Shown here: piece by piece, positions 1-44,138 of the stretch
Position numbering within the stretch: position 1 is the first letter of the stretch
How the letters are laid out: each line of letters opens with the position of its first letter
DNA from: a virus
DNA: 44,138 nucleotides
Virus record (IMG/VR): IMGVR_UViG_3300036785_000416
Span: 1 to 44,138 of that record
Strand: one strand, 5' to 3'
Notes under the pieces: model-generated
Database searches by the model: none
What the model saw: the letters and a program-made list of their open reading frames with translations, nothing else
What the model was told of the DNA's origin: nothing
Made by a program: the position numbers and the translations under genes

Positions 1-127
1 GACCTTGAGTGCGCTGTTGATCAACGGCGCCGCCGTCGCCCACGCTCCCCAGCTCGCGTCGAGCATACCGTTGTCGACACCTACAGGCCCCTGCCAATAA
101 CTCCACTTGGTTCCATCCAGCGCCGGC
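1..127. repeat. Terminal direct repeat, left copy (assembly overlap)
   Basis: Bases 1-127 are identical to 44012-44138. An exact 127-base overlap is the usual signature of a circular contig from a k=127 assembler. The repeat lies inside one open reading frame that reads straight across the join, so it is most simply an assembly overlap and not a packaged terminal repeat. The unique genome is 44,011 bp. Confidence 0.95.
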
Positions 128-900
128 ATATCAGCAATCTTGCAACGGCCGAGGAACAAGCTGCTGCCGTTGTTCCACCACCCGTCATTCGACACCGCAT
201 AGACATATGTTTGATTGCCGTCGACATCGCCTACCGTACCGGGGTAGGGAGAGTCCTTGCCATACTGGGCGAACCAGCAGGTGTTGTTGACGGCGCCGGC
301 AAACATCGGCGTCGTGTAAGGCTGTGCCGTAGCCGGTGGCTGCGGGGTCCAGGCGCCGCCGTGATTGATGCTCTTGATGATCTGCATATTGGCAGAAGAC
401 TGCTTGCACGCCACCCCCGTGCCGCCGTGGGTGCCATACACCTGCCGGGCCGCCGTGCCGTAGAGCACGCCGTTGACCGAGATCAGCCCCATTGCCTTAT
501 AGGCCGCATTGTCTGAGCCAGTTATGGAGGCGGCGCCCCAAGGCACCATCTTGTTGACGCTGCTGCCGGTAAACGCCGTGGTATAGTCCGACAGCAAGCT
601 GACCTCGAAATTCGACGAAGGCGCGGCGTCCTGCCACCCGAAACTATCGTCGTTGACCGCATAGATCTTGTCGTCATCGGCCCAGGTATTGGCCCACACG
701 TCCGAGCTGATGTACCTGGTCGATGCGCCACTATTGGATTTATACACAGTGCCGTAGTTCACCGTGGTGAAATGGCCGGGCAGTACTGGAGACGACATGC
801 CTCCACCAATCCTCAACACTCGCCCGAGCGACGGCTTCGCCACGAGCAGGCTGGCGGCGGCGCCGAGTGCCACCCGTCTAGTCAGGCTTCTGCGTTCCAT
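1..900 (-). CDS. Exported beta-propeller-like (DUF4185-like) protein, N-terminal 300 codons
   Basis: Starts at ATG 900 and is open to base 1; it continues in frame at 44011 down to 43637, giving 424 residues in all. The N-terminus (MERRSLTRRVALGAAASLLV) has arginine pairs followed by a hydrophobic stretch and resembles a Tat signal. The body has aromatic- and Asp-rich blade-like segments (TWADDDKIYAVNDDSFGW near residue 75), reminiscent of DUF4185 glycan-related propellers; that assignment is tentative. A GTG at 909 is an in-frame alternative start. No strong ribosome site is visible. It is last in a run of five genes with export signals and lies 10 bp after the previous stop. Confidence 0.85.
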   Translation of the reverse strand, partial: MERRSLTRRVALGAAASLLVAKPSLGRVLRIGGGMSSPVLPGHFTTVNYGTVYKSNSGASTRYISSDVWANTWADDDKIYAVNDDSFGWQDAAPSSNFEVSLLSDYTTAFTGSSVNKMVPWGAASITGSDNAAYKAMGLISVNGVLYGTAARQVYGTHGGTGVACKQSSANMQIIKSINHGGAWTPQPPATAQPYTTPMFAGAVNNTCWFAQYGKDSPYPGTVGDVDGNQTYVYAVSNDGWWNNGSSLFLGRCKIADMPALDGTKWSYWQGPVGVDNGMLDASWGAWATAAPLINSALKV

Positions 901-910
901 AATGAGCACA

Positions 911-1675
911 TCATTTATAGGTGGCGATTGTGGTGGCGGGGATCTGGTTCGCGTTGGCCGTCCAGGTCGGGTTGGCCTGTCCCGCCGTGGTGCCTTGGAT
1001 CTGGTACGCAAAGGAACCGCCATAGCTGGTCGACGAATTTACATAAGGCACGGTGTCGGTTATCGTGAAGGGCGCGCTGATGCTGTTGATCGTGCCAGCA
1101 GTCGTGGCAAACTCCGTACCGGCGACGACCAACTGGCTCCCGGTTGTCGGGGTGGCCGCCGCATTGACCCAGGTGGTTGCCGACACGCCGATAACATTCG
1201 AATTGGTTTGATCCAGCGCATGCGTAGTGCTTCCACCACTGAATGCAGCGACAAAGAGCGCGCAGTAGTTACCGGTGAACGTGAAGGTATGGGAAGCTCC
1301 GACGATCGGTGAATACGCGTGCCACACCCGCATATTGTAACTACCGTTACTAGCACCCGCGTCGTAGTTTATGTCCGGTATCCATGTATTGGTTAGGCTA
1401 TCAGAGAGAACATTGGTTCCAGTCGATGCATCATAATTTGCCACGAGAACGACGATCAAGCTGGCCCCGGCCGTGCTTATCGGGGTGGCCGAGGTGCTGC
1501 ACGCAGCCGTCCCGCTTCCAGCAACCGCCGTGTGGTTGCCCGCAACAAAAGGACCGCCGCCGCCGCCGCCGGTAGTGAACGGCATCTGCACCATGTTGGC
1601 ATGCAACGACGCCAGCGACAGCCCCGCGACGACCGCCGCGGTCAGCGCCAGCCAACAGAACAGAAACCGTCTCAT
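911..1675 (-). CDS. Secreted beta-sandwich-like protein, 254 aa
   Basis: The N-terminus (MRRFLFCWLALTAAVVAGLS) is a clear Sec signal peptide ending near residue 27. A six-glycine run follows at about residues 37-42, then a Thr/Ser/Asn-rich body with segments such as VLSDSLTNTW, HTFTFTG and FVAAFSGG. This pattern is seen in adhesin-like beta-sandwich domains of surface and phage tail-associated proteins. No catalytic motif is visible. The ATG overlaps the previous stop as ATGA, so translation is probably coupled. The function is unknown; exposure on the host envelope or on the virion are both possible. Confidence 0.75.
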   Translation of the reverse strand: MRRFLFCWLALTAAVVAGLSLASLHANMVQMPFTTGGGGGGPFVAGNHTAVAGSGTAACSTSATPISTAGASLIVVLVANYDASTGTNVLSDSLTNTWIPDINYDAGASNGSYNMRVWHAYSPIVGASHTFTFTGNYCALFVAAFSGGSTTHALDQTNSNVIGVSATTWVNAAATPTTGSQLVVAGTEFATTAGTINSISAPFTITDTVPYVNSSTSYGGSFAYQIQGTTAGQANPTWTANANQIPATTIATYK

Positions 1676-2202
1676 GGCGTGGAGACTGCCAACTGCACCA
1701 TGCCGCTGCCGAGCTGTGCGCCCGAAGCGAAGCCCGTTGCGACCACGCCGTAGAAGCTGTTTGCCGGGACCGCCACACTGCCGCTAAACATGGATTGACT
1801 GGTGTTGATCGTGCCGTTGGCGTTGCATGGCGTCGTGCTGATCTTGGTGCCGCTGCCGAGCGCCGTGCCGCTCGCTGCATAGTAAACATCGAGGCTGGCC
1901 GTGCCGCCGGCTGCGACATTGCCGATTATGCAGACCGCCGCCACCGCAGTCGATGCCGCCCCGGTCTGCCCCATCGGCAGGGTGTTGGTCGCCAGGTTCT
2001 GCCCCGGTCCCCAGGTCAACTGGAAGATCCTGCTGACGCCCGAGCCGCTGTCTTGTATGCCGAGCCCGTCGCTGGTAGCAGTCACCAGGTGCCCCGAGGT
2101 GAACGGCGGTGTCAGCATGTAGGGCGCGCGAGTGTCGGCGGCGTAGGCGATCACTGCAGCCAGCGCAGCCACACACACGGCACCAAGTAGGAACTGTTTC
2201 AT
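1672..2202 (-). CDS. Secreted protein of unknown function, 176 aa
   Basis: Start ATG 2202 has a GAGGT ribosome site about 6 nt upstream; longer upstream readings lack one. The first 21 residues (MKQFLLGAVCVAALAAVIAY) form a Sec signal peptide with likely cleavage after an AYA motif. The mature part is small, rich in Gly/Ala/Ser/Thr and contains two well separated cysteines (CIIGN and TTPC) that could form a disulfide after export. No family was recognised. It lies between two other signal-peptide genes and its stop overlaps the next start. Confidence 0.75.
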   Translation of the reverse strand: MKQFLLGAVCVAALAAVIAYAADTRAPYMLTPPFTSGHLVTATSDGLGIQDSGSGVSRIFQLTWGPGQNLATNTLPMGQTGAASTAVAAVCIIGNVAAGGTASLDVYYAASGTALGSGTKISTTPCNANGTINTSQSMFSGSVAVPANSFYGVVATGFASGAQLGSGMVQLAVSTP

Positions 2203-2210
2203 TCGAAACC

Positions 2211-2414
2211 TCAATGGCACGCGATGACGATGCCGTCCGTGACGGTCGCCCCGGCGATAACGATGCTGACACCGGGCGTGGCTCCGATGATCACACCCTG
2301 CGGGCACACCGGACCGACCGCGCCGCCGGTCGGCATCAGCAGGATAAAGGCGTCCGCCGACATCGACACCAGCAGCACCCCCATCAAAAGAACTAGCGAA
2401 ACGAGACGTTGCAT
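2211..2414 (-). CDS. Small exported or membrane protein, 67 aa
   Basis: ATG 2414 is preceded by GGAG at 7 nt. The N-terminal 25 residues are strongly hydrophobic (LVSLVLLMGVLLVSMSADAF), fitting a signal peptide cleaved after ADA or an anchor. The remainder is also hydrophobic and glycine-rich with two cysteines. The gene starts inside the end of its upstream neighbour (22 nt overlap). It could be a small secreted peptide or a holin-like membrane protein; nothing distinguishes these. Confidence 0.65.
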   Translation of the reverse strand: MQRLVSLVLLMGVLLVSMSADAFILLMPTGGAVGPVCPQGVIIGATPGVSIVIAGATVTDGIVIACH

Positions 2415-3421
2415 CGCCCCGCTCCCGCAGTTATCGGTCCGCCGGTGACCTTAGCGCCGATCCAGTAGTTGGCCGGCACAACAGTAGGTACAGTCGTCAG
2501 CAGGTTCGCGCTCTCGGTCCCCGCTGCCGATGTCACCATGTTAAAGGATGACGATATCGCCGTCCCGGCTCCAATCAACCCACTTGCCGTCTGCTGGTAG
2601 AATTGCATCGAGCCGGCGTTCGACACGACATCGTTCTGGCACCGGATCGCATACACGGTGCGCGGCGTCGCTGTCCGCCCAACACCAAACCCGTTGGTCG
2701 CCGTGCTCAGATCCATCCCCGGCAGCCAAGCAAACGGGAAGTACTGCACCGGACCCATCGGAACGCTCAGCGCGTTGGCCCCACCATTCACGACAAGACT
2801 TTGCGTATCGGCCGGGAACGCCACCGCACCGCCTGCTGCCGTGCTGCCTTCAATCAATCCCGTATTGATTTGATCCACCGCATTTGGCGTCAGTGTGGCC
2901 TGTACCCCCACCGTGGCGAGGTTCACCCCACCCTGGTTGGGCAATGTGCTCACGGCAGGAAACGTCAAATTGCACCCTGCGGCGATGCACACGAAGGTCT
3001 GCCCGTAGGTCCACTCGGCGACGGTCACCGGATGAGCGCCGGAGAGAACCGTGATCCCGCCCGTCACGCCGCCGAGCACAAACCCGGTGCCGGCCGTATT
3101 GACTTGGAGACACTGGTACCCGGTCAGCTCACCGCCGCCCAGCGCCACCAGCCCGGTGGGCACCACTTGCCGCTGAACCGGCAGCGCGGGCAACTTGCCG
3201 TCCACAGAAACCGCGGCGGCACCCGTATTCGGCGTGGTGAAATTGGCGCAGACGATGTCCATCGCGACGTTGTTGAACCCACCACCCGTTGTGACGGTCT
3301 GCGCGTTCGCCGTTCCACCGACAGCAGTAGCCGTGAACAGGTGAGGCCGGCCGGCCACCGCCTGGGCATGGGCGGCCTGCGTCGCCAGACATAGCGCCAA
3401 TGCGAGAGCAAGCAGTTTCAT
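2393..3421 (-). CDS. Secreted protein of unknown function, 342 aa
   Basis: ATG 3421 overlaps the preceding stop as ATGA. A textbook signal peptide (MKLLALALALCLATQAAHAQ) is followed by a long Gly/Ala/Thr/Val-rich beta-type sequence with scattered cysteines. The tail fibre-like gene just upstream and the exported proteins downstream suggest a surface-interaction role. No enzymatic motif was found. The presence of a cleavable signal on a protein encoded among virion genes is unusual. Confidence 0.75.
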   Translation of the reverse strand: MKLLALALALCLATQAAHAQAVAGRPHLFTATAVGGTANAQTVTTGGGFNNVAMDIVCANFTTPNTGAAAVSVDGKLPALPVQRQVVPTGLVALGGGELTGYQCLQVNTAGTGFVLGGVTGGITVLSGAHPVTVAEWTYGQTFVCIAAGCNLTFPAVSTLPNQGGVNLATVGVQATLTPNAVDQINTGLIEGSTAAGGAVAFPADTQSLVVNGGANALSVPMGPVQYFPFAWLPGMDLSTATNGFGVGRTATPRTVYAIRCQNDVVSNAGSMQFYQQTASGLIGAGTAISSSFNMVTSAAGTESANLLTTVPTVVPANYWIGAKVTGGPITAGAGRCNVSFR

Positions 3422-4014
3422 GGGACGGTGTACCACTGAGTAGCCGTCACAGCCACCAAAAGAGCGGTCGTATCGGCCGGCACGATGACGGGAGCATTAG
3501 CAGCCAGCGCGTTGATGGCGGCGCCGGAGGCCGGATACAGCGACAAGGCGCTAGTCAAACTGTTGCGGACATAGTAATGCGCGCCGACCGCTGGCACTGG
3601 AAGCGCCACACCACCACTGCCGAGTGTGACTGCGTTGATCACGGCGGTGAGCCCCGTCGCTCCACCCTGAGTGGTCCCGGCAGCTGTAACTGCAGCATTC
3701 ACGGTATCCGCAGTGGGGGCGCTGGTCGGCGGCGCCTGCCAGCTGCCGTCACCCCGCCAGAACGTCGTATTGCTGGCCCCCACCCCACCAGCGAGATTAG
3801 CCGGCGGCACATTGCCGAGCCCGATCGTGCCACTGGCAGTGATCGTGCCACCAGTCAGCGGCGCCGCTGCGGTGATGCTAGTAACGGTGCCACCGCTTGG
3901 CGCTGCGTTCTGCAGCGCGGTGATCTCGTTATGGGCAGCCAGGAAGTTGGCGCGGACCGACGCCGTTGTCGGAGTGCCGGTCACCGGCATAGTCGGGTCT
4001 ATCGCTGAAGCCAT
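3418..4014 (-). CDS. Tail fibre-like protein, 198 aa
   Basis: The protein contains TTFWRGDGSWQAP near residue 85, matching the F(L/W)RGDG(T/S)W element repeated in many phage tail fibres. It is rich in Ala, Thr, Val and Gly and lacks a signal peptide. The N-terminus (SAIDPTMPVTGTPTTASVRA) resembles the start of other appendage proteins that place a short adapter before a beta-structured shaft. Its stop overlaps the start of the exported 342-aa protein. Role as a fibre or appendage protein is inferred from this motif and position. Confidence 0.7.
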   Translation of the reverse strand: MASAIDPTMPVTGTPTTASVRANFLAAHNEITALQNAAPSGGTVTSITAAAPLTGGTITASGTIGLGNVPPANLAGGVGASNTTFWRGDGSWQAPPTSAPTADTVNAAVTAAGTTQGGATGLTAVINAVTLGSGGVALPVPAVGAHYYVRNSLTSALSLYPASGAAINALAANAPVIVPADTTALLVAVTATQWYTVP

Positions 4015-4023
4015 GCGCCCACC

Positions 4024-4206
4024 TCAATCCCAAACCGAAGCGCCGCCGTCCCACACCGAAGCGCCGCCGTCCCAAACGCTGCCCGTGACCGGTGGAGCGA
4101 GCCCCTCTTGCAGATTAGTCCAGGTGCTCAACGGCACGAACACCGGCACCGGCAGCGTCGGTATGTAGTCCCCACTGGTGTCACTACGAGGTTGTTCTCC
4201 ACTCAT
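4024..4206 (-). CDS. Small protein with a C-terminal SVWDGGA tandem repeat, 60 aa
   Basis: ATG 4206 overlaps the stop of the upstream HNH gene as ATGA. The C-terminus is three near copies of a seven-residue unit (SVWDGGA twice, ending SVWD). The rest is proline-rich. The following gene starts 9 bp downstream. Repeats ending in Trp-Asp are unusual; the protein could be a small appendage linker. The family is not recognised. Confidence 0.6.
   Translation of the reverse strand: MSGEQPRSDTSGDYIPTLPVPVFVPLSTWTNLQEGLAPPVTGSVWDGGASVWDGGASVWD
4029..4077. repeat. 21-bp tandem repeat within the 60-aa gene
   Basis: Two 21-bp units (4029-4049 and 4050-4070) differ at one base, and a partial third unit ends near 4077. 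The unit length is a multiple of three, so copy-number change would add or remove one seven-residue block without a frameshift. Confidence 0.85.
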
Positions 4207-4715
4207 TGCGGGGTGGGTTCCTGGTGGCGCTTGGCGCGTTTCGCCTGCTTGGCAGCCTTGTCGCGCGCGTGCGCCCTCTCGGGGTTCAGCACCCGGTCAC
4301 GGCGTGCTCGGGCTGCCATACAGGCGCGGCAGACCCGTTCTTGTCCGCTCCGGCGGTAGATCACCAGGGTGTTCTCGGCATTGAACTCGTGACCGTTGAC
4401 ACAGTGACTTTTCCTGCGTCCTGTGTTTGAACCACGCCTTGTATTCTCCTTGTGCGTCACCGGCTCCATGTGGAGTGGATTGATGCAACGCCGGTTCTTG
4501 CACGTGTGGTCCAGCTGCAATCCTTCTGGTATTGGTCCAATCAGCATCATGTAGAGCACACGATGGGCTCTAGTGGTACCATAATGGGTACGTTGATCCG
4601 AGACAGCATAGCCATCGCGATCGAGGTACCCCTGCCATTCCCAGCACCCGTTTTCAGTGGGTAGGCATTTCGCAACCAAGTGTTTATAGGTTATCGAGGG
4701 AGGTCCACTAGTCAT
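4203..4715 (-). CDS. HNH homing endonuclease, free-standing
   Basis: 170 residues from ATG 4715. An N-terminal GCWEWQGYLDRDGY motif (about residues 23-36) is followed by an HNH core LDHTCKNRRCINPLHMEPVT and a C-terminal zinc-ribbon-like part with CVNGHEF and VCRACM. These are hallmarks of the phage HNH_3 family of nicking or cutting endonucleases. It sits 16 bp after the connector gene and overlaps the next ORF. The ribosome site is weak. It resembles the HNH at 7303-7782 in architecture. The probable role is mobility at the head-tail gene junction. Confidence 0.93.
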   Translation of the reverse strand: MTSGPPSITYKHLVAKCLPTENGCWEWQGYLDRDGYAVSDQRTHYGTTRAHRVLYMMLIGPIPEGLQLDHTCKNRRCINPLHMEPVTHKENTRRGSNTGRRKSHCVNGHEFNAENTLVIYRRSGQERVCRACMAARARRDRVLNPERAHARDKAAKQAKRAKRHQEPTPQ

Positions 4716-4731
4716 TGCCGTTTCTACAACC

Positions 4732-5496
4732 CTATGGAGAGTACTTAACCCATGGGCTCGCCCAATAGGGGCCAACCTCCGCACTCGCGATCGACGGCAC
4801 ATCCCGACTGATCTCGATATCGGGCCTCGTATCATCCCGCTCGATCGCCTCATCGAGCTGTTCCTTCGCCAGCGCCTCGAAGTACGCCGCCCGATCGGCA
4901 CGCCCCAATGTCTTGAAGAAATACGCGAGCGCATAGTTGATCAACACATCGTCCTTATTCTCGAAGTCGCTGACTTGATCCTCGCTGGCGGGATCAAACG
5001 GTGTCGGGTACTGCGTAAACGACAACATCGCAGTGAACTGCAGGAACGGCGCCGGCACCATCGTGATGATGTTCCCGAACCGCTTATAGATGCTCGGCCA
5101 TCCCGGCGGTAGCCACTCCGGCGCCGGGTACTTCTGGTCGAACCACCGCCACGGCTTCTCCACGACCTTCCGCGACTGCCCCAAGGAGCCAATGGCTCCG
5201 GTTGGCGGCGGCGTCCCCGGCACCGGCTGCGAGCTGGTATCCAGCACTACGAACGAGTGGATCGTCTTCGTCCTCGGTGGCGGTATCAAATACTTGTCCA
5301 CCGCTGCATTCCTGGTGAAGTTCATCTGCGCGAACCCGATCTCCGACAGCTCGCTGAAGTCGTACGCCCTCGTGATCCGGCTCTGCGCCAAGTTCAGCAC
5401 CCGCGTGATCCGCACATCGGGGATATCACTGGGACTGCGATTGCCCAGCGCCGACCTCACCTCGTCTCTCAGATCCTCCTGTGCGAGAACCCCCAC
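4732..5496 (-). CDS. Head-to-tail connector/adaptor protein, 254 aa
   Basis: Starts at GTG 5496 with GGAG about 10 nt upstream. The N-terminal helical part (LRDEVRSALGNRSPSDIPDV, then NLAQSRITRAYDF) is typical of podovirus tail accessory or adaptor proteins that seal the portal. A central part carries a PAPEWLPPGWPSIYKRFG segment and a C-terminal acidic helix. Its position after the capsid genes supports this role. The sequence around the start forms a hairpin (5497-5519). Assignment is by pattern and position only. Confidence 0.7.
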   Translation of the reverse strand: MGVLAQEDLRDEVRSALGNRSPSDIPDVRITRVLNLAQSRITRAYDFSELSEIGFAQMNFTRNAAVDKYLIPPPRTKTIHSFVVLDTSSQPVPGTPPPTGAIGSLGQSRKVVEKPWRWFDQKYPAPEWLPPGWPSIYKRFGNIITMVPAPFLQFTAMLSFTQYPTPFDPASEDQVSDFENKDDVLINYALAYFFKTLGRADRAAYFEALAKEQLDEAIERDDTRPDIEISRDVPSIASAEVGPYWASPWVKYSP

Positions 5497-5519
5497 TTTG
5501 GCTCACTCCGTTCGCCAAA
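5497..5519 (-). repeat. Loop-core hairpin (variant TCACTCCGTTC)
   Basis: Six-bp perfect arms (5497-5502 and 5514-5519) enclose an 11-nt variant core. One arm abuts the GTG start of the connector gene, so the structure could cover its initiation region. Confidence 0.7.
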
Positions 5520-5531
5520 GGGCAGCCGTCA

Positions 5532-5831
5532 TCAGACCGCCCGCCCCATCGCGATAAAGGCGTAGGTGTTGGCCGCACCGGTTGCCATTACCGTGATGCG
5601 CGGTGGGGGCGTCGTCTGAAAGTGCCCCGACACCACACTCAGTGCGTCCGCATACAACGCTGCGCTCCCCGCCGCACTCGCACTCACGAACTGACCGCTC
5701 AGCATCCCGTACCCGTACCGCCCATCCATCCTCGTCGGCTGCGGCGTATCCAGCACCACGGCACTCGCCGCTAGCGGGGCCGGTGCTCCATTGGAAGCTC
5801 TGGTCGCAGATGATTGGGAAGACGCTGCCAT
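5532..5831 (-). CDS. Small virion-associated protein, 99 aa
   Basis: ATG 5831 has a good AGGAG site. The sequence is Ala/Ser/Thr-rich and has few charged residues; it has an Ala/Ser-rich start and two beta-type segments (GYGMLSGQFVSASAAGS and RITVMATGAANTYAF). It has no signal peptide. It lies between the probable decoration protein and the connector. No family was recognised; a minor capsid or head-completion role is an inference from location. Confidence 0.65.
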   Translation of the reverse strand: MAASSQSSATRASNGAPAPLAASAVVLDTPQPTRMDGRYGYGMLSGQFVSASAAGSAALYADALSVVSGHFQTTPPPRITVMATGAANTYAFIAMGRAV

Positions 5832-5852
5832 CGCTCGCTCCTGTCGGACAAA

Positions 5853-6308
5853 TCAGTCGGGAAACATGGCGTACATCACGATCGGCGCCGTCACATTGAC
5901 GATGAAGCCGACCGCCACAGCCGTGACCGCCGCCGGGATCGTCACCGCCTTGTTCGCCGCTGCCAACGTGGTCAAGCTGTTGCCCACGGCACCCGCCCCA
6001 AACGCCGTGCTCAGCGTCACCACCCCCCTTATCTGCACCCACCCATACGTCACCGACCCGAGCGGGTGTGCCACTGGTGCGACACCAGCTCCCACTGGGC
6101 TCGTAGTGCTGTCCACCGTCGTCATCGTCTGATCCGTCATCACATACGAGCACACATCCCCCACGGCGGTCGCCAACGTCCCGCTGAACCGCACGTACTT
6201 CCACGCCGCATTGTAGTCAAAGCGGATCGCGCCCAAGTACTCCTGCGGCGACGTATCAATATCGGTGACCGCCGTAGTGAAGCCTTGCATCCTCCCTGGA
6301 TTAGCCAT
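5853..6308 (-). CDS. Probable capsid decoration protein, 151 aa
   Basis: ATG 6308 lies 11 bp after the major capsid stop and has a GGGGG site. The protein (MANPGRMQGFTTAVTDIDTS) is beta-rich with many small residues, Gly/Ala/Val segments and alternating polar/nonpolar stretches. Phage cement or head-fibre proteins often directly follow the capsid gene and share this composition. A family assignment such as DUF2190 is possible but not established. Confidence 0.65.
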   Translation of the reverse strand: MANPGRMQGFTTAVTDIDTSPQEYLGAIRFDYNAAWKYVRFSGTLATAVGDVCSYVMTDQTMTTVDSTTSPVGAGVAPVAHPLGSVTYGWVQIRGVVTLSTAFGAGAVGNSLTTLAAANKAVTIPAAVTAVAVGFIVNVTAPIVMYAMFPD

Positions 6309-6319
6309 CGCAACGCCCC

Positions 6320-7309
6320 CTAATTGGTGTTGATGGTGTCGAGCACGCCGAGCACCCGTCTTCGGCTTGTGACAAACGAGCACGCCAATTCGACTTGCGC
6401 GGCCTTGTCGTTGGGCTGATTGGGGATCGCCTTCCACTCCGTCATGTCGAAGAAGTACATCGGATCATAGTGAAATTCGATGAACCTCGTATTCAGGAAG
6501 TACATCCTCTGCACCATGCTCGGCGTCCAGACCATCGGTATCCCTTTGAACGTCTGGTTCTGGAACCCCGCATCCGCCAAGCGCGTGTTGGTGATCCGCA
6601 GCATCGGCAGCACCGTGTCCTCGTACTGCTCGTACGAGTTCATGTCGCTCACGATGATATCCGGCTGATCCATCGCCCTATTGTTCATGCACAAATTCAG
6701 CAGATGCCGCATATTCGAGATCCCATACACCGCGAACGACTGGCCCGCCATCCCGATCGCCTGGCTCTGCCACCACGTATACACGCTCGGATCAATCCCA
6801 CCCGCATTGAACGCCGGGCTCGCCACATTGGCGCTGTCGGGCACCATGAACTGCAACCCGTCGAACGACGGCGCCGGCAAATTAGCAGCGCCCGAGCCCC
6901 CGGTCAGCGTCGTCTCCAGATTGGTGATCAAGCTCTCCTCGGTATTATTGAGCTTTGCATTGACCCAGTTGATGATCTGCGCATCCCCCGAGTTCTGCTG
7001 CTCGTCCACCCCGTACCGCATGACGTTGGCCACGAGGTAGCGCCACTGGTACTGGCCCACCGTCAAGAACCGGAAGTCACTCAGATCCACCGTGCCGCCC
7101 CGGCTGATCCATTGCACCGTCGTGTTCGTTCCGTACTCCAGATTGACTTCGAGGAACCGGCCCCCTCGGGTCGAGCGGAGCTTGCCTCGGTCCTTCAGCC
7201 AAAACCAGAATGGTGTCGCACTAAAGATGTTATCAAAAACCCCAGGCAACCTCTTCTGCCAGGTCGTCGTGTAAAGGTCGTCCAGGGCTTGGGTAAAACT
7301 ATTTACCAT
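6320..7309 (-). CDS. Major capsid protein
   Basis: 329 residues. ATG 7309 has a strong GGGGGAG ribosome site at 7 nt. Segments such as VNSFTQALDDLYTTTWQKRL at the start, WISRGGTVDLSDFRFLTVG and YQWRYLVANVMRYGVDEQQN are typical of an HK97-fold capsid subunit family common in environmental podoviruses. The C-terminus includes KAAQVELACSFVTSRRRVLG. It follows the scaffold, with an HNH gene between them that overlaps its start by 7 bp. Function is assigned from recognised sequence pattern, length and synteny. Confidence 0.9.
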   Translation of the reverse strand: MVNSFTQALDDLYTTTWQKRLPGVFDNIFSATPFWFWLKDRGKLRSTRGGRFLEVNLEYGTNTTVQWISRGGTVDLSDFRFLTVGQYQWRYLVANVMRYGVDEQQNSGDAQIINWVNAKLNNTEESLITNLETTLTGGSGAANLPAPSFDGLQFMVPDSANVASPAFNAGGIDPSVYTWWQSQAIGMAGQSFAVYGISNMRHLLNLCMNNRAMDQPDIIVSDMNSYEQYEDTVLPMLRITNTRLADAGFQNQTFKGIPMVWTPSMVQRMYFLNTRFIEFHYDPMYFFDMTEWKAIPNQPNDKAAQVELACSFVTSRRRVLGVLDTINTN

Positions 7310-7782
7310 TGTTTATCTCCCCCAAAAAGTGTATCGAGATCCACACCACCACTTTCAGCCTCTTTCAAGCGCTGATAGCGTGCCTTGTCTCGATCACTAG
7401 CGCACTTCTTACACATGCGCTTCCCGACGTATGTGTAGTAGCTCCCCTCGACGTAGGGATGGCCTCTAGAACACTCGGTCGCCTTGATCGCCGCATAGGC
7501 CCGACGCATATTCTCGGTACGCGTCACCAGTTCCAAATGTTCCGGGTTAATGCACGTCCGGTTTCGGCAAAGATGGTCGATTTGCATCTCTCGCGGGACC
7601 GCACCGTACATCAAGATGTACATGACCCTGTGAACCACGCGGGCACCAGTCTGGTTAGGCGACACATACCCGTACCCAGTACTGTCCTTCGCTCCCTGCC
7701 AGATCAAGCAGCCATCCTGGTCAGCGACGGTTCTAGCTCGCAGGTAGGGTATAGTATAGAGTATCCTATCTCCGGGTTTCAT
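7303..7782 (-). CDS. HNH homing endonuclease inserted before the capsid gene
   Basis: 159 residues with DGCLIWQGAKDSTGYGY near residue 23 and an HNH core IDHLCRNRTCINPEHLELVT. A C-terminal treble-clef-like part has CSRGHPY and CKKCASDRDKARYQ. It lies between scaffold and capsid genes and its last codons overlap the capsid start, so the insertion keeps capsid translation coupled to upstream translation. Insertion beside a conserved capsid gene is common for such free-standing elements. Confidence 0.93.
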   Translation of the reverse strand: MKPGDRILYTIPYLRARTVADQDGCLIWQGAKDSTGYGYVSPNQTGARVVHRVMYILMYGAVPREMQIDHLCRNRTCINPEHLELVTRTENMRRAYAAIKATECSRGHPYVEGSYYTYVGKRMCKKCASDRDKARYQRLKEAESGGVDLDTLFGGDKQW

Positions 7783-7786
7783 TCAC

Positions 7787-8476
7787 TCACAACTCCGACA
7801 AGGCTGGCAGTATTCCGGGATGTCTAGCCATAACTTCCTCGTAGGCCGCCCTGGTTGCTGCTTCGCCGGTGAGACGGGGCTCCGCCGCCTTCCCATTGCT
7901 CGGCGTTAAGCCGCCAAACGGTCGAGGCTTCGGAGGTGGAGGATTATACTTCGTATCCAGTTGTCCCGCCTTCGCCGGGTTGTTGGCCCTCGCCAACCTG
8001 TACACGTCTTGGAAGCCAAGGGTCGGATGCTGCTTCGCCAGCCCGATCATCTCGTCCTTCCAGTCCGCGAAATCCTTGTGCTGCGCCCTCAGATCCTTCA
8101 AGTCGAGGGTTGCGCGTGTCGTCACGACGTCGTTCTGCACAGTCGACATCTGGCGCACCACCGGGTCGAGCGCCTCCTTGATCGACTGCTGCACCATCGA
8201 TTGCAGGCTGCTTGTCGTATACGCGACCAACTCTGCATTCGACATCGTATCGAAGTCAGGCGCCACAGGCGCCGCCGGTTGCGGAGTGACGACCTCGCGG
8301 ATGGTGTCGAGCCTCGACCCCAGCGAGTTGTTGAGCTTGTCCAACCCGTCGACGAACTCTCGCCAATTCGGCGTCGGCACCGCGCCCGGCCCGGCGGTGT
8401 CGTTGCCGCCGCTCACCTCATTCGGGTTCTCGCCACTCGGAACGCCGCCAGTATTCTCGACGTGGTCTTCGCTCAT
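7787..8476 (-). CDS. Capsid scaffold protein
   Basis: 229 residues, acidic N-terminus (MSEDHVENTGGVPSGENPNE), then a long helical middle with coiled-coil-like spacing (FVDGLDKLNNSLGSRLDTIR; LQSMVQQSIKEALDPVVRQM) and a Pro-rich linker near residue 180. No cysteine or signal peptide. It lies between the portal region and the capsid gene, the standard position for scaffolds. The start overlaps the preceding stop as ATGA. Scaffolds diverge strongly, so the call rests on composition and position. Confidence 0.8.
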   Translation of the reverse strand: MSEDHVENTGGVPSGENPNEVSGGNDTAGPGAVPTPNWREFVDGLDKLNNSLGSRLDTIREVVTPQPAAPVAPDFDTMSNAELVAYTTSSLQSMVQQSIKEALDPVVRQMSTVQNDVVTTRATLDLKDLRAQHKDFADWKDEMIGLAKQHPTLGFQDVYRLARANNPAKAGQLDTKYNPPPPKPRPFGGLTPSNGKAAEPRLTGEAATRAAYEEVMARHPGILPALSEL

Positions 8477-8781
8477 CGCTTCCTCCGCACTGCCGGTTTC
8501 CGCGCAACGGGTTTGCGGACGGCCTTCTTGACAGCGGGCTTTGCAGCCTGTTTCTTGGTCAGTACCCGCTCACCGCGATGCACCTTGGCTACACCGGTCT
8601 TCTTGACCCGGCCGCCACGCTTGAAGCCTCTGAGCCCTTTGTCTTCCAACTCTTTGCGCAACTTTGTGGTGATCCGCTCCATGGCGTCCATGAACGGCGT
8701 GTCCGGCTCGTGGGAAAGCCGTGCAATATTCTCTCCAGCCGTCCGAGAAGACGCTGGAGTTCGTGAACCTCTCTCGGCCAT
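8473..8781 (-). CDS. Basic Lys/Arg-rich protein, 102 aa
   Basis: Starts ATG 8781, two bases after the previous stop. The second half has KRGGRVKKTGVAKVHRGERV and then alanine/lysine/proline repeats (KPAVKKAVRKPVARKPAVRR), strongly basic like a histone H1 tail. A central GERVLTKKQA is a motif found in phage proteins with a conserved 'hGGxVxKTGhAhVHKGE' element. It may bind DNA or act in head assembly. The role is not established. Confidence 0.75.
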   Translation of the reverse strand: MAERGSRTPASSRTAGENIARLSHEPDTPFMDAMERITTKLRKELEDKGLRGFKRGGRVKKTGVAKVHRGERVLTKKQAAKPAVKKAVRKPVARKPAVRRKR

Positions 8782-8783
8782 CC

Positions 8784-9113
8784 TTATCGCTTCCTCTCGA
8801 TCACCTGCTGCCTCTGTATCTCCCGGTAGATGAACGGCAGGTGCTTCTCGATCGTGTTGGGGTTGATCCTCCCGAGCGGCCCAAACGACACCTGCGGCAC
8901 CAGCTGCCCGGCACCACTGTCATAGAACCGCAACGTGATTTCACCTGCCACGGGCAAGTCAAGTCTCGCGTCCGCGCGAGCTTCGCTTCGCTCGCTCGGC
9001 GGAACTTCCACGACGGGGGGCGCGTCCGCATTCTCCTTCGGACGAAGGAAGTGAGCCCGAAGCGCCTCGCTATGCAGTTCTAGATCCAGCGTTTTATCGA
9101 CCGATTTCGCCAT
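8784..9113 (-). CDS. Unknown small virion-region protein, 109 aa
   Basis: Acidic N-terminal half followed by EITLRFYDSGAGQLVPQVSF and a helical C-terminus (IEKHLPFIYREIQRQQVIER). Bases 8977-8998, within the gene, form one of the loop-core hairpins and encode an SERSEARADAR segment. The gene overlaps its upstream neighbour by 34 bp. No function recognised. Confidence 0.65.
   Translation of the reverse strand: MAKSVDKTLDLELHSEALRAHFLRPKENADAPPVVEVPPSERSEARADARLDLPVAGEITLRFYDSGAGQLVPQVSFGPLGRINPNTIEKHLPFIYREIQRQQVIERKR
8977..8998 (-). repeat. Loop-core hairpin inside a coding region
   Basis: Core TCGCTTCGCTC at 8983-8993. Arms CGAGC (8977-8981) and GCTCG (8994-8998) pair, with one unpaired base at 8982. 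Confidence 0.6.
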
Positions 9114-9364
9114 GACGACATCCCGTCATCCAACCAATCCGACCGCAACCCGCGCGCGTGCGCCATCTCCCGCAGCTGCGCCGGGCTCGTGACCTCCACC
9201 GGCACCTCAAGCGGCCCCTGCACATGCTCATACACGCCCTCATAGAACACGTGGACGCGAGGGCCTTGGAACCCCCGCACCGACCGCCGTGCGTCCGCCT
9301 CACACCGGGCGCACGGCTCCACATTTAAATGGTCACACCCCGTATTCGTCTTAACTCGGTACAT
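9080..9364 (-). CDS. Small Cys-containing phage protein, 94 aa
   Basis: ATG 9364 follows a strong AGGAGGAG site at 7 nt. The N-terminus has C9-x7-C-x2-C spacing (GCDHLNVEPCARCEADARR), a possible partial zinc knuckle. The C-terminal part reads VTSPAQLREMAHARGLRSDW, a motif known in small phage proteins that lie near head genes. The role is unknown. The start chosen excludes an unsupported 80-codon upstream extension. Confidence 0.75.
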   Translation of the reverse strand: MYRVKTNTGCDHLNVEPCARCEADARRSVRGFQGPRVHVFYEGVYEHVQGPLEVPVEVTSPAQLREMAHARGLRSDWLDDGMSSWRNRSIKRWI

Positions 9365-9373
9365 GGCTCGCTC

Positions 9374-9397
9374 CTCCTGAGCGCTTGTCGAAGGGCG
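9374..9397. repeat. 24-bp dispersed repeat, copy 1
   Basis: CTCCTGAGCGCTTGTCGAAG plus GGCG occurs here and, in inverted orientation, at 13049-13072. The centre resembles the short CTTCGACAAGC-type repeat abundant in intergenic regions of many bacterial genomes. It lies between the PEP-CTERM gene and the 94-aa gene. Confidence 0.85.
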
Positions 9398-9405
9398 CCA
9401 TGTAG

Positions 9406-10107
9406 CTATTGCAGCTGACGGCGCCGATACCACAGACCCATGCCGATCAGCGCGCCGCCGATCAGCGCCAGGCTCGACGGCTCCGGCACCGCTTGGCTGA
9501 CCGTGTCGGTGATCGCCGTCACCACCGCATTGGCACCGGTCGTGATCGTCTCGTTGACAGCCAAGCTCGAAACAAAGCCCGCGAACACATGGTCCTGGGG
9601 GCACGTCCCTCCCGAGGGGTTGACGGTCCTATTGCAGCTGAACATGAAACTGTCTGCGCTGGTGGTGCCGGTCAGCGTGGCGCTGGCAGGCGCCAACACA
9701 TCACTAGCGTTCAGCGTAAAGTCCTTCTCCAAATCATGGATCAGCAGACCGTTGCTCAGCAGCGGGTCGACTGCGACATCGTAGTTGATGCTGCCGGTCA
9801 AACTCGGACCGAGCGGCGTTCCCTGAAAGCCGATGGTCACATTGCCGGGCGTCATGGCGAAGAGCCAGTTGGCGCTGCCGGCCCCCGTGATCCCACCTCC
9901 AACCGAGAAGCCGCCCCAAATCTTGTCGCCCGTCTCCACACAATTGCCCGAACTCGCGGAGCCAGTGAGCAGGAACGACCCTGGCACGCTGCCCCCACTC
10001 GCCACCACCTGCGTCGTCCCAGTACAAAAGCTCGGAGCGGCTGACGCCGCTCCAGCTACCAGCACCAGCACACCACTCACAACACCCAGCAACATCAACC
10101 TACGCAT
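9406..10107 (-). CDS. PEP-CTERM (exosortase-sorted) exported protein
   Basis: 233 residues from ATG 10107, which has GAGGT 7 nt upstream. The N-terminus (MRRLMLLGVVSGVLVLVAGA) is a Sec signal peptide. The body is Gly/Ser/Thr-rich and low in charge with a few cysteines. The C-terminus is a complete PEP-CTERM signal: VPEPSSLALIGGALIGMGLW then YRRR, that is the PEP motif, a membrane-spanning stretch and an Arg cluster. In bacteria such proteins are processed by exosortase and placed in the envelope or extracellular matrix. No exosortase was seen here, so a host enzyme would be needed. A phage gene for this is unexpected. Confidence 0.9.
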   Translation of the reverse strand: MRRLMLLGVVSGVLVLVAGAASAAPSFCTGTTQVVASGGSVPGSFLLTGSASSGNCVETGDKIWGGFSVGGGITGAGSANWLFAMTPGNVTIGFQGTPLGPSLTGSINYDVAVDPLLSNGLLIHDLEKDFTLNASDVLAPASATLTGTTSADSFMFSCNRTVNPSGGTCPQDHVFAGFVSSLAVNETITTGANAVVTAITDTVSQAVPEPSSLALIGGALIGMGLWYRRRQLQ

Positions 10108-10111
10108 CTCG

Positions 10112-10351
10112 CTACCTCTCTCTGTTGCACGATTTGGCGACGGCGCGTTCGACCTCTTCTTCGGTTTCGCGCACACCAAAGGTTTTTCCGGTCGCAGTGT
10201 AAACGATAGTCCCTGTGCCCTTTGCGACGTGGTCGACCCAACCAGGCCCCGCTTTCAGGACGTAAATCGCCGCACTTTCGATCCAAAGCAAGCTCCCATC
10301 GCTGCTGTGGAGCAGGACCAAGCACACAACAGGCAAGATCCTGCTCCACAT
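10112..10351 (-). CDS. Small protein with hydrophobic N-terminus, 79 aa
   Basis: ATG 10351 begins 9 bp after the previous stop. The N-terminus (MWSRILPVVCLVLLHSSDGS) is hydrophobic and may be a signal or anchor. The remainder has IYVLKAGPGWVDHVAKG, GTIVYTATGKTFGVRETEEE and a charged end, giving a beta-rich fold followed by a helix. The pattern 'TGKTF-x-VRET-EEV' is reminiscent of short FlbD-like proteins, but this is not enough for an assignment. Confidence 0.6.
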   Translation of the reverse strand: MWSRILPVVCLVLLHSSDGSLLWIESAAIYVLKAGPGWVDHVAKGTGTIVYTATGKTFGVRETEEEVERAVAKSCNRER

Positions 10352-10360
10352 TCACTTATC

Positions 10361-10765
10361 TTAGCTGCTTGGCGTCGGGTGCGGCAACTCGGGTGTGATA
10401 ATGCCCACGACCGTCCACCCCTCCGTAGGGGTCCACGCCGTCTTCCACACGACCCTGTTGGCATCTGGCGGCGGTTCTACCGGTGGCAACGGTGGAATAT
10501 AGATCGGCGGGGTTGCGTACCCTGGCCACGGCGCATCCCCACCCCAAGTGCCAAGCGGCGGCACTGGCGCCCCACCACCGGGCGGATTGGGCCACACAAC
10601 CGGCGGAATGGGATGGCTCACCCACGGTGGAGGCCCCCCGGGCATCGGTCCGCCACCCACACCCAACCCCGTCAGCGACGCATCGCCGATCAACACCACC
10701 TGCTGAGTAGTCCGATTAAGCTTGTCATAGAGCACACCGCTGATCGTTACTTCTACTGCCGCCAC
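10361..10765 (-). CDS. Proline/glycine-rich protein, 134 aa
   Basis: GTG 10765 is chosen since GAGGT lies 7 nt upstream; an upstream ATG at 10810 has weaker support. The protein begins VAAVEVTISGVLYDKLNRTT, then becomes rich in Pro and Gly with many tryptophans (PGGPPPWVSH, PPVVWPNPPG), ending with a WTPTEGWTVVGIITPEL stretch. It lies just after the portal gene. Extended Pro-rich segments occur in virion proteins, but no function is known. Confidence 0.65.
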   Translation of the reverse strand: MAAVEVTISGVLYDKLNRTTQQVVLIGDASLTGLGVGGGPMPGGPPPWVSHPIPPVVWPNPPGGGAPVPPLGTWGGDAPWPGYATPPIYIPPLPPVEPPPDANRVVWKTAWTPTEGWTVVGIITPELPHPTPSS

Positions 10766-10792
10766 GTTGGACCTCGCTTCGCTCGGCCCAAC
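10766..10792 (-). repeat. Loop-core hairpin at GTG start
   Basis: Arms 10766-10773 and 10785-10792 pair over 8 positions with one G-T, enclosing TCGCTTCGCTC. The hairpin directly precedes the GTG start of the proline-rich gene and includes its GAGGT ribosome site. Confidence 0.75.
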
Positions 10793-10807
10793 GGAATTGT
10801 CGAGCCG

Positions 10808-10830
10808 CATGGTTCGCTACGCTCACCATG
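10808..10830 (-). repeat. Loop-core hairpin between portal and next gene
   Basis: Six-bp arms CATGGT and ACCATG surround core TCGCTACGCTC, 15 bp downstream of the portal stop. Confidence 0.75.
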
Positions 10831-10844
10831 AGCGTAATCGCTAT

Positions 10845-12614
10845 TCATCGTCTACCTGGACCCGGCACAAGATTTTGCACCGGGGTCGGCCTCGCTCCAC
10901 CTTGACCGCCACCAGCTCCACCACGCTGGCCCATCATCTGCGCCGCCTGCGCAAACGCCATCGGGTTCTGCTGGCTCGCACCGGGCTGGTTGGGATTGAC
11001 CAGCAGATGCGACGCATCCACCCCGTACATCTCATTCGCCAAAAAGCGTCTCAGCGCCATCTGATCGATCAGCGGATCGTTGTTCCACAACTGGAACAGC
11101 GCCATCGCCCGCTGCTCCCGCACCTGCTTCGTCAACGGTATCGAGGTGTCGGGATCGATCTTGATGTCATAGTCCAGATCTTGGATCAGCGCCGGCTGGA
11201 ACTGCACCCACAGTGGCAGGCCCTCCGGGCCTGCCACTTGTGCTACCATATCAGTGTCCCACCGCTCCGCGATGATGTGGTTCATGTCGCTGACCAGATA
11301 CGTCAACAGATCCGCGCACGCATCCCGCCTCTCGTCGATGCGGATCATGGTGGCTTGGTTGACGATATTCGCCTCCGTCGCGCTCCTATCAGCGGAGCCG
11401 GGCGCATATTCCCCGAACTGGTTGACGCCCATCCCCAGCAGCTCCTGAACTTCCCTATCGATGAACGCATCCATCTCCGGCAACGCCGTAGGCATTGGCG
11501 GCGCCTGGAACTCCTTCACCGCCGTCATCGATTTGACGCCAACCGCCACCCCGCTGTTGTCGTCCGCAGTCAGCTTCGACAGCTCATCCGGCGAAATCGC
11601 CCCGATCTCGTACAGCAGCTTGCACAACGAGATGCGCCGATGATACATCATCTGCGTCCGCACCTCGTTCTTCTCCATCTGCTGCGGCTCTAGGATCATA
11701 CTGTCCGGTATACCCCAAAACACCTCGTCGTCAGTATTGAAGCACAACGGATAGAAGTTTATACGCCTCTTAATCTGCAGATCATCCACCTCCCGGAACA
11801 ACACCTTCTTGTCCACGCTCGCATTGCTGTCGGGCGCCATCACGAACACCAGCCCACTCTTCTTATCACGAATTTCCCACAGTCGAATGCCCTCCACGTT
11901 CTTCTGGTACGGGCTCCCCTTCGCCAACAAGCTCGGGTGCTCACCCCACCGGCCCAGCATACCCTGCTTCAGATCCTGCTTGTTTTCAAAGCGAGGATCG
12001 TCGAGCACGTCGTCGATGGGTCGCACGCACTCGTAGCACACCCACCGAGCACTGTGGATATCAGTGCAATGAGCAGGCACCACGAAATTAGCGGGATGAG
12101 CAGCCAAAGCCCAAGGCGCGTTGGGATGAACCAGATCATTATATTCAACACGTCGCTGCAATCTCCTCCCCCCCGCATCCGGATCACTCGTCGAAAGCGG
12201 CTCCGGCGTCGGCGTGAACTCCGCCCCGTAGCCAAGTCTTATCCCAGCCGTTCCGAACATCGTGCTCCACTGCACCGCCCGCTTCATCTGCTCCTTGATG
12301 CCCATTGCGTCCAGCAGTGTGTTGTCGACGCGCTCGATCAGCTTCGCAAGTAATTGCATCTCAGGCCCCGGCTTTTTTGAAGTAATCGAAACACTAGGAT
12401 TTCTAAAATAAACACGCGGGATCAACGTCCGCACCATCTTAAAGTAAACATTCGAGGGCAGTATGCCTTTCCTCCACTCCCCCCGATACCACCTCCTCCA
12501 ATCCTGCCACCGGTCCTCCCGTGCGTACTCCCGCCTAAACTGCTTCCCCCTCTGCACCTCGTTGATCCACCACTGCGGAACGATGCTGCCCTTGTCGGTA
12601 TAACCGTCAGCCAT
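10845..12614 (-). CDS. Portal protein
   Basis: 589 residues. The N-terminal region ([20 protein letters not shown] then [13 protein letters not shown]), followed by [20 protein letters not shown] and a long helical C-terminal domain with [19 protein letters not shown], is typical of podovirus-like portals. The C-terminus is Gln/Gly-rich. Portals form the dodecameric gate for DNA. It is preceded by the large terminase, ATP-grasp and HAD genes and overlaps the HAD gene by 8 bp. No truncation is seen. Confidence 0.9.
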
Positions 12615-13011
12615 TCCGACTATTCCATGGTTTGAACTTCAACAGCTTCTCCGGCCACCACGCATCGTCATGCCAATCACCGTTAAAAGTCAGTGCCCGA
12701 TCGTCGATCGTGAGGAACGCCGCCGGCTTCTCGTACGCAAACTCAAGCTCGGTCATCGAGCGATCATTCGGGAACCCACTTGCTTCGCGCCACATGGAAC
12801 GCTGCTTGTGCAACCACAGCGCCATCTCAATGCTGCCCGCTTCAGTCTTGGAACGAGATGAGTAAACAACAAGCCGAAAGTGCTCCTTAGCCACCTCCAC
12901 CCACTCAAAGAACCCCGGCAAGACCGTCCCGTAGATCTCGCCGCCCTGCCATCCCCGCTCATAGCTGTGGATGACCCCGTCGAAGTCGATGCACAATGTC
13001 GGCTTAGCCAT
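12607..13011 (-). CDS. HAD-like phosphatase, 134 aa
   Basis: ATG 13011. The first HAD motif is complete ([12 protein letters not shown], DxDG near residue 8), followed by [13 protein letters not shown] as motif II and [15 protein letters not shown] as the acidic motif IV. A lysine (EKPAAF) occupies the motif III region. The length fits small phage-type HAD hydrolases that lack a large cap. Substrates could be nucleotides or polynucleotide ends; no kinase domain is present. The start codon is within a hairpin stem (13009-13035). It overlaps the portal start by 8 bp. Confidence 0.85.
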
Positions 13012-13035
13012 GCGTGTCGCTCCGCTCCACGCATG
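13009..13035 (-). repeat. Loop-core hairpin covering the HAD start codon
   Basis: Eight-bp perfect arms (13009-13016 and 13028-13035) enclose core TCGCTCCGCTC. The ATG of the HAD gene (13011-13009) is in one arm. Confidence 0.8.
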
Positions 13036-13048
13036 CTCCAATAATGAT

Positions 13049-13072
13049 CGCCCTTCGACAAGCGCTCAGGAG
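13049..13072. repeat. 24-bp dispersed repeat, copy 2 (inverted)
   Basis: Exact reverse complement of 9374-9397. It lies in the 69-bp gap between the ATP-grasp and HAD genes. Confidence 0.85.
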
Positions 13073-13080
13073 TAGCGAGA

Positions 13081-14385
13081 TCATTCGAGCCAGCCCCACT
13101 TCTTCAACTGCGCCACGTCTCGATTGACCCGCTCTCCAATGTCGTCCCGGTACTGCTTTCCGTCCACCTCGATACCCTCAATAGTACGGTAGACCCTTCG
13201 GCGCGCTTCGTAAGTATAATCCGGCTTATACCGCCGTCCATCAGGCGCCTGCTTATCTCTCTCAACACGGCCGATCGCCGTCGCCTTGAAGAGTAGTCCA
13301 TCAGCACCACCGGTTCGATATCGTCCATCCTCATCCCTCATTACATCGCACAGAAACAGGTGGTGCAACCTCGGCTCCTCGATACCCATGATCGGCTCCC
13401 CCCGCCAGCCTTCGGCTGGCACGTCGGGGTTCCTGAACGGATACGGCGGGATCGACACCCGCACTGCAATCATCACATCGTCCGTGAGCGGCATAGACCG
13501 AGCGACGCCAGCAGCTACGTCGGCGAAGAACGCTCCCGCCGGCTCCTCCAATCCTTCCAGCAGAGCCTCGACAGCATCAAATCCCATTCGGCTGGTCGCC
13601 TCCAGCGCATACGCCTGGTCTTCAGTGACGATCGCGTTCACGTCGAACGGTCCCCGATACCCGATCATCCGCAGCAGATCGCCCATCGGCTCCACCGTTT
13701 TGCGGGTCAGTCGATCCCCCTTCCCCGCGCCGATCACCACGTTCCCCATACACCCCGTGTTGCAACCCACCCCGCCGCTCATGAACCGCTTCTCCTCGAA
13801 CGTGTGGTTGAACGGCACGATCCAATCCCTTCCATTGAACCAGCCCTCCGTCGACACCTCGACGCCACTCACAACGCGCTGGATAATGCCAGTCGCATCC
13901 TGGGGGAGCTTTCCAGTCTGATGGTCCCATAGCGCCTCATCCTTCACCACTCTTGTCGTCGCAACGTCTCCGACGTCACTCTTCATGACCCACCCCGCGC
14001 CCCACGTGCCCTTCGGGCACGTCTTAGCTTCGGCGCGTCCTTTGAACGGGATCGTCTCGGGCACCGTCAAGCCCGCCCGCTCGAACATTTCCATGCCCAT
14101 CTGCCGGTCCCCCTCGATCTTGTCGAGGAGACTGCAGAACCCAATATACGGCCGATCCGCTTCGCGGATCGCTTCCTCGAACCTGCCAAATCCCACACAA
14201 TCGCACAGTATCACATCCGCGCTTCGCGCAGCTCTCTCCCAGCCCAGCGGCCGGTTGACGATGCCCCGACCCACCCTGGCGTACCGCTTCTCCTGTATCC
14301 ACAGATCGACCTCATTGCCCTCGTGCGCCAGCCGCTGCGCCACCCCCGCTCCATCTCCCCCTTTCGACATGATCAAGAAACGCAT
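13081..14385 (-). CDS. ATP-grasp enzyme (PurD-like)
   Basis: 434 residues from ATG 14385, which overlaps the terminase stop as TGATG. An N-terminal Rossmann-like part (MRFLIMSKGGDGAGVAQRLA) is followed by an ATP-grasp fold with IGFCSLLDKIEGDRQMGMEM, WVMKSDVGDVATT and GIIQRVVSGVEVSTEGWFNG, and a metal-binding end FDVNAIVTEDQAYALEATSR. Architecture resembles phosphoribosylamine-glycine ligase (PurD), but ATP-grasp carboxylate-amine ligases for other substrates share it. It sits between large terminase and portal, a surprising location for a purine enzyme. Ligation of an amino or carboxyl group to a nucleotide or protein is possible; the substrate is unknown. Confidence 0.8.
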   Translation of the reverse strand: MRFLIMSKGGDGAGVAQRLAHEGNEVDLWIQEKRYARVGRGIVNRPLGWERAARSADVILCDCVGFGRFEEAIREADRPYIGFCSLLDKIEGDRQMGMEMFERAGLTVPETIPFKGRAEAKTCPKGTWGAGWVMKSDVGDVATTRVVKDEALWDHQTGKLPQDATGIIQRVVSGVEVSTEGWFNGRDWIVPFNHTFEEKRFMSGGVGCNTGCMGNVVIGAGKGDRLTRKTVEPMGDLLRMIGYRGPFDVNAIVTEDQAYALEATSRMGFDAVEALLEGLEEPAGAFFADVAAGVARSMPLTDDVMIAVRVSIPPYPFRNPDVPAEGWRGEPIMGIEEPRLHHLFLCDVMRDEDGRYRTGGADGLLFKATAIGRVERDKQAPDGRRYKPDYTYEARRRVYRTIEGIEVDGKQYRDDIGERVNRDVAQLKKWGWLE

Positions 14386-15959
14386 CACCCAAATCGTTCT
14401 GGCCTCAAGGCCACCCGTTCGCGCACCTGCTGCTCCCCGAACAACGCATCCCAGCTGAATGGATCGCTTGTCGCTTCGCTCCAAGCGGCTTCATCCACTG
14501 CAGTGAGGATTTGGGCGCGTTCGATCACCGCCAATGCATGAACCATTGCCATCACCCGGTCGTCGAAGCACCCGCTCTCCGCCTCGATCTTCCCGTTCTC
14601 CTTCTCCACGAACGTCCCCAATTCCGACCGTAGCCCCTCACTATGAATGATGGCTTCGCCAGCAAGAAGCCTCCTCGCCGTCCCCAGCAGCAGCCCCCGG
14701 TTACCCTCGGTAACCAGCGTGCCGTAGTGCTCCAGCCGGCTGATGATATATTGCACGCTATCGGCGCCTCGCGATCCCTTGTGCAACAGGTGCAACGGAT
14801 ACGTCTCGGTGAGACGCTTGAGCGTCACACGGCCGTGATTATTGCGCTCCACGTTTATGTACGCTCCGTTAAAGCGTTGGCCGAGACTGTGTAAAACCTC
14901 GCCGAACTCGTGGGGCTCCCGGTATCCACTAGCCCATTCGGCGACCTGCTCCAAAGATTGGAGGCATACAACTTGGGCGACCGAGTTGTCTCCCCCAACA
15001 CCCCCTGAAACATCTGCACCCACCACGTACCGGAGCCCTGGCATAGGGTGGGGCTGAAGCACTCGTAACTCTCGACTTTCACGTGTCCAGCTAGTGCTAG
15101 AGCTGAAGCGGACATGCCGGAAGAACGAGAACCCCGTCGATTGGAAGCACTCGTCGAAGCTCGTCGGATGCTCTTGTCTGAACGCACGCAGATCCCCCTC
15201 GAAATCGACCTCTAGACGCTCTCGCCTCCATTGTAGAAACTCCGGGCTAACGCCCGTCGTTTCTACAAGCTGGGGCTCCTCCAGCTCCTCGCTGAGGTTT
15301 GCCATGAAGTGCTCGCGCTCGCTGTCAGACCCGAAAGGGATGACATTGTCGGACATCCCCTGACTGGGGAAGAAGAACAGTTGAAATCCTCGTCCCTCGC
15401 GGGCACGCACGCACTGCCGATGATACCAATTGCCAACACCATTCCCAGTGCTCTCCACCACGATCTCGCCGTGCTCTGCGGCTGGGAATATTCCCTTCGT
15501 GAACTCCTCCGGGTTCTCATAGAACGCCGCCTCACTCAAATGCAAATCGGTGATGTTGTCGCCCCGCCCGAACCTTCGGGCGCCCGCTGTGCCGATCCAC
15601 AACGACGAGCCCGTCTTTAGGAACGTGATCGCCTTCACACTGTCCGTGCCCAGCATCGGTTTCAAGGCGCCCTTGAGGTTGTTGAGAATGAACCTGGCGC
15701 GCCCGAGAAGGCGCGCCGAAGCATCCGTCTCGTGGCTGACGATGACGCATCGCCGGTTCTCCTCCGCCAAGCATTTGGCGACATACCGCGCCAACACGTA
15801 GCTCGATACCCCCGCACCCTGCCGGCCCTTCGGGATGATGTTCCGCCTGCCAAAGTTTTCATCCAGTACCACCTGCTGCGGCTTCAACTTGAAATCAACC
15901 GTCTCCGCCGCCCGATCGACGATCTGGAACATCGCCTCGATAAGCTGGCGATACTGCAT
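14385..15959 (-). CDS. terL: Terminase large subunit
   Basis: 524 residues from ATG 15959, which shares a base with the previous stop. Motifs: a Walker A-like IIPKGRQGAGVSS at about residues 41-53, Walker B ITDLHLSEAAFYEN, and nuclease elements RYVVGADVSGG, YINVERNNHG and FDDRVMAMVHALAV. It powers packaging and cuts concatemers with the portal. The upstream extension of the frame is rejected because it overlaps the previous gene and lacks motif content. Several palindromes lie inside the coding region (14465-14487, 15231-15268). The subtype (headful or site-specific) cannot be read from the sequence. Confidence 0.93.
   Translation of the reverse strand: MQYRQLIEAMFQIVDRAAETVDFKLKPQQVVLDENFGRRNIIPKGRQGAGVSSYVLARYVAKCLAEENRRCVIVSHETDASARLLGRARFILNNLKGALKPMLGTDSVKAITFLKTGSSLWIGTAGARRFGRGDNITDLHLSEAAFYENPEEFTKGIFPAAEHGEIVVESTGNGVGNWYHRQCVRAREGRGFQLFFFPSQGMSDNVIPFGSDSEREHFMANLSEELEEPQLVETTGVSPEFLQWRRERLEVDFEGDLRAFRQEHPTSFDECFQSTGFSFFRHVRFSSSTSWTRESRELRVLQPHPMPGLRYVVGADVSGGVGGDNSVAQVVCLQSLEQVAEWASGYREPHEFGEVLHSLGQRFNGAYINVERNNHGRVTLKRLTETYPLHLLHKGSRGADSVQYIISRLEHYGTLVTEGNRGLLLGTARRLLAGEAIIHSEGLRSELGTFVEKENGKIEAESGCFDDRVMAMVHALAVIERAQILTAVDEAAWSEATSDPFSWDALFGEQQVRERVALRPERFG
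14465..14487 (-). repeat. Loop-core hairpin inside terL
   Basis: Perfect 6-bp arms CGCTTG and CAAGCG flank core TCGCTTCGCTC near the 3' end of terL. Confidence 0.75.
15231..15268 (-). repeat. Composite palindrome inside terL
   Basis: Ten-bp perfect arms (15231-15240, 15259-15268) enclose a smaller hairpin CGGGC-TAAC-GCCCG at 15243-15256. Related GGGC-T(A/T)AC-GCCC cores occur at 27022-27035 and 33073-33092. Confidence 0.8.
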
Positions 15960-17863
15960 CAGATCGTCTCGCACCGGTAAGCGATAGCGTATTGATTGCC
16001 TGCCACCAGCGCCGACGCTTGAGCCCACTGGATCTGGAAAGCAGGCATGGTTGTAGGCTGCGAAAACAGTGACACGGGGAACACCCAGTTCCCCCCCGTG
16101 GGTGTCAGCTGGCAAGCCAGCGTATTGGTCGGCTTCACCGGGAACGTCAGCGGCACAAACCCGTTGCTGCCCGGCGTTCCAGCTGGGGACAGGAGTATCA
16201 CACCCACCGTAGCGCCCGATCCCGGCTGCAACGCAGCAGAGCCTGTACCCAGCCCGGTGCCGGCCCCAATCGCCATAGCCACGTTGGTGAGCATCCCTGC
16301 GGAGCCCGGCCCCGCTTGATAGCCAGCCGCATACAGATTGGCGCCGGGCGACTGGTCAGTCACCAGCGACGCCACGTAGATCCCGTTCGAGACAGTGTTC
16401 GACAAGATCGGAACCGTAGTCGTGCCGAAGTACGGGACCACACTGCCGTGAACCTGCTGCAAGTTCGCGTAGTTGGCGTTTATCGAGGAGCCGGGGTTGA
16501 GAGCATCAACCGCGTACCCCGCTACTCCGCCGACGATCAGCTCGCCAACGATCATCACACCCGGCGCACTGGCGTTCCCCAACGCGACGGCGTCGCCGCC
16601 GCTGCAGCAAACCTGCAGGTAGCCGATATACGAGACCGCACCCCCCGACAGATCCAGCACCCCGGTGTTGGTCTGATTGGTGAAGATTTGATTGGCGAAG
16701 ATCGCCACCCCATAGTCGATCTGGACGGCTATCGTACTGCCAAACCCGCACGCGCTGCCGACGTGATCCGCCCAGATCGTCCCAATAAGGGCCTCATTCT
16801 TGAATTCGAAGTCGGTCGCATAACCAAGCACACCGATATCATCCAGCGACACCCCAGCCGCCCCGAGCGGAGTGCCGGCGACCCGCACTCCCGTGCCGGC
16901 TCGCACCGCCGCCGTGCACGCCGGCCCAGCAGTGAACATTATCTGCGCCTTGATATCCTGGGCAAAGCCGCGATCGGTGTTGCCGACATCCAGCTCCACT
17001 GCCGCCTTCGACACCCCGTTGCAGTCGGTATAGAGACGCTGCAGCCAGGGCCGCTTACCAGTGATGTAGACACAAGTATCGAACCCACCGATCACGCTGT
17101 CGGTCACTGCGAAATCCGCGAACCCGCCATCCGATACCGCCAACCCCACGAAAGCCGACGAGTTGGTCGACGGCAGCGGCATCCCATTGCGGTAGATCAA
17201 GCAGTTCCTGATGCCGGCACCTTCCCCGGCGGCTGCGATCGTGTGGCTGCTATCCAGTCGCAGTGCCGGCATCGTCGCGAAGGCAGCGGGGTTCTCGGCC
17301 TGGTTCTTGAAGGTCCAACCACAGTCCAGCGTCGTGTTGGCCGGGATCGACACGTTCCCGAGCAGCAGCAACTTCCCACCGGCATCCACCGTGCAGACCC
17401 CACCCGGCCCCACGCTGGTCAGACAGGTGTCGAGAGAGCCCGTCGCGTCCGCCGTCCCGGTCAGATCCCCACCGAATTGGGACACGAACTTGCCGGAGCC
17501 CCCGCCGGTCCCGATGCTGTTGAGCAGAAACCAGTTGGCCCCATTGTTGCTCAACATTGCCCGGAACCCGCTGAACAGCTGCCCTATCGCCAACGGCAGC
17601 CCGCCATTCTGCTGGATGACCTGAGCGGTGCCGCCGGGGAACGCGATGGTCGGCGCACCCGTAGTATTGGCGTAGCTCATCGTCAATATCAGCAGCGTGG
17701 TCGTCGGCACGCACGGCAGTGTCGGTATCGTAATGGCATCCCCGGTGCCACCCGCCACGGCATTCGTCACGCACTGCGACGGCGGTGGTGCCTGTGCCTC
17801 GCTTCGTGTCGCTACGCTCCACGAAATCGGCAGCAGCAGCAACCCAACGAGAAGCACACGCAT
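15959..17863 (-). CDS. Exported beta-helix-like protein, 634 aa
   Basis: ATG 17863 begins a Sec signal peptide (MRVLLVGLLLLPISWSVATR, cleaved near SEAQA). A Gly-rich beta-solenoid-like region follows, with VCTVDAGGKLLLLGNVSIPA and NTTLDCGWTF as in right-handed beta-helix proteins, and a C-terminal domain with CQLTPTGGNW. Ten or so cysteines could form disulfides after export. It follows a tailspike gene and precedes terL. It could be a pectate-lyase-like polysaccharide-binding or -cleaving protein. A cleavable signal is unexpected for a tailspike. Confidence 0.75.
   Translation of the reverse strand: MRVLLVGLLLLPISWSVATRSEAQAPPPSQCVTNAVAGGTGDAITIPTLPCVPTTTLLILTMSYANTTGAPTIAFPGGTAQVIQQNGGLPLAIGQLFSGFRAMLSNNGANWFLLNSIGTGGGSGKFVSQFGGDLTGTADATGSLDTCLTSVGPGGVCTVDAGGKLLLLGNVSIPANTTLDCGWTFKNQAENPAAFATMPALRLDSSHTIAAAGEGAGIRNCLIYRNGMPLPSTNSSAFVGLAVSDGGFADFAVTDSVIGGFDTCVYITGKRPWLQRLYTDCNGVSKAAVELDVGNTDRGFAQDIKAQIMFTAGPACTAAVRAGTGVRVAGTPLGAAGVSLDDIGVLGYATDFEFKNEALIGTIWADHVGSACGFGSTIAVQIDYGVAIFANQIFTNQTNTGVLDLSGGAVSYIGYLQVCCSGGDAVALGNASAPGVMIVGELIVGGVAGYAVDALNPGSSINANYANLQQVHGSVVPYFGTTTVPILSNTVSNGIYVASLVTDQSPGANLYAAGYQAGPGSAGMLTNVAMAIGAGTGLGTGSAALQPGSGATVGVILLSPAGTPGSNGFVPLTFPVKPTNTLACQLTPTGGNWVFPVSLFSQPTTMPAFQIQWAQASALVAGNQYAIAYRCETI
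17803..17825 (-). repeat. Loop-core hairpin in signal-peptide codons
   Basis: Perfect 6-bp arms TTCGTG and CACGAA surround core TCGCTACGCTC, which encodes part of the signal peptide of the 634-aa protein. Confidence 0.75.
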
Positions 17864-17864
17864 G

Positions 17865-17887
17865 ATGATCTCGCTTCGCTCGATCAT
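17865..17887 (-). repeat. Loop-core hairpin 2 bp from the 634-aa start
   Basis: Perfect 6-bp arms ATGATC and GATCAT with core TCGCTTCGCTC. One arm contains the tailspike stop codon; the other abuts the next ATG. Confidence 0.8.
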
Positions 17888-19485
17888 GTGCCAGTATTGT
17901 TGGCGACGATGTTGTGGGTACCAGTGGCATCGACGAGCAACGAGCCGGTGCCGCTCGGCCCCCCGGTGGTGTTGCTGGTGACGACGCAGTAATCGGCGCT
18001 GCCGGTCAAGCGGATGCCATAACGATGCATCGCCGGGAAACCGAACCCAGCCCCTACCAGGTTGCTGTTGATTGTGCAGCCTTCACAGTCGGTGAAGCTG
18101 AGAGCGTCGTACGTGTTCGCGGCAGCTGTTCCATTGCCTACACACAGATTGTTGGTGAACAGAACGTTATTTGCGCCGTAGTTGACCACGGCGCTCCGCT
18201 TGTTGACGTATAGCTGCACGCCGACAATGCTCACATTGGCGACGTTAGCACTCGGCGCAATGATGATCCCGTTCAACGAGTTGTTCGAGGAGCCACCCTC
18301 GATCGACACCGCTTGAACTTGCCCGCCGCTGTGGCCGATATTGATGCCCGCCTGCCCGCACGTATCGGAAAAGCAGTTGGACAGGGTCACCGACTTCACC
18401 CCGCCAACGGAGGCCGGGCTGGTGATGAAGCCGCTCTGCCCGTGGTTCAGGAACTCGCTGTCCGACACTGTCAGGCCGCTGGCGTTGCGGGCGTACACAC
18501 CAAAGGCACTCCCTGCCAACTTGCAATTGGTGATGTAGACGCCTTGGGCGATCCCTGTTGTGTCGCTGCCAATCAAAATGGCCGCGTTCGCGGTGGCGGT
18601 AGCGGGCGCGATCACGCCGTCAATCTCAAGCAGATACTGGTTCGAGCCACCCTCGACGAAGATGCCGTTGTAGAAGCCGTTCGCCATCCGTACGTTCTCG
18701 ACCAACGCCCCGTACGCGTTGGCGAACCGGATCAGCGCCCCTCCAGTGGCCGTGCCAGCCACGTTGAAGCCCATATCGCGGATCTGGCAGTGCGCCAGAT
18801 TACCTGCCGTCAATACGAATACGTCTACCGATGGGTTGCCGTTGATGTTCAGCAGTGTGGTCTGCGGCCCATCTCCTTTCAGGTTCACCCCGCTGGCCAA
18901 AGACGGCCAAACTAACTGCGTCCCAGCTGCCGTCGTCAATGGCCCCGGTCCCAGATACACAGTGGCGCCGCCAATCGATGCGGCATAGTTGATCGCCGCT
19001 TGGATCACCACGAGGTCGTCGCTGCCACTGCGCAGGTTGCCGAAACGGCCGTTGCGCGCGTCGACGAACGAGCCCAGCACCGCAGCCAATGCCCGCGTTC
19101 CCTGATCCGGGTTGTTGTTGGGCGGCCCTGGGTTGGGACCGTCCACCAGCACCAAGCTATTGGCGATGACCTCCGTAATCAGGCTGGTGTCGATGCCCAG
19201 CTCAGTCAGCTGGTCCCACACCACATTGCCACTGGCATCAGTCACCAGCTGGCGGTACTGGCCCACTCCATAGATGATGGCGCGGCCATTGGGATCGAGC
19301 CGGATCGGATCAGTGTTGGCGGTGGTCTGGGCCGCATCGAGCCATGTCGTCTGGGGCACCGTCGAGCCGGGCTCATACATGTAGACGAAGCCGCCTGCAT
19401 TGGGCACCGTGTACGGCTGCCCATCTACATCAATGCGTGTCAGCGTGAACTGCTGCTCCCCATTCGGCAGCAATACGGCACTCAT
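17884..19485 (-). CDS. Tailspike-like protein with beta-helix
   Basis: 533 residues from ATG 19485. The first 110 residues resemble a P22-type capsid/tail-binding head (GGFVYMYEPGSTVPQTTWLD, then NGRAIIYGVGQYRQLVTDAS). A pectate-lyase-like entry follows (LVVIQAAINYAASIGGATVY) and a long Gly/Asn-rich right-handed beta-helix with many 'V-x-NC/NS' coils. Such proteins bind and often depolymerise surface glycans. No catalytic residues can be identified by eye. It has no signal peptide, unlike the adjacent 634-aa protein. The ATG lies in a hairpin stem (19481-19503). Confidence 0.85.
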   Translation of the reverse strand: MSAVLLPNGEQQFTLTRIDVDGQPYTVPNAGGFVYMYEPGSTVPQTTWLDAAQTTANTDPIRLDPNGRAIIYGVGQYRQLVTDASGNVVWDQLTELGIDTSLITEVIANSLVLVDGPNPGPPNNNPDQGTRALAAVLGSFVDARNGRFGNLRSGSDDLVVIQAAINYAASIGGATVYLGPGPLTTAAGTQLVWPSLASGVNLKGDGPQTTLLNINGNPSVDVFVLTAGNLAHCQIRDMGFNVAGTATGGALIRFANAYGALVENVRMANGFYNGIFVEGGSNQYLLEIDGVIAPATATANAAILIGSDTTGIAQGVYITNCKLAGSAFGVYARNASGLTVSDSEFLNHGQSGFITSPASVGGVKSVTLSNCFSDTCGQAGINIGHSGGQVQAVSIEGGSSNNSLNGIIIAPSANVANVSIVGVQLYVNKRSAVVNYGANNVLFTNNLCVGNGTAAANTYDALSFTDCEGCTINSNLVGAGFGFPAMHRYGIRLTGSADYCVVTSNTTGGPSGTGSLLVDATGTHNIVANNTGT

Positions 19486-19503
19486 CTCGCTTCGCTCGAT
19501 GAG
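19481..19503 (-). repeat. Loop-core hairpin containing the tailspike ATG
   Basis: Arms CTCATC and GATGAG (6 bp, perfect) surround TCGCTTCGCTC at 19487-19497. The start codon at 19485-19483 is in the first arm. Confidence 0.85.
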
Positions 19504-19604
19504 ATGCCGTATGCGGACGTACGCAATGCACGCATGCTCCAACGGGCTCGCTTCGCTCGCCCGAATACTTTACGCGTCACCGCGCGCATGTCTCGAATAC
19601 TTCG
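19486..19604. other. Leader region upstream of the tailspike gene
   Basis: This 119-bp gap holds two loop-core hairpins, a 14-bp copy of CACGCATGCTCCAA (19529-19542, also at 13028-13041), and two AAGTATTCG copies. A 35-codon ORF (19482-19589, minus strand) ending ATGA over the tailspike start is possible but has no clear ribosome site. The region may control tailspike expression. Confidence 0.5.
19543..19563 (-). repeat. Loop-core hairpin upstream of the tailspike
   Basis: Five-bp arms CGGGC and GCCCG around TCGCTTCGCTC at 19548-19558. Confidence 0.75.
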
Positions 19605-19991
19605 CTAGGTCCAGGCTTCGATCGTGACGATGCCCCCGGCGGTGCTGATCAGGCTGAGCACGGTCTGACCCGCAGGCATCGCCAACAGCACCGGCTCCTG
19701 GTTCACGTCCTGCAATAGCACTGCACTGGCGCCATTAGTGGTGGTCGCAGTGGGGATCACCGCCACCTTAGTGGGGTCCACGTACAGCGGACGGGCAGTG
19801 CTGACAGCGTTGATCCGGAGCAAAGCTCCGTCTTGAAGGGGCGCCAGCTGGCCTTGCTTGAGCGTGTAGGATTGCGCTGTGTTGGCGACGAGCAGCAGGC
19901 TGTCACACCACTCGCTCAATGGAATGAGATTGGGAACCTGGACGCCCTGGTTGCGCGCCACAGGCACCATACGCTGAATGGATTGAACCAT
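19605..19991 (-). CDS. Small appendage or virion protein, 128 aa
   Basis: ATG 19991 is preferred since GGGGGAG lies about 10 nt upstream; an in-frame ATG at 20021 would add 10 residues. The protein has an N-terminal helix (VQSIQRMVPVARNQGVQVPN) and a beta-rich C-terminal half ending AGGIVTIEAWT. It lies between small terminase and tailspike. No family recognised. Confidence 0.65.
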   Translation of the reverse strand: MVQSIQRMVPVARNQGVQVPNLIPLSEWCDSLLLVANTAQSYTLKQGQLAPLQDGALLRINAVSTARPLYVDPTKVAVIPTATTTNGASAVLLQDVNQEPVLLAMPAGQTVLSLISTAGGIVTIEAWT

Positions 19992-20029
19992 TTGACGAAC
20001 TCTCCCCCAGATCGCACGCATGCCTCACG

Positions 20030-20044
20030 GCGGCCTTCGGCCGC
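20030..20044. repeat. TTC-loop palindrome
   Basis: GCGGCC-TTC-GGCCGC, perfect arms, 6 bp downstream of the small-terminase stop. It could pause transcription, but there is no following T run. Confidence 0.6.
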
Positions 20045-20049
20045 TTGAA

Positions 20050-20481
20050 CTACTTCTCGACGTTGACTTGGATGTTGACCTGAAGCAGCTGCTTGGCGAC
20101 GTCCTCGGCAGTGACACCCTGCACGCCCACGCCCTTGCCGTATTGCATGAAGCCCGCAGTTCGGAACCACGTCTCGCTGGCTGCCAACGCAACCTTCTCG
20201 TCATGCGAGCGCAATGCGCTGCTCAACGCCACGAAGGCCGCAGGCTTCATCCCAATGAACTCGTTGTCCATAGCCCGAAACTCGCGGTCCCGCGCCTCGA
20301 TGTACCGGTCGGTGCGACTGATCTGCTGGACACGCTGCGCGCTCATTCCGATCATCTGCGCAATCTCGCGCTTCGAATGCCCGCGGATCTCCAGTGAAAG
20401 GATCGTTCGAGCCCGCGTCCGCAAGCCGCGCTTGGCAAGGCCGAGCTGGCGCTCGGCCTGACGCTGCTCAGTGGTACTCAT
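20050..20481 (-). CDS. terS: Terminase small subunit-like protein
   Basis: 143 residues. A helix-turn-helix is visible at about residues 37-58 (SKREIAQMIGMSAQRVQQIS), followed by helices with IEARDREFRAMDNEFIGMKP and a C-terminal region ending VNIQVNVEK. The fold order and length fit small terminases, which recognise packaging sites and stimulate TerL. ATG 20481 overlaps a preceding ORF as ATGA; a GTG at 20520 is less likely. It is 4 kb from terL, separated by tailspike genes. Another HTH protein role cannot be excluded. Confidence 0.65.
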   Translation of the reverse strand: MSTTEQRQAERQLGLAKRGLRTRARTILSLEIRGHSKREIAQMIGMSAQRVQQISRTDRYIEARDREFRAMDNEFIGMKPAAFVALSSALRSHDEKVALAASETWFRTAGFMQYGKGVGVQGVTAEDVAKQLLQVNIQVNVEK

Positions 20482-20699
20482 GCGTCGCTTCGCTCCGCAT
20501 AGAAAGGAGTGCCGCTCCACGCAGCCTCGCTGCGCTCGGCTGAATTAACACCCGACTTCTCAACGGGTTGCACAGTGGGCTCCAGACGCGCAGCACCAGG
20601 CACGCGAGCCCGGTCAGGTTGCAAGCGACCGAAGTCGCTCAACAACAGCAATTCCAAAAGGGTCCGCCGCTTCGTCATATGCAAGCGCGTAGCATGCAT
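20478..20699 (-). CDS. Possible first leftward gene, 73 aa
   Basis: The ORF begins at ATG 20699 with AGGGG 6 nt upstream and ends ATGA over the terS start. A second ATG at 20678 is possible. The sequence (TKRRTLLELLLLSDFGRLQP) is basic then hydrophobic, and the C-terminal third is encoded by two loop-core hairpins. Coupling suggests it is real, but the hairpin content and lack of recognised motifs keep confidence low. Confidence 0.4.
   Translation of the reverse strand: MHATRLHMTKRRTLLELLLLSDFGRLQPDRARVPGAARLEPTVQPVEKSGVNSAERSEAAWSGTPFYAERSDA
20480..20500 (-). repeat. Loop-core hairpin at the terS start
   Basis: Arms ATGCG and CGCAT enclose TCGCTTCGCTC. The terS ATG at 20481-20479 overlaps the first arm. 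Confidence 0.8.
20522..20542 (-). repeat. Loop-core hairpin upstream of terS
   Basis: Arms CAGCC and GGCTG (5 bp) flank the variant core TCGCTGCGCTC. Confidence 0.7.
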
Positions 20700-20715
20700 G
20701 CCGGACCCCTGTCAA
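20687..20715 (-). promoter_or_regulatory. Possible leftward promoter
   Basis: A perfect TTGACA lies on the minus strand at 20715-20710, 17 bp before a weak CTACGC. The spacer contains a GCATGCATGC palindrome. The next transcribed base would fall near ATG 20678, which would make that ORF leaderless. The -10 match is poor. Confidence 0.3.
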
Positions 20716-20951
20716 TCCATATGTTGCGTGTGCATGCATACCTCTTTCAAAATCGGGTACACTTCAGAAGGGGGATTGAGATATAGAACTAGGGGCCAGG
20801 GGGGCCATGCACCCCCGGGGGCCCCCACCGTACCATCCCTACCACACTGCACCATCCCTGCCACACACATGCACATGCATATATGCCGCAACAATTGCGA
20901 TCCGCGTCGCAACGATTGTGATTCCATGCGCAACGTGTTGCCTACAGCTCA

Positions 20952-20976
20952 CTTGACCTCGCTACGCTCGGTCAAG
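20952..20976. repeat. Loop-core hairpin in the divergent region
   Basis: Seven-bp perfect arms CTTGACC and GGTCAAG around TCGCTACGCTC. The first arm also includes a TTGACC that could serve as a -35 element. Confidence 0.75.
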
Positions 20977-21207
20977 ACTGCGGCGTGTTGTCGCGGTGAA
21001 CTCGCTTCACAAGGCCAAGGGTGCGGCGTGTTGTCGCACTTAAACGTCAACGCATACTATGTAATGTAACGTTACCAATGTCCATGTAAGAAATCTACCC
21101 CTCTAAAGGGGTGTGACGATTTGTCCAACTTTGCTACCGACATAATTAACTTGCACTATCACCTATTTCTACAAGCAACAATACCGCAACACAATTTTTC
21201 TAACCCA

Positions 21208-21236
21208 TTGATAACACTCACAGTTATTCTGATAGG
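21208..21236 (+). promoter_or_regulatory. Possible rightward early promoter
   Basis: TTGATA at 21208-21213 and GATAGG at 21231-21236 with a 17-bp spacer in the AT-rich part of the control region, about 180 bp before the first rightward gene. The -10 element matches only three of six consensus bases. Confidence 0.35.
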
Positions 21237-21248
21237 TCCTTAGGCCCG

Positions 21249-21334
21249 TAAGTCTATTAGATCCTCTGGCGTGAGAGAGAGAGAGAGAGAGAGATCTTCT
21301 TCCTCACTTAGTAAGTTGGTGTCTAATAGACTTA
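21249..21334. repeat. 13-bp inverted repeat flanking a (GA)11 tract
   Basis: TAAGTCTATTAGA at 21249-21261 is exactly inverted at 21322-21334. The 60-bp loop contains (GA)11 at 21273-21294. The arms are AT-rich. It lies in the leader of the first rightward gene and could be an operator, transcript structure or origin element. Confidence 0.85.
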
Positions 21335-21415
21335 TTGACGTACAACCCAACCCACACTACCTTGCCAACCAGCCCGCGAGCACACCGCAGCGGGCTCTCA
21401 TCGAAGGGAAGCACG

Positions 21416-21688
21416 ATGCCGCGTCTAGTCACTTCCATCAATCAAGTCACTCTCTACGTAAGCGCCCGCGAGACTACGGATTGGGCGAAACGCTGGCCGT
21501 GCTCCCAGCTGCGCGGCAAGCGTCTCATGGCGCAATTCGACAGCGGCGGGTTAATCGACGTGACGATAGACGGTCGCTATGGTGACTGCGACGCTGTCGA
21601 GTTCAACGCGATTACAAGCGACTTCCTGCGCGACCGGCTAGCCACAGACCATCCCGCCTATTTCGCGGCAGTTGGGCAATTCGACTAG
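21416..21688 (+). CDS. Small early phage protein, 90 aa
   Basis: ATG 21416 has GAAGGGAAG upstream. The protein includes WPCSQLRGKRLMAQFDSGGL, VTIDGRYGDCDAVEFNAITS and DFLRDRLATDHPAYF, a combination recurrent in small early genes of environmental phages with no assigned function. Two cysteines. It is the first rightward gene. Confidence 0.8.
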   Translation: MPRLVTSINQVTLYVSARETTDWAKRWPCSQLRGKRLMAQFDSGGLIDVTIDGRYGDCDAVEFNAITSDFLRDRLATDHPAYFAAVGQFD

Positions 21689-21756
21689 GGTTCACACTCC
21701 ATCGCCCTCGTCCCTTCCTAGCCCGCTACGCCCGCTAGGGCGCGCTACACCGCCCC

Positions 21757-21790
21757 GCTGTAGGGGCCAGCCCGGCTTGGCCCCTACAGC
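21757..21790. terminator. Strong hairpin, possible terminator or attenuator
   Basis: A 13-bp perfect stem (21757-21769 and 21778-21790) with an 8-nt loop lies between the first two rightward genes. The following sequence has only a short T run (TTTT near 21806), so it may be an mRNA stability structure rather than a terminator. Confidence 0.6.
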
Positions 21791-21821
21791 CTCCCCCAAA
21801 TCGATTTTAGGAGCCTTCCAA

Positions 21822-22214
21822 ATGACACCAGAACAGTTCCTGTCAGCGAACCCGATCCGGTTCGGAGCTGCACGCGTCGCCAGCAACCCGCACATGGTCG
21901 ATTTCGAAGGTGATCATTACCGCTGCACCATATCGCGTCCCGACAAACGGCGTATGACAGTGTTCTATTCAAAAGGCCACGGGCACAACGGCGTTCCTCC
22001 AACAGCTCTTGAAGTAATCAACTGTCTAGCAGATGACGCAGCAATGATAGAAAACGCACGGGACTTTAACGATTTCTGCGCAGAATTAGGCTACGACACA
22101 GACAGCCGTCAAGCCGAACGCACCTACAAAGCCTGTCAACAGCAAACCGACCGCTTGAAGAGCCTATTCGGCCATGCCTACCACGATTTACTCTATGGTA
22201 CAGAGAGAGACTAA
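21822..22214 (+). CDS. Early phage protein, 130 aa
   Basis: ATG 21822 has AGGAG 9 nt upstream. The N-terminus is beta-rich (HYRCTISRPDKRRMTVFYSK), and the C-terminus is helical with CAELGYDTDSRQAERTYKAC and LKSLFGHAYHDLLY. This helical signature is recurrent in small early genes of many phages. The function is unknown; it may be a regulatory or inhibitory protein acting on the host. Confidence 0.8.
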   Translation: MTPEQFLSANPIRFGAARVASNPHMVDFEGDHYRCTISRPDKRRMTVFYSKGHGHNGVPPTALEVINCLADDAAMIENARDFNDFCAELGYDTDSRQAERTYKACQQQTDRLKSLFGHAYHDLLYGTERD

Positions 22215-22216
22215 CC

Positions 22217-22594
22217 ATGAGATCCCGCAAGCGAGCTGCCGCTCGCCTCAACATCGACGACTACCCATCGGAGTACACGCAACTTCTCCTTGATTTCCAA
22301 GATCGGGTAATCGAGCGTCACGAGCCCTACCTCGCCATCGGCCCTCTCACCCGCAAGGGTGCGGCCGCAGCCCGTGCCAGGATGCACTACTTCCTTGGCA
22401 TCCTCCGCAACACCCCCAACAAGGATCAATACCTCGGCGAGCTGAACCGCATCGGCAGCTTGATGACCTCGACCCTGGCCCTCCTCTCCGGCTCCGAGGA
22501 CAGGGGCGACGCCCGATACGCCCTCCACTGGCAACTAAACCCCCTTGTCGCGGCCATTCGCCACTCCGACCCGCAAAAGGAGTTCATTCGATGA
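22217..22594 (+). CDS. Unknown early protein, 125 aa
   Basis: ATG 22217 follows the previous stop by 2 bp. A basic start (MRSRKRAAARLNIDDYPSEY) leads into a mainly helical protein with RKGAAAARARMHYFLGILRN. No enzymatic motif. The stop overlaps the next start (ATGA). Confidence 0.65.
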   Translation: MRSRKRAAARLNIDDYPSEYTQLLLDFQDRVIERHEPYLAIGPLTRKGAAAARARMHYFLGILRNTPNKDQYLGELNRIGSLMTSTLALLSGSEDRGDARYALHWQLNPLVAAIRHSDPQKEFIR

Positions 22595-22896
22595 CCATCA
22601 ACTATGAATTCGGCGGAATGCTGTATCGCAACAGTCGCGATATGCACATCGCAATTGCTGAAGAATGGCTCTCGGCAGGCGGCCGCAACACTCGCGACGA
22701 AATGCTGGCGGACCTCCCGGGGATCAGCGACAGCGATCTAGCCGACGAGGCAATTGCCAACTGGGACGCCAACGACATGCACAGACCAGACGGCGAACCT
22801 CCTCAACGTTTCGACCGCGACGAACTGATCGCGGCGTTTGTCGACATCCGCGCGAACTTTGACCATCACTTCCCGCAAGAGGAGGAACCACAATGA
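22591..22896 (+). CDS. Acidic early protein, 101 aa
   Basis: Starts at the ATGA overlap. The protein has many Asp/Glu residues (SDSDLADEAIANWDANDMHR; FDHHFPQEEEPQ) and a net negative charge, resembling small DNA-mimic or host-takeover proteins in composition only. It contains LYRNSRDMHIAIAEEWLSAG, a segment seen in some phage early proteins. Its function is unknown. Confidence 0.65.
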   Translation: MTINYEFGGMLYRNSRDMHIAIAEEWLSAGGRNTRDEMLADLPGISDSDLADEAIANWDANDMHRPDGEPPQRFDRDELIAAFVDIRANFDHHFPQEEEPQ

Positions 22897-23129
22897 GCCA
22901 TCACTACCACGTCTACCAATTCTTCCCCGACGACACCTCCGAGCGCATCCTGAGCTACGCAACAGCCGAGGAAGCCGTTGTGTGCGCCAAGAGGCGCACA
23001 CAATACCCCGCTGCCCTCATAGGCATCATCCGCCGTATCATCATCACAGACGATGGCGACCACACCTGTTTCGAGTGGCTCCGCGGCAAAGGCGTGACCT
23101 TCCCACCTCACAAGGAGTTCACCCAATGA
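22893..23129 (+). CDS. Unknown early protein, 78 aa
   Basis: ATGA overlap with the previous gene. His/Tyr-rich N-terminus (MSHHYHVYQFFPDDTSERIL), an amphipathic helix with ATAEEAVVCAKRRTQYPAAL, and a beta-rich end. No family recognised. Confidence 0.65.
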   Translation: MSHHYHVYQFFPDDTSERILSYATAEEAVVCAKRRTQYPAALIGIIRRIIITDDGDHTCFEWLRGKGVTFPPHKEFTQ

Positions 23130-23299
23130 CCATCAGCGAATTGATCATCGACCTACAAGAACTTTTACGTCAAGACGGCGACCTTGAAGGCGTTAAGTAC
23201 GGCAGCGATGGCTGGGTCTATATCCCAACCAAGCAATTCGACGAGCTGTCCGATGAGCAATACGAACGCGTTTGCGGAGCAGACAGCGATCCTGATTAG
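23126..23299 (+). CDS. Unknown acidic early protein, 57 aa
   Basis: ATG 23126 overlaps the previous stop as ATGA. The short protein (MTISELIIDLQELLRQDGDL) has helix-forming leucines and a charged C-terminus with two Asp/Glu-rich segments. The first ~30 residues resemble small phage proteins with a 'V..LI..L...DPD..V' pattern. Function unknown. Confidence 0.7.
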   Translation: MTISELIIDLQELLRQDGDLEGVKYGSDGWVYIPTKQFDELSDEQYERVCGADSDPD

Positions 23300-23312
23300 C
23301 GCTACACAACGG

Positions 23313-23343
23313 TTGACCTCATAGTTCAAAACATGCATGTAGG
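23313..23343 (+). promoter_or_regulatory. Rightward promoter-like site with shared AAACATGCATG element, copy 1
   Basis: TTGACC at 23313-23318 is 17 bp from CATGTA at 23336-23341. The segment 23320-23343 matches 25145-25168 at 20 of 24 positions, including the palindromic ACATGCATGT. Both copies lie shortly before rightward genes, suggesting a common promoter or operator. Confidence 0.55.
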
Positions 23344-23391
23344 TGCAGCGGGTGCAATATGCCCCGCTCACCCACATAGGAACCCCACACC

Positions 23392-24015
23392 ATGCCCGAT
23401 ACACCCCGCACCAAGATCGCCAGCGCCGCAATCGACAATGGCAACGTAACCATCAGCTACTACTCCGATCCCGCCAACGGCCCGCAAACCATCGCCGGCA
23501 CCGTCACCATCGACATCCGCGACTTCTCCACACCTACCATCTACGACCTAGCCGCCACCGGCTTCGCCGCAACCGCTTCCACCTATTACCAACGCGGCAA
23601 AGCTCACCCGGATGTCCCTGCGATCGCCACACGCCTCCACGAACAACTCAAAGCAGGCAAGTGGCATCCTGGCAAGGCCGCACCCGTAAGTGAGCCTACC
23701 GACCTCATGCGCGCCCTCGCCGAAGCCACAGGCACACCCGTCGCCACGGTCGAAGCTGCCTTTAAGGATCGCATGGTCACGCTGCCTGACGGCTCGCTCT
23801 ATCGTGACGCACGCGGGCACACTCGTCGCTACTTCGATCGGGCCATGCAAATGCAAATCGCCCAAGACCCCAAGGTTGCGCCCATCTTGAGCCGTCTCAT
23901 TCGCGAGCGTCTCGCGCGTCAGCCCAAGCCCGCCCGCGACGCCCCCAGCATGATTGATGGTCTGTTCCATGAGCCTTCGGCTCACGAACCCGCCAATCCT
24001 TCAGAGGCAGCCTAA
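23392..24015 (+). CDS. Unknown early protein, 207 aa
   Basis: The N-terminal 70 residues are beta-rich (ASAAIDNGNVTISYYSDPAN, TVTIDIRDFSTPTIYDLAAT). A middle helical part (DLMRALAEATGTPVATVEAA) and RMVTLPDGSLYRDARGHTRR follow, and the end is basic with many Arg/Lys. The pattern could suit a DNA-binding recombination accessory or an SSB-like protein, but no family is recognised. It starts the group after the promoter-like site at 23313. The 3' end contains a TTC-loop palindrome (23970-23984). Confidence 0.7.
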   Translation: MPDTPRTKIASAAIDNGNVTISYYSDPANGPQTIAGTVTIDIRDFSTPTIYDLAATGFAATASTYYQRGKAHPDVPAIATRLHEQLKAGKWHPGKAAPVSEPTDLMRALAEATGTPVATVEAAFKDRMVTLPDGSLYRDARGHTRRYFDRAMQMQIAQDPKVAPILSRLIRERLARQPKPARDAPSMIDGLFHEPSAHEPANPSEAA

Positions 24016-24036
24016 CGCTCACTCCGTTCGCGTTAG
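24012..24036. repeat. Loop-core hairpin (variant TCACTCCGTTC) at a gene end
   Basis: Seven-bp perfect arms CTAACGC and GCGTTAG overlap the stop codon of the 207-aa gene. The same variant core occurs at 5503-5513. Confidence 0.75.
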
Positions 24037-24309
24037 AAAGCCGAAAGCCGACAATCGTAAGGGGCAGCCTAACGATATTGTGCTTGACAGCACGCATACC
24101 CTAGGCGCATACCCTCGCACACCTGCTCGCAGACCTCCCTCGCCAAAGCGACCCCGCCAGGCGAGTGTTTCCCGCCCTGCTTCGCCCTTCGGGCTTCGCA
24201 GGGCAAGGCCTAGCGAGCAGGCGCGGAGCCATCTCGGCGGTTTCCCCCCTCCGGGGTGGCTCCACGGCTCGCTTGCCTCGACGTGAAAGAAAAACCCGCT
24301 GTTCATCCG
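24016..24309. other. Intergenic region with promoter-like and hairpin elements
   Basis: The 294-bp gap contains a GGCAGCCTAACG direct repeat (near 24006 and 24063), a promoter-like TTGACA, a tandem CGCATACCCT repeat, a composite hairpin at 24175-24203 (CCCTGC stem around GCCC-TTC-GGGC), and complementary GGAGCC/GGCTCC segments near 24225 and 24258. No gene is convincing. Confidence 0.6.
24084..24120 (+). promoter_or_regulatory. Promoter-like TTGACA with tandem CGCATACCCT repeats
   Basis: A perfect TTGACA at 24084-24089 is followed by two CGCATACCCT copies 14 bp apart (start 24093 and 24106). The second overlaps the expected -10 region (CATACC). This looks like a regulated promoter, but the -10 is weak. 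Confidence 0.4.
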
Positions 24310-24606
24310 ATGCCCTACACCACCCCCCGAAAGCTCCATCCCCTCAGCGTCAAGATCCCCCGCGCCCTCTTTGACGAGGTCCGCATCCTCGCCCTCGACC
24401 CCTCCACGGGCCAAGCCCGCTACGGATTTTGGTCCCGCACCATCACCATGCTGATCCGCCGCTGGCTCGACGAACAGCGCTCACCGCACCCGGCGCCGAT
24501 TGATGCACACGACATAGGGCTACTGCCACCGATAGACCCGGTAAGCGGCAAGGAAGCGCCGATTTGGCGAGCAGATTGGAGCAAGGAAGACAACAATGCC
24601 CATTGA
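24310..24606 (+). CDS. Possible ribbon-helix-helix DNA-binding protein, 98 aa
   Basis: The part LSVKIPRALFDEVRILAL, followed after a short loop by FWSRTITMLIRRWLDEQ, fits a ribbon-helix-helix unit: one beta-strand with alternating residues and two helices. Such dimers are transcription regulators. It starts after a promoter-like region, consistent with an early regulator. ATG 24310 has no strong ribosome site; an in-frame GTG near 24283 is possible. The C-terminal half is not assigned. Confidence 0.6.
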   Translation: MPYTTPRKLHPLSVKIPRALFDEVRILALDPSTGQARYGFWSRTITMLIRRWLDEQRSPHPAPIDAHDIGLLPPIDPVSGKEAPIWRADWSKEDNNAH

Positions 24607-24841
24607 TATAGACGCGCATATCAGGCTCGCCGACCTGCGCTTGCGCGTATTGAACGGCGAGACACCCAGCGCCATGGAAATGCGCGAGCTGCTGCTCGAC
24701 CTCCAGCGCGGCCGGGACATGGCCGCCGCTGCCAGTGCCGCGCAGCGCCGCAAGATGGCCAAGGCAGCCAAAGCATTCGACAAGCGCCCTCCCCTCGATC
24801 TCGCCGACTTGTTCAAGTCCTCGCCTGGATGGGGACCATGA
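24596..24841 (+). CDS. Unknown early protein, 81 aa
   Basis: Overlaps the previous gene by 11 bp. The protein is predominantly helical (IDAHIRLADLRLRVLNGETP, SAMEMRELLLDLQRGRDMAA) with a basic Lys/Arg/Ala middle. It ends in an ATGA overlap. No recognised domain. Confidence 0.65.
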   Translation: MPIDIDAHIRLADLRLRVLNGETPSAMEMRELLLDLQRGRDMAAAASAAQRRKMAKAAKAFDKRPPLDLADLFKSSPGWGP

Positions 24842-25128
24842 AGCTCTGCAAGGATTGCTGCTGGGCGGCGTACGAACTGATCCCGCTTTCCGACGATCCG
24901 AGATTAGCGCAACTGAGCACGCGCCTATTGCGCGACCCGACCTATCAGCCGCCACGGCACTGGCTATGCAAGCATGTGACCGCCTATATGCCGGGCGAGC
25001 CCGACCTCGTCATCGGCAAGCCCGCCGTGGTGGCCGGCGCGTGGCTCAAGTGCCAGACGGCGCGCATCAGCACCTTTGACGACCATTGCGGCCCCGAGGG
25101 CCAGTATTGGGAAGCAAAGGAAGAGTGA
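24838..25128 (+). CDS. Cys-rich zinc-ribbon-like phage protein, 96 aa
   Basis: ATG 24838 overlaps the previous stop. The protein begins MKLCKDCCWAAYELIPLSDD and has later cysteines in WLCKHV, LKCQTAR and DDHCGPEGQYWEAK. The CxxC start and CGPEG ending are typical of a widespread family of small phage zinc-binding proteins with unknown role. Its position in a replication cluster suggests a nucleic acid-related function. Confidence 0.75.
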   Translation: MKLCKDCCWAAYELIPLSDDPRLAQLSTRLLRDPTYQPPRHWLCKHVTAYMPGEPDLVIGKPAVVAGAWLKCQTARISTFDDHCGPEGQYWEAKEE

Positions 25129-25144
25129 CGACGGCGCTCGCCAC

Positions 25145-25168
25145 CATAGCTAGAAACATGCATGCAGG
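25145..25168 (+). promoter_or_regulatory. AAACATGCATG element, copy 2
   Basis: CATAGCTAGAAACATGCATG plus CAGG, 20/24 identical to 23320-23343. It ends 7 bp before the nuclease gene start, so it overlaps the ribosome-binding region and could be a regulatory site instead of a promoter core. Confidence 0.55.
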
Positions 25169-25175
25169 GACCACA

Positions 25176-26108
25176 ATGGAAACCACCTTCCCCCAAGTCA
25201 TTGACAGCACGATGCGCGGCTCGTTCCTCAAGTGCCCGCACGATTTTTTCCGCGCCCACTGCCAAGGCTTGACCACCCAAGAAGCCCCATCCATAGACCT
25301 CCATTTCGGCGCCTGCGTCGCCAAGGGCTTGGAAGCCTCGCGCCGCTATTACTATGAGCACGGCACGCAGAGCGAAGCCGTCGTCGAGGGCGCCCGTGCG
25401 ATCATCGAGGCCTGGGGCACCTTCACCTTCGAGCCACGCAATCGAAATCAACAAAACAAATCGCTGGAGAACTGCCTGCTGGCGCACCGCGATTACTTCC
25501 GCGAGTGGCCTCTCGACACCGATCACCTCCGCATCCACGTCCACGAGGGCCAGCCCTGCATCGAGTTCGCTGGTGCGGTCGAACTCCCCGACACCCGCCA
25601 CCCTGAAACCGGTGAACCCATCGGCTACGCCGGCCGCTTCGACCTGATCGGTGACTACCGTTCTTCAACCTGGGGCGACGACGACAAGACCACTGGAAGC
25701 AATGTCGCTGGGCGCGACTGGTCCGAACAATGGCGCTTGCGCGGCCAATTCACCGGCTACGTCTACATTGCCCAACACTACGGTATCCCATTACAAGGCT
25801 TCATAGTTCGAGGCATCCAGATCCTGACCGATCAAACCAAGCTCGCCGAGTGCATCGCACCTCGCCCCCGTTGGATGATCCAACGCTGGCTCGACACCCT
25901 CCTCCGCGACCTCCACCGCATGATCCAGTATTGGCACCGCTGGAAGGAAACCGACGCAGACGAGAGCTATCCTCAAGTCCTCGACAGCGGATGCTACAAT
26001 TACAATCGCCCCTGCCAATTCATGCCGCTCTGCACCGCCGAGCACCCCGAGCGTTGGCTCGATACCTACCACGTCAACCGTTGGAACCCCTTAGAGCGCC
26101 CCACGTAG
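25176..26108 (+). CDS. PD-(D/E)XK (Cas4/RecB-like) nuclease
   Basis: 310 residues from ATG 25176. The PD-(D/E)XK core is visible: GYAGRFDLIGDYRSSTWGDD then DKTT, with an Asp in the strand before and a DxK motif, and a later helix with QFTGYVYIAQHYG (Q motif). Three C-terminal cysteines in SGCYNYNRPCQFMPLC, with an earlier Cys in LKCPHDFF, could hold an iron-sulfur cluster as in Cas4/AddB-type nucleases. It probably processes DNA ends in recombination with the neighbouring ATPase and DUF669-like protein. Confidence 0.85.
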   Translation: METTFPQVIDSTMRGSFLKCPHDFFRAHCQGLTTQEAPSIDLHFGACVAKGLEASRRYYYEHGTQSEAVVEGARAIIEAWGTFTFEPRNRNQQNKSLENCLLAHRDYFREWPLDTDHLRIHVHEGQPCIEFAGAVELPDTRHPETGEPIGYAGRFDLIGDYRSSTWGDDDKTTGSNVAGRDWSEQWRLRGQFTGYVYIAQHYGIPLQGFIVRGIQILTDQTKLAECIAPRPRWMIQRWLDTLLRDLHRMIQYWHRWKETDADESYPQVLDSGCYNYNRPCQFMPLCTAEHPERWLDTYHVNRWNPLERPT

Positions 26109-26198
26109 CGGAGCACGCGTTATGCACAACGCAGCGGTAGCGCAGCGAACGCTTGCGTTCTCGCTTTGCGATCGTGCACATGGAAAGGTTGGAAGTAA
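26109..26198. other. Short leader before the ATPase gene
   Basis: The 90-bp gap contains several complementary GC-rich segments (AACGC / GCGTT at about 26146-26160) and a weak GGAAG ribosome site. No gene is seen. Confidence 0.5.
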
Positions 26199-27029
26199 AT
26201 GAAGTCAAACATCTTACTCCAGGGAGAGATAGGTTCCGGCAAGACTTACGCCCTACAAACACTGCTCCCCGAGTACTGGAGCGAGCCCAGCGGCTCATTG
26301 TTCAAGGGCGCCGGCTTGCATGCCCTCTGCCTATCCTTCGACCCTGGCATCGACGCCACGATCGGCCGCAACCTCTGTGGCCATCCCGAGGCACCTTCGG
26401 TAGCACTACATCACCACTACATCCCGCCAGTGGCTGTCAGTTGGCAAACCATGCGTCATTGGGCTCTCCTCGCCAATACCATCGACATCGAGAAGCTCAC
26501 CCAGATGTCCGACCCCAAGCGCGGCGAATATGGTCAGTTCCTCGACCTCTTCGACGCCTGCAACCGCTTCGTCTGCGACGGCTGCAACAAGGACTTCGGC
26601 TCAATCTCGGAACTCGGCGAGGACTGGGCTGCGGCCCTTGACGGGCTAACCGGCCTCACGACTGTGGCCCGGCGCAACATGTGCGGCGGCAGCCCCTTCC
26701 TATCGCTACCGAAGATCGGCGGTATCCAGGGCTTGGTCGAGGGCTTTCTCGATCAGTGGTGGGGCAACACCGCGTGCAACGCGATCCTGATCGCCCACAT
26801 CGAGCGCGAAACCTCGCCGATGACGGGAATGCAATACCTCGCTTTGTCCACCATCGGTCAGAAGCTCGCCCCCAAAATCCTCAAGAAACCTGACGAGATC
26901 ATCCTCGCCCGTCGTGAACGCGGCCGCTACTATTGGGACACATCGGACGACGATTACGCCCTGAAGCAGCGTCGCCTCCCCGCACGCCCCGACCTCGCCC
27001 CCGACTTCTCCCGGATCTTTCGGGGCTAA
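26199..27029 (+). CDS. RecA/Sak4-like ATPase
   Basis: 276 residues. A Walker A motif GEIGSGKT is at residues 9-16. CLSFDPG, an acidic/hydrophobic ILIAHIERET and an Arg/Lys-rich end follow, matching AAA_24-type ATPases used for phage single-strand annealing or recombination. A CDGCNKDFG pair near residue 127 may bind a metal or be an insertion. It lies between a PD-(D/E)XK nuclease and a DUF669-like protein, a classical recombination set. Confidence 0.85.
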   Translation: MKSNILLQGEIGSGKTYALQTLLPEYWSEPSGSLFKGAGLHALCLSFDPGIDATIGRNLCGHPEAPSVALHHHYIPPVAVSWQTMRHWALLANTIDIEKLTQMSDPKRGEYGQFLDLFDACNRFVCDGCNKDFGSISELGEDWAAALDGLTGLTTVARRNMCGGSPFLSLPKIGGIQGLVEGFLDQWWGNTACNAILIAHIERETSPMTGMQYLALSTIGQKLAPKILKKPDEIILARRERGRYYWDTSDDDYALKQRRLPARPDLAPDFSRIFRG

Positions 27030-27035
27030 CGCCCC
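27022..27035. repeat. GGGC-TAAC-GCCC palindrome
   Basis: GGGGC-TAAC-GCCCC overlaps the ATPase stop codon. It is one of three copies of this core (also 15243-15256, 33073-33092). Confidence 0.65.
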
Positions 27036-27068
27036 TCAAGATCGGCTTCCACACAGGAGCAACCTGCA

Positions 27069-27317
27069 ATGCCCTTCTCCTCTTCCGAACCCAGCTTCTA
27101 CCCTGTTGTCAAGGTCATCGTCCGGCCACGCTACGAGAAGCCTGCCAGTGGCATTGAAAGCTCCCTGAGCATCGTCCTCGTCCACGAAGACGGCACCCAA
27201 ATGTCAATCGCCTGCCTACACTCCAACGACATCCCTATCGAAATAGAGGTAGTGCCGTACTCGGACAAGCACCTGGCAGCAATGGCCGCAGCAGCACAAG
27301 GAAAGGTCGCAGCCTAG
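27069..27317 (+). CDS. Unknown protein, 82 aa
   Basis: The gene is read from ATG 27069 with GGAG upstream at 27056. It encodes a beta-rich protein (SFYPVVKVIVRPRYEKPASG, SLSIVLVHEDGTQMSIACLH). No recognised family. It lies within the recombination cluster. Confidence 0.65.
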   Translation: MPFSSSEPSFYPVVKVIVRPRYEKPASGIESSLSIVLVHEDGTQMSIACLHSNDIPIEIEVVPYSDKHLAAMAAAAQGKVAA

Positions 27318-27336
27318 CGAGCCTTCGGCTCGCTAG
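27314..27336. terminator. TTC-loop hairpin at gene end
   Basis: CTAGCGAGCC-TTC-GGCTCGCTAG, perfect 10-bp arms overlapping the stop codon. Without a T run it may protect or process mRNA and not act as a full terminator. Confidence 0.6.
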
Positions 27337-27357
27337 CTTCTAGCAAAGGAACCGCTC

Positions 27358-27936
27358 ATGTCCCTATTCGACTTCAACTCGATCGCCGAAACCGTCTACC
27401 GGGGCGCCGACCCCTCGCCCGACTGGGTCATGGTCCCCGAGGGCGAATACGTCCTCCAATGCACCAAGATCACCGGCCGCGAAGTCGAGAGCACGCGCAT
27501 GAACACCACTTACATCTTCGTCGAATTCACATGGGAAGTACTCGACGACACCGCCCGCGCCGCCACCAACATGGCCAAACCCGTCGTATCGCAGTCCTTC
27601 TCTCTCCAGACACTCAACGGCAGTAACGAGTTAGACTGGGCACCCAACCAGAACATGCAATTGCGTGCAGTCCTCAAAGCTTGCGGGATCACTACCAATC
27701 GCGCAATCAACAAAATCTTGAACCAGACTGTTTACGGCAAGGTCGAGCACCAGGTCATGACGGACCGCGACGGCCCCCTCCTCGACGCCGAAGGCCGCCC
27801 CCAGATGCGTGCCCGCGTCACCCGCGTAACCACCCTCGACCACGCCCGCCATCGCACGGGCTCCGCCCGTGCAGCCGACACTCTTCAACGACCCGATCGG
27901 CCTTCGGCCGATCAAGCTTCCACAAAAGCAAAATAG
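27358..27936 (+). CDS. DUF669-like single-strand DNA-binding protein
   Basis: 192 residues. The sequence (DWVMVPEGEYVLQCTKITGR, FVEFTWEVLDDTA, AVLKACGITTN) resembles DUF669 phage proteins, which lie in recombination clusters and are thought to bind single-stranded DNA. The C-terminal tail is rich in Ala/Arg/Asp and is partly encoded by a palindrome (27895-27913). It sits between ATPase and polymerase genes. The binding role is inferred from family and context. Confidence 0.7.
   Translation: MSLFDFNSIAETVYRGADPSPDWVMVPEGEYVLQCTKITGREVESTRMNTTYIFVEFTWEVLDDTARAATNMAKPVVSQSFSLQTLNGSNELDWAPNQNMQLRAVLKACGITTNRAINKILNQTVYGKVEHQVMTDRDGPLLDAEGRPQMRARVTRVTTLDHARHRTGSARAADTLQRPDRPSADQASTKAK
27895..27913. 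repeat. TTC-loop palindrome in coding sequence
   Basis: GATCGGCC-TTC-GGCCGATC, perfect 8-bp arms in the last codons of the DUF669-like gene. A near-identical element is at 30991-31009. Confidence 0.7.
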
Positions 27937-27944
27937 CTGAAGCC

Positions 27945-27967
27945 TAGTCCGAGCGAAGCGAGGACTA
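27945..27967 (+). repeat. Loop-core hairpin abutting an ATG
   Basis: Arms TAGTCC and GGACTA (6 bp) flank GAGCGAAGCGA, the reverse complement of the core on the leftward genes. The second arm ends on the first base of ATG 27967. Confidence 0.8.
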
Positions 27968-28164
27968 TGGACCACTTGAACCTTCTGACTGCGAAGCTGT
28001 GGGAGGTATACCTGCTCTCCCACAACCGTCTCGCTCCACTGGACGACTACCGGCTCACACCGCAAGACGTCGCCGAGATGCTCGACCTTCGCGACTTCGC
28101 CGCTTCCATATTGGCTGAAATCAAGGAGGCGATGGCCCCTTCGGGGCCACGCCAAGGAGAATAG
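27967..28164 (+). CDS. Unknown protein, 65 aa
   Basis: The start ATG touches the hairpin at 27945-27967. The protein is helical (MDHLNLLTAKLWEVYLLSHN, DVAEMLDLRDFAASILAEIK) with a Pro/Gly end partly encoded by a TTC-loop palindrome at 28133-28149. No family recognised. It directly precedes the polymerase fusion gene. Confidence 0.65.
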   Translation: MDHLNLLTAKLWEVYLLSHNRLAPLDDYRLTPQDVAEMLDLRDFAASILAEIKEAMAPSGPRQGE

Positions 28165-28167
28165 AGA

Positions 28168-29880
28168 GTGACTGGGCAGTGGATCGAAGAAGGAGATCCA
28201 AACTCACCTTTATACATTGTCGGCGAAGCCCCCGGCGAGCGCGAGGTCGCCCAGCGCCGCCCCTTCGTCGGCCCCTCCGGCCAGCTCCTCGACAGCTGCC
28301 TGCGCGAAGCCGGCCTATATCGCCGCGACTGTTTCCTCACCAACATCTGCCATGTGCGGCCCCCCACTTACCGGGACAAACACAACCGGAGAATAGACAA
28401 TGACATCGACCAGTTCTTCGCCACCGCTACTCAAGCAAAGCGAGAGGGTATCCCTCTCCATCTCAGCCGCTATCCCCGTGAACCGATCACGGCCGGCCTC
28501 GCTCGACTACAAACCCTTATCGGACAGCATCGCCCTCGCCTTATCATCGCTATGGGCAACACAGGGCTGTGGGGACTGGTCGGCGAAACTGGTATTACCA
28601 AATGGCGAGGTAGTACGTTTCTCGGGAAAACGGGAACACGAACAATCGCAACCTTTCACCCCGCTGATTGTCTCGCAAACAGAAGCCCCCACCACCGACC
28701 AATACTCGTTCATGACCTCACTCGCGCCCGACGAGAGCTAGACCACCCCAGCGAGCCCCCGCAATGGCGCTTTGTCGTCGCTCCGCTCCGACAAGACGTA
28801 AGAGACTGGCTTGGCGTCTTGGCCGAAGGCCAGCCATTGACTTGCGACATCGAGACCCGCAACGGCCAAGTCGCCTGTCTCGGGCTCGCAAGCTCGCCCG
28901 AGACAGCACTCTGCATCCCCTTCATGAGAGCGCAACCCGGCGACAATGGGCACTCCTACTGGAGCCTAGACGACGAGTGCCACATCGTCGCTTTACTCCA
29001 ACAAATCCTCTCCACACACCCGACCACGTGGCACAATGGCTTATTCGATTGCCAGTACCTCGCCCGCCAATGGGCCTTCGGCCCATGCTACCACGATGAC
29101 ACGATGGTGATGCAGCATGTCGCGTTCCCTGGCCTCCTGGGTGGAAAGATTGACCCAGTCAGCGGGCGCACCGATAAAAGAGGCAGCTCTCTCTCACTTA
29201 GTTTCATCGCCTCTCTCTACTGTCGCCATTACCGTCATTGGAAAGATGACGGACGGCTCTTCGATCCATCTCAACATGATGAGGGACAACTCTGGTCGTA
29301 TAACTGTGAGGACGCTTGTCGTACCCACGAATGCAAGACGGCCCTTCGGGCCGTGCTGGAGCGTGCCGACCTGATCGACCAATATCGCTTCGAGATGTCG
29401 TGCATCCCACTCACGCTCCGAATGATGTGGCGCGGGCTCGCCGTCGCCCACGATGAAATGAAGGCCCAACACGCCGCCATCCTCACCGAGAAGTATGAAA
29501 CCGGCATCTGGCTCGACATCGCCACCGGCTGCGACTTCAACCCCGAAAGCACCCCGCAAATGCGCGCTCTCTTCTACAACGACTTGGCGCTGCCCACCCG
29601 TCTCGACAAGCACACCCGCCAGCCCTCCCTCAAGGACCACGACCTCACCCAGATCACTCGCCAGTGGCCCCTGACCCGCCCACTTATCGAGAAGATCCAG
29701 CTGTTTCGCACCCTCGACACCATCAAGGACAGTGTCGATCCCGCTTGTCTCTCCCCCGATGGCCGCCTGCGCACTGCCCTCAACCCCGCCTATGTCGAGA
29801 CATTCCGCTTCAGCTCGAACGAAACCGCCTTCGGCGAAGGTCACAATTTACAGAATATAGCGCGACCACCGGAGGACTAA
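28168..29880 (+). CDS. UDG/3'-5' exonuclease/polymerase thumb fusion (split DNA polymerase, part 1)
   Basis: 570 residues from GTG 28168 (GGAG 8 nt upstream). Residues ~10-190 are a family-4 uracil-DNA glycosylase domain: GEAPGEREVAQRRPFVGPSG at 19-38 and TFHPA near 162. Residues ~215-400 are a DnaQ-type exonuclease: CDIET (D227, E229), HNGLFD (N290, D294) and YNCED (Y378, D382). Residues ~400-564 match the family-A thumb to the LQNI motif at 561-564. The palm is absent; the ORF stops seven residues later and palm and fingers are encoded separately at 32498-33235. UDG-like domains are known on some phage polymerases. Splitting at this point is unusual. Confidence 0.93.
   Translation: MTGQWIEEGDPNSPLYIVGEAPGEREVAQRRPFVGPSGQLLDSCLREAGLYRRDCFLTNICHVRPPTYRDKHNRRIDNDIDQFFATATQAKREGIPLHLSRYPREPITAGLARLQTLIGQHRPRLIIAMGNTGLWGLVGETGITKWRGSTFLGKTGTRTIATFHPADCLANRSPHHRPILVHDLTRARRELDHPSEPPQWRFVVAPLRQDVRDWLGVLAEGQPLTCDIETRNGQVACLGLASSPETALCIPFMRAQPGDNGHSYWSLDDECHIVALLQQILSTHPTTWHNGLFDCQYLARQWAFGPCYHDDTMVMQHVAFPGLLGGKIDPVSGRTDKRGSSLSLSFIASLYCRHYRHWKDDGRLFDPSQHDEGQLWSYNCEDACRTHECKTALRAVLERADLIDQYRFEMSCIPLTLRMMWRGLAVAHDEMKAQHAAILTEKYETGIWLDIATGCDFNPESTPQMRALFYNDLALPTRLDKHTRQPSLKDHDLTQITRQWPLTRPLIEKIQLFRTLDTIKDSVDPACLSPDGRLRTALNPAYVETFRFSSNETAFGEGHNLQNIARPPED
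28772..28794 (+). repeat. Loop-core hairpin in polymerase coding
   Basis: Six-bp perfect arms TTGTCG and CGACAA with core TCGCTCCGCTC. Confidence 0.7.
29070..29086. repeat. TTC-loop palindrome in polymerase coding
   Basis: ATGGGCC-TTC-GGCCCAT. A second copy type, ACGGCCC-TTC-GGGCCGT, lies at 29338-29354 in the same gene. Confidence 0.65.
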
Positions 29881-30017
29881 TGCGCGGATCAGTTGTAAGA
29901 TGGTCACCGGAAGAATTAAGCGGCTGGGTTACACTCGACGAAAACGGGTGCTGGATATGGCAGGGAAATATATCACCAATCACGCAGAAAGCCGCCAAAC
30001 ATACAGGAGTTGTTCAA
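29881..30017 (+). pseudogene. Truncated HNH endonuclease remnant at the polymerase break
   Basis: ATG 29881 overlaps the polymerase stop as TAATG and has a GGAGG site 4 nt upstream. The first residues (VVRWSPEELSGWVTLDENGC then WIWQGN) match the N-terminal 'GCW(E/I)WQG' region of the intact HNH proteins here. The HNH core and zinc part are missing; after about residue 28 the sequence diverges and runs into the following gene. It looks like the remnant of a homing element inserted in the polymerase gene. Confidence 0.7.
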
Positions 30018-30290
30018 ATGATCAGCCCCCACGAGTACCTCCGCTGCGTCGGCGACAGCTACACGCAAGTCCGCGACGTGCAAGGTCGACTGCTCGGCTG
30101 CATTCCTCGCATCGCGGACAACGTCGAAGGCATCCGCGCCTCTGACGGCACTCCCTACCCGGTCCGCATCGCTGCCGTGGCGTGCCTCTGCGTCCCCGAC
30201 GACGTCGACCCCAGGACGCTACCGCAGTTCACCCCGCTCGACCTCGGCCGCAATGCCGACCTCGCCCTCCCCCCACGGGTAGAACCATGA
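30018..30290 (+). CDS. Unknown protein, 90 aa
   Basis: ATG 30018 has AGGAG 9 nt upstream, so it is preferred over reading through from the HNH remnant in the same frame. The protein is beta-rich with acidic residues (YLRCVGDSYTQVRDVQGRLL, GTPYPVRIAAVACLCVPDDV). It ends with an ATGA overlap. Unknown role in the replication block. Confidence 0.65.
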   Translation: MISPHEYLRCVGDSYTQVRDVQGRLLGCIPRIADNVEGIRASDGTPYPVRIAAVACLCVPDDVDPRTLPQFTPLDLGRNADLALPPRVEP

Positions 30291-30469
30291 GACACCTCAC
30301 ACCGAAACACAAGGAAGCATGGCTCAGGGGCTACCAAGACGGTCTAAAGCCTAGACTTGAAGAGCCTCGCAAAGTAATTCCACCCACCGATCTCACCAGC
30401 GACGAAGCATGGGACTACACTTCAGGCTTCATCGCTGGGGACCGCCTAGCCCCCAAAAAGGCTCCCTAG
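30287..30469 (+). CDS. Unknown small protein, 60 aa
   Basis: ATGA overlap with the previous gene. Contains KHKEAWLRGYQDGLKPR and SDEAWDYTSGFIAGDRLA, two similar 'W..GY..G' segments. Function unknown. The exonuclease gene starts 2 bp after it. Confidence 0.65.
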   Translation: MRHLTPKHKEAWLRGYQDGLKPRLEEPRKVIPPTDLTSDEAWDYTSGFIAGDRLAPKKAP

Positions 30470-30471
30470 AC

Positions 30472-31095
30472 ATGCTCCTCTTCGTCGATTGTGAAACCAC
30501 CGGCATCCCCAACTTCAACCGCCCTTGGGACTGGTCCGAGCAACCTCGCCTCGTCCAGCTAGCCGCTTTGCTGGTCGCTTCGCTCCCAGCAAAGGACGGC
30601 GAGTACCAGCAGATCCGCGAACTCAACTACATCATCCGCCCCGCCGGCTGGACTATTCCCCCCAAGGTTGCCGCCATCCACGGCGTCACCACAGAGCGGG
30701 CCCTCGCCTTCGGCGTCCCACTCGATCACGCCATGTCCAAGTTTCAAGGCATGCTCGTCGATGCCGACGAACTCGGCGTCGGAGGCAAGATCATCGCCCA
30801 CAACCTCCAATTCGACACTCACATCCTACTCGCTGAACTTAACCATTGCGGCATGCCACTGGCCCCCTTCGGATTGCTCCGTCCTTTCTGCACCATGCGC
30901 ACCCTCACCAACAGGATGAGACTGCCCGGCGGACCACGAGGCGAATACAAATGGCCCACCCTCGACGAAGCTTGGAGGTTCATACACCCCGATCGGCCTC
31001 CGGCCGATCCTGCAGCACGCCATACCGCAATGGGCGACGTCGTCATGTGCCGCGACGTCTACCTCAGCGGCCTCGAACGCGGCTGGTGGCCATGA
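30472..31095 (+). CDS. DnaQ-like 3'-5' exonuclease
   Basis: 207 residues with LLFVDCETTGIPNF as Exo I (D6, E8), IIAHNLQFDTHILLAEL as Exo II and RHTAMGDVVMCRDVY as the Exo IIIepsilon HxxxxD. This is the DEDDh proofreading exonuclease family (DNA polymerase III epsilon-like). The polymerase fragment at 28168 has its own exonuclease domain, so this protein likely works separately, for example in DNA repair, degradation or RNA processing. A 9-bp-arm hairpin (30566-30594) lies within the gene. Confidence 0.9.
   Translation: MLLFVDCETTGIPNFNRPWDWSEQPRLVQLAALLVASLPAKDGEYQQIRELNYIIRPAGWTIPPKVAAIHGVTTERALAFGVPLDHAMSKFQGMLVDADELGVGGKIIAHNLQFDTHILLAELNHCGMPLAPFGLLRPFCTMRTLTNRMRLPGGPRGEYKWPTLDEAWRFIHPDRPPADPAARHTAMGDVVMCRDVYLSGLERGWWP
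30566..30594 (+). repeat. Loop-core hairpin with 9-bp arms, in exonuclease coding
   Basis: CTTTGCTGG and CCAGCAAAG flank TCGCTTCGCTC. It is the longest perfect arm pair in the family and lies wholly in codons. Confidence 0.8.
30991..31009. repeat. TCC-loop palindrome in exonuclease coding
   Basis: GATCGGCC-TCC-GGCCGATC, the same arms as the element at 27895-27913 with one loop change. Confidence 0.7.
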
Positions 31096-31102
31096 GGCTC
31101 GC

Positions 31103-31129
31103 CATGAGGCTCGCTACGCTAGCCTCATG
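31103..31129. repeat. Loop-core hairpin after the exonuclease gene
   Basis: Perfect 8-bp arms CATGAGGC and GCCTCATG with core TCGCTACGCTA. A second CATGAGGCTCG copy lies just upstream at 31091. Confidence 0.75.
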
Positions 31130-31154
31130 CAGCTTCCACACGTAAGGAACCACA

Positions 31155-31394
31155 ATGGCCATCGAACGGTGGACACCCCGGCGCAAAGTAGCACTCCTCA
31201 ACGACCTCGCCACCGGCCGCACCACCCAGGAAGCTGTCCTTCGCCTGTACAACGTATCCCCCGACGAAATCGCCGAGTGGATACGCGCCTACCACCATGA
31301 CGGCCTGCCCGGCCTTCGCACCACTCGCACCCAGGAGCGCCGCCCCCGCCACTTCCTCCGATCGCCTCGCTCCGCTCGCCGATCACCCACATAG
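31155..31394 (+). CDS. SciP/DUF1153-like transcription regulator
   Basis: 79 residues from ATG 31155, with AAGGA about 7 nt upstream. RWTPRRKVALLNDLATGRTT through LYNVSPDEIAEWIRAYHHDG and GLRTTRTQERR follow the helix-turn-helix pattern of alphaproteobacterial SciP (DUF1153), including the terminal GL-x-LRTTR signature. In Caulobacter, SciP restrains activation by the cell-cycle regulator CtrA. A phage copy could modify host cell-cycle transcription or control phage genes. The C-terminal ~20 residues are encoded partly by a loop-core hairpin and are not conserved family sequence. Confidence 0.8.
   Translation: MAIERWTPRRKVALLNDLATGRTTQEAVLRLYNVSPDEIAEWIRAYHHDGLPGLRTTRTQERRPRHFLRSPRSARRSPT
31360..31384. 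repeat. Loop-core hairpin at the end of the SciP-like gene
   Basis: Core TCGCTCCGCTC at 31367-31377; outer GATCG and CGATC arms pair, with mismatches next to the core. Confidence 0.55.
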
Positions 31395-31395
31395 C

Positions 31396-31426
31396 TTCCA
31401 CAGAACATCCACAGACTTGTCCACAG
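31396..31426. other. Three TCCACAG boxes (DnaA-box-like)
   Basis: TTCCACAG (31396), ATCCACAG (31407) and GTCCACAG (31419) are 11 and 12 bp apart, about one helical turn. TTGTCCACA at 31417-31425 equals a DnaA box form known from some high-GC bacteria. Such spacing suggests cooperative protein binding. Confidence 0.55.
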
Positions 31427-31432
31427 CCCATA

Positions 31433-31475
31433 GAACGTTTCAGGCACATCCAATGAACGTTCCGCTATATCCAAT
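31433..31475. repeat. Two iteron-like repeats
   Basis: GAACGTT-(8)-ATCCAAT at 31433-31454 and GAACGTT-(7)-ATCCAAT at 31455-31475 are adjacent direct repeats of 22 and 21 bp with conserved ends. Confidence 0.7.
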
Positions 31476-31827
31476 GATGACGAGCGGTTGTGTCACAGAG
31501 AATGTTTCGGGATCTTGCAGCATAATCCATGCACTGGCGTCACTCGGGGCGTCGCCCGCAATGCCGGTCCCATCGGCAAGCCCCCGCAACCCCTCAGGGC
31601 TACCCAACGGCCAATTATGCAGCTTGTGCGCACATCCTCACCACCTCGAGCTGCACCCGGACATCTGCCAAATGCCGGCCGTAAAAACGTCTCCAACCTT
31701 TTTCACCTTCGGGAGGAAAAAGGAGCCTCTCCAGTGCGCGGAGAGGCTACTACGGAGAATGTCCACCTGCCAAAGCCAGAGACGTTTTTACGGCCGGCAT
31801 TTGGCAGATCACGAGGAGCAACCATGA
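31453..31827 (+). CDS. Doubtful ORF across the structured locus, 124 aa
   Basis: From ATG 31453 the frame ends ATGA over the next gene, and has a Cys/His cluster (CSLCAHPHHLELHPDIC). However, it covers the iterons and both arms of the 31-bp inverted repeat, is low in recognisable structure, and two other frames are also open. It may be a true zinc-binding small protein or only an open frame in GC-rich non-coding DNA. Confidence 0.25.
   Translation: MNVPLYPMMTSGCVTENVSGSCSIIHALASLGASPAMPVPSASPRNPSGLPNGQLCSLCAHPHHLELHPDICQMPAVKTSPTFFTFGRKKEPLQCAERLLRRMSTCQSQRRFYGRHLADHEEQP
31663..31809. repeat. 31-bp inverted repeat with nested hairpins
   Basis: 31663-31693 is the exact reverse complement of 31779-31809. 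Inside are an AGCCTCTCC/GGAGAGGCT hairpin (9-bp stem, 31724-31748) and an imperfect CCTTTTTC/GAAAAAGG hairpin with a CTTCGG-type tip (about 31697-31722). The folded form would be a long stem with two side hairpins. It may be an origin structure, a small non-coding RNA or a miniature element. It ends 14 bp before the next start codon. Confidence 0.9.
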
Positions 31828-32102
31828 CCTACTTCGCCGTCCAAGTCCACTACCTCAACGGTCTCAAGGACAGGTTGGCCTGGGAGGACGTCTTGACCAG
31901 CACCAACAGCGATTTGGCAGCAAACTATGCCAAGCGACACAACGGTGAAGGGCTTGGAGTTCTACGAGTAGTACGCCTAGAAGGCAAATGGCCTCACGCC
32001 AACCACCCCAATAACCCCGCATCCTGCGTACACTTCATCCACGAGGTCGAGGCATCCGCCTGGGCCAAACGGCTAGAAAACCAGAGGTTCATATACCCAT
32101 GA
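31824..32102 (+). CDS. Unknown protein, 92 aa
   Basis: ATG 31824 with GAGGAG about 6 nt upstream. Beta-rich start (MTYFAVQVHYLNGLKDRLAW), then mixed, ending in a Trp-containing helix. The stop overlaps the next start as ATGA. No family recognised. Confidence 0.65.
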   Translation: MTYFAVQVHYLNGLKDRLAWEDVLTSTNSDLAANYAKRHNGEGLGVLRVVRLEGKWPHANHPNNPASCVHFIHEVEASAWAKRLENQRFIYP

Positions 32103-32308
32103 CCCGCCTCAAGCCTGACTTCGACCCTCGTTGCGCCAAGCTCGTTGAGCATTTCTTCCCTGACGCCCCGATTGACTTCCAATGCGATCTCGCCGACCGC
32201 ATCCAAGACCTGATCGAAGCCGCCGCCGAAGACCTCGCCGACCGCTACCAGTCCAGCTGGGCCACCATGAGCGAGGGCATGCGCCGCTACCGCCGCCAAG
32301 AAAGCTGA
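32099..32308 (+). CDS. Unknown protein, 69 aa
   Basis: Helical and acidic protein (HFFPDAPIDFQCDLADRIQD, LIEAAAEDLADRYQSSWATM) resembling small accessory proteins of phage replication clusters. The next gene starts 1 bp after its stop. Confidence 0.65.
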   Translation: MTRLKPDFDPRCAKLVEHFFPDAPIDFQCDLADRIQDLIEAAAEDLADRYQSSWATMSEGMRRYRRQES

Positions 32309-32309
32309 T

Positions 32310-32501
32310 ATGACCGAGTTGACTGCTGATCGCTTCATCGTATCCAGCAAGGAACTTGCCGAGTTATGGCAAGTCTACGGCATCGACGAAAGAGACGCGG
32401 GCAAAGACATAACCCTCCACGAATTCGACTTCATCCGACTGATGGTATCCCTCTATATAGCGAGAGGCATGGTACCACCACCAATCACATGGGCGCGATG
32501 A
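32310..32501 (+). CDS. Unknown protein, 63 aa
   Basis: Helical protein (DRFIVSSKELAELWQVYGID) with an acidic middle and a Pro-rich end. Its stop overlaps the palm gene start as ATGA, so the polymerase part 2 is likely coupled to it. It might help the two polymerase parts associate, but there is no direct evidence. Confidence 0.6.
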   Translation: MTELTADRFIVSSKELAELWQVYGIDERDAGKDITLHEFDFIRLMVSLYIARGMVPPPITWAR

Positions 32502-33235
32502 CCTTACCCAACATCCGCCGGACCATCGTCCCCGATCCGGGGATGGTACTGGTCGAGATCGACCTGAAGCAAGCCGACGCCCAGATCGTCGCATGGGCGA
32601 GCAACGATGAACCGCTCAAGTCGCTGTTTCGCCAGGGGGTTGATATATACACTGAACGACAAACCGGCATCTGGAGTGATCCAAGCCTGCCTTCATCTAG
32701 ACAGATCCGAAAGAACTGCATTCACTCCGTCAATTACGGAGCAGCATATCGTACTCTGGCCGAACGGTACGTGGGTACTGAAGCGGCCGCTCGCCACTTC
32801 ATCGACACTTGGTTCTCCCACCACCTCGCCATTCGCGAGTGGCAGCGCCGGATCGAGTGGGAAATGACCCAATCCCGTACCCCTTCGATCCGAAACATCT
32901 ACGGCTATCGCCGCCTATACGCCTGCCCCACCCCATTGACCCAGCCACTAGCGTGGTTGGGTCAATCTACCGTCGCCAGGGTGAACAAAGAAATGCTCTT
33001 AGCTCTCGCTACGCTCGAACCAACAGTTCAAATTCTCATGCCGCACCACGACAGCGTCCTTCTACAAGTCCCTGTCGGGCTTACGCCCGACATCTTTCCC
33101 AAGTTGCTTGAACTCTGTGCCATCACTGTCCCCTACAAGGATGATCCCCTTGTCATCCCATGTGACCTCAAATACAGCGACCAATCCTGGGGCGACATGC
33201 TAAGCTGGTCGCCGGAGGCGACCAATGCTGATTGA
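32498..33235 (+). CDS. DNA polymerase A palm and fingers (split polymerase, part 2)
   Basis: 245 residues from ATG 32498 (ATGA overlap). It begins LPNIRRTIVPDPGMVLVEID, the sequence that follows the LQNI motif in intact phage polymerases. Motif A has D22 and D27 (EIDLKQADAQIVAW), motif B has RQIRKNCIHSVNYGAAY (K72, Y80, G81) and motif C is PHHDSVLLQVP. All catalytic residues are present, so the enzyme may be active if the parts assemble. The 3' end overlaps the next gene by 11 bp. It lies 2.6 kb from part 1. Confidence 0.93.
   Translation: MTLPNIRRTIVPDPGMVLVEIDLKQADAQIVAWASNDEPLKSLFRQGVDIYTERQTGIWSDPSLPSSRQIRKNCIHSVNYGAAYRTLAERYVGTEAAARHFIDTWFSHHLAIREWQRRIEWEMTQSRTPSIRNIYGYRRLYACPTPLTQPLAWLGQSTVARVNKEMLLALATLEPTVQILMPHHDSVLLQVPVGLTPDIFPKLLELCAITVPYKDDPLVIPCDLKYSDQSWGDMLSWSPEATNAD
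33073..33092. repeat. GGGC-TTAC-GCCC palindrome in palm gene
   Basis: TGTCGGGC-TTAC-GCCCGACA with perfect 8-bp arms near motif C. Confidence 0.65.
33206..33224. repeat. GGA-loop palindrome ending at a start codon
   Basis: TGGTCGCC-GGA-GGCGACCA; the right arm ends one base before ATG 33225, so the start of the next gene is adjacent to a stem. Confidence 0.65.
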
Positions 33236-33593
33236 CATCCTCCCGATCCCCCACGAGCACCAACGCTACGACACCACTGGGGACTGGTTCATCAAGGACG
33301 GCCTCCTACACATCCGCCCCTCGTCGCTTAGCGACGATCGCCACACATTCCTTCTCGGCCTTCACGAACTAGTCGAAGCCGTCCTCTGTCTCAAGTGCGG
33401 CATCATCCAAGACGAGGTCGACGAATTCGATCTCGCTGCACTCGATCGAAATATCGAAGAACCAGGCGATGACCCAGCTGCTCCTTACCACCGGCAGCAC
33501 GTCATCGCCTCGATCGTCGAGCGTCTTGCCGCCGAGCTGCTCGGCGTCGACTGGAACGAGTATTCGGCAGCGGTCGATACACTAAAGAGGTAG
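33225..33593 (+). CDS. Conserved phage protein with HELVEA motif, 122 aa
   Basis: 122 residues. The sequence (MLIDILPIPHEHQRYDTTGD, then WFIKDGLLHIR) and LLGLHELVEAVLCLKCGI belong to a small family common in phage replication clusters. HELVE resembles a metal-binding HExxE element, but hydrolase activity is not shown. Acidic middle (DEVDEFDLAALDRN). Overlaps the palm gene by 11 bp. Confidence 0.75.
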   Translation: MLIDILPIPHEHQRYDTTGDWFIKDGLLHIRPSSLSDDRHTFLLGLHELVEAVLCLKCGIIQDEVDEFDLAALDRNIEEPGDDPAAPYHRQHVIASIVERLAAELLGVDWNEYSAAVDTLKR

Positions 33594-33597
33594 CCCA

Positions 33598-34923
33598 ATG
33601 GTTCTCACCCTCGTTTCGGATCGCTCCGCCCGACGAAGGGAACATGACGACTGGATCACCTCCTACCTCGCCGCAGTCGTCCCGAAGAGCGAGGCCCCCG
33701 AACGCTTCCACTTCTGGATTGGGGCAAGCATCATAGCAGGAGCTTTACGCCGCCGTGTAAGTATCAATATGGAGGCGTTCTCCTGGTTCCCCAATATGTT
33801 CATCGTCCTCGTCGGTCCCCCTGGCACCGTCAAGAAATCGACTAGCATCAACGTCGGTGCCCGTCTTTTACGCGATGTGCCCAATATTCATTTTGGCAGT
33901 GACATCACTACTTGGGAAGGCTTCATTCAGCAAGTCGAGAACGCCGAGGACATATTTGCTGAAGGCGACCCCCAGCCACGCCTAGACTTCAACGAAGAGT
34001 ACAAAGTCACTTCAGCACTAACATGTATCGTTAGTGAATGGGGAACGTTTCTTGATCCCGATAACTACAACATGATCAACATGTTGACTGAACTATACGA
34101 CGGCAAGTCCGATATCCCACTACGAAAGACAACCAAGACGCATGGCGACAACATAATAGTCAATCCATTCTTGAATATGATAGCCGGTACGACACCCTCC
34201 TGGATGGCTGACAATTTCAAGGGCCGTTTCGGCGGTTGGGGTTTCTCTTCCAGATGCATCTTCCTGCACGCCTCACAGCCGGAACGTCTAATACCCTATC
34301 CAGACGAAGAGTGGCAAGGCACCTTCCAGTCCCAGATGCAGAGTTTCACAAAGGATCTCATCGAGATCAGCAGGATGAAAGGTCAATACGTCCTCGACCC
34401 CGCCGCGCGCAACTACGGTCGCGATTGGTACCGACAACATATGGAGCGCAAAGTCCGTCTCGATGAACACCCCGATCACAATCCTTGGCTCAGCTACTAT
34501 CTCGCTCGCAAGTTCGATCACGCCCACAAGCTAGCTATGGTCATCGCGGCCAGCCAAGGCTCCCAGCTCCTCATCACTTACGACCACCTCAAGACAGCTT
34601 GCGACCGCTGCGACGAAGTGGAGGTCGAACTCTCCAAGGTCTTTGGCAGCAACGTCCAGGACACTTCTAGAGCTGTCCGCCTCAATCAATCACTCTGGGT
34701 CGAACTAGAGAATATGATCACTAAGAATGGTGGCGGATTTGAGGAACGCGGCATCTACGCATGGACTTTGCGCCGTTTAACCTATGGAGAAAGCAAAGCC
34801 TTCATCGAGCATCTTATAGCAGGCAATTGGCTCAAAAAGGAAGTCAATAACGATGGAACATGGCTTGTATTCGGATCAGCGTACAAGAATGCTACCGAAC
34901 CGACGCGCAGCTCACCGGATTGA
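33598..34923 (+). CDS. DUF3987-like helicase/primase ATPase
   Basis: 441 residues. A Walker A GPPGTVKKST at 73-82, CIVSEWGTFLD as Walker B-like with acidic E, and MIAGTTPSWMADNFKGRFGG with a sensor/arginine finger region and SSRCIFLHASQPERL match DUF3987-type phage and plasmid replication ATPases. A C-terminal winged-helix-like region ends near WLVFGSAYKN. It probably unwinds DNA for the polymerase. Codon use is somewhat lower GC than its neighbours. No TOPRIM primase domain was seen. Confidence 0.8.
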   Translation: MVLTLVSDRSARRREHDDWITSYLAAVVPKSEAPERFHFWIGASIIAGALRRRVSINMEAFSWFPNMFIVLVGPPGTVKKSTSINVGARLLRDVPNIHFGSDITTWEGFIQQVENAEDIFAEGDPQPRLDFNEEYKVTSALTCIVSEWGTFLDPDNYNMINMLTELYDGKSDIPLRKTTKTHGDNIIVNPFLNMIAGTTPSWMADNFKGRFGGWGFSSRCIFLHASQPERLIPYPDEEWQGTFQSQMQSFTKDLIEISRMKGQYVLDPAARNYGRDWYRQHMERKVRLDEHPDHNPWLSYYLARKFDHAHKLAMVIAASQGSQLLITYDHLKTACDRCDEVEVELSKVFGSNVQDTSRAVRLNQSLWVELENMITKNGGGFEERGIYAWTLRRLTYGESKAFIEHLIAGNWLKKEVNNDGTWLVFGSAYKNATEPTRSSPD

Positions 34924-35131
34924 CGCCGGGCGAGCCTACTCCGCTCGGGCCAGGATGATCAAGGCGGCGAGCTAAGGCTCGCCCGCTCGCTACGCTCGCG
35001 GGCTCGGCGCTCGGCCTTGACATCCGGCCCTTCGCTCCGCAACCGCCCGACGGCGTCAATCCTAGGTTAAAGCTGCGCTTGGGCCTAAAGGCCCGCGCGT
35101 CAAGTGGACTCACCCACAAGGAACCCGCAGC
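34924..35131. other. Intergenic region with hairpins before the membrane gene
   Basis: The 208-bp gap contains a loop-core hairpin (34981-35003), a GGGCCT/AGGCCC palindrome near 35083-35096 and several CGGGC repeats. No promoter is clear. The two structures could serve to stabilise or end the upstream mRNA. Confidence 0.5.
34981..35003 (+). repeat. Loop-core hairpin in intergenic region
   Basis: GCCCGC and GCGGGC arms around TCGCTACGCTC. Confidence 0.75.
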
Positions 35132-35272
35132 ATGTTCGAACTGATCTTCTACATCCTCTGGCTTGCCGGTCTGAACTGGTTTGGCCTGCTCGACCCGACA
35201 TGGACCGCCATCTCGACAGTCGGCATCATCATTCTATACATCATCAACCACGCTCCTCGACCACAAGACTAG
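35132..35272 (+). CDS. Small two-helix membrane protein, holin candidate
   Basis: 46 residues from ATG 35132, with AAGGA 9 nt upstream. Two hydrophobic stretches, about 2-20 (FELIFYILWLAGLNWFGLL) and 24-38 (TAISTVGIIILYIIN), are joined by a short DPT turn, with a short tail. This size and topology fit class II holin-like proteins, but no lysis gene lies next to it. It is the last rightward gene and its TAG shares bases with the convergent stop at 35269. Confidence 0.65.
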   Translation: MFELIFYILWLAGLNWFGLLDPTWTAISTVGIIILYIINHAPRPQD

Positions 35273-37878
35273 GGCACTGCCGCCCTAGTAGCCGGATCGG
35301 TGACATCGACCTGCTCGACCGTTGGCGTTGGCTGCGCCGCCTGCACGCCTGCCCTCACCGCTGTTGCTGTCTTCCCTATAGCTCGCAACTCGATCTGCCT
35401 GATAGCCTTATCCAGTTCCGGGCTCCCCGGCCGCAACCTCGCTGCACTCCTCACTAGCGGCATCACATACGGCACTTCCCGCAGCGCATGAAACAGGTTC
35501 ATCGCTGCATGGACTGCAAACGGTGCGGCGATCAACCCAACCGCCTGCATCGCCCCCTTCAATGGCTCTCCCCTCAACGTGTGCTCCACCAGCCGCTCCC
35601 CACCAATAAACGGCAAGAAGCTCCGTGTCCCCCATACCATCAATCGGCCATGCCTGCTCGCAGAAGTCTCCGCCAATCTCTGCGCGATATTCGCCTCGCC
35701 TTCCAGCTCAGTCACCCGCGTTCGTCCCAGCATCGCAATCAGCCCATCCTTGCGGTCCCTGATGTATTTCGTGAACCGCTTCGTCGCCGTTGCATCGGGT
35801 GTCTTCCCCTTCATATCATCAGTCAGCGTATGCAGCATCTGCCACTCCACGACGCTCTTCATCTCCTCCTGCGCTCGTGGTCCCATCACCTTACCCATCC
35901 GCGCCATCAGCTCGGCGTCATTGGTCTTCAGCGCCTTCGACACCCGGTTGAAGAACCACGCATTCGTAAACAGGTTCTTTCTCCCCGCAGTCACCCCCGC
36001 CTCGATCTGCTGTGGCGTATACCGCCCAAACAAATCATAGATCGGCCCGATATTCTCCCGGAAGAACCTGTTTGCACGATCCGCATCCCGTAGGAACTCG
36101 TTCACGCTCATCCCGTGCTCGTCCGCCGCCTTCTTCGCCACATCAAGCAATGACTGTCCCAATGTTGCCAGCTGCCTCCTCGACTGTGGATCAGTCTCCT
36201 TCGTCCGCATCGCCCGATGCACCGCTTGCAGTGCGGCACTAAACCTGTCTGCTCCCACTGGCACGGCTTCGAACGGCGCTGGCGGCACTGGCGGCGTCAA
36301 ACCCATCTGCCGCGCCACCTGCTCCTTGGCTCCCGACGGGAAGCCAGGGGCTAGCTTGTCGAGGTTCTTCTCGTACGCCTCGCTATCCTTCCTATACTGC
36401 TCCACCGCCCTCGCATGGGCGTCCTTCCTCGCCTCGTGCGCAGGCAACCCCAACTCGTCCCTGACCTTGTTACTCGTCACGGTCGCCGACACGCCTTCCC
36501 TCCGGGCGGCACCTGGAATGGCGGCTGCCACTCCCTGTCCCAGCTCTTCCGGGTCAAACCCCTCGAACTCCTTCCCCGACACGTTCCGCAGCGTGTACAG
36601 CTTATTCTTTTCATCCCAGAGCCGCTTGTAGTGTTCCAGAAACGACTGCTTGATCTCGTTCACGCTCTTGCTGATCTGCCCTGCATTAGCCTGCAGCATC
36701 TGCAGGAACGCCTGCGTCGCCTCCTTATCGGCCAGATACCTCGTCCCCCACCCCACCGCCGCTCCAATCCCTTGACCCAATCCTCCAAATGCAGCCCCGA
36801 GCGCCCCTTCAAGCCCCCTATTTCCCTCATTGACATCCGGATGGAACGTCGTAGCTCCAGCCGCCGCCCCCACCGTGGCACCCCGCATAAACCTCGGAAG
36901 CGCACTGACCACAGCCCCTGCCGCCTCTCCCACCTTGGTCGCTGCCAGCAGCCCACTCGACGCCATGATCCCTGCGACCGTCCCTCCAATCTCTCCGACA
37001 GTACCGAACACCGGGTGCTTCCGACCCATCTCCAGCAGCCCCAGCCGCTCCTCCCAATCATTTACCTGCGCCGTGAACTGCCTTGCCATCTCCTCGTTGC
37101 TGGCCTGCAACGCCGTCTGGATCGGTCCCAGCACCAGGTTCGCAGCTCCACGTGCCGCCCCACCCATCAGCGCCGCTGACTGCTCCATGAACTCCGGCGT
37201 GTAGAACCCGCTCGGATCGATGCTCGATACCGCCTCGTCTTCCTCTTCCGGGTCCAGCTCGCTGCTCGGCCGACCATCGACGTACTTCTTCAGCCGGTCA
37301 TCGAGATCCGGCCCCGTGAGCCGCCTCTTCTCCGCCACCGACGCATCTGCCGGCACCCCCAGGTCCACACCAGTGAGCGAGCTTGCCTTCGCCAGATAGT
37401 TCTGCGTCTCCCTCGGCAGCTTCGCATAATCGCGCCCCCCCGCGATCCATTCGTCAGCCTTCCCCGGCCCCGAGTTGAATGCAACCAGGGAATCGGTCCA
37501 GTTCCCATACTTATCATATTGCTTTGCCAGATAAGCCCGCTGCCCCGCCGTAGCCTGTCCATAGTCGAGCCGATCCTTGACACCCACCTCCGCAGCCGCA
37601 GCAGCCCCAAGCCCGCTGATGATCCCCTTCTCATTGGGTCTGTAGTCACGGCCCTCCATCTGTTGTACTGCAGCCGACATATTATCGAGCGCCGTCTTGT
37701 CCCTCGGTGGTGCCACGGGAGCAGCTGTCACCCCGGCTTGGCGCGCAGTAGCGATCGCGGTGCTGGCTGCATCGCCCCTGGGCTTCCCGGCCTCCGGCAT
37801 CGTCACCTTCGGCGCAGTCTCGTCCACGCCCGCCTGCTTCAGGCGTGCATCTAGATCATCGAGTGACAGCTGCGCCAT
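35269..37878 (-). CDS. Internal virion protein with lytic transglycosylase domain
   Basis: 869 residues. An N-terminal segment with QMEGRDYRPN (possible catalytic Glu) and YLAKQYDKYGNWTDSLVAFN then SGPGKADEWI resembles the lytic-transglycosylase AYNAGPG fold used by T7 gp16-like proteins to pierce peptidoglycan during ejection. Long helical and Ala/Gly-rich regions follow, with a hydrophobic middle (about residues 240-370). The ATG is at the edge of a hairpin (37878-37900). Enzymatic function is inferred, not certain. This is the only peptidoglycan-active domain recognised here. Confidence 0.8.
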   Translation of the reverse strand: MAQLSLDDLDARLKQAGVDETAPKVTMPEAGKPRGDAASTAIATARQAGVTAAPVAPPRDKTALDNMSAAVQQMEGRDYRPNEKGIISGLGAAAAAEVGVKDRLDYGQATAGQRAYLAKQYDKYGNWTDSLVAFNSGPGKADEWIAGGRDYAKLPRETQNYLAKASSLTGVDLGVPADASVAEKRRLTGPDLDDRLKKYVDGRPSSELDPEEEDEAVSSIDPSGFYTPEFMEQSAALMGGAARGAANLVLGPIQTALQASNEEMARQFTAQVNDWEERLGLLEMGRKHPVFGTVGEIGGTVAGIMASSGLLAATKVGEAAGAVVSALPRFMRGATVGAAAGATTFHPDVNEGNRGLEGALGAAFGGLGQGIGAAVGWGTRYLADKEATQAFLQMLQANAGQISKSVNEIKQSFLEHYKRLWDEKNKLYTLRNVSGKEFEGFDPEELGQGVAAAIPGAARREGVSATVTSNKVRDELGLPAHEARKDAHARAVEQYRKDSEAYEKNLDKLAPGFPSGAKEQVARQMGLTPPVPPAPFEAVPVGADRFSAALQAVHRAMRTKETDPQSRRQLATLGQSLLDVAKKAADEHGMSVNEFLRDADRANRFFRENIGPIYDLFGRYTPQQIEAGVTAGRKNLFTNAWFFNRVSKALKTNDAELMARMGKVMGPRAQEEMKSVVEWQMLHTLTDDMKGKTPDATATKRFTKYIRDRKDGLIAMLGRTRVTELEGEANIAQRLAETSASRHGRLMVWGTRSFLPFIGGERLVEHTLRGEPLKGAMQAVGLIAAPFAVHAAMNLFHALREVPYVMPLVRSAARLRPGSPELDKAIRQIELRAIGKTATAVRAGVQAAQPTPTVEQVDVTDPATRAAVP

Positions 37879-37900
37879 CAGTCTCGCTTCGCTCGACTGA
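37878..37900 (-). repeat. Loop-core hairpin at the internal virion protein start
   Basis: Arms TCAGTC and GACTGA around TCGCTTCGCTC; the start codon's first base is in one arm. Confidence 0.85.
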
Positions 37901-37924
37901 TCAAAGTTTGAAACATGATGACTG

Positions 37925-39583
37925 CTAGCGCAACCCGATCCCGATCATACGAGCCATCTCCAGTGGGTCCATCGCCCTTTCCGCCGCTTTCAGCGCAATA
38001 TCGCGACCCAGCACCGTGTCGCTGCTTCCCTTGATCTTGTATGCCCTATCGGCACTGATCAGCGTCTTGAAGCTTCCTGGGTCGAGCACATTCCCCCCAT
38101 GCAGCAATACCGTACCACCCTTCGCGGTCGTATAGGTCTGGTACGTCGCCGTCCGTTGCTTGACCTGTTCCCACGACGCTATCGCATCGTCCACGTCCTT
38201 CAACGGCCTTCCGGGCTGGCTCATCTTCAACGACCTCAGCTGCGCCAACCGCCTATCCGCTGTCTGATCCATATTAATGATTGCCCTTAGCGGGCTATCG
38301 GCGATCGTCGCCGTCGTATCCTTCGCCAGCGCAAACCGCCCCTGCGACCAGAACCCACCGCCCTGACGGGCGGTATCTGCCGCCTGCAGCAGCCCCGCAT
38401 CATACATCTGCAACAACTCGGCATCCCCGCTCGATCCGCCTTTGCCTTCCCACCAAGCCTTGATCGTCGCCCCACTCAGCAACCCGATCTTCTGTGGCGC
38501 CTTCTCGAACGTATCCATAAACCGCACCGCGCTCGTCGCTCCCACAGCCGCATCCGACGCCTCCTTCGCCAACGCAATCGGCGTCGCCGATGCCTGCGAC
38601 TGCGCCCTGGCGTAGCTCTCCGCCGTCTTGTACGCGGCATCCGGCTTGCCGCCCCCCACCAACACACCATTGTAGATCTGCCTCGCCGCAGCCTTCTCCG
38701 TATCAGTCAGACCCGGCAATGTATCCAAAGTAGCATCCATCGCATGGCGAGGCGCCGGCCTCCCAGGCTGCGTTCCCGCTGGAGGCGTCAACGCATCCGC
38801 CGTTGGCCCCGTCGCTGCCGCACCCGGAGCGGGAGCCGGGGCACTCGGAGCTGACACACCCGGCGCCAACGCAGCCGCTGCAGGCGCTGGAGCCTGCGGC
38901 TGTTCCAAGGCCCTCGCTACAGGTGACGCAACCGGTGCCGCTTTCGTCGATGGCGGTGGGGGCTCTATCGTCGGCCCTGGTATTGTGGGTGCCGGTCCTG
39001 GATCTGGATAGTTCTCAGGGTCTATATCATGAAGAGCCTTCCGCCGCGCGTGCAGATCAAGTTCCCTCTGTTGCGTTAACTGCTCTTCGGCTACCGCCCT
39101 AGCCCGCGCCGCCCCAGTCTGCGCCTGCTTCTCCGCAGTGGCCGCGGGGATAGCCTCGGTTTCGGCTCCCAAATGAGCCGCTGACGCCGCCGACGTAGCA
39201 GTCTCTTGCCGTTTGAGCGCTGCCGTGACCGGGTCGAGCGGCTTCGGCTGCCCCAAGAACGGGATCTGCGCCCTGTGATACTCCGATAGCGCCTTTTGCT
39301 CCTCCGTCTGCGCGGCTTGCAGCTGCATCTGCTGGGCGAACTCCCGCGACTTCAGGATGTTCAAGCCCATCTGCCCACCCTTGTCCCCAAACCGCCTAAT
39401 ACTCTGGATCAGCTTCTGGTCATCCGGCACATTCGGATCTTGCCAAATCTGCCCAACTCCCTGCGCCGTCTGCTGGTCCTGGTACTGTGTCACCGCCGCT
39501 CCCAGCAACGAGCCCAAGCCCTGCCCTAGCGAGCCCCAGTTCGTACCCCCGCCGACAATTGCTGTCGACGAGCCTCGTGCCAT
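37925..39583 (-). CDS. Internal virion protein, 552 aa
   Basis: ATG 39583 shares its base with the upstream stop (TGATG). The protein has GSLGQGLGSLLGAAVTQYQD at the start, a helical region with FAQQMQLQAAQTEEQKALSE, a Pro/Ala-rich linker near 190-270 and a helical C-terminus with DRAYKIKGSSDTVLGRDIAL. Such composition is typical of ejected core proteins of podoviruses. No enzyme domain was seen. Confidence 0.75.
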   Translation of the reverse strand: MARGSSTAIVGGGTNWGSLGQGLGSLLGAAVTQYQDQQTAQGVGQIWQDPNVPDDQKLIQSIRRFGDKGGQMGLNILKSREFAQQMQLQAAQTEEQKALSEYHRAQIPFLGQPKPLDPVTAALKRQETATSAASAAHLGAETEAIPAATAEKQAQTGAARARAVAEEQLTQQRELDLHARRKALHDIDPENYPDPGPAPTIPGPTIEPPPPSTKAAPVASPVARALEQPQAPAPAAAALAPGVSAPSAPAPAPGAAATGPTADALTPPAGTQPGRPAPRHAMDATLDTLPGLTDTEKAAARQIYNGVLVGGGKPDAAYKTAESYARAQSQASATPIALAKEASDAAVGATSAVRFMDTFEKAPQKIGLLSGATIKAWWEGKGGSSGDAELLQMYDAGLLQAADTARQGGGFWSQGRFALAKDTTATIADSPLRAIINMDQTADRRLAQLRSLKMSQPGRPLKDVDDAIASWEQVKQRTATYQTYTTAKGGTVLLHGGNVLDPGSFKTLISADRAYKIKGSSDTVLGRDIALKAAERAMDPLEMARMIGIGLR

Positions 39584-40386
39584 CACACGCTCCCGCTAGG
39601 CAGGAACGAACCGCCGCCACCACCACCCGCCGACAGCAAGCTTGTAAGTGCTGCTCCCCCTGCAGCACCCAGAGGTCCGCCGATAGCCCCGCCAATAGCC
39701 GGCCCGGCAGTCTGCAACAACGTCGACAGCAACCCCGATGTCCCCGGCAGGTTCGCCCCTTGTGTCTGCTGCGTCGGCTGCAAAATCGCGGTAATCAAGT
39801 CCCGCAGGAACGGCTCTTGCGCCTGTGGCAATGTCAGTGCTGCCGCAGGAGCCCCCTGTGCCAGGGCCACATTACGAACACCCGCCGCCTGGTTCGCCGC
39901 CAGCATATTCTGCATCAGCGCCTGCAGGTTGAGCTGTCCCGCGCCCAGCGTATACTGTGATCCCGCCTGCCCCAGCGCCCTCGCCACATTCGTACCCGCT
40001 TGGCCACGCGCCTCGGCGCTCTCGCTCCCGAACGCTCCACCAGACCCCGCACCGAACTGCCCAGCGATCGACGGCAGCGTCTTCTGCAAGAAGTCCTGCG
40101 TCACGGGCTGCACCACTCCTTGCTGGAACGCCTGCTGCGCCGGTCCTATCGCACCTCCTTGCCATCCCGCCCCAGGATCGACTTGCGGCGCCTGATACCC
40201 CAGCTGTCCCGGCAATGCTGCCGCTGCCTGCCCCGCCACCTGCCCCGGTATCCCACCGGCTTGCTGCTGGAACGTCTGCATGATCGTGTCCAGCAGCGTC
40301 CCGAGGTCCGCCTGCTGCGGCCCCTGGATCGTCGGCGTCGTCTGGAATACCGCCTTCGGCTGACTACCAAGTAGCGCACTACCCAT
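39583..40386 (-). CDS. Internal virion protein, 267 aa
   Basis: ATG 40386 with AGGAG 7 nt upstream. Gln/Ala/Gly-rich (QQADLGTLLDTIMQTFQQQA) with repeated helical segments and a Gly-rich hydrophobic C-terminus (LQTAGPAIGGAIGGPLGAAG). It resembles small internal core or membrane-interacting ejection proteins. The stop overlaps the next start. Confidence 0.75.
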   Translation of the reverse strand: MGSALLGSQPKAVFQTTPTIQGPQQADLGTLLDTIMQTFQQQAGGIPGQVAGQAAAALPGQLGYQAPQVDPGAGWQGGAIGPAQQAFQQGVVQPVTQDFLQKTLPSIAGQFGAGSGGAFGSESAEARGQAGTNVARALGQAGSQYTLGAGQLNLQALMQNMLAANQAAGVRNVALAQGAPAAALTLPQAQEPFLRDLITAILQPTQQTQGANLPGTSGLLSTLLQTAGPAIGGAIGGPLGAAGGAALTSLLSAGGGGGGSFLPSGSV

Positions 40387-40396
40387 CACTTCGCTC

Positions 40397-40537
40397 CTAC
40401 TTCTTACCCTTCTTGGGCTTCCTCGCGAAGTCCCGCAGCTGCTTCTCGCTCATTCCCGTCTGGGTCTTCTTCCCGGCGCGTTTCCGCCCCAGTTCCGCAC
40501 CCATGAACCGCCGCTGCCTACCCGTTTTGGCCGGCAT
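40397..40537 (-). CDS. Small basic DUF3008-like protein, 46 aa
   Basis: ATG 40537 with GGAGAAAGG upstream. Begins MPAKTGRQRRFMGAELGRKR and ends in a Lys-rich segment. The 'MPAxSxxQxRFMG' opening is characteristic of DUF3008-type small phage proteins found among virion genes. It overlaps the GNAT gene by 20 bp. The role is unknown; DNA or capsid binding is plausible from the charge. Confidence 0.75.
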   Translation of the reverse strand: MPAKTGRQRRFMGAELGRKRAGKKTQTGMSEKQLRDFARKPKKGKK

Positions 40538-41003
40538 CACCTTTCTCCAATCCAAGGACTATCAGGTCCAGCAAACCGCTCTCCCTCATAATTGTTCTCG
40601 TCAGCCGACCCTCCTCGTGGAAGCCGATGTGTTTCGCTCCCACCAGAGCCCTCTTGTTGTCGGTCGGAATAAAGGCCCACAGCTTCAGCAATCCCCGCTC
40701 GGAAAACGCTCGTCCAATAGCATGGAGCGTGAACGTCCTCGCCACCTTTCCCCGTGCTTCGGGATGGAAGGCTACATGAATGAGTGCACCAACCGACGTT
40801 CGCTGCTCGAAGAGCACATATCCAATGATGTTCTGCTGCCACAGTGCTGCCACTGTCCATACATAAGGGCTTAGAAGGTGCCCAATAAAGTCCATCTGCT
40901 CCGGCGCCGGGCTCATCGCATCACTCACCGCCCAGTAAATCTCGGGTCTCCGCATAAACTCCTGCATCTGGTACGGATCAAACTGGTCAGTAGCTGAGAA
41001 CAC
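40518..41003 (-). CDS. GNAT-fold acetyltransferase-like protein, 161 aa
   Basis: GTG 41003. A central part (QNIIGYVLFEQRTSVGALIH, VAFHPEARGKVARTFTLHAI, GRAFSERGLLKLWAFIP) has the beta-strand/pyrophosphate-loop/helix order of GNAT N-acetyltransferases, ending with a GFHEEGRL element. Such proteins occur near tail genes of several podoviruses and may acetylate virion or host proteins. Catalytic identity is not established. Confidence 0.75.
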   Translation of the reverse strand: MFSATDQFDPYQMQEFMRRPEIYWAVSDAMSPAPEQMDFIGHLLSPYVWTVAALWQQNIIGYVLFEQRTSVGALIHVAFHPEARGKVARTFTLHAIGRAFSERGLLKLWAFIPTDNKRALVGAKHIGFHEEGRLTRTIMRESGLLDLIVLGLEKGDAGQNG

Positions 41004-41007
41004 GCTG

Positions 41008-42528
41008 TCACCCAGTACCGCCCATGCCGATTGCCGGCGGCTGTGGAGCCAGCACCTGCATCGGCACCCACTCGCCCTCGAACTCCGACCAGATCTCCAT
41101 CCACGTCATCCGGAAGCTCGGATCGTTGCCACTCAACCGCACCCGCAGGTACTCGCTGACGAACTGAAACGTCACCCCAGCCAGCGCCGCGAACCTAAAG
41201 TCGATCACATCCACAAACCGCCAGCTCCGCCCCCGATCCAAACTCACCTCTACACCAATGTCGAATGCCCCTTGACCTCGCACCAGCAATCGATCGAACC
41301 TGCTCAGCGTCCCGCCCTCGCCCACATCCTTCGTCTCCACGCTCCACCGAATGAGCTGCCCCCTGTCATCCGGCACCACGAAATCGTACTCCACCACCCC
41401 ACCCGGTCCCGCCAGCAGCACCCCGGGTGCGGCCGTATCCTCCTCGAACCGCATCAGCTGGCTTCCCGCGCTCAGCCACTGATCCGCAAACCGCCTCACG
41501 AACCACCCCGGCTTCCCTCCCAGCGCCAGCCTCAACACAGTATCCGGTATCGTGTACTCGCCCGTGGGGATGCCGATCCACACCTCATGCCAGTTCGCAA
41601 CGTACTGCGCCCAGATATTTCCCTTCGCCATCTGGTTCAGGTTGCTGGTCACGCTGAAATGCTGCTGCCAAATGTTATCCGCTAGCGGCTCCAGCGCATA
41701 ATCGCCCTTGTACGCATACACATTGAATGCGCCCACCACCACATGAATTGCAGGGGTCCGTGCGATCGTGATCGGGGCCACGCCCAGCACCGACTGCGCC
41801 CCATCCCCTTGGATCATGTACTCCCAGAACAGGATCTGGTTCAGTACCCCCAGATACGTCGCCCGCATGATCGACGTGTGTCGATAGAGGATGTACCACG
41901 ACCCCAGCGGGAACCCGCAATGGATATCATCATCCGTATCCAGCAGGTCATAGATCGCCTGTATCCCCGTATCGGCCCCCTCGATGATCGTCCTGATCGC
42001 CGTAGGCGATCCCGCATCGCTCGTCCTCACCCTCCTCGGGTGCCTTACCCCGCTCTCGGTCAATCCCTGCAGCAGCAACTGCTCGTGGAACACCCCCAGC
42101 GACCGGCACACGATATTGGGCACATCGAACGGCATCACCTTGAACTGACCCAAATAAAAGTAGAACACCGGATCGATGCCGTTGGTGATGATCACCCAAT
42201 CGAACGGCGGGTACGACACCATCGAAACCGGCGTATTCACCTCCCCATTCAGCGTTTGGTCGCTTCGCGACCAAGCTCCCTGAGTATCCAAATGGTAGGC
42301 TGCCTTCGTCGTAATCAGCACTGTATCCACGGTCCCATCCGAGTGATTGACCCGGAACACACTCTGCGGCGTGCCCTTGACACCTTCGGCGTCAAAAGCT
42401 CCCAGCGTCTTGTATCCGGTATCCACCCGCAGCTGGCCCTGCACCACAAACAAATTGACGATCGCCGGGCTCTCATTCGGCGCGATCTCGCTCGCACTCG
42501 CATTCGTATTCAGCCCCCCGTCGAGCAC
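41008..42528 (-). CDS. Tail hub/stabilisation protein
   Basis: GTG 42528 is preferred because AAGGAG lies 9 nt upstream; an ATG at 42633 would add 35 residues that overlap the zinc-ribbon gene. 506 residues, mainly beta (VLDGGLNTNASASEIAPNES, then AIVNLFVVQGQLRVDTGYKT), with a WD-like propeller pattern (DWVIITNGIDPVFYFYLGQF) and Trp-rich segments. It resembles P22 gp10-like DNA stabilisation or tail-tube proteins. Its placement between small genes and a GNAT gene agrees with a tail role. A loop-core hairpin (42558-42580) lies before the start. Confidence 0.7.
   Translation of the reverse strand: MLDGGLNTNASASEIAPNESPAIVNLFVVQGQLRVDTGYKTLGAFDAEGVKGTPQSVFRVNHSDGTVDTVLITTKAAYHLDTQGAWSRSDQTLNGEVNTPVSMVSYPPFDWVIITNGIDPVFYFYLGQFKVMPFDVPNIVCRSLGVFHEQLLLQGLTESGVRHPRRVRTSDAGSPTAIRTIIEGADTGIQAIYDLLDTDDDIHCGFPLGSWYILYRHTSIMRATYLGVLNQILFWEYMIQGDGAQSVLGVAPITIARTPAIHVVVGAFNVYAYKGDYALEPLADNIWQQHFSVTSNLNQMAKGNIWAQYVANWHEVWIGIPTGEYTIPDTVLRLALGGKPGWFVRRFADQWLSAGSQLMRFEEDTAAPGVLLAGPGGVVEYDFVVPDDRGQLIRWSVETKDVGEGGTLSRFDRLLVRGQGAFDIGVEVSLDRGRSWRFVDVIDFRFAALAGVTFQFVSEYLRVRLSGNDPSFRMTWMEIWSEFEGEWVPMQVLAPQPPAIGMGGTG
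42256..42274. repeat. TTC-loop palindrome in tail protein coding
   Basis: TTGGTCGC-TTC-GCGACCAA, perfect arms. A similar imperfect TTGACaCC-TTC-GGcGTCAA lies near 42380. Confidence 0.65.
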
Positions 42529-42557
42529 GGGCAGCCGCTCCTTCTTAACCTGCTCCT

Positions 42558-42580
42558 TCAGGCTCGCTGCGCTCGCTTGA
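42558..42580 (-). repeat. Loop-core hairpin 30 bp before the tail protein start
   Basis: Arms TCAGGC and GCTTGA pair with one G-T; the core is TCGCTGCGCTC. Confidence 0.6.
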
Positions 42581-42598
42581 GTACGTTGGGCATCCCTC

Positions 42599-42733
42599 TC
42601 AACAATGCTGGTCTGCATCACTGCGCTCGACATAAAGAGAATTACATGCAGGGCACACCACTGGTCCTATTGGGGCAGCCCATCGAAACCCGCACTGCAA
42701 GCATCTGTATATGATGCGGCGGGCCGTAATCAA
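42599..42733 (-). CDS. Small zinc-ribbon protein with TTG start, 44 aa
   Basis: TTG 42733 overlaps the previous stop as TTGA, the same coupling geometry as neighbouring genes. Residues 9-31 read YRCLQCG, then a 12-residue spacer and VVCPACN: two CxxC knuckles typical of a zinc ribbon. The end includes SERSDAD-like sequence from a partial loop core. It is too short for many gene finders. It may bind DNA or another virion protein. Confidence 0.75.
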   Translation of the reverse strand: MITARRIIYRCLQCGFRWAAPIGPVVCPACNSLYVERSDADQHC

Positions 42734-42942
42734 GTGGCTGCTCCGCTGGCATCAACCCAATGCCCCCCTTGCCACCACACCGGCACACCCAGCGTGACAT
42801 CGAAGAACATCTGCCCGATGAACAGCTGCACCACCGGCCGCTCCGCCGTCGTCCCCGTCTCGGGCAGCTGCAGCACCCGCAGCTGCGTCGTCAGCGCCAC
42901 ATCGAACGGCGTCGTCGGCACAGGAAGAGCTAACGTCCTCAC
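42730..42942 (-). CDS. Unknown small protein, 70 aa
   Basis: GTG 42942 overlaps the previous stop as GTGA. Beta-type protein with VVQLFIGQMFFDVTLGVPVW and a Trp-rich end (WWQGGHWVDASG). No family recognised. Part of a chain of very small virion-region genes. Confidence 0.7.
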   Translation of the reverse strand: MRTLALPVPTTPFDVALTTQLRVLQLPETGTTAERPVVQLFIGQMFFDVTLGVPVWWQGGHWVDASGAAT

Positions 42943-43145
42943 GGCACTATGCCGCTCACCGACATCAGCACCCGCCCATCGCTCGACGGCACCGCAGTCA
43001 CCGTCGCATTGACCTTTACATTGTGGTTCCGCGTCGTGTTGGTATTGTTGGTCACCCCCGTTGGTTGCGCTACCGCCCCCGGTATCACCTCGTGTATCCC
43101 GTCAATCGAATACCCACGAGGATTGAACACCGATATCGTCGGCAT
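42939..43145 (-). CDS. Unknown small protein, 68 aa
   Basis: ATG 43145 with GGGAGG upstream. The sequence starts MPTISVFNPRGYSIDGIHEV, then has an Asn/Thr-rich segment with TNNTNTTRNHN and a beta-rich end. The N-terminal FNPRGYSIDGI is reminiscent of short phage virion proteins. Unknown role. Confidence 0.75.
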   Translation of the reverse strand: MPTISVFNPRGYSIDGIHEVIPGAVAQPTGVTNNTNTTRNHNVKVNATVTAVPSSDGRVLMSVSGIVP

Positions 43146-43173
43146 TATTGCCTCCCTTCGGTCGGCAATAGCC

Positions 43174-43200
43174 TAATGGCTGAGCGAAGCGAAGCCATTA
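43174..43200. repeat. Loop-core hairpin between small genes
   Basis: Perfect 8-bp arms TAATGGCT and AGCCATTA flank GAGCGAAGCGA. The core is in the opposite orientation to nearby transcription. The arm overlaps the stop codon at 43198. Confidence 0.8.
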
Positions 43201-43353
43201 GTGGCCCGCGCTGCTGCCGCGCCCCGAGTACATCGGGGGCTTCTTCGGAGGCTTTCTCGGTGGGTGCGTCGACTTCGCCGCCGCCGTCCCCGGCATCGCC
43301 TTCTTGTCGTGCTGCGGGTGGCTCCGCTTCGACCCCTGATGCTTTGCAGCCAT
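43198..43353 (-). CDS. Small basic Pro/Lys-rich protein, 51 aa
   Basis: ATG 43353 has AAGGA 8 nt upstream. The protein (MAAKHQGSKRSHPQHDKKAM, with PPRKPPKKPPMYSGRGSSAG near the end) is very basic and Pro-rich with no helix pattern. A different frame of similar length is open but lacks ribosome-site support. It is the second of two adjacent small basic genes. Confidence 0.7.
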   Translation of the reverse strand: MAAKHQGSKRSHPQHDKKAMPGTAAAKSTHPPRKPPKKPPMYSGRGSSAGH

Positions 43354-43354
43354 C

Positions 43355-43522
43355 TCATCTATCCTTGCTCAACGAGGCAGTAAACGTGTGCGCCTTAGTC
43401 CCCTTGGGCACGCCCTTCTTCTTGCCCATCGCCCCGCCGATGTGCGGCATCCCTTTCTTCCTCGGCATCCCGTGCGTCGCCACCGTCTTGCGCCCGCGCG
43501 GTTTCATGATCTTCGCTTTCAC
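43355..43522 (-). CDS. Small basic protein, 55 aa
   Basis: GTG 43522 has an excellent AAAGGAGG site 5 nt upstream, so it is preferred to ATG 43507. The protein includes IMKPRGRKTVATHGMPRKKG and GKKKGVPKGTKAHTF, with many Lys/Arg/Gly and no acidic residues until the end. It resembles small basic phage virion proteins. The stop is 1 bp before the next start. Confidence 0.75.
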   Translation of the reverse strand: MKAKIMKPRGRKTVATHGMPRKKGMPHIGGAMGKKKGVPKGTKAHTFTASLSKDR

Positions 43523-43535
43523 AGTCGCCTCCTTT

Positions 43536-43640
43536 TCACGTTCCAAAAATCCCTCGAAGCTCCGGCGACAACAAGACAGCAACCCACAAGCCAGCATAAA
43601 GAGCGGCCAACAACAACAAGGCGACCAATCGAGCCGTCAC
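43536..43640 (-). CDS. Small membrane peptide, 34 aa
   Basis: GTG 43640 overlaps the upstream stop as GTGA. The peptide is MTARLVALLLLAALYAGLWV followed by AVLLSPELRGIFGT: one strong membrane span and a short polar end. It may be a lysis-related, signal-anchor or envelope-associated peptide. It is the first small gene after the exported propeller-like protein. Confidence 0.6.
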   Translation of the reverse strand: MTARLVALLLLAALYAGLWVAVLLSPELRGIFGT

Positions 43641-44138
43641 GAGATCGTCACCGGCACCATGGTCAGCGTATAAGACCCGATGGGGGCGGTTGCTGCCCAG
43701 TGAGGAGCCTGGTCGTTGTAGTCGCCGCAGCAGGTGATCATCGCCGTTGCTCCACCGTCCACCTGTAACGATTTCGGCATGATGTTGGGGTTGTAAAGTC
43801 CGCGCCCCCCCGGCACCGCCCCCACCGCGGCATTCCACGTCTTCGACGCGCCCGCCAACAGGGTCCACGGCCCCCACAGTTTGGTTGACTGCCACACGTC
43901 CCACGTCGTCGTCGAGGAATCTTCGACGGCATTGTTGACAATTGCCGGATACCACCACTGGATGTGTATATAACAGCCGAACTTCGGCAGATACTGCACC
44001 CCGTTGCTGCTGACCTTGAGTGCGCTGTTGATCAACGGCGCCGCCGTCGCCCACGCTCCCCAGCTCGCGTCGAGCATACCGTTGTCGACACCTACAGGCC
44101 CCTGCCAATAACTCCACTTGGTTCCATCCAGCGCCGGC
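43637..44138 (-). CDS. Exported propeller-like (DUF4185-like) protein, C-terminal part
   Basis: The C-terminal codons of the gene that starts at 900; bases 44012-44138 repeat 1-127, so the non-duplicated part is 43637-44011 (124 residues). It includes SKTWNAAVGAVPGGRGLYNP and MITCCGDYNDQAPHW, with Trp-rich and GLYNP segments typical of DUF4185-like propeller blades. It ends GSYTLTMVPVTIS. The GTGA overlap couples it to the 34-aa gene. Confidence 0.85.
   Translation of the reverse strand, partial: PALDGTKWSYWQGPVGVDNGMLDASWGAWATAAPLINSALKVSSNGVQYLPKFGCYIHIQWWYPAIVNNAVEDSSTTTWDVWQSTKLWGPWTLLAGASKTWNAAVGAVPGGRGLYNPNIMPKSLQVDGGATAMITCCGDYNDQAPHWAATAPIGSYTLTMVPVTIS
44012..44138. repeat. Terminal direct repeat, right copy
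   Basis: Identical to 1-127. One copy should be removed to obtain the circular sequence. Confidence 0.95.

What the first reader, a model, noticed from the sequence alone, without database searches (positions are those of the whole stretch)
5497..43200. At least 23 hairpins share an 11-nt loop core TCGCTNCGCTC but have unrelated, mutually complementary arms
Examples: 10808-10830, 13009-13035, 17865-17887, 19481-19503, 20480-20500, 27945-27967, 30566-30594, 31103-31129, 37878-37900 and 43174-43200. The core is constant or has one change; arms of 5-9 bp differ at every site yet pair. They occur in intergenic and coding DNA. At 13009, 19481, 20480, 27945 and 37878 the start codon lies in or against an arm. 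This suggests a replicating micro-element, or hairpins formed by template switching at the core, possibly used for translation control or mRNA processing.
Basis: seen in the sequence. Interest (0 to 1): 0.88.

Follow-up and report, generated by a model that had tools for sequence, protein, structure and literature searches.

The report
Strand-biased capped hairpins in a phage
This virus of bacteria carries about 35 short DNA hairpins whose stems are all different but whose tips share one unusually stable DNA fold, nearly all on the same DNA strand whichever way the genes run, which suggests that the folding of single-stranded DNA, not a shared sequence, created or maintains them.

Summary
The window holds 21 exact TCGCTNCGCTC cores (about 0.5 expected). 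Sixteen have perfect arms of 5 bp or more, and about 25 hairpins are found when one-change cores or imperfect arms are allowed. Read on the other strand, the core is GAGCGNAGCGA: tandem G·A, two base pairs and a GNA triloop, the tip of the very stable DNA mini-hairpin d(GCGNAGC). Inner pairs covary, with caps GAACGGAGTGA and GACCGAAGGGA. A second class has only the C(GNA)G triloop.

In all there are 33 hairpins with stems of 7 bp or more (expected 0.36). GNA lies on the minus strand in 29 of 33, equally in plus-gene and minus-gene regions, so orientation follows the DNA strand, not transcription. Fourteen of 19 GA-capped hairpins lie between genes; 13 of 14 plain ones lie inside genes. A 96.5% identical relative keeps 16 of 23 sites letter for letter, lacks several, and at one site has different but still complementary arms. 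More distant relatives almost lack them.

Best reading: DNA-level fold-back hairpins on one strand, with arms written by replication template switching. What multiplied the GA cap is unsolved. They are not T4 CUUCGG hairpins, REPs or proven N4-type promoters.

The parts
5496..5520 (-). GA-capped hairpin, cap GAACGGAGTGA (covarying inner pairs), 7-bp arms, at the GTG start of ORF 4732-5496
   Evidence: identical in L264
10766..10793 (-). core with imperfect arms; in L009 the same core has different arms that still pair; start codon GTG here, ATG in L009
10808..10830 (-). GA-capped hairpin, cap GAGCGTAGCGA; absent from L009
13009..13035 (-). GA-capped hairpin, 8-bp arms; start ATG 13011 in the 3' arm
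14465..14487 (-). GA-capped hairpin inside the terminase C-terminal coding sequence; L009 has unrelated sequence
17803..17825 (-). GA-capped hairpin in coding sequence
17865..17887 (-). GA-capped hairpin just upstream of the likely start ATGCGTGTT (signal-peptide-like N-terminus)
19481..19503 (-). GA-capped hairpin with start ATG 19485 in the 3' arm
19543..19563 (-). GA-capped hairpin, intergenic
20480..20500 (-). GA-capped hairpin at start ATG 20481
20522..20542 (-). GA-capped hairpin, intergenic
20952..20976 (-). GA-capped hairpin, intergenic; L009 has the covarying cap GAGTGAAACGA and no Watson-Crick arms
24012..24036 (-). GA-capped hairpin, cap GAACGGAGTGA; stop codon TAA of the + gene 23392-24015 in one arm
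27945..27967 (+). GA-capped hairpin of opposite orientation, at the ATG of the small + gene 27967-28164
28772..28794 (-). GA-capped hairpin inside the DNA polymerase gene
30566..30594 (-). GA-capped hairpin, 9-bp arms, inside the exonuclease gene 30409-31095
31103..31129 (-). near-cap TAGCGTAGCGA, 8-bp arms; 5' arm plus half core duplicated just upstream (CATGAGGCTCGC twice, 31091-31114)
33426..33450 (-). near-cap GAGTGCAGCGA, 7-bp arms, in coding sequence
34981..35003 (-). GA-capped hairpin between converging genes
37877..37901 (-). GA-capped hairpin overlapping start ATG 37878
43146..43170 (-). GA-capped hairpin, cap GACCGAAGGGA (covarying), directly upstream of ATG 43145
43173..43201 (+). 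GA-capped hairpin, 9-bp arms, opposite orientation to its neighbour
11212..11238 (-). plain C(GGA)G hairpin, 12 bp, inside the portal gene in columns aligned without a gap in nearly all relatives
13404..13420 (-). plain C(GAA)G hairpin, coding; a gap-bearing stretch in relatives
14004..14022 (-). plain C(GAA)G hairpin, coding
14153..14171 (-). plain C(GAA)G hairpin, coding
20030..20044 (-). plain C(GAA)G hairpin, 6 bp
23970..23984 (-). plain C(GAA)G hairpin, 6 bp
27314..27336 (-). plain C(GAA)G hairpin, 10 bp, at the end of gene 27069-27317
27854..27872 (-). plain C(GGA)G hairpin, coding
27895..27913 (-). plain C(GAA)G hairpin, coding
28133..28149 (-). plain C(GAA)G hairpin
29070..29086 (-). 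plain C(GAA)G hairpin in the DNA polymerase gene
29338..29354 (-). plain C(GAA)G hairpin in the DNA polymerase gene
30991..31009 (-). plain C(GGA)G hairpin, coding
33206..33224 (+). plain C(GGA)G hairpin, opposite orientation
41995..42011 (+). plain C(GTA)G hairpin, opposite orientation; in L264 the 5' arm is identical and the loop and 3' arm differ (template-switch pattern)
42256..42274 (-). plain C(GAA)G hairpin, coding; absent from L264

Best explanation
The hairpins are a DNA-level, shape-defined set. When the minus strand is single-stranded during replication (or extruded by supercoiling), a C(GNA)G triloop, often reinforced by a tandem G.A step (GA..GA), folds back on itself. The folded 3' end is then extended on its own strand before returning to the normal template. 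That template switch makes or repairs one arm as the reverse complement of the other, so arms are perfect yet unrelated between sites. Shown here: the shared shape with covarying caps, the excess over chance, the DNA-strand rule, the triloop register, absence of insertions at most of the aligned coding sites, and one polarised arm-rewriting event. Inferred: that fold-back synthesis wrote the arms generally, and that the minus strand is the leading-type strand. Not explained by this alone: why the GA..GA cap recurs. Fold-back copying would turn GA into TC, so the cap must be kept or spread by selection for the folded structure; I think it most likely kept as a tolerated or mildly useful DNA hairpin in short spacers between genes.
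For: (1) Structure, not sequence: GA-XY-GNA-Y'X'-GA with covarying XY, and a cap GAGTGAAACGA in L009 at 20952, which also recurs with arms in unrelated viruses. In 739 cores from unrelated viral and bacterial DNA the flanking bases pair in 75% and 70%, and the closing pair is pyrimidine-purine far more often than the reverse (T-A 54 versus A-T 7; 81 versus 11), as expected for sheared tandem G.A in a 5'-Py-GA-Pu context (established knowledge). (2) 33 hairpins with stems of 7 bp or more versus 0.36 in codon-preserving shuffles. (3) GNA on the minus strand in 29 of 33 (p = 1e-5), 17:2 near minus genes and 12:2 near plus genes, while gene sense is 19:14 (p = 0.49). The minus strand is the G-rich strand in every 2-kb bin whatever the gene direction. 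(4) Plain hairpins are in triloop register, C(GNA)G, the stable DNA form, not the C(UUCG)G tetraloop register. (5) Coding hairpins in the polymerase and portal overlie aligned columns without insertion. (6) 41995: 5' arm identical in L264, loop and 3' arm rewritten, the window's Ser derived against Asn/Asp in relatives; 10766: different arms, still complementary, same core. (7) Literature: template switching can create and fix hairpin stems, with stable loops as the likely nucleus (PMC8794818), and it is more frequent on the leading strand in E. coli (PMC6357072).
Against: Fold-back copying cannot write the GA..GA mismatch or explain 21 cores where 0.55 are expected, so selection or copying of the cap is needed. 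GA-capped hairpins are concentrated between genes (14 of 19, p = 2e-8) and about ten touch start codons with GNA on the sense strand, including the one plus-strand case 27945, which looks functional and partly RNA-compatible. Only one arm-rewriting event is cleanly polarised. The leading-strand assignment rests on GC skew alone. Part of the strand bias could follow from the C-rich plus strand (the null gives about 0.48 to 0.32 at order 1).
Confidence: 0.42

Rival explanations
1. mRNA-level intercistronic hairpins, analogous to the T4 CUUCGG hairpins: a super-stable cap with free arms, selected in transcripts at gene junctions to gate translation starts, process or stabilise mRNA.
For: GA-capped hairpins are intergenic in 14 of 19 cases, and start codons lie in or against the 3' arm at about ten sites, all with GNA on the sense strand, including 27945 on the plus strand. 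The RNA fold of the GNA strand is about 2.4 kcal/mol better than its complement. At 10766 window and L009 have different arms and different start codons but the same hairpin-start geometry.
Against: Orientation follows the DNA strand (29:4), not gene sense (19:14). In the T4 yardstick all 8 CUUCGG hairpins are sense to an adjoining gene and in tetraloop register, with no C(GNA)G triloop hairpin in 62 kb. The window has only 3 UUCG tetraloop hairpins. Thirteen of 14 plain hairpins lie inside coding sequence.
Confidence: 0.27
2. Functional ssDNA or cruciform sites: a phage or host protein recognises the GNA-capped hairpin extruded from one strand, irrespective of arms, as the N4 virion RNA polymerase does at its promoters or a primase or Rep protein at origins.
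For: N4 promoters need exactly a C-G closing pair and G..A in the triloop for extrusion, and only one strand's loop is stable (PMC4496689). Here the same apex, one-strand rule and gene-junction placement recur.
Against: No T7/N4-type RNA polymerase was found, though that search's controls were silent, and no ORF is vRNAP-sized. Orientation does not follow the template strand of neighbouring genes. Many copies lie in mid-gene. Relatives with the same structural genes lack them.
Confidence: 0.15
3. A mobile micro-element (REP-like or a new kind) whose 11-nt cap is copied to new sites and whose arms are regenerated from local sequence.
For: Lineage-specific burst: about 476 cores per Mb here, against roughly 0-50 per Mb in 120 sampled bacterial genomes, with hairpins almost absent from MCP relatives. 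The same cap is the centre of REP-like repeats with fixed arms in bacteria. Close relatives differ in presence and absence.
Against: Arms are unrelated and no flanking unit is shared. Aligned coding hairpins are mostly not insertions. No Y1 transposase in the record, with a control that rang in five genomes.
Confidence: 0.11
4. Ordinary chance or compositional effect.
For: The plus strand is C-rich, which favours TCGCTNCGCTC over its complement.
Against: Expected 0.36 hairpins against 33 in composition- and codon-matched sequences; 0-1 in seven other phage genomes, four of them at GC 0.59-0.68.
Confidence: 0.01

Closest known systems
T4 CUUCGG hairpins (Tuerk et al. 1988, cited in PMC8948821)
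   Same: Constant super-stable loop, free complementary arms, many copies in one phage genome, mostly between genes for the GA-capped class.
   Different: DNA-type GNA triloop with tandem G.A instead of the RNA UUCG tetraloop; orientation fixed to a DNA strand instead of gene sense; a second class inside genes.
Bacteriophage N4 virion RNA polymerase promoters (PMC4496689)
   Same: C-G closed GNA triloop hairpin on one DNA strand; arms free as long as they pair.
   Different: No N4-type polymerase found; tens of copies; no fixed relation to gene starts or template strand; cap with G.A tandem.
REP elements of RAYT transposases (PMC2817692) and related fixed-arm repeats such as GTCATTGC-GAGCGNAGCGA
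   Same: Same GCGNAGC apex; the exact core GAGCGNAGCGA occurs as the centre of repeats with fixed arms in some bacteria.
   Different: Here no conserved head, no shared arms, no transposase, and mostly no insertion at aligned coding sites.
Quasipalindrome template-switch mutations (PMC8794818, PMC6357072)
   Same: Local reverse-complement arm writing, strand bias, stable loops as nucleus.
   Different: Known cases are single mutation events; here tens of hairpins share one apex in one phage.
d(GCGNAGC) extraordinarily stable DNA mini-hairpins (Hirao et al. 1994, cited in PMC11292364)
   Same: The apex of every hairpin counted is the C(GNA)G triloop; most GA caps contain GCGNAGC itself.
   Different: Known mainly as a physical-chemistry motif and an aptamer add-on.

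Membership tests
T4-type CUUCGG hairpins | C(UUCG)G tetraloop register | tested here: not met
   14 C(GNA)G triloop hairpins of 7 bp or more against 3 UUCG tetraloop hairpins
T4-type CUUCGG hairpins | stable loop on the gene-sense strand | tested here: not met
   GNA sense 19 of 33; T4 control 8 of 8 sense, counting the one after gene 23 with gene 23
T4-type CUUCGG hairpins | intergenic placement | tested here: inconclusive
   met for GA-capped (14 of 19), not met for plain (1 of 14)
N4 vRNAP promoters | C-G closing pair and G..A triloop on one strand | tested here: met
   requirement
N4 vRNAP promoters | N4/T7-type RNA polymerase encoded by the phage | tested here: inconclusive
   no PF00940 match, but the control genomes did not ring; no vRNAP-sized ORF
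N4 vRNAP promoters | hairpin on the template strand upstream of transcripts | tested here: not met
   no relation to gene strand
REP elements / RAYT | conserved arms and GTAG/GTGG-type head in many copies | tested here: not met
   arms and flanks unrelated
REP elements / RAYT | Y1 tyrosine transposase in cis | tested here: not met
   no PF01797 match, control rang in 5 genomes; a host enzyme in trans cannot be tested, host unknown
Quasipalindrome template switching | new arm is the reverse complement of an unchanged neighbouring arm | tested here: inconclusive
   clear at 41995, suggestive at 14465, not resolvable elsewhere
Quasipalindrome template switching | strand bias towards the leading strand | tested here: inconclusive
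   strong strand bias; leading strand inferred only from GC skew
Intrinsic terminators | T-run directly after the hairpin | tested here: not met
   bases following the GA-capped stems contain no T-run

The most novel reading that the evidence does not exclude
An 11-nt folded cap (GA-GC-GNA-GC-GA) is itself the unit that spreads or is selected. Some phage or host replication or repair enzyme acts on the capped fold-back on one strand and regenerates arms from whatever sequence lies beside it, so a 'repeat' is conserved only as a DNA shape.
Probability: 0.17. Interest if true: 0.9.

Novelty: new variant of a known kind. Interest (0 to 1): 0.62.

Why it matters
A genome with tens of hairpins sharing only a cap shape, oriented by DNA strand and partly polymorphic between near-identical relatives, is a natural test bed for how perfect stems arise. 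It would let template switching, selection on DNA folding and RNA function be separated directly. The same cap recurs in unrelated viruses, bacteria and archaea with the pyrimidine-purine rule of sheared G.A pairs, which suggests a general and little-noticed DNA structural element.

Tried and rejected
Rfam: no RNA family in the window. RNA-only explanation: weakened by the strand test and the T4 yardstick. REP copies: arms and flanks differ, no Y1 transposase. Intrinsic terminators: no T-run. A simple insertion model fails at most of the aligned coding sites. Searches for relatives with the polymerase, primase, tail and exonuclease genes found none in IMG/VR, so birth and loss could be followed only at 23 sites. 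The cap GAACGNAGTGA is not generally enriched in 60 bacterial genomes; one genome carries 40 copies. Literature searches for the cap sequence returned mostly primers and unrelated sequence; the one natural site I read was the terminal repeats of Methanosarcina spherical virus. My first gene model, trained mainly on minus genes, miscalled the plus region and was replaced. The host was not identified, so no host comparison was possible.
Full report
Observation. The window is a virus record of 44,138 bases with tail, head, terminase, DNA polymerase and primase genes: minus-strand genes to about 20.5 kb, plus-strand genes to about 35 kb, then minus again. It holds 21 exact TCGCTNCGCTC cores, 19 on + and 2 on -. 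Sixteen have perfect arms of 5-9 bp directly against the core; with covarying or one-change caps and imperfect arms there are about 25 hairpins.

What the core is. On the other strand the core reads GAGCGNAGCGA, that is GA, two bases, a GNA triloop, two bases complementary to the first two, GA: the mini-hairpin d(GCGNAGC) on a tandem G.A step. A search by shape, GA-XY-GNA-Y'X'-GA with arms, finds 19 hairpins, three with covarying inner pairs (GAACGGAGTGA at 5503 and 24019, GACCGAAGGGA at 43153). A close relative has GAGTGAAACGA at one site, and that variant recurs with arms in unrelated viruses. Allowing the C(GNA)G apex without the G.A step adds 14 more with stems of 7 bp or more; 14 of the 21 triloop hairpins of that stem length have this apex.

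Chance. Codon-preserving gene shuffles with a first-order spacer model give 0.105 GA-capped and 0.25 plain hairpins against 19 and 14 observed, and 0.55 bare cores against 21. Other phages with homologous polymerase or capsid genes have 0-1, four of them at GC 0.59-0.68, and 389 kb of capsid-gene relatives hold 11; those relatives hold a single exact core, L264 aside.

DNA strand, not gene sense. Of 33 hairpins 29 have GNA on the minus strand (p = 1e-5): 17:2 near minus genes and 12:2 near plus genes. With respect to the nearest gene it is 19:14 (p = 0.49). The minus strand is G-rich in every 2-kb bin regardless of gene direction. As a yardstick, 62 kb of T4 has 8 CUUCGG tetraloop hairpins, all sense to an adjoining gene, and no C(GNA)G triloop hairpins, whereas the window has 3 tetraloop hairpins. 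The window's set is therefore of the DNA type.

Placement. GA-capped hairpins lie between genes in 14 of 19 cases (p = 2e-8); plain ones lie in genes in 13 of 14 (the gene model is my own and approximate). About ten GA-capped hairpins touch a start codon with the 3' arm. In the polymerase and portal the coding hairpins overlie aligned columns without insertion, while 13404 lies in a gap-bearing stretch.

Birth and loss. L009 and L264 come from one metagenome sample and appear to belong to one close relative (95.8-97.9% identical over most of their length). At 23 compared places 16 are letter-identical and 7 differ. At 10766 the same core carries different arms that still pair. At 41995 the 5' arm is unchanged while loop and 3' arm are rewritten in the window, and the resulting serine is derived, since relatives have Asn or Asp there. 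At 9367-9397 L009 has a cap where the window has a longer loop. These are the kinds of change expected from template switching, but only one case is cleanly polarised.

Wider occurrence. Paired cores occur in more than 100 viral and more than 100 genome stretches (scans stopped at their limits). Flanking bases pair in 75% and 70% of cores, with C-G and T-A closing pairs strongly preferred over G-C and A-T, the rule expected for sheared tandem G.A. In sampled Pseudomonadota and Actinomycetota genomes the core is usually near its control frequency, with a few enriched genomes. One of these, read directly, has fixed-arm REP-like repeats GTCATTGC-GAGCGNAGCGA. No bacterial genome sampled approached the density seen here (about 476 per Mb).

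Mechanism. I favour fold-back template switching on one strand, nucleated by the GNA cap. The literature supports each step separately: stems created and fixed by template switching, stable loops as nuclei (PMC8794818), leading-strand bias (PMC6357072), and one-strand extrusion of C(GNA)G hairpins (PMC4496689). The weak point is that copying cannot write the GA..GA mismatch, so the recurrence of the GA cap needs selection or spread. An mRNA role for the start-codon subset stays open.

Verdict. A real, strong, lineage-restricted feature; a new variant of known kinds of capped hairpins, with a DNA-strand rule I have not found described.

Noticed in passing
window 28168-29880 and 32366-33235: The family A DNA polymerase is split in two ORFs about 2.5 kb apart; related phages have it in one ORF of about 780 aa. 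The gap begins with an HNH-endonuclease-like peptide (ENGCWIWQG, about 29940) and holds an exonuclease-like gene (30409-31095), suggesting an intron or homing-endonuclease insertion.
   Followed up: partly
window 31091-31114: Perfect tandem duplication of CATGAGGCTCGC, the 5' arm plus half of the hairpin core, directly before the hairpin at 31103-31129; looks like a replication slip at the hairpin.
   Followed up: no
window 1-44138: GC skew is negative in every 2-kb bin (-0.02 to -0.27) although gene direction changes twice, pointing to a replication-strand asymmetry.
   Followed up: partly
window 21757-21790: A 13-bp-arm inverted repeat (GCTGTAGGGGCCA-GCCCGGCT-TGGCCCCTACAGC) near the border of the divergent operons, partly altered in L009; possible origin or terminator.
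   Followed up: no
L112 11193-12198: An unrelated viral contig has four GAGCGGAGCGA caps within 1 kb with different complementary arms (AGGGC/GCCCT, AGCAC/GTGCT, AGACC/GGTCT, GGC/GCC), a second example of fixed cap and changing arms.
   Followed up: partly
L289-L304: Pseudomonadota genomes carry many REP-like repeats GTCATTGC-GAGCGNAGCGA-(A)GCAA, some with a second nested GA..GA step (GCGAG-GAGCGNAGCGA-CGAAGC), often as inverted pairs about 70 bp apart.
   Followed up: partly
window 28875-28906: 11-bp-arm hairpin in the polymerase gene with loop GAGCTTGCGA on the minus strand: the same GA..GA step over a different tip.
   Followed up: no

Follow-up and report, generated by a model that had tools for sequence, protein, structure and literature searches.

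A PEP-CTERM protein encoded among the late genes of a soil-type phage, and its counterparts in other environmental phages

Introduction

Does a phage gene that ends in the sorting signal of PEP-CTERM proteins encode a substrate for the exosortase of the host, and what could such a protein do during infection? Exosortase substrates are exported by Sec and held by a helix at the C-terminus, and exosortase processes them (PMC1569441; PMC12188702). In bacteria, PEP-CTERM proteins attach EPS to cells (PMC9850573; PMC12188702). The gene analyzed here is located in an IMG/VR virus record from a soil-type phage, all 44,138 bp of which were used (the window). A preliminary description, made from the DNA letters, had presented it as a single phage gene that might use the host sorting machinery.

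Results

The PEP-CTERM gene and its product

The gene occupies positions 9406..10107 on the minus strand, with the ATG at 10107 and the stop at 9406, and encodes a protein of 233 aa (P0001). The N-terminus, MRRLMLLGVVSGVLVLVAGAASA, has a hydrophobic core after a basic n-region, followed by A-X-A; inspection and a hydropathy rule both identified a Sec-type signal, and residues 1-24 (MRRLMLLGVVSGVLVLVAGAASAA; 10036..10107) were assigned to it by inspection. The ectodomain (residues 25-205; 9493..10035) is followed by the PEP-CTERM sorting domain (residues 206-231; 9415..9492), which consists of the VPEP motif, a membrane helix, and an Arg cluster. The complete domain reads VPEPSSLALIGGALIGMGLWYRRRQ, and the C-terminus of the protein is VPEPSSLALIGGALIGMGLWYRRRQLQ. 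Both profiles for this domain matched above their cut-offs: PF07589 at residues 206-230 (E 2.9e-6, 27.6 bits; gathering score 20.7) and TIGR02595 from NCBIfam (score 23, cut-off 16). A scan of the entire record returned this one PEP-CTERM only. Between signal and tail there is no further membrane span, AlphaFold2 placing beta strands throughout residues 32-206. The Sec signal, PEP motif, membrane span, and Arg cluster of the preliminary description were borne out, as were its coordinates. Judged by sequence, P0001 is a PEP-CTERM protein, and as such a putative exosortase substrate.

Two other identities were considered and rejected. A superinfection-exclusion lipoprotein would have a lipobox with an acylated cysteine after the signal; L-[AS]-[GA]-C was not found in P0001, where the region reads LVAGAASAAPSFC. 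Membership in floc_PepA (NF033554) was rejected at a curated cut-off of 80 bits, against which P0001 scored 27.2 and family A, the largest of the ectodomain families described below, 44.4. The PADLOC anti-phage defence profiles had no match to P0001.

Gene neighborhood in the window

The PEP-CTERM gene sits between the portal and major capsid genes, all on the minus strand. In the direction of transcription, the genes for the terminase large subunit (14385..16115; phrog_2, E 8.6e-25) and the portal protein (10845..12614; phrog_12082, E 1.4e-5, and phrog_156, E 6.1e-5) are followed by those for a 149-aa protein (10361..10810) and a 79-aa ORF (10112..10351), the PEP-CTERM gene, a putative scaffold gene (7787..8476), and the major capsid gene (6320..7309; phrog_9953, E 3.7e-37). 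The order portal, PEP-CTERM gene, scaffold is the one first proposed; the scaffold, assigned from position and composition only, had no PHROG match. The stop of the 79-aa ORF is located 4 nt ahead of the ATG of the PEP-CTERM gene, and the end of this ORF contains a ribosome-binding-like AGAGAGAGG shortly before that ATG, as expected for a coupled late operon.

A separate contig from a related strain (IMGVR_UViG_3300036828_000784; L001/L033) has the same gene order. Its DNA is 91% identical to the window in the TerL gene, 98.8% in the portal gene, 97% in the gene for the 149-aa protein, and 100% in the PEP-CTERM gene. The GC3 of the PEP-CTERM gene (0.77) is similar to that of its neighbors (0.70-0.78).

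The complete identity of positions 9406-10107 to positions 13211-13912 of L033, although the terminases differ by 9%, hints at a recent exchange of this segment. Sec-signal-like N-termini (e.g., MRVLLVGLLLLPISWSVATRSEAQA) were also seen on four more genes of the late (minus) strand, at 911-1675, 1672-2307, 2393-3436, and 15959-17887, none with a Pfam or PHROGs match; the phage may therefore export several proteins. In L010-L012, the PEP-CTERM gene is followed directly by a relative of 911-1675 with 33% identity. Between terminase and portal, the minus strand encodes a possible ATP-grasp enzyme (13081-14484; weak GARS_C match) and a protein that appears HAD-like by inspection (12607-13041), and two HNH homing-type endonucleases are encoded within the head/tail module (4203-4934 and 7303-7782, minus strand). 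On the plus strand, 28168-29880 and 32366-33235 encode a uracil-DNA glycosylase/DNA polymerase A fusion, in which the polymerase match breaks at profile position 132 and picks up at 140 in another ORF at a distance of 2.5 kb. Other ORFs occupy the insert, and a search against Rfam detected no intron. A search for tRNAs as a clue to the host found none.

Homologs of P0001

Three search rounds found 13 IMG/VR loci that encode homologs of P0001 and represent six or more phage lineages. L001 is near-identical; the other homologs are about 42-54% identical to P0001 over the best segment. Every homolog retains the VPEP motif, a hydrophobic helix, and a basic end, which settles the preliminary question of whether relatives keep the motif. 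Because homologs this divergent retain it, the PEP-CTERM tail is no chance C-terminus. In three near-identical contigs the domain scored 17.9, under the curated cut-off, yet it is plainly intact. The dN/dS ratios of close pairs were 0.10-0.17; dS was near saturation for more distant pairs. As judged from these comparisons, the tail is conserved under purifying selection across unrelated phages.

The lineages that carry homologs differ in packaging or structural genes, and the lineage of the window is an additional one. They comprise an HK97-type phage with a phrog_9 TerL, in which the PEP-CTERM gene directly follows the head-tail connector region (L002/3/6/7); a capsid lineage like that of Myxococcus Mx8 and a Bradyrhizobium phage (L010-012); a Pan3/Pam5-like lineage (L013/014); a phage with an ejection protein (L004/005); the portal_b lineage (L136); and a methyltransferase-bearing fragment (L015).

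A tblastn search with P0001 against GenBank phages and plasmids found no homolog, nor did searches of GenBank phages with three other members as queries. The lone GenBank match, at E 0.2, was antisense to an RNA-phage polymerase and was rejected. Scans of 84,980 prokaryote species genomes with two alignments found no relative of the P0001 family at the sensitivity used; these scans rest on short conserved peptides and may miss distant relatives, and families A and B were outside them. The same scan method recovered viral members down to 42% identity.

PEP-CTERM proteins across environmental phages

A degenerate DNA motif (VPEPxxL..LLG..LLG) matched 26 viral stretches, and the C-terminal tail was PEP-CTERM-like in each. 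A second motif matched 117 viral stretches, and 66 of 73 matches in newly fetched loci had a proper tail. As a control, the pattern shifted by one base matched 20 stretches, versus 117 for the in-frame pattern, and none of the 20 had a hydrophobic PEP-CTERM tail. The motif scans yielded about 90 viral loci beyond those of the P0001 homologs. Dereplication at 90% left 55-56 phage PEP-CTERM proteins in 15-16 ectodomain families, nine of which are singletons. The hydropathy rule identified SP-like N-termini in 81 of 87 full-length proteins. A Pfam check of 31 records found PEP-CTERM in every one, with two copies in three records, and exosortase (PF09721) in none of these 31. The records with two PEP-CTERM genes include L073, G015 (L030), G020 (L036), and G029 (L045). 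The search of other viral genomes proposed in the preliminary description thus found many unrelated environmental phages with such a gene; its framing as one odd gene gives way to one of many (about 55 non-redundant proteins).

Hallmark genes were recognized in 56 of the 95 loci with a set of 21 queries that had largely been annotated by PHROGs; the remaining 39 loci are without a hallmark gene for this limited query set, and many contigs are fragments. The hallmark matches fell on the strand of the PEP-CTERM gene in 86 cases and on the opposite strand in seven. Among the 18 non-redundant loci in which TerL, portal, or MCP was recognized, 16 had every such match on the strand of the PEP-CTERM gene. 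The position of this gene varies: it lies ahead of TerL, in the portal-capsid interval, or past the capsid gene, and comes as near as 24 bp to portal or TerL (L075, L098, L142, and L029).

The same portal lineage can carry different ectodomain families: A, B, and C in the portal_a lineage, and A, B, C, and E in the portal_b lineage. The cultured Pseudanabaena phage Pan3 (ON968454) is related to the portal_a lineage, its portal being 43% identical over 71% of the portal of L014 (L014/L131 lineage). In Pan3, the portal gene is followed within about 1.1 kb by a small gene, a gene in the scaffold position, and the capsid gene; no PEP-CTERM gene was found in this portal-to-capsid interval or in the 12 kb scanned. 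Given the varied families per portal lineage and the absence in Pan3, the slot resembles a moron-like accessory site of the late module whose content can be exchanged.

Predicted structures

AlphaFold2, given an alignment of eight sequences, predicted a beta sandwich for the ectodomain of P0001, with confidence at about residues 120-205 (pLDDT about 90 at residues 120-200), and a C-terminal helix at residues 211-232. The model for family A, which has no BLAST kinship to P0001, is beta-rich as well and also ends in a helix. The fold neighbors of P0001 were at background level (best Z 7.9 for 8okh, CBM61 7.0, Fbs1 6.4) and otherwise included TNF-like lectins and further jelly rolls; those of family A were beta barrels, again at background level (best Z 8.4). 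Since these matches are generic and establish no function, glycan binding is only suggested. A sequence comparison to the PDB gave a weak match to an S-layer protein (E 0.032).

Discussion

The PEP-CTERM tail is complete, conserved, and recurrent, and the phages that carry it have no exosortase; host sorting is therefore the natural reading, and processing would depend on the exosortase of the host. This part of the preliminary proposal is strengthened; we infer the presence of a host exosortase, processing by it, and the surface location and role of P0001. We put the probability that P0001 is a functional phage-encoded substrate of the host exosortase at roughly 0.7. P0001 would be expressed together with the late, head-assembly genes and exported by Sec, and its VPEP-helix-Arg tail would hold it in the host inner membrane. 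The host exosortase would then recognize the tail, and the beta-sandwich ectodomain would reach the cell surface or matrix, by display or release.

The phage proteins resemble the bacterial PEP-CTERM proteins of the exosortase (EpsH/XrtA) system in their signal peptide, VPEP motif, membrane helix, and basic C-terminus, and P0001 shares with them a divergent ectodomain without known homologs (PMC1569441). In contrast to the bacterial system, the phage genes number one or two per record, are located in the late module, and have no exosortase in the same genome; at the sensitivity used, no member of the P0001 ectodomain family turned up outside viral contigs. Phages are also a source of envelope proteins of another kind. 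Llp of phage T5 is a phage surface lipoprotein comparable to Ltp. Like P0001, whose surface exposure is presumed, Ltp of the S. thermophilus phage TP-J34 is phage-encoded, exported, and found at the host envelope (PMC3952083). However, Ltp and Llp are lipid-anchored and belong to the lysogeny or early module, whereas P0001 has no lipobox, carries PEP-CTERM sorting, and lies in the late module.

The late placement of the gene points to a role near the end of infection, and we commit to a probable surface-layer function at that stage. What this function is can be proposed only tentatively. The displayed domain may bind polysaccharide of the surface or matrix and keep progeny from being lost to the already infected cell, its debris, or its matrix. 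Of the roles weighed, such receptor occlusion is the likeliest, though at less than even odds and only narrowly ahead of a PepA-like role in which polysaccharide and cells are retained or aggregated. The latter is possible but less likely than not: the protein would tie polysaccharide to cells, and infected cells would clump so that progeny meet new hosts, or a lysogen would gain a biofilm trait, the export route being the same as in receptor occlusion and the purpose different. The phage proteins are like PepA of Zoogloea and Aquincola in size and architecture, family A weakly matches floc_PepA beyond the tail (profile positions 133-260), and EPS shifts from soluble to bound when PepA is overexpressed (PMC9850573). 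Nevertheless, PepA is a host chromosomal gene and the phage proteins score far under its curated cut-off; the late position also suggests a lytic-stage rather than a lysogenic role.

An improbable alternative to receptor occlusion is that P0001 acts as an exosortase decoy, a flood of substrate starving the PEP-CTERM proteins of the host, loosening the EPS coat, and aiding lysis or release. Late and, from the gene position, probably high expression would suit a decoy, and because the tail is conserved while the ectodomains swap, the tail may be the working part; yet ectodomains of about 150-230 residues under purifying selection would be superfluous. It is equally hard to credit that the phages merely captured these genes from hosts and gain nothing from them. 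The mosaic distribution and the nine singletons among 15 families would fit mere passengers, but the P0001 family persists in six phage lineages at 42-54% identity, without a cellular relative in the genome scans, and dN/dS is low, tails are intact, and placement is operonic, beside portal or TerL. A virion protein, in or on the particle with the hydrophobic tail as a membrane or fiber anchor, is very unlikely: the gene lies among head genes and generic beta-sandwich folds are frequent in virion proteins, but the Sec signal would take P0001 out of the cytoplasm, where heads are assembled, and the tail is recognizably a PEP-CTERM and not just any helix. The chance of a misassembled or contaminating bacterial fragment, which the preliminary description named as what would undo its reading, is negligible even though PEP-CTERM is otherwise known from bacteria; read coverage aside, it is contradicted by the identical gene order in the related contig, the neighbor-like GC3, the operon overlap, and the homologs within late modules of other phages, and on this sequence evidence the locus is phage and misassembly is ruled out.

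In the open-access literature we found no description of phage-borne PEP-CTERM proteins; most subscription papers and bioRxiv were outside the scope of this search. The sorting domain itself has been described before; that phages recurrently carry it is seemingly unreported there, which does not prove it unpublished.

PEP-CTERM/exosortase sorting has hitherto been treated as a bacterial matrix-building system. The many unrelated phages with PEP-CTERM proteins suggest that the surface-sorting machinery of the host is borrowed late in infection. We give even odds to the broader proposition that many lineages of environmental tailed phages share an as yet undescribed strategy, in which an exchangeable late slot holds PEP-CTERM proteins and the host exosortase is used to remodel or shield the infected cell at its surface or matrix. 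Should such substrates indeed come from phages of numerous lineages, this sorting would be a pathway that phages exploit. PEP-CTERM would then also serve as a marker for host prediction, because hosts must have exosortase, and the phage proteins would be natural probes of the surface action of a poorly understood pathway.

What the first reader, a model, noticed from the sequence alone, without database searches (positions are those of the whole stretch)
28168..33235. Family-A DNA polymerase split into two genes with seven genes and an HNH scar between the halves
Part 1 (28168-29880) ends seven residues after the LQNI motif; part 2 (32498-33235) starts LPNIRRTIVPDPG, the sequence that normally follows. 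All thumb, exonuclease and palm motifs are kept, so the split appears functional. An HNH N-terminal remnant begins at the stop of part 1. HNH elements in phage polymerase genes are known, such as I-HmuI. Here the apparent product is a two-subunit or trans-spliced polymerase with other genes, including a second exonuclease, inserted in the gap.
Basis: partly seen in the sequence, partly recalled or inferred. Interest (0 to 1): 0.9.

Follow-up and report, generated by a model that had tools for sequence, protein, structure and literature searches.

The report
Phage DNA polymerase made as two proteins
This phage, and about two in five of the sampled relatives, encode their DNA-copying enzyme as two separate proteins cut at the same flexible loop; the cut arose or was undone many times in evolution, so the enzyme probably works as a two-part machine, with unrelated genes parked between the two halves.

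Summary
A UDG / 3'-5' exonuclease / family A polymerase is split at 29880: part 1 (28168-29880) ends ...NLQNIARPPED, and part 2 (32498-33235) starts MTLPNIRRTIVPD. Seven genes and an HNH remnant lie between them. It is not a private accident. Of 119 non-redundant relatives, 69 are intact and 50 are split at this same junction, with gaps from -32 to 2608 nt; one is a cultured Vibrio phage. The split is polyphyletic: 12 state changes on the best tree, at least 7 forced, AU p = 8e-5 against one clade. Both halves keep the catalytic residues and are under purifying selection in split relatives. No other family A polymerase was found in 14 split contigs. The junction is the least ordered internal loop of an AlphaFold model of an intact relative. 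No intron signal was found (a known intron was detected as control), and there is no room for intein halves. About ten split loci have no insert: the cistrons abut or overlap, with a Shine-Dalgarno sequence in the part 1 tail. Best reading: a non-covalent two-chain polymerase, made by recurrent fission in a permissive palm loop, with cargo genes collecting at the junction. HNH insertion is one possible route, not the general cause. Activity was not tested.

The parts
28168..29880 (+). polymerase part 1: UDG-like domain (about 28189-28692), 3'-5' exonuclease, thumb and first part of palm up to NLQNIARPPED
   Evidence: exo and motif 1 residues kept
29871..29875 (+). Shine-Dalgarno sequence GGAGG inside the last codons of part 1, serving the ATG that overlaps its stop (TAATG at 29878-29882)
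29880..30017 (+). HNH endonuclease N-terminal remnant (MRGSVVRWSPEELSGWVTLDENGCWIWQG...), no HNH core left; reads in frame into the next gene
30018..30290 (+). gap gene 1, 90 aa, unknown; AGGAG just upstream; similar ORFs by eye in the gaps of L093 and L014
30287..30469 (+). gap gene 2, 60 aa, unknown, ATGA overlap
30472..31095 (+). gap gene 3, DEDDh (DnaQ-like) exonuclease, present in the gap of most of the window's nearer relatives
31155..31394 (+). gap gene 4, DUF1153 / SciP-like helix-turn-helix protein
31824..32102 (+). gap gene 5, unknown
32099..32308 (+). gap gene 6, unknown
32310..32501 (+). gap gene 7, unknown; its stop overlaps the start of part 2 (ATGA)
32498..33235 (+). polymerase part 2: rest of palm and fingers with motifs A, B and C (alternative start 32489)
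   Evidence: AlphaFold pLDDT 95.3, pTM 0.89; Foldseek to KlenTaq E 4e-13

Best explanation
The phage makes its replicative family A polymerase as two polypeptides that fold together without a covalent link. Part 1 brings the UDG-like domain, the proofreading exonuclease, the thumb and the strand and minor-groove residues up to NLQN. Part 2 brings the rest of the palm and the fingers with all three catalytic motifs. The break lies in a variable, weakly ordered loop of the palm (KG/GG-rich in intact relatives), which tolerates breakage. In this family the gene has been broken there repeatedly (and perhaps sometimes re-joined). The Lys/Gly-rich loop codons resemble a Shine-Dalgarno site, so a stop plus a nearby start is enough to make two translationally coupled cistrons. 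The junction then collects cargo genes (here an exonuclease, a SciP-like regulator, small genes and a decayed HNH gene) without harming either half. Shown: the same-site split in 50 of 119 loci, its polyphyly, conservation, purifying selection in split relatives, no other polymerase found, no intron signal, loop position. Inferred: physical assembly, activity, and fission before cargo.
For: Same junction in 50 of 119 non-redundant loci, gaps -32 to 2608 nt, including the cultured Vibrio phage VS-ABTNL-3. Intact homologues run straight through it. Polyphyly: 12 changes, at least 7 forced by starred branches; AU test rejects one clade, p 7.8e-5. Columns 95% conserved in intact enzymes are kept at 94% in split ones; catalytic residues are kept in the split sequences that cover them, apart from one exo III tyrosine (H in 1 of 49) and one motif B tyrosine (F or L in 5 of 50). 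dN/dS about 0.04-0.23 in both halves of split pairs where it could be estimated. Only the two complementary PF00476 pieces in the window and at most two in 14 split relatives; no PolB or PolC in the window. Junction loop is the lowest-confidence internal part of the intact model, pLDDT 76-77 against mean 93.6. Part 2 is predicted to fold confidently alone. Split tails carry a stronger Shine-Dalgarno site than synonymous shuffles (p 3e-6); intact loops do not (p 0.26). ATGA/TAATG overlaps at the end of part 1 are common. Distances of the halves correlate (r 0.31, above all 500 permutations). Precedent: split gp43A/43B of T4-like phage 25 co-purify and are active (PMC2988022).
Against: No complex was modelled and nothing was expressed. 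The window's part 2 departs from some near-invariant positions (Q to P before the HD motif, P to G in PQSTV), so loss of activity in this one phage is not excluded. No close relative (over about 55% identity) of the window was found, so selection could not be measured on the window genes themselves. The start of part 2 has no clear Shine-Dalgarno site and would rely on the ATGA overlap. The correlation of the halves is weaker in split than in intact genes (0.31 against 0.49).
Confidence: 0.85

Rival explanations
1. HNH homing endonuclease invasion broke the gene in this lineage; the endonuclease then decayed and other genes followed. The halves still assemble.
For: HNH remnant starts exactly at the stop of part 1. 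HNH-like genes lie in the gaps of some relatives (L015, L017, L115, L095, L096). The mechanism is known for nrdA of phage Aeh1 (PMC2988022).
Against: Clade mates L103 and L056 are split with overlap or a 5-nt gap and no HNH. Most gaps hold other genes (dUTPase, exonuclease, Lon-like, unknown).
Confidence: 0.2
2. A self-splicing intron (group I or II), perhaps with its core spread over the 2.6 kb, joins the exons at the RNA level.
For: Group I introns with HNH genes sit in polymerase genes of SPO1, Bastille and Pf-WMP3 (PMC11878797, PMC3428280).
Against: No Rfam intron match in the window at gathering or permissive thresholds, nor in split relatives, while the Pf-WMP3 intron is found permissively at E 4e-6. 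About ten split loci have no insert at all. The gap holds seven mostly tightly packed genes.
Confidence: 0.03
3. The window's polymerase is a decaying pseudogene pair and the phage relies on the host polymerase.
For: Some departures from near-invariant sites in part 2.
Against: Both frames fully open over 570 and about 245 codons; catalytic residues kept; the same arrangement is stable and under purifying selection in relatives.
Confidence: 0.07
4. Protein trans-splicing by a split intein joins the halves.
For: Apparent inteins occur elsewhere in this family (L031, L149, L153, L154), and split inteins in fractured phage polymerase genes are known (PMC6892783).
Against: Part 1 ends six residues past LQNI and part 2 starts two to five residues before LPN; there is no intein sequence on either terminus.
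Confidence: 0.01

Closest known systems
Methylophilales (OM43) phages MEP401/MEP402, Zobellviridae-like (PMC10580990)
   Same: Family A polymerase encoded by two ORFs with a small unknown ORF between; most group I relatives likewise
   Different: Break lies about a dozen residues further on (FLSRYGE* | MILNAD); no UDG domain named on ORF13; authors suggested an intron, for which I found no Rfam signal
T4-like Aeromonas phages 25 and 44RR gp43A/gp43B (PMC2988022)
   Same: Replicative polymerase in two chains (co-purifying and active in phage 25); endonuclease or untranslated spacer between
   Different: Family B polymerase; a few related phages; no multi-gene cargo described in that review
Aeromonas phage Aeh1 nrdA split by mobE (PMC2988022)
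   Same: Functional enzyme in pieces after insertion of a homing endonuclease
   Different: Different enzyme; one event; a full endonuclease present
UDG-PolA of Pseudomonas phage PaBG and relatives (PMC7412058)
   Same: UDG, 3'-5' exonuclease and polymerase domain order
   Different: Single intact gene, jumbo myovirus
Group I introns with HNH genes in phage polymerases (SPO1, Bastille, Pf-WMP3; PMC11878797, PMC3428280)
   Same: HNH element interrupts a phage polymerase gene
   Different: RNA splicing restores one protein; intron core detectable there, not here
Vibrio phage VS-ABTNL-3 PVS_29/PVS_27 (MF497422)
   Same: Same break site, one gene between
   Different: Deep branch; different gap gene; the record annotates the halves separately without comment

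Membership tests
family A DNA polymerase (UDG-PolA subgroup) | exo triad region, motif 1, motifs A, B and C, Klenow fold | tested here: met
   fold of an intact relative aligns to Klenow 324-928, Z 35.6
two-chain (genes-in-pieces) phage enzyme | two complementary ORFs covering one enzyme without loss, with intact relatives | tested here: met
two-chain (genes-in-pieces) phage enzyme | the two chains associate and are active | not testable with these tools
   needs co-expression; only conservation and selection were shown
split by homing endonuclease insertion | endonuclease gene at the break that caused the break | tested here: inconclusive
   HNH remnant present, but clade mates are split without an insert
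group I/II intron-interrupted polymerase gene | conserved intron core RNA spanning the interruption | tested here: not met
   with positive control; a very divergent intron would be missed
split intein / fractured gene | intein N part fused to the end of part 1 and C part to the start of part 2 | tested here: not met
   termini read directly; no extra sequence

The most novel reading that the evidence does not exclude
The two-chain form is not merely tolerated but selected. Recurrent same-loop fission gives these phages a heterodimeric replicative polymerase whose halves can be made, regulated or exchanged separately (for example part 1 acting alone as a UDG/exonuclease), with the intercistronic junction serving as a standing site for gene acquisition.
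Probability: 0.15. Interest if true: 0.85.

Novelty: new variant of a known kind. Interest (0 to 1): 0.62.

Why it matters
Split phage polymerases are known as isolated cases, usually put down to an inserted element. Here one polymerase family shows the same break in 13 separate groups on the tree (or about six to eight breaks with several re-joinings, taking the root as intact), at one loop inside the catalytic palm and often with no inserted element. That makes gene fission and fusion testable as a natural experiment, marks a loop where family A polymerases might be divided (useful for split-polymerase designs), and shows a junction where phages gather nucleotide-metabolism and regulatory genes.

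Tried and rejected
Rfam scans for introns in the window, ten loci and MEP401 found none; the control was found only in the permissive mode, so the gathering-mode negatives weigh little. Pfam at E up to 10 on the HNH remnant gave nothing, so that identification rests on motif and weak tblastn evidence. One-clade origin of the split was rejected. The hypothesis that intact genes carry a selected internal ribosome site at the loop was not supported: the strong anti-Shine-Dalgarno match there is explained by amino-acid content. Recombination of the halves between lineages: the two trees agree on the core of the window clade but disagree for L056/L103/L107; left open. Direct scans with P0002 and P0001 alone found only two distant loci and none. 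No complex prediction was possible. A search for a 24-nt arm of the hairpin in viral contigs found none. The first automatic classification called L103, L116, L121 and L127 intact; reading them showed overlapping cistrons in different frames. Literature searches found no report of this recurrent site.
Full report
WHAT IS THERE. The window is an IMG/VR virus record of 44,138 bases. At 28168-29880 lies a 570-residue protein with a family 4 UDG-like domain, a 3'-5' exonuclease and the first part of a family A polymerase, ending NLQNIARPPED. At 32498-33235 (alternative start 32489) lies the rest: LPNIRRTIVPDPG, motif A (DLKQAD), motif B (R...K.......Y) and motif C (HHDS). The Pfam profile DNA_pol_A is shared out between them, 26-132 and 140-266, so nothing of note is missing at the break. 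No other family A, B or C polymerase was found in the window.

INTACT AND SPLIT RELATIVES. The Manatee Spring phage ctMlz233 (MW202489) and Microcystis phage Mel-JY34 have the same enzyme in one piece. Vibrio phage VS-ABTNL-3 has it in two pieces at the very same place, LNLQNLPKGDG* and ...CQLPNIKKLF, with one unknown gene between. Two scans of IMG/VR with alignments of the halves gave about 150 loci. After removing duplicates and near-identical rows, 119 were classified: 69 intact, 50 split at this junction. Gaps run from -32 (overlapping frames) to 2608 nt (this window). The sample is the best-scoring part of the hits for queries drawn from the window, so 42% is a sample proportion and not a population frequency.

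ONE EVENT OR MANY. On a tree of both halves with the junction columns left out, intact and split states need 12 changes, at least 7 of them forced by well-supported branches. A tree with all split forms in one clade is rejected (p-AU 7.8e-5). With the root taken as intact, this is 13 fissions with no fusion, or about six to eight fissions plus four to six fusions. The window belongs to a clade of 14 rows that are all split. That clade includes members with gaps of -4 (L103) and 5 nt (L056) as well as the multi-gene gaps.

WHY THIS PLACE. In intact enzymes the stretch between LQN and LPN(I/V)R is a loop of 2 to 53 residues, commonly IPKGG(D/E). By alignment to Klenow fragment, with residue numbers from general knowledge of E. 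coli Pol I, it is about residues 682-687. In an AlphaFold model of the intact relative L040 (mean pLDDT 93.6) it has no secondary structure and the lowest internal confidence, 76-77. The rest aligns to Klenow with Z 35.6. Part 2 alone is predicted with pLDDT 95.3 and pTM 0.89 and matches KlenTaq and Pol theta.

HOW THE TWO CISTRONS ARE READ. In the split forms the next start codon commonly overlaps or follows the stop of part 1 within a few bases (ATGA, TAATG), with a GGAGG/AAGGAG-like sequence in the last codons of part 1. This site is stronger than synonymous shuffles of the same residues in split genes (p 3e-6) but not in intact genes (p 0.26). The loop's residues by themselves give a Shine-Dalgarno-like sequence, which may ease fission; that last step is inference. 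In about ten split loci (L036, L056, L026, L030, L031, L066, L048, L103, L116, L127) part 2 itself begins at or within about 20 nt of the end of part 1, so no element is inserted.

ARE THE HALVES STILL USED. In columns conserved at 95% or more in intact enzymes, split ones keep the residue in 94% of cells. The catalytic residues are kept in the split sequences that cover them, except one exo III tyrosine (H in 1 of 49) and one motif B tyrosine (F or L in 5 of 50). Split pairs have dN/dS of 0.04-0.23 in both halves where it could be estimated, like intact controls. Fourteen split contigs hold no family A polymerase hits beyond these pieces. Distances of the two halves are correlated. The window's own part 2 departs at a few near-invariant sites, and no close relative allowed a selection test on it.

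WHAT LIES IN THE GAP. In the window: an HNH remnant, seven genes including a DEDDh exonuclease and a SciP-like (DUF1153) regulator, and a strong hairpin. In relatives, judged by eye from the translations: dUTPase-like (L061, L065, L067, L070, L074, L080), exonuclease (window clade), Lon-like (L082, L166), HNH-like (L015, L017, L115, L095, L096; HNH_3 confirmed by Pfam for L015 and L096), methyltransferase-like (L034) and unknowns. The junction therefore takes up many kinds of genes.

RIVALS. Introns: none found in the window, while the known Pf-WMP3 intron is found in the same permissive mode; splicing cannot apply where there is no insert. Inteins: none at the termini, though the family carries apparent inteins elsewhere (L031, L149, L153, L154). 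HNH-driven fission remains possible for this lineage but is not needed.

KNOWN SYSTEMS. Split phage polymerases are known: gp43A/43B of T4-like phage 25, whose chains co-purify and are active (PMC2988022), and the OM43 phages MEP401/402 (PMC10580990), whose break I place about a dozen residues downstream of this one. UDG-PolA fusions are known from PaBG (PMC7412058). I found no report of recurrent fission at one site or of this junction as a cargo site; the library searched lacks most subscription journals and preprint servers. The claim is therefore a new variant of a known kind. What is not shown is assembly and activity.

Noticed in passing
window 31652-31820: Inverted repeat with a perfect 31-bp stem (31663-31693 with 31779-31809) enclosing smaller hairpins; fold z-score -10.6; in a non-coding stretch before 31824. 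No exact copy of a 24-nt arm in IMG/VR. Unexplained (MITE-like or structured RNA).
   Followed up: partly
window 31155-31394: Small helix-turn-helix protein resembling SciP, the CtrA inhibitor of Alphaproteobacteria (NCBIfam 1.8e-12, below cut-off; DUF1153), which hints at an alphaproteobacterial host and cell-cycle meddling.
   Followed up: no
window 4203-4934 and 7303-7782, minus strand: Two apparently full HNH endonuclease genes with the same GC(W/L).WQG N-terminal motif as the remnant.
   Followed up: partly
L031, L149, L153, L154: Apparent inteins (hundreds of extra in-frame residues with C...HEVLT-like starts and ...VHN or VTGN ends) inside the polymerase at three other sites: exonuclease domain (L031), before STVA (L149), at motif B (L153, L154). 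L031 and L149 are also split.
   Followed up: partly
L008 (Caulobacter phage Kuura) 4950-8354; L010 (ctLwi270) 1727-4364; L054 3248-5602: The same enzyme is split at other places: within the exonuclease domain (Kuura, with two genes between; L054 overlapping) and between exonuclease and thumb (ctLwi270).
   Followed up: partly
L061, L065, L067, L070, L074, L080 gaps: dUTPase-like genes sit between the halves of a polymerase that itself carries a UDG-like domain; a uracil-related link is possible.
   Followed up: no
L170 (MEP401) 6111-8221: Published suggestion of an intron in this split polymerase: no Rfam intron signal found at 7000-7700.
   Followed up: yes
L049 5210-7708: Intact polymerase with a 53-residue linker at the junction; could be a re-joined split gene.
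   Followed up: no

Follow-up and report, generated by a model that had tools for sequence, protein, structure and literature searches.

The window analysed here is the whole of a 44,138-bp viral record (IMG/VR IMGVR_UViG_3300036785_000416), which is probably a complete genome, since an exact direct repeat of 127 bp is found at both ends (1-127 and 44012-44138). At 31155..31394 on the plus strand lies the SciP/DUF1153-like gene that is the focus of this study, with exactly the boundaries given by an earlier, sequence-only reading. It begins with an ATG, specifies a protein of 79 aa, and carries an AAGGA ribosome-binding site 6 nt before the start codon (31144..31148, +). The DUF1153 core occupies residues 1-63 (31155..31343, +), and consists of an RW-x-PRRK motif, a helix-turn-helix (HTH) and the stretch GLPGLRTTRTQERR (residues 50-63). 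Both the HTH core and the C-terminal SciP-like motif (GLxGLRxTRxQ) described earlier are present. GC content by codon position within the core (0.70/0.51/0.78) is similar to that of adjacent real genes. Residues 64-79 fall outside the DUF1153 domain, and a copy of a dispersed hairpin, at 31360-31384, supplies some of the codons of this tail.

The surrounding genes form a rightward replication module, and in this sense the earlier placement of the gene in an early block holds. Just upstream is a gene for a DnaQ-type exonuclease (30472..31095, +; PHROG_192, 89.8 bits), and further downstream is one for a DUF3987 primase-like replication protein (33598..34923, +; PHROG_14296, 192.6 bits). Profile matches identified a family-A DNA polymerase that is split into an N-terminal piece, with a UDG-like domain, the exonuclease region and the start of the polymerase domain (28168..29880, +), and a C-terminal piece (32489..33235, +). 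The break falls directly after NLQNI, and the two pieces are about 2.6 kb apart, with the exonuclease gene, the SciP-like gene and small ORFs between them. The same break point, with a different insert, is seen in the polymerase of Vibrio phage VS-ABTNL-3 (PVS_29/PVS_27); those of Mel-JY34 and ctMlz233 are unsplit.

A palindrome at 31103..31129, upstream of the SciP-like gene, was considered as the gene's own operator and rejected, because its loop, TCGCTNCGCT, recurs 23 times between 8983 and 43183 in the window (0.87 expected) with differing self-complementary stems. Nearly all of these hairpins have complementary stems of 5-9 bp that vary from copy to copy, and they lie inside as well as between genes. 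Directly after the gene, at 31395..31425 (+), a motif scan found three DnaA-box-like words (CTTCCACA, ACATCCACA and TTGTCCACA). This is the sole triple TCCACA cluster in the window, and one of 100 shuffled sequences had such a cluster within 30 bp. The trio spans 31 bp and lies in roughly 400 bp of noncoding sequence, possibly a replication-related region.

Membership of the DUF1153 family was examined in several ways. Residues 3-62 matched the Pfam profile (PF06627) at 47.6 bits (E 1.9e-12; curated cut-off 23.5), which bears out the family proposed from sequence alone. DUF1153 led every other Pfam family by some 20 bits, and placement in another HTH family, which would have spoken against the proposal, was not obtained, the runner-up being HTH_28 at 28 bits. 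Against an HMM built solely from bacterial (host) DUF1153 proteins, the phage protein scored 60.8 bits, compared to 29-35 bits for IS3-type transposase HTHs and a maximum of 8.4 bits among 964 scored shuffles of the protein itself; the match is not due to chance. All of the core positions that are invariant across the collected relatives (R5, W6, R10, K11, E38, W42, G50, L54 and T57) are retained. The DUF1153 cut-off alone is indecisive, because an HTH protein from an Escherichia coli insertion sequence also passes it (30.5 bits), and the assignment was decided by three margins: the gap to the transposase family HTH_Tnp_1, the score on the host HMM, and the match of the C-terminal half. DUF1153 was ahead of HTH_Tnp_1 by 33 bits in the phage protein, whereas the insertion-sequence protein favoured HTH_Tnp_1, and the C-terminal half matched SciP proteins but not the insertion-sequence protein (IS_L136).

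The relationship to SciP itself is less complete. The best NCBIfam model was indeed SciP (NF051866), but at 47.3 bits the match was well below the equivalog cut-off of 100. The Pfam profile was covered only from 27 to 86 of its 87 positions, leaving the part for an N-terminal arm unmatched. This arm, GPxGxPLTLxDLPPPDT, precedes the core in nearly all of the collected host proteins and is absent from the phage protein; a stop codon four codons before the ATG means that no arm is hidden upstream. Changes at residues T24 and T65 impair SciP (PMC4241560). By an inferred alignment, T24 would fall in the missing arm, and T65 would correspond to the recognition-helix cap, occupied in the phage protein by S35 as in some host proteins. 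An AlphaFold2 model (alignment of 20 sequences) showed three confident helices at residues 8-20, 25-32 and 36-49, with pLDDT of about 90 over residues 11-50, and in a Foldseek search the top PDB match of this model was 2jrt, a DUF1153 protein of Rhodobacter sphaeroides (prob 0.91), with an E-value of only 0.55 because the protein is small. The phage protein shares a sequence family with both solved DUF1153 proteins, 2jrt and 2oa4, but these are bacterial, are given no function in their entries, and have about 30 residues ahead of the core. With the Caulobacter crescentus CtrA inhibitor SciP, it has in common the HTH core, the GLxGLRxTRxQ C-terminus and every invariant core position, but it is phage-encoded, divergent, without the arm and below the 100-bit cut-off. 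Judged by sequence, then, it is a DUF1153 member that is SciP-like, and the missing arm and the sub-threshold score put SciP identity itself beyond the evidence: of the match to SciP first claimed, the homology of the core stands and membership of the SciP equivalog family does not.

Could the protein instead be a domesticated insertion-sequence HTH of the IS3/IS630 type, resembling DUF1153 through convergence or distant common descent? HTH_28 also exceeded its own cut-off (28 versus 25 bits), the E. coli protein reaches the DUF1153 cut-off, as noted above, the N-terminal half of the phage protein scores about equally with that protein, and a tree of 62 columns grouped the two weakly, with the phage protein on a very long branch. 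This tree was too short, and the placement too weak, for it to be used to trace the origin of the gene. Against such a derivation, the two proteins show opposite preferences for DUF1153 and HTH_Tnp_1 (47.6 versus 14.9 bits in the phage protein), and only SciP proteins fit the C-terminal half. The phage protein is below the cut-offs of both HTH_Tnp_1 (24.1 bits) and transpos_IS630 (22.8 versus 100 bits), and neither a transposase catalytic domain nor a partner ORF was found among the adjoining ORFs scanned, which were exonuclease, polymerase, or without a Pfam family. An insertion-sequence derivation is thus regarded as very improbable. Hardly less improbable is that the gene is a non-functional, decaying remnant. 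It has the lowest score among the accepted phage members, and an odd tail partly encoded by a dispersed hairpin, but the frame is intact, the ribosome site and every invariant core residue are kept, and the phage genome is compact.

An alphaproteobacterial host, as deduced earlier from the SciP-like motifs, is supported. The best 80 relatives of the protein among 84,980 species genomes were all alphaproteobacterial by record title (one being labelled only 'Pseudomonadota'), many of them from Sphingomonadales, the closest showing 48% identity over the core. DUF1153 proteins were present in 56 of 142 genomes in an even sample of Alphaproteobacteria, typically scoring 100-145 bits, and among 14 control genomes were found only in Caulobacter. 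The sequence GANTC, which is the site of CcrM methylation and is also cut by HinfI, occurs five times in the 44-kb window, as against 89 expected from a maximal-order Markov model, 154 from base composition and about 180 (up to 181) from a first-order model. Within 21.6 kb of coding sequence there is a single copy, compared to 57.7 expected after synonymous codon shuffling (minimum 38). Together, the alphaproteobacterial relatives and this scarcity tie the phage to the alphaproteobacterial cell-cycle world. A host restriction enzyme that cuts GANTC would account just as well for the depletion. Three relatives carry a methyltransferase before the polymerase; in the window, none was recognised among the few ORFs scanned there. 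In one study, roughly half of the pelagiphages examined were reported to be depleted of GANTC (PMC9516812).

Similar genes recur in unrelated viruses of these bacteria: Erythrobacter phage XM05 has one, as do at least four further viral contigs, and several are also truncated at the N-terminus. In scans of IMG/VR, clear DUF1153 relatives were found on seven contigs besides this one; another candidate (L012) was dropped because its score did not exceed those of transposase HTHs. XM05 was the only one of 50,697 phage records to carry a relative, annotated as hypothetical. A 116-kb contig (L005) has two copies, one of which lies downstream of two helicase genes, one of them DnaB-like; L007 and L008 specify an identical protein, which in L007 is sited between genes for a family-A polymerase (PolA) and rIIA. 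The contig of L009 also bears portal and terminase genes, L010 is an 88-kb contig, and the contig of L011 has two DUF1153 genes. L006 looks host-like and may represent a prophage edge. The arm is missing from the proteins of XM05 (XM05_97), L005 and L010, as it is from the 79-aa protein, and is retained in those of L007 and L006. Close relatives of the phage itself were found neither by megablast nor, among viral contigs, by polymerase peptide patterns. Its polymerase/DUF3987 relatives (Mel-JY34, ctMlz233, Vibrio phage VS-ABTNL-3 and Caulobacter phage Kuura) gave no DUF1153 match, which makes the SciP-like gene an accessory one here.

In Caulobacter, the sites bound by SciP (GCGAC, or the palindrome GCGNC-N5-GNCGC) lie 60-90 bp ahead of CtrA-activated transcription starts, which SciP represses; the motif is present in the promoters of ctrA and ccrM (PMC4287350). 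A candidate operator that fits this palindrome, GCGGCGTGTTGTCGC, occurs in the phage at 20980..20994, with a second exact copy at 21023..21037. Both lie in the intergenic region between the leftward and rightward genes (20720-21416), where 0.009 copies would be expected. Over the whole window, an enrichment of SciP motifs was ruled out, as the counts were at chance (4 full palindromes versus 3.5 expected, and 170 half sites versus 174), and for this reason, and because the region was picked after the hits had been seen, the two promoter-region copies are suggestive only and are best treated as a lead. The other viruses with SciP-like genes mostly lacked a motif excess, the exception being the 116-kb contig (30 versus 20 expected). 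No CtrA box (TTAA-N7-TTAA) was found in the phage genome, and the one TTAACCAT (0.4 expected) lies within a coding region, so that control of this phage by CtrA was rejected. Any CtrA-mediated action would therefore have to take place at host promoters.

The role proposed here builds on direct observations, namely the gene, its family, the fold match, the loss of the arm, the recurrence in other viruses and the avoidance of GANTC. The motif data and the lack of a phage CtrA box favour a repressor whose SciP-type sites would lie in the host, in the promoter region of the phage, or in both. An alphaproteobacterial genome is the probable source of the gene, which would be expressed alongside the phage replication genes. 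Its product, an N-terminally shortened protein of the SciP (DUF1153) kind, is most likely a small HTH repressor that would bind GCGAC or GCGNC-N5-GNCGC sites, imitate host SciP or compete with it at host promoters under CtrA control, and possibly act also on the main promoter region of the phage, through the sites at 20980 and 21023. This explanation is held with moderate confidence. It counts in its favour that relatives twice lie beside replication genes (L005 and L007); counted against it are the absence of the arm, which in host SciP is perhaps needed for contact with CtrA or polymerase, the lack of a CtrA box in the phage, and the weak tree placement with a transposase HTH. That the host cell cycle or flagella are affected, as first suggested, is presumptive, as is the step from binding SciP sites to restraining CtrA.

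A SciP-descended regulator might also serve the phage only, binding the palindromes of the divergent promoter region (20720-21416) and acting as a switch for the early and late transcription of the phage, while host CtrA promoters would be left alone. The two exact 15-bp palindromes in the main intergenic region, 43 bp apart or about four helical turns, would suit such a switch, as would the loss of the arm and the location of the gene in the rightward replication module. However, host SciP could be the protein that binds these sites, the motif is degenerate, and it is not in excess in most of the other viruses with SciP-like genes, so that this possibility is considered rather doubtful. Arm loss in this protein and in those of XM05, L005 and L010 could also signify a dominant-negative or titrating form, in which a lone HTH core fills SciP sites, relieves SciP repression and keeps CtrA-driven host genes on, but the arm is kept in L007 and L006 and its role is putative, and such a mode of action seems unlikely.

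Phage-borne versions of alphaproteobacterial cell-cycle proteins have been described, such as the GcrA homologue of phage PhiCbK and the CcrM-like methyltransferases of sinorhizobial phages (PMC9437464, PMC5537653). These likewise represent host regulators or their activities in alphaproteobacterial phages, but are different proteins from the one described here, and no phage SciP was found in the literature searched. A phage SciP would add a CtrA antagonist to this set, and would provide a small, testable tool for studying how phages direct the cell cycle of Alphaproteobacteria.

The closest parallel among phage records, XM05_97, is also a phage-encoded, arm-less DUF1153 protein (65 bits), but is only 36.5% identical to the 79-aa protein and lies within a 22-kb block of small genes (76-98 kb) rich in CtrA-type boxes, of which the phage studied here has none. 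This block holds seven intergenic TTAA-N7-TTAA boxes (0.14 expected), which are all of those in the first 150 kb of XM05, as well as 11 copies of TTAA-N9-TTAA, some of the form TTAACCATnnnnnGTTAA. Since the N9 spacing is enriched too, the elements are read as dense CtrA-like half-sites that extend beyond classical boxes. If so, XM05 would combine CtrA-type promoters and a homologue of a CtrA antagonist in one block, and would stand near the CtrA-regulated phages already described (PMC9437464); some phage promoters are known to be driven by CtrA. As a tentative and on balance improbable generalisation, alphaproteobacterial phages may repeatedly have acquired SciP, often reduced to the part that binds DNA, and used it to lock host promoters regulated by CtrA/SciP, including that of ccrM, in a state favourable to phage replication; in the present phage this would be accompanied by near-complete loss of CcrM sites, and in XM05, with CtrA boxes in the block of the gene itself, the protein would feed back on phage promoters driven by CtrA and act as a brake.

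Rfam families gave no match across 29-34 kb. Within this region, an inverted repeat at 31652-31820 had no match in Rfam, nor by blastn among phages. It has 42-nt arms that are 88% complementary and enclose two inner hairpins, lies in the 5' leader of an ORF at 31824, and has a folding energy of -98.6 kcal/mol (z -10.4).

Follow-up and report, generated by a model that had tools for sequence, protein, structure and literature searches.

Between the two parts of its DNA polymerase, the phage studied here carries a short stretch crowded with repeated sequences, and the question is what this stretch does. There are two parts to the question: (i) whether the stretch encodes a protein; and (ii) if not, whether it is an origin of replication, a structured RNA or a miniature mobile element, as the initial annotation had variously proposed. 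No published description of the locus was found in a literature search, and the region has no DNA similarity to phage and plasmid collections. The reading that we favour, with a probability of roughly 40%, is that the stretch contains two neighbouring devices, namely a DnaA-type array that may serve as an origin and a hairpin with a role in RNA processing or as a leader element.

Genomic setting

The window, by which we mean the whole stretch of DNA analysed, is a complete virus record of 44,138 bases. Its first 127 bases are identical to its last 127, and it is therefore probably a complete circular assembly. Replication genes lie on the + strand from ~21 to 35 kb and include those for an exonuclease-like protein (25086-26108), the N-part of a family A DNA polymerase (28168-29880), a polymerase-exonuclease-subunit-like protein (30409-31095), the polymerase C-part (about 32489-33235) and a DUF3987 primase-like protein (33598-34923). 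The stretch under study had been correctly placed between the two polymerase parts, and the genes flanking it all run in the same (+) direction. The most AT-rich spot of the genome is at 21029-21335 (34% GC at 21135), ahead of + strand genes; it includes a 13-bp inverted repeat (21249-21261/21322-21334) and is a candidate alternative origin or promoter.

Protein relatives, among them Microcystis phage Mel-JY34 and Vibrio phage VS-ABTNL-3, show about 25-37% identity. Closer relatives are IMG/VR contigs, at about 32-53% protein identity, varying by protein; they were found with alignments as queries, single-protein searches having yielded nothing usable.

The polymerase N-part combines a uracil-DNA glycosylase-like domain with the start of the family A polymerase domain, and the gene is broken within the loop that separates NLQNI from motif A. 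Each half has a stop or start codon of its own, the N-part ending in NLQNIARPPED and a stop, and the C-part beginning with MGAMTLPNIRR. In the nearest relative (G002) the polymerase is also split, with an N-part that ends in NMQNIKRPDDE and a stop, and in a Vibrio phage it consists of two parts with one ORF in between. Split family A polymerases are likewise reported for the OM43 phages MEP401/402 (PMC10580990). A group I or group II intron as the cause of the split was rejected, because the window has no Rfam match and the halves have their own stop and start codons. Directly after the N-part, at 29880-30000, is a frame with ...VTLDENGCWIWQG..., which we take to resemble the start of HNH endonucleases; no family match was found for it.

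The HTH gene, the gap and their absence from relatives

A gene for a 79-aa SciP/DUF1153-like HTH protein (31155-31394, +; Pfam PF06627, E 1.9e-12) immediately precedes the stretch. The match of this protein to the NCBIfam SciP model (E 1.8e-12, 47.3 bits) is under the cut-off of 100, and there are also weak transposase-like matches. SciP usually functions in the alphaproteobacterial cell cycle. A stretch similar to the HTH gene occurs in only one phage record, that of Erythrobacter phage XM05, which hints at an alphaproteobacterial host for the present phage. TTAA-N7-TTAA sites, which are of the CtrA type, do not occur in the window. For alphaproteobacterial phages, one study (PMC9437464) reports that neither DnaA nor SciP sites are asymmetric in their positions.

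From the stop codon of the HTH gene, a gap of about 430 bp extends to the ATG (31824) of a 92-aa ORF (31824-32102, +), for which no relative was found and whose Shine-Dalgarno sequence abuts the hairpin described below. Open frames exist in the region (31297-31827, 31488-32102 and a 124-aa frame at 31453-31827), and those of the gap match no protein family. Codon usage in frame 31453-31827 scores -0.086 per codon versus 0.028 to 0.255 for the training genes, in a test that is weak, the neighbouring HTH gene likewise scoring -0.086. The 124-aa frame overlaps the next start by ATGA, an overlap that is frequent among real phage genes. With codon scores below those of the training genes and no family match, the gap apparently carries no gene, in line with the earlier judgement that it holds no convincing one.

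The whole block of 1.4 kb that includes the stretch is missing from all three related loci that span the exonuclease to the polymerase C-half (L008, L009 and L092), where the corresponding space is either no gap or a short unrelated ORF. Locus L091 ends about 120 bases past the exonuclease match and has no similarity to the region. The HTH family is missing from 15 of 15 related records searched, fragments included, and the 92-aa protein was not found in six of six, in a search without a positive control. These absences suggest that a single lineage-specific block comprises the HTH gene, the boxes, the repeats, the hairpin and the small ORFs. The missing 1.4 kb indicates that, as far as the compared sequences go, the stretch is lineage-specific and not a conserved family origin; it may be a control region that was acquired, along with the SciP-like HTH gene and the small ORFs, at a position between the exonuclease and polymerase C-half genes. 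The initial annotation had named absence of the repeats from close relatives as a reason to give up its reading. They are indeed absent from the nearest relatives found, but with protein identities of only about 32-53% this is not decisive.

The TCCACAG array

Three DnaA-type boxes, GCTTCCACAG, ACATCCACAG and TTGTCCACAG, occupy 31397-31426 on the + strand. As had been noted, their TCCACAG motifs lie about one helical turn apart, with starts at 31397, 31408 and 31420 and hence spacings of 11 and 12 bp. When the region was shuffled with its dinucleotides preserved, any 7-mer present three times within 40 bp arose in 2 of 2000 shuffles, and the whole window has two places with such triples, including TCCACAG, versus a mean of 0.17 after shuffling. 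The DnaA-box consensus is TTATCCACA in E. coli and TTGTCCACA in actinobacteria. The boxes of the window fit the DnaA type in core and phasing, and the consensus 5′ half is present in only one of the three; the single TT[ATG]TCCACA in this genome is close to chance expectation. Adjoining the boxes is an AT-rich stretch (31430-31529, 45% GC), a candidate unwinding region. Only 0.96% of 100-bp windows are lower in GC, several other places in the genome being as low or lower.

A search of viral contigs for TCCACA triples (gaps of 4-6) returned at least 120 stretches. Among the 124 triples listed, 60 have three boxes of the form TT[ATG]TCCACA, 29 have two, 13 have one and 22 have none, i.e., two or three in 89 of 124. 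Spacings are exclusively 11 and 12 in 115 of the 124, though 10 was permitted, and 69 triples lie outside any stop-free frame of 300 nt. These counts suggest that most viral-contig triples of TCCACA with 11/12-bp spacing are arrays of DnaA boxes; the window triple belongs with those having one consensus 5′ half. The proteins beside arrays elsewhere (83, among the matches listed) include 16 of terminase phrog_2, nine RecE-like exonucleases and four of the DNA primase family; the terminase neighbours imply that DnaA-type arrays are not confined to replication genes.

Among 50 related records, two have a TCCACA pair (gap 3-7) and 48 do not. One of the two (G031, locus L108) has three perfect TTATCCACA boxes at 12 bp and a fourth that is inverted. 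These four boxes, with direct repeats close by (225-275 and about 570-650 of the locus), belong to some 780 bp that are rich in repeats and precede an ORF; open frames cross these 780 bp as well.

The window array thus resembles known DnaA-box arrays in its TCCACA core, its three boxes on one strand, its 11/12-bp spacing and its AT-rich neighbour. It differs from them in the non-consensus 5′ half of two boxes, in its location inside the polymerase operon, in its absence from the nearest relatives and in the lack of a GC-skew switch: cumulative GC skew, which the initial annotation had proposed as a check, falls steadily across the window with no switch at the stretch. Many phages have no such switch. 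An origin reading has moderate support from the box core, spacing and AT-rich 100 bp, while the skew, the poor 5′ halves and the nearest relatives tell against it. The device at 31397-31529, helically phased boxes beside an AT-rich stretch, is probably bound by host DnaA, and its likeliest use would be to load the replication machinery at a phage origin.

The inverted repeat and its predicted hairpin

The second part of the stretch is, as the initial annotation had it, a perfect inverted repeat of 31 bp, on the + strand, with arms at 31663-31693 and 31779-31809, the latter 14 nt ahead of an ATG. All 31 pairs are Watson-Crick with no G-U, and 85 nt lie between the arms, giving a unit of 147 bp. 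The two inner hairpins described for the loop (31694-31778) were recovered in predicted folds, one with a UUCG loop and one of 9 bp. RNA fold z-scores are -11.5 for the + strand and -9.7 for the - strand, and none of 200 shuffles was equally stable on either strand. For perfect repeats with spacers of 40-150, the maximum was 16 bp across 1.28 Mb of related DNA (103 loci), 14 bp across 0.23 Mb of unrelated bacterial DNA (30 loci) and 26 bp across 1.11 Mb of unrelated viral DNA (119 loci); none longer than that of the window occurred at such spacing in 2.6 Mb of comparison DNA.

Because the flanking genes are co-directional, the operon RNA would contain the hairpin. In the folding model, the Shine-Dalgarno bases at 31812-31816 have unpaired probabilities of 0.01-0.12 with the hairpin versus 0.13-0.59 for the 3′ part alone, and the hairpin and flanking bases are thus predicted to help hide the Shine-Dalgarno sequence of the 92-aa ORF. 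An extra copy of CTGCCAAA at 31767, adjoining the right arm, is a possible alternative partner of that arm. No Rfam 15 model matched the window at its gathering score, and the region gave no match even with E values up to 5. Nor was any homologue of the element found. The structured-RNA proposal is supported by the predicted folding and by the place within a co-directional operon, and not by any Rfam match; that the hairpin is as stable on the other strand counts against an RNA role.

In phages T7 and lambda, RNase III processing hairpins lie between genes. The window element is like these in its long duplex, its intercistronic gap and its location just ahead of an ORF in a co-directional operon, and the 31-bp predicted stem falls between same-strand genes that would be co-transcribed, as expected of an RNase III-type element. 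Unlike the T7 and lambda hairpins, the window duplex, which is a predicted fold, is longer and perfectly paired and has two extra hairpins in its loop. From its position and predicted fold, the best reading of the inverted repeat is a hairpin that acts in RNA processing or as a leader. Transcribed within the rightward replication operon, the element (31663-31809) would form a 31-bp duplex that bears the two inner hairpins and, together with neighbouring bases, contributes to hiding the Shine-Dalgarno sequence of the next ORF; RNase III cleavage of the duplex would then part the message upstream from that downstream and expose the Shine-Dalgarno sequence.

Other fold-back elements were seen in the comparison sets. 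A candidate non-coding RNA lies ahead of the polymerase N-half in related loci L046 (2046-2219) and L065 (1946-2119), and also L033 (about 2495-2755) and L004 (about 3835-4060). It has a long stem, inner hairpins, the motif GCAGTTGCC and a terminator-like end, and no Rfam match; all five base pairs of the consensus fold that differ between L046 and L065 remain paired, with both sides changed in one of them. Like the window element, it is a long stem closing inner hairpins in a replication module; unlike it, it is upstream of the N-half and has GCAGTTGCC and a terminator, and there is no sequence similarity between the two. A long-stem element that relatives seemed to share upstream of the polymerase N-half was dropped as support, since such repeats number 9 in 1.28 Mb of related versus 13 in 1.11 Mb of unrelated viral DNA. 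Against Markov controls the relatives gave six repeats with arms of 14 or more versus 0-1, and a looser scan was near its controls. Also set aside were several structured spots upstream of the polymerase in relatives, which have the look of ordinary terminators or coding DNA. In a more distant group, L101 and L102 (4512-4637), L103 (4510-4634) and L099 (4530-4650) have a stem-closed element with a terminal T run that directly precedes an ORF; its flanks are similar, and the stem sequence differs between L101 and L103. Among viral contigs not chosen for kinship, L215 (8314-8491) and L184 (1197-1310) have long fold-backs with inner hairpins and perfect arms of 26 and 19 bp.

Alternative explanations

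One alternative, which we consider unlikely, is that the whole 430 bp is a single origin, in which initiator loading falls to the boxes and direct repeats, and the inverted repeat acts at the DNA level, with single strands extruding it as a hairpin on which the phage primase-like protein starts priming. Boxes, direct repeats, AT-rich stretch and hairpin do lie together among replication genes, G031 pairs a DnaA array with direct repeats, and the fold is stable on both strands. However, the GC skew has no switch, relatives with the same replication genes lack the stretch, and the spot at 21.0-21.3 kb is more AT-rich. The direct repeats are also just two and modest. The iteron-like pair that had been described is present at a spacing of 21, but as repeats of 18 bp (31439-31456 and 31460-31477, +) that are 78% identical and share an exact ATCCAATGA; a pair equally alike arose in 4 of 300 shuffles, and an exact 9-mer pair in 65 of 2000.

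Of similarly low probability is an accident without function, in which newly acquired DNA that is non-coding or decaying recently gained the perfect repeat through a strand-switch error in copying. The perfect arms, the absence of the repeat from relatives and the CTGCCAAA beside the right arm, which is also present at 31665 at the beginning of the left arm, would fit such an event. The absence of G-U pairs suits a DNA-level or a recent origin too, a point against the RNA reading. Two further independent hairpins in the loop, the very low fold energy and the position at a start codon argue against an accident.

Less probable still is the mobile element of the initial annotation, a miniature inverted-repeat transposable element of 147 bp, bounded by terminal repeats of 31 bp and mobilised by a host transposase: its size, its perfect ends without a coding gene in between and the weak transposase-like matches of the nearby HTH gene are suggestive, but no paired copy occurs in 84,980 species genomes, which may not include the host, or in 2.9 million viral contigs, an exact arm search of the viral contigs found none, the single-arm matches (30 genome and at least 119 viral) have no inverted partner better than 18/31 among the matches listed, the element is single-copy in this genome, and no target-site duplication is visible by eye in the flanks.

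Implications

The two-device reading could be extended to a new kind of phage riboregulator, a long-duplex, multi-hairpin RNA between polymerase halves that would balance expression of the N-half and C-half, either by being cleaved by RNase III or by hiding a Shine-Dalgarno sequence, with an adjacent DnaA-binding array and SciP-like gene tying phage replication to the host cell cycle. We regard this extension as speculative, and as improbable in its full form. If the array binds host DnaA, initiation would still be tied to host DnaA in a phage that encodes a polymerase and a primase-like protein of its own, and the adjacent SciP-like HTH gene would hint at an alphaproteobacterial cell-cycle link. 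Should the hairpin prove to be an RNA switch, it would illustrate how the parts of a split polymerase come to be expressed in step.
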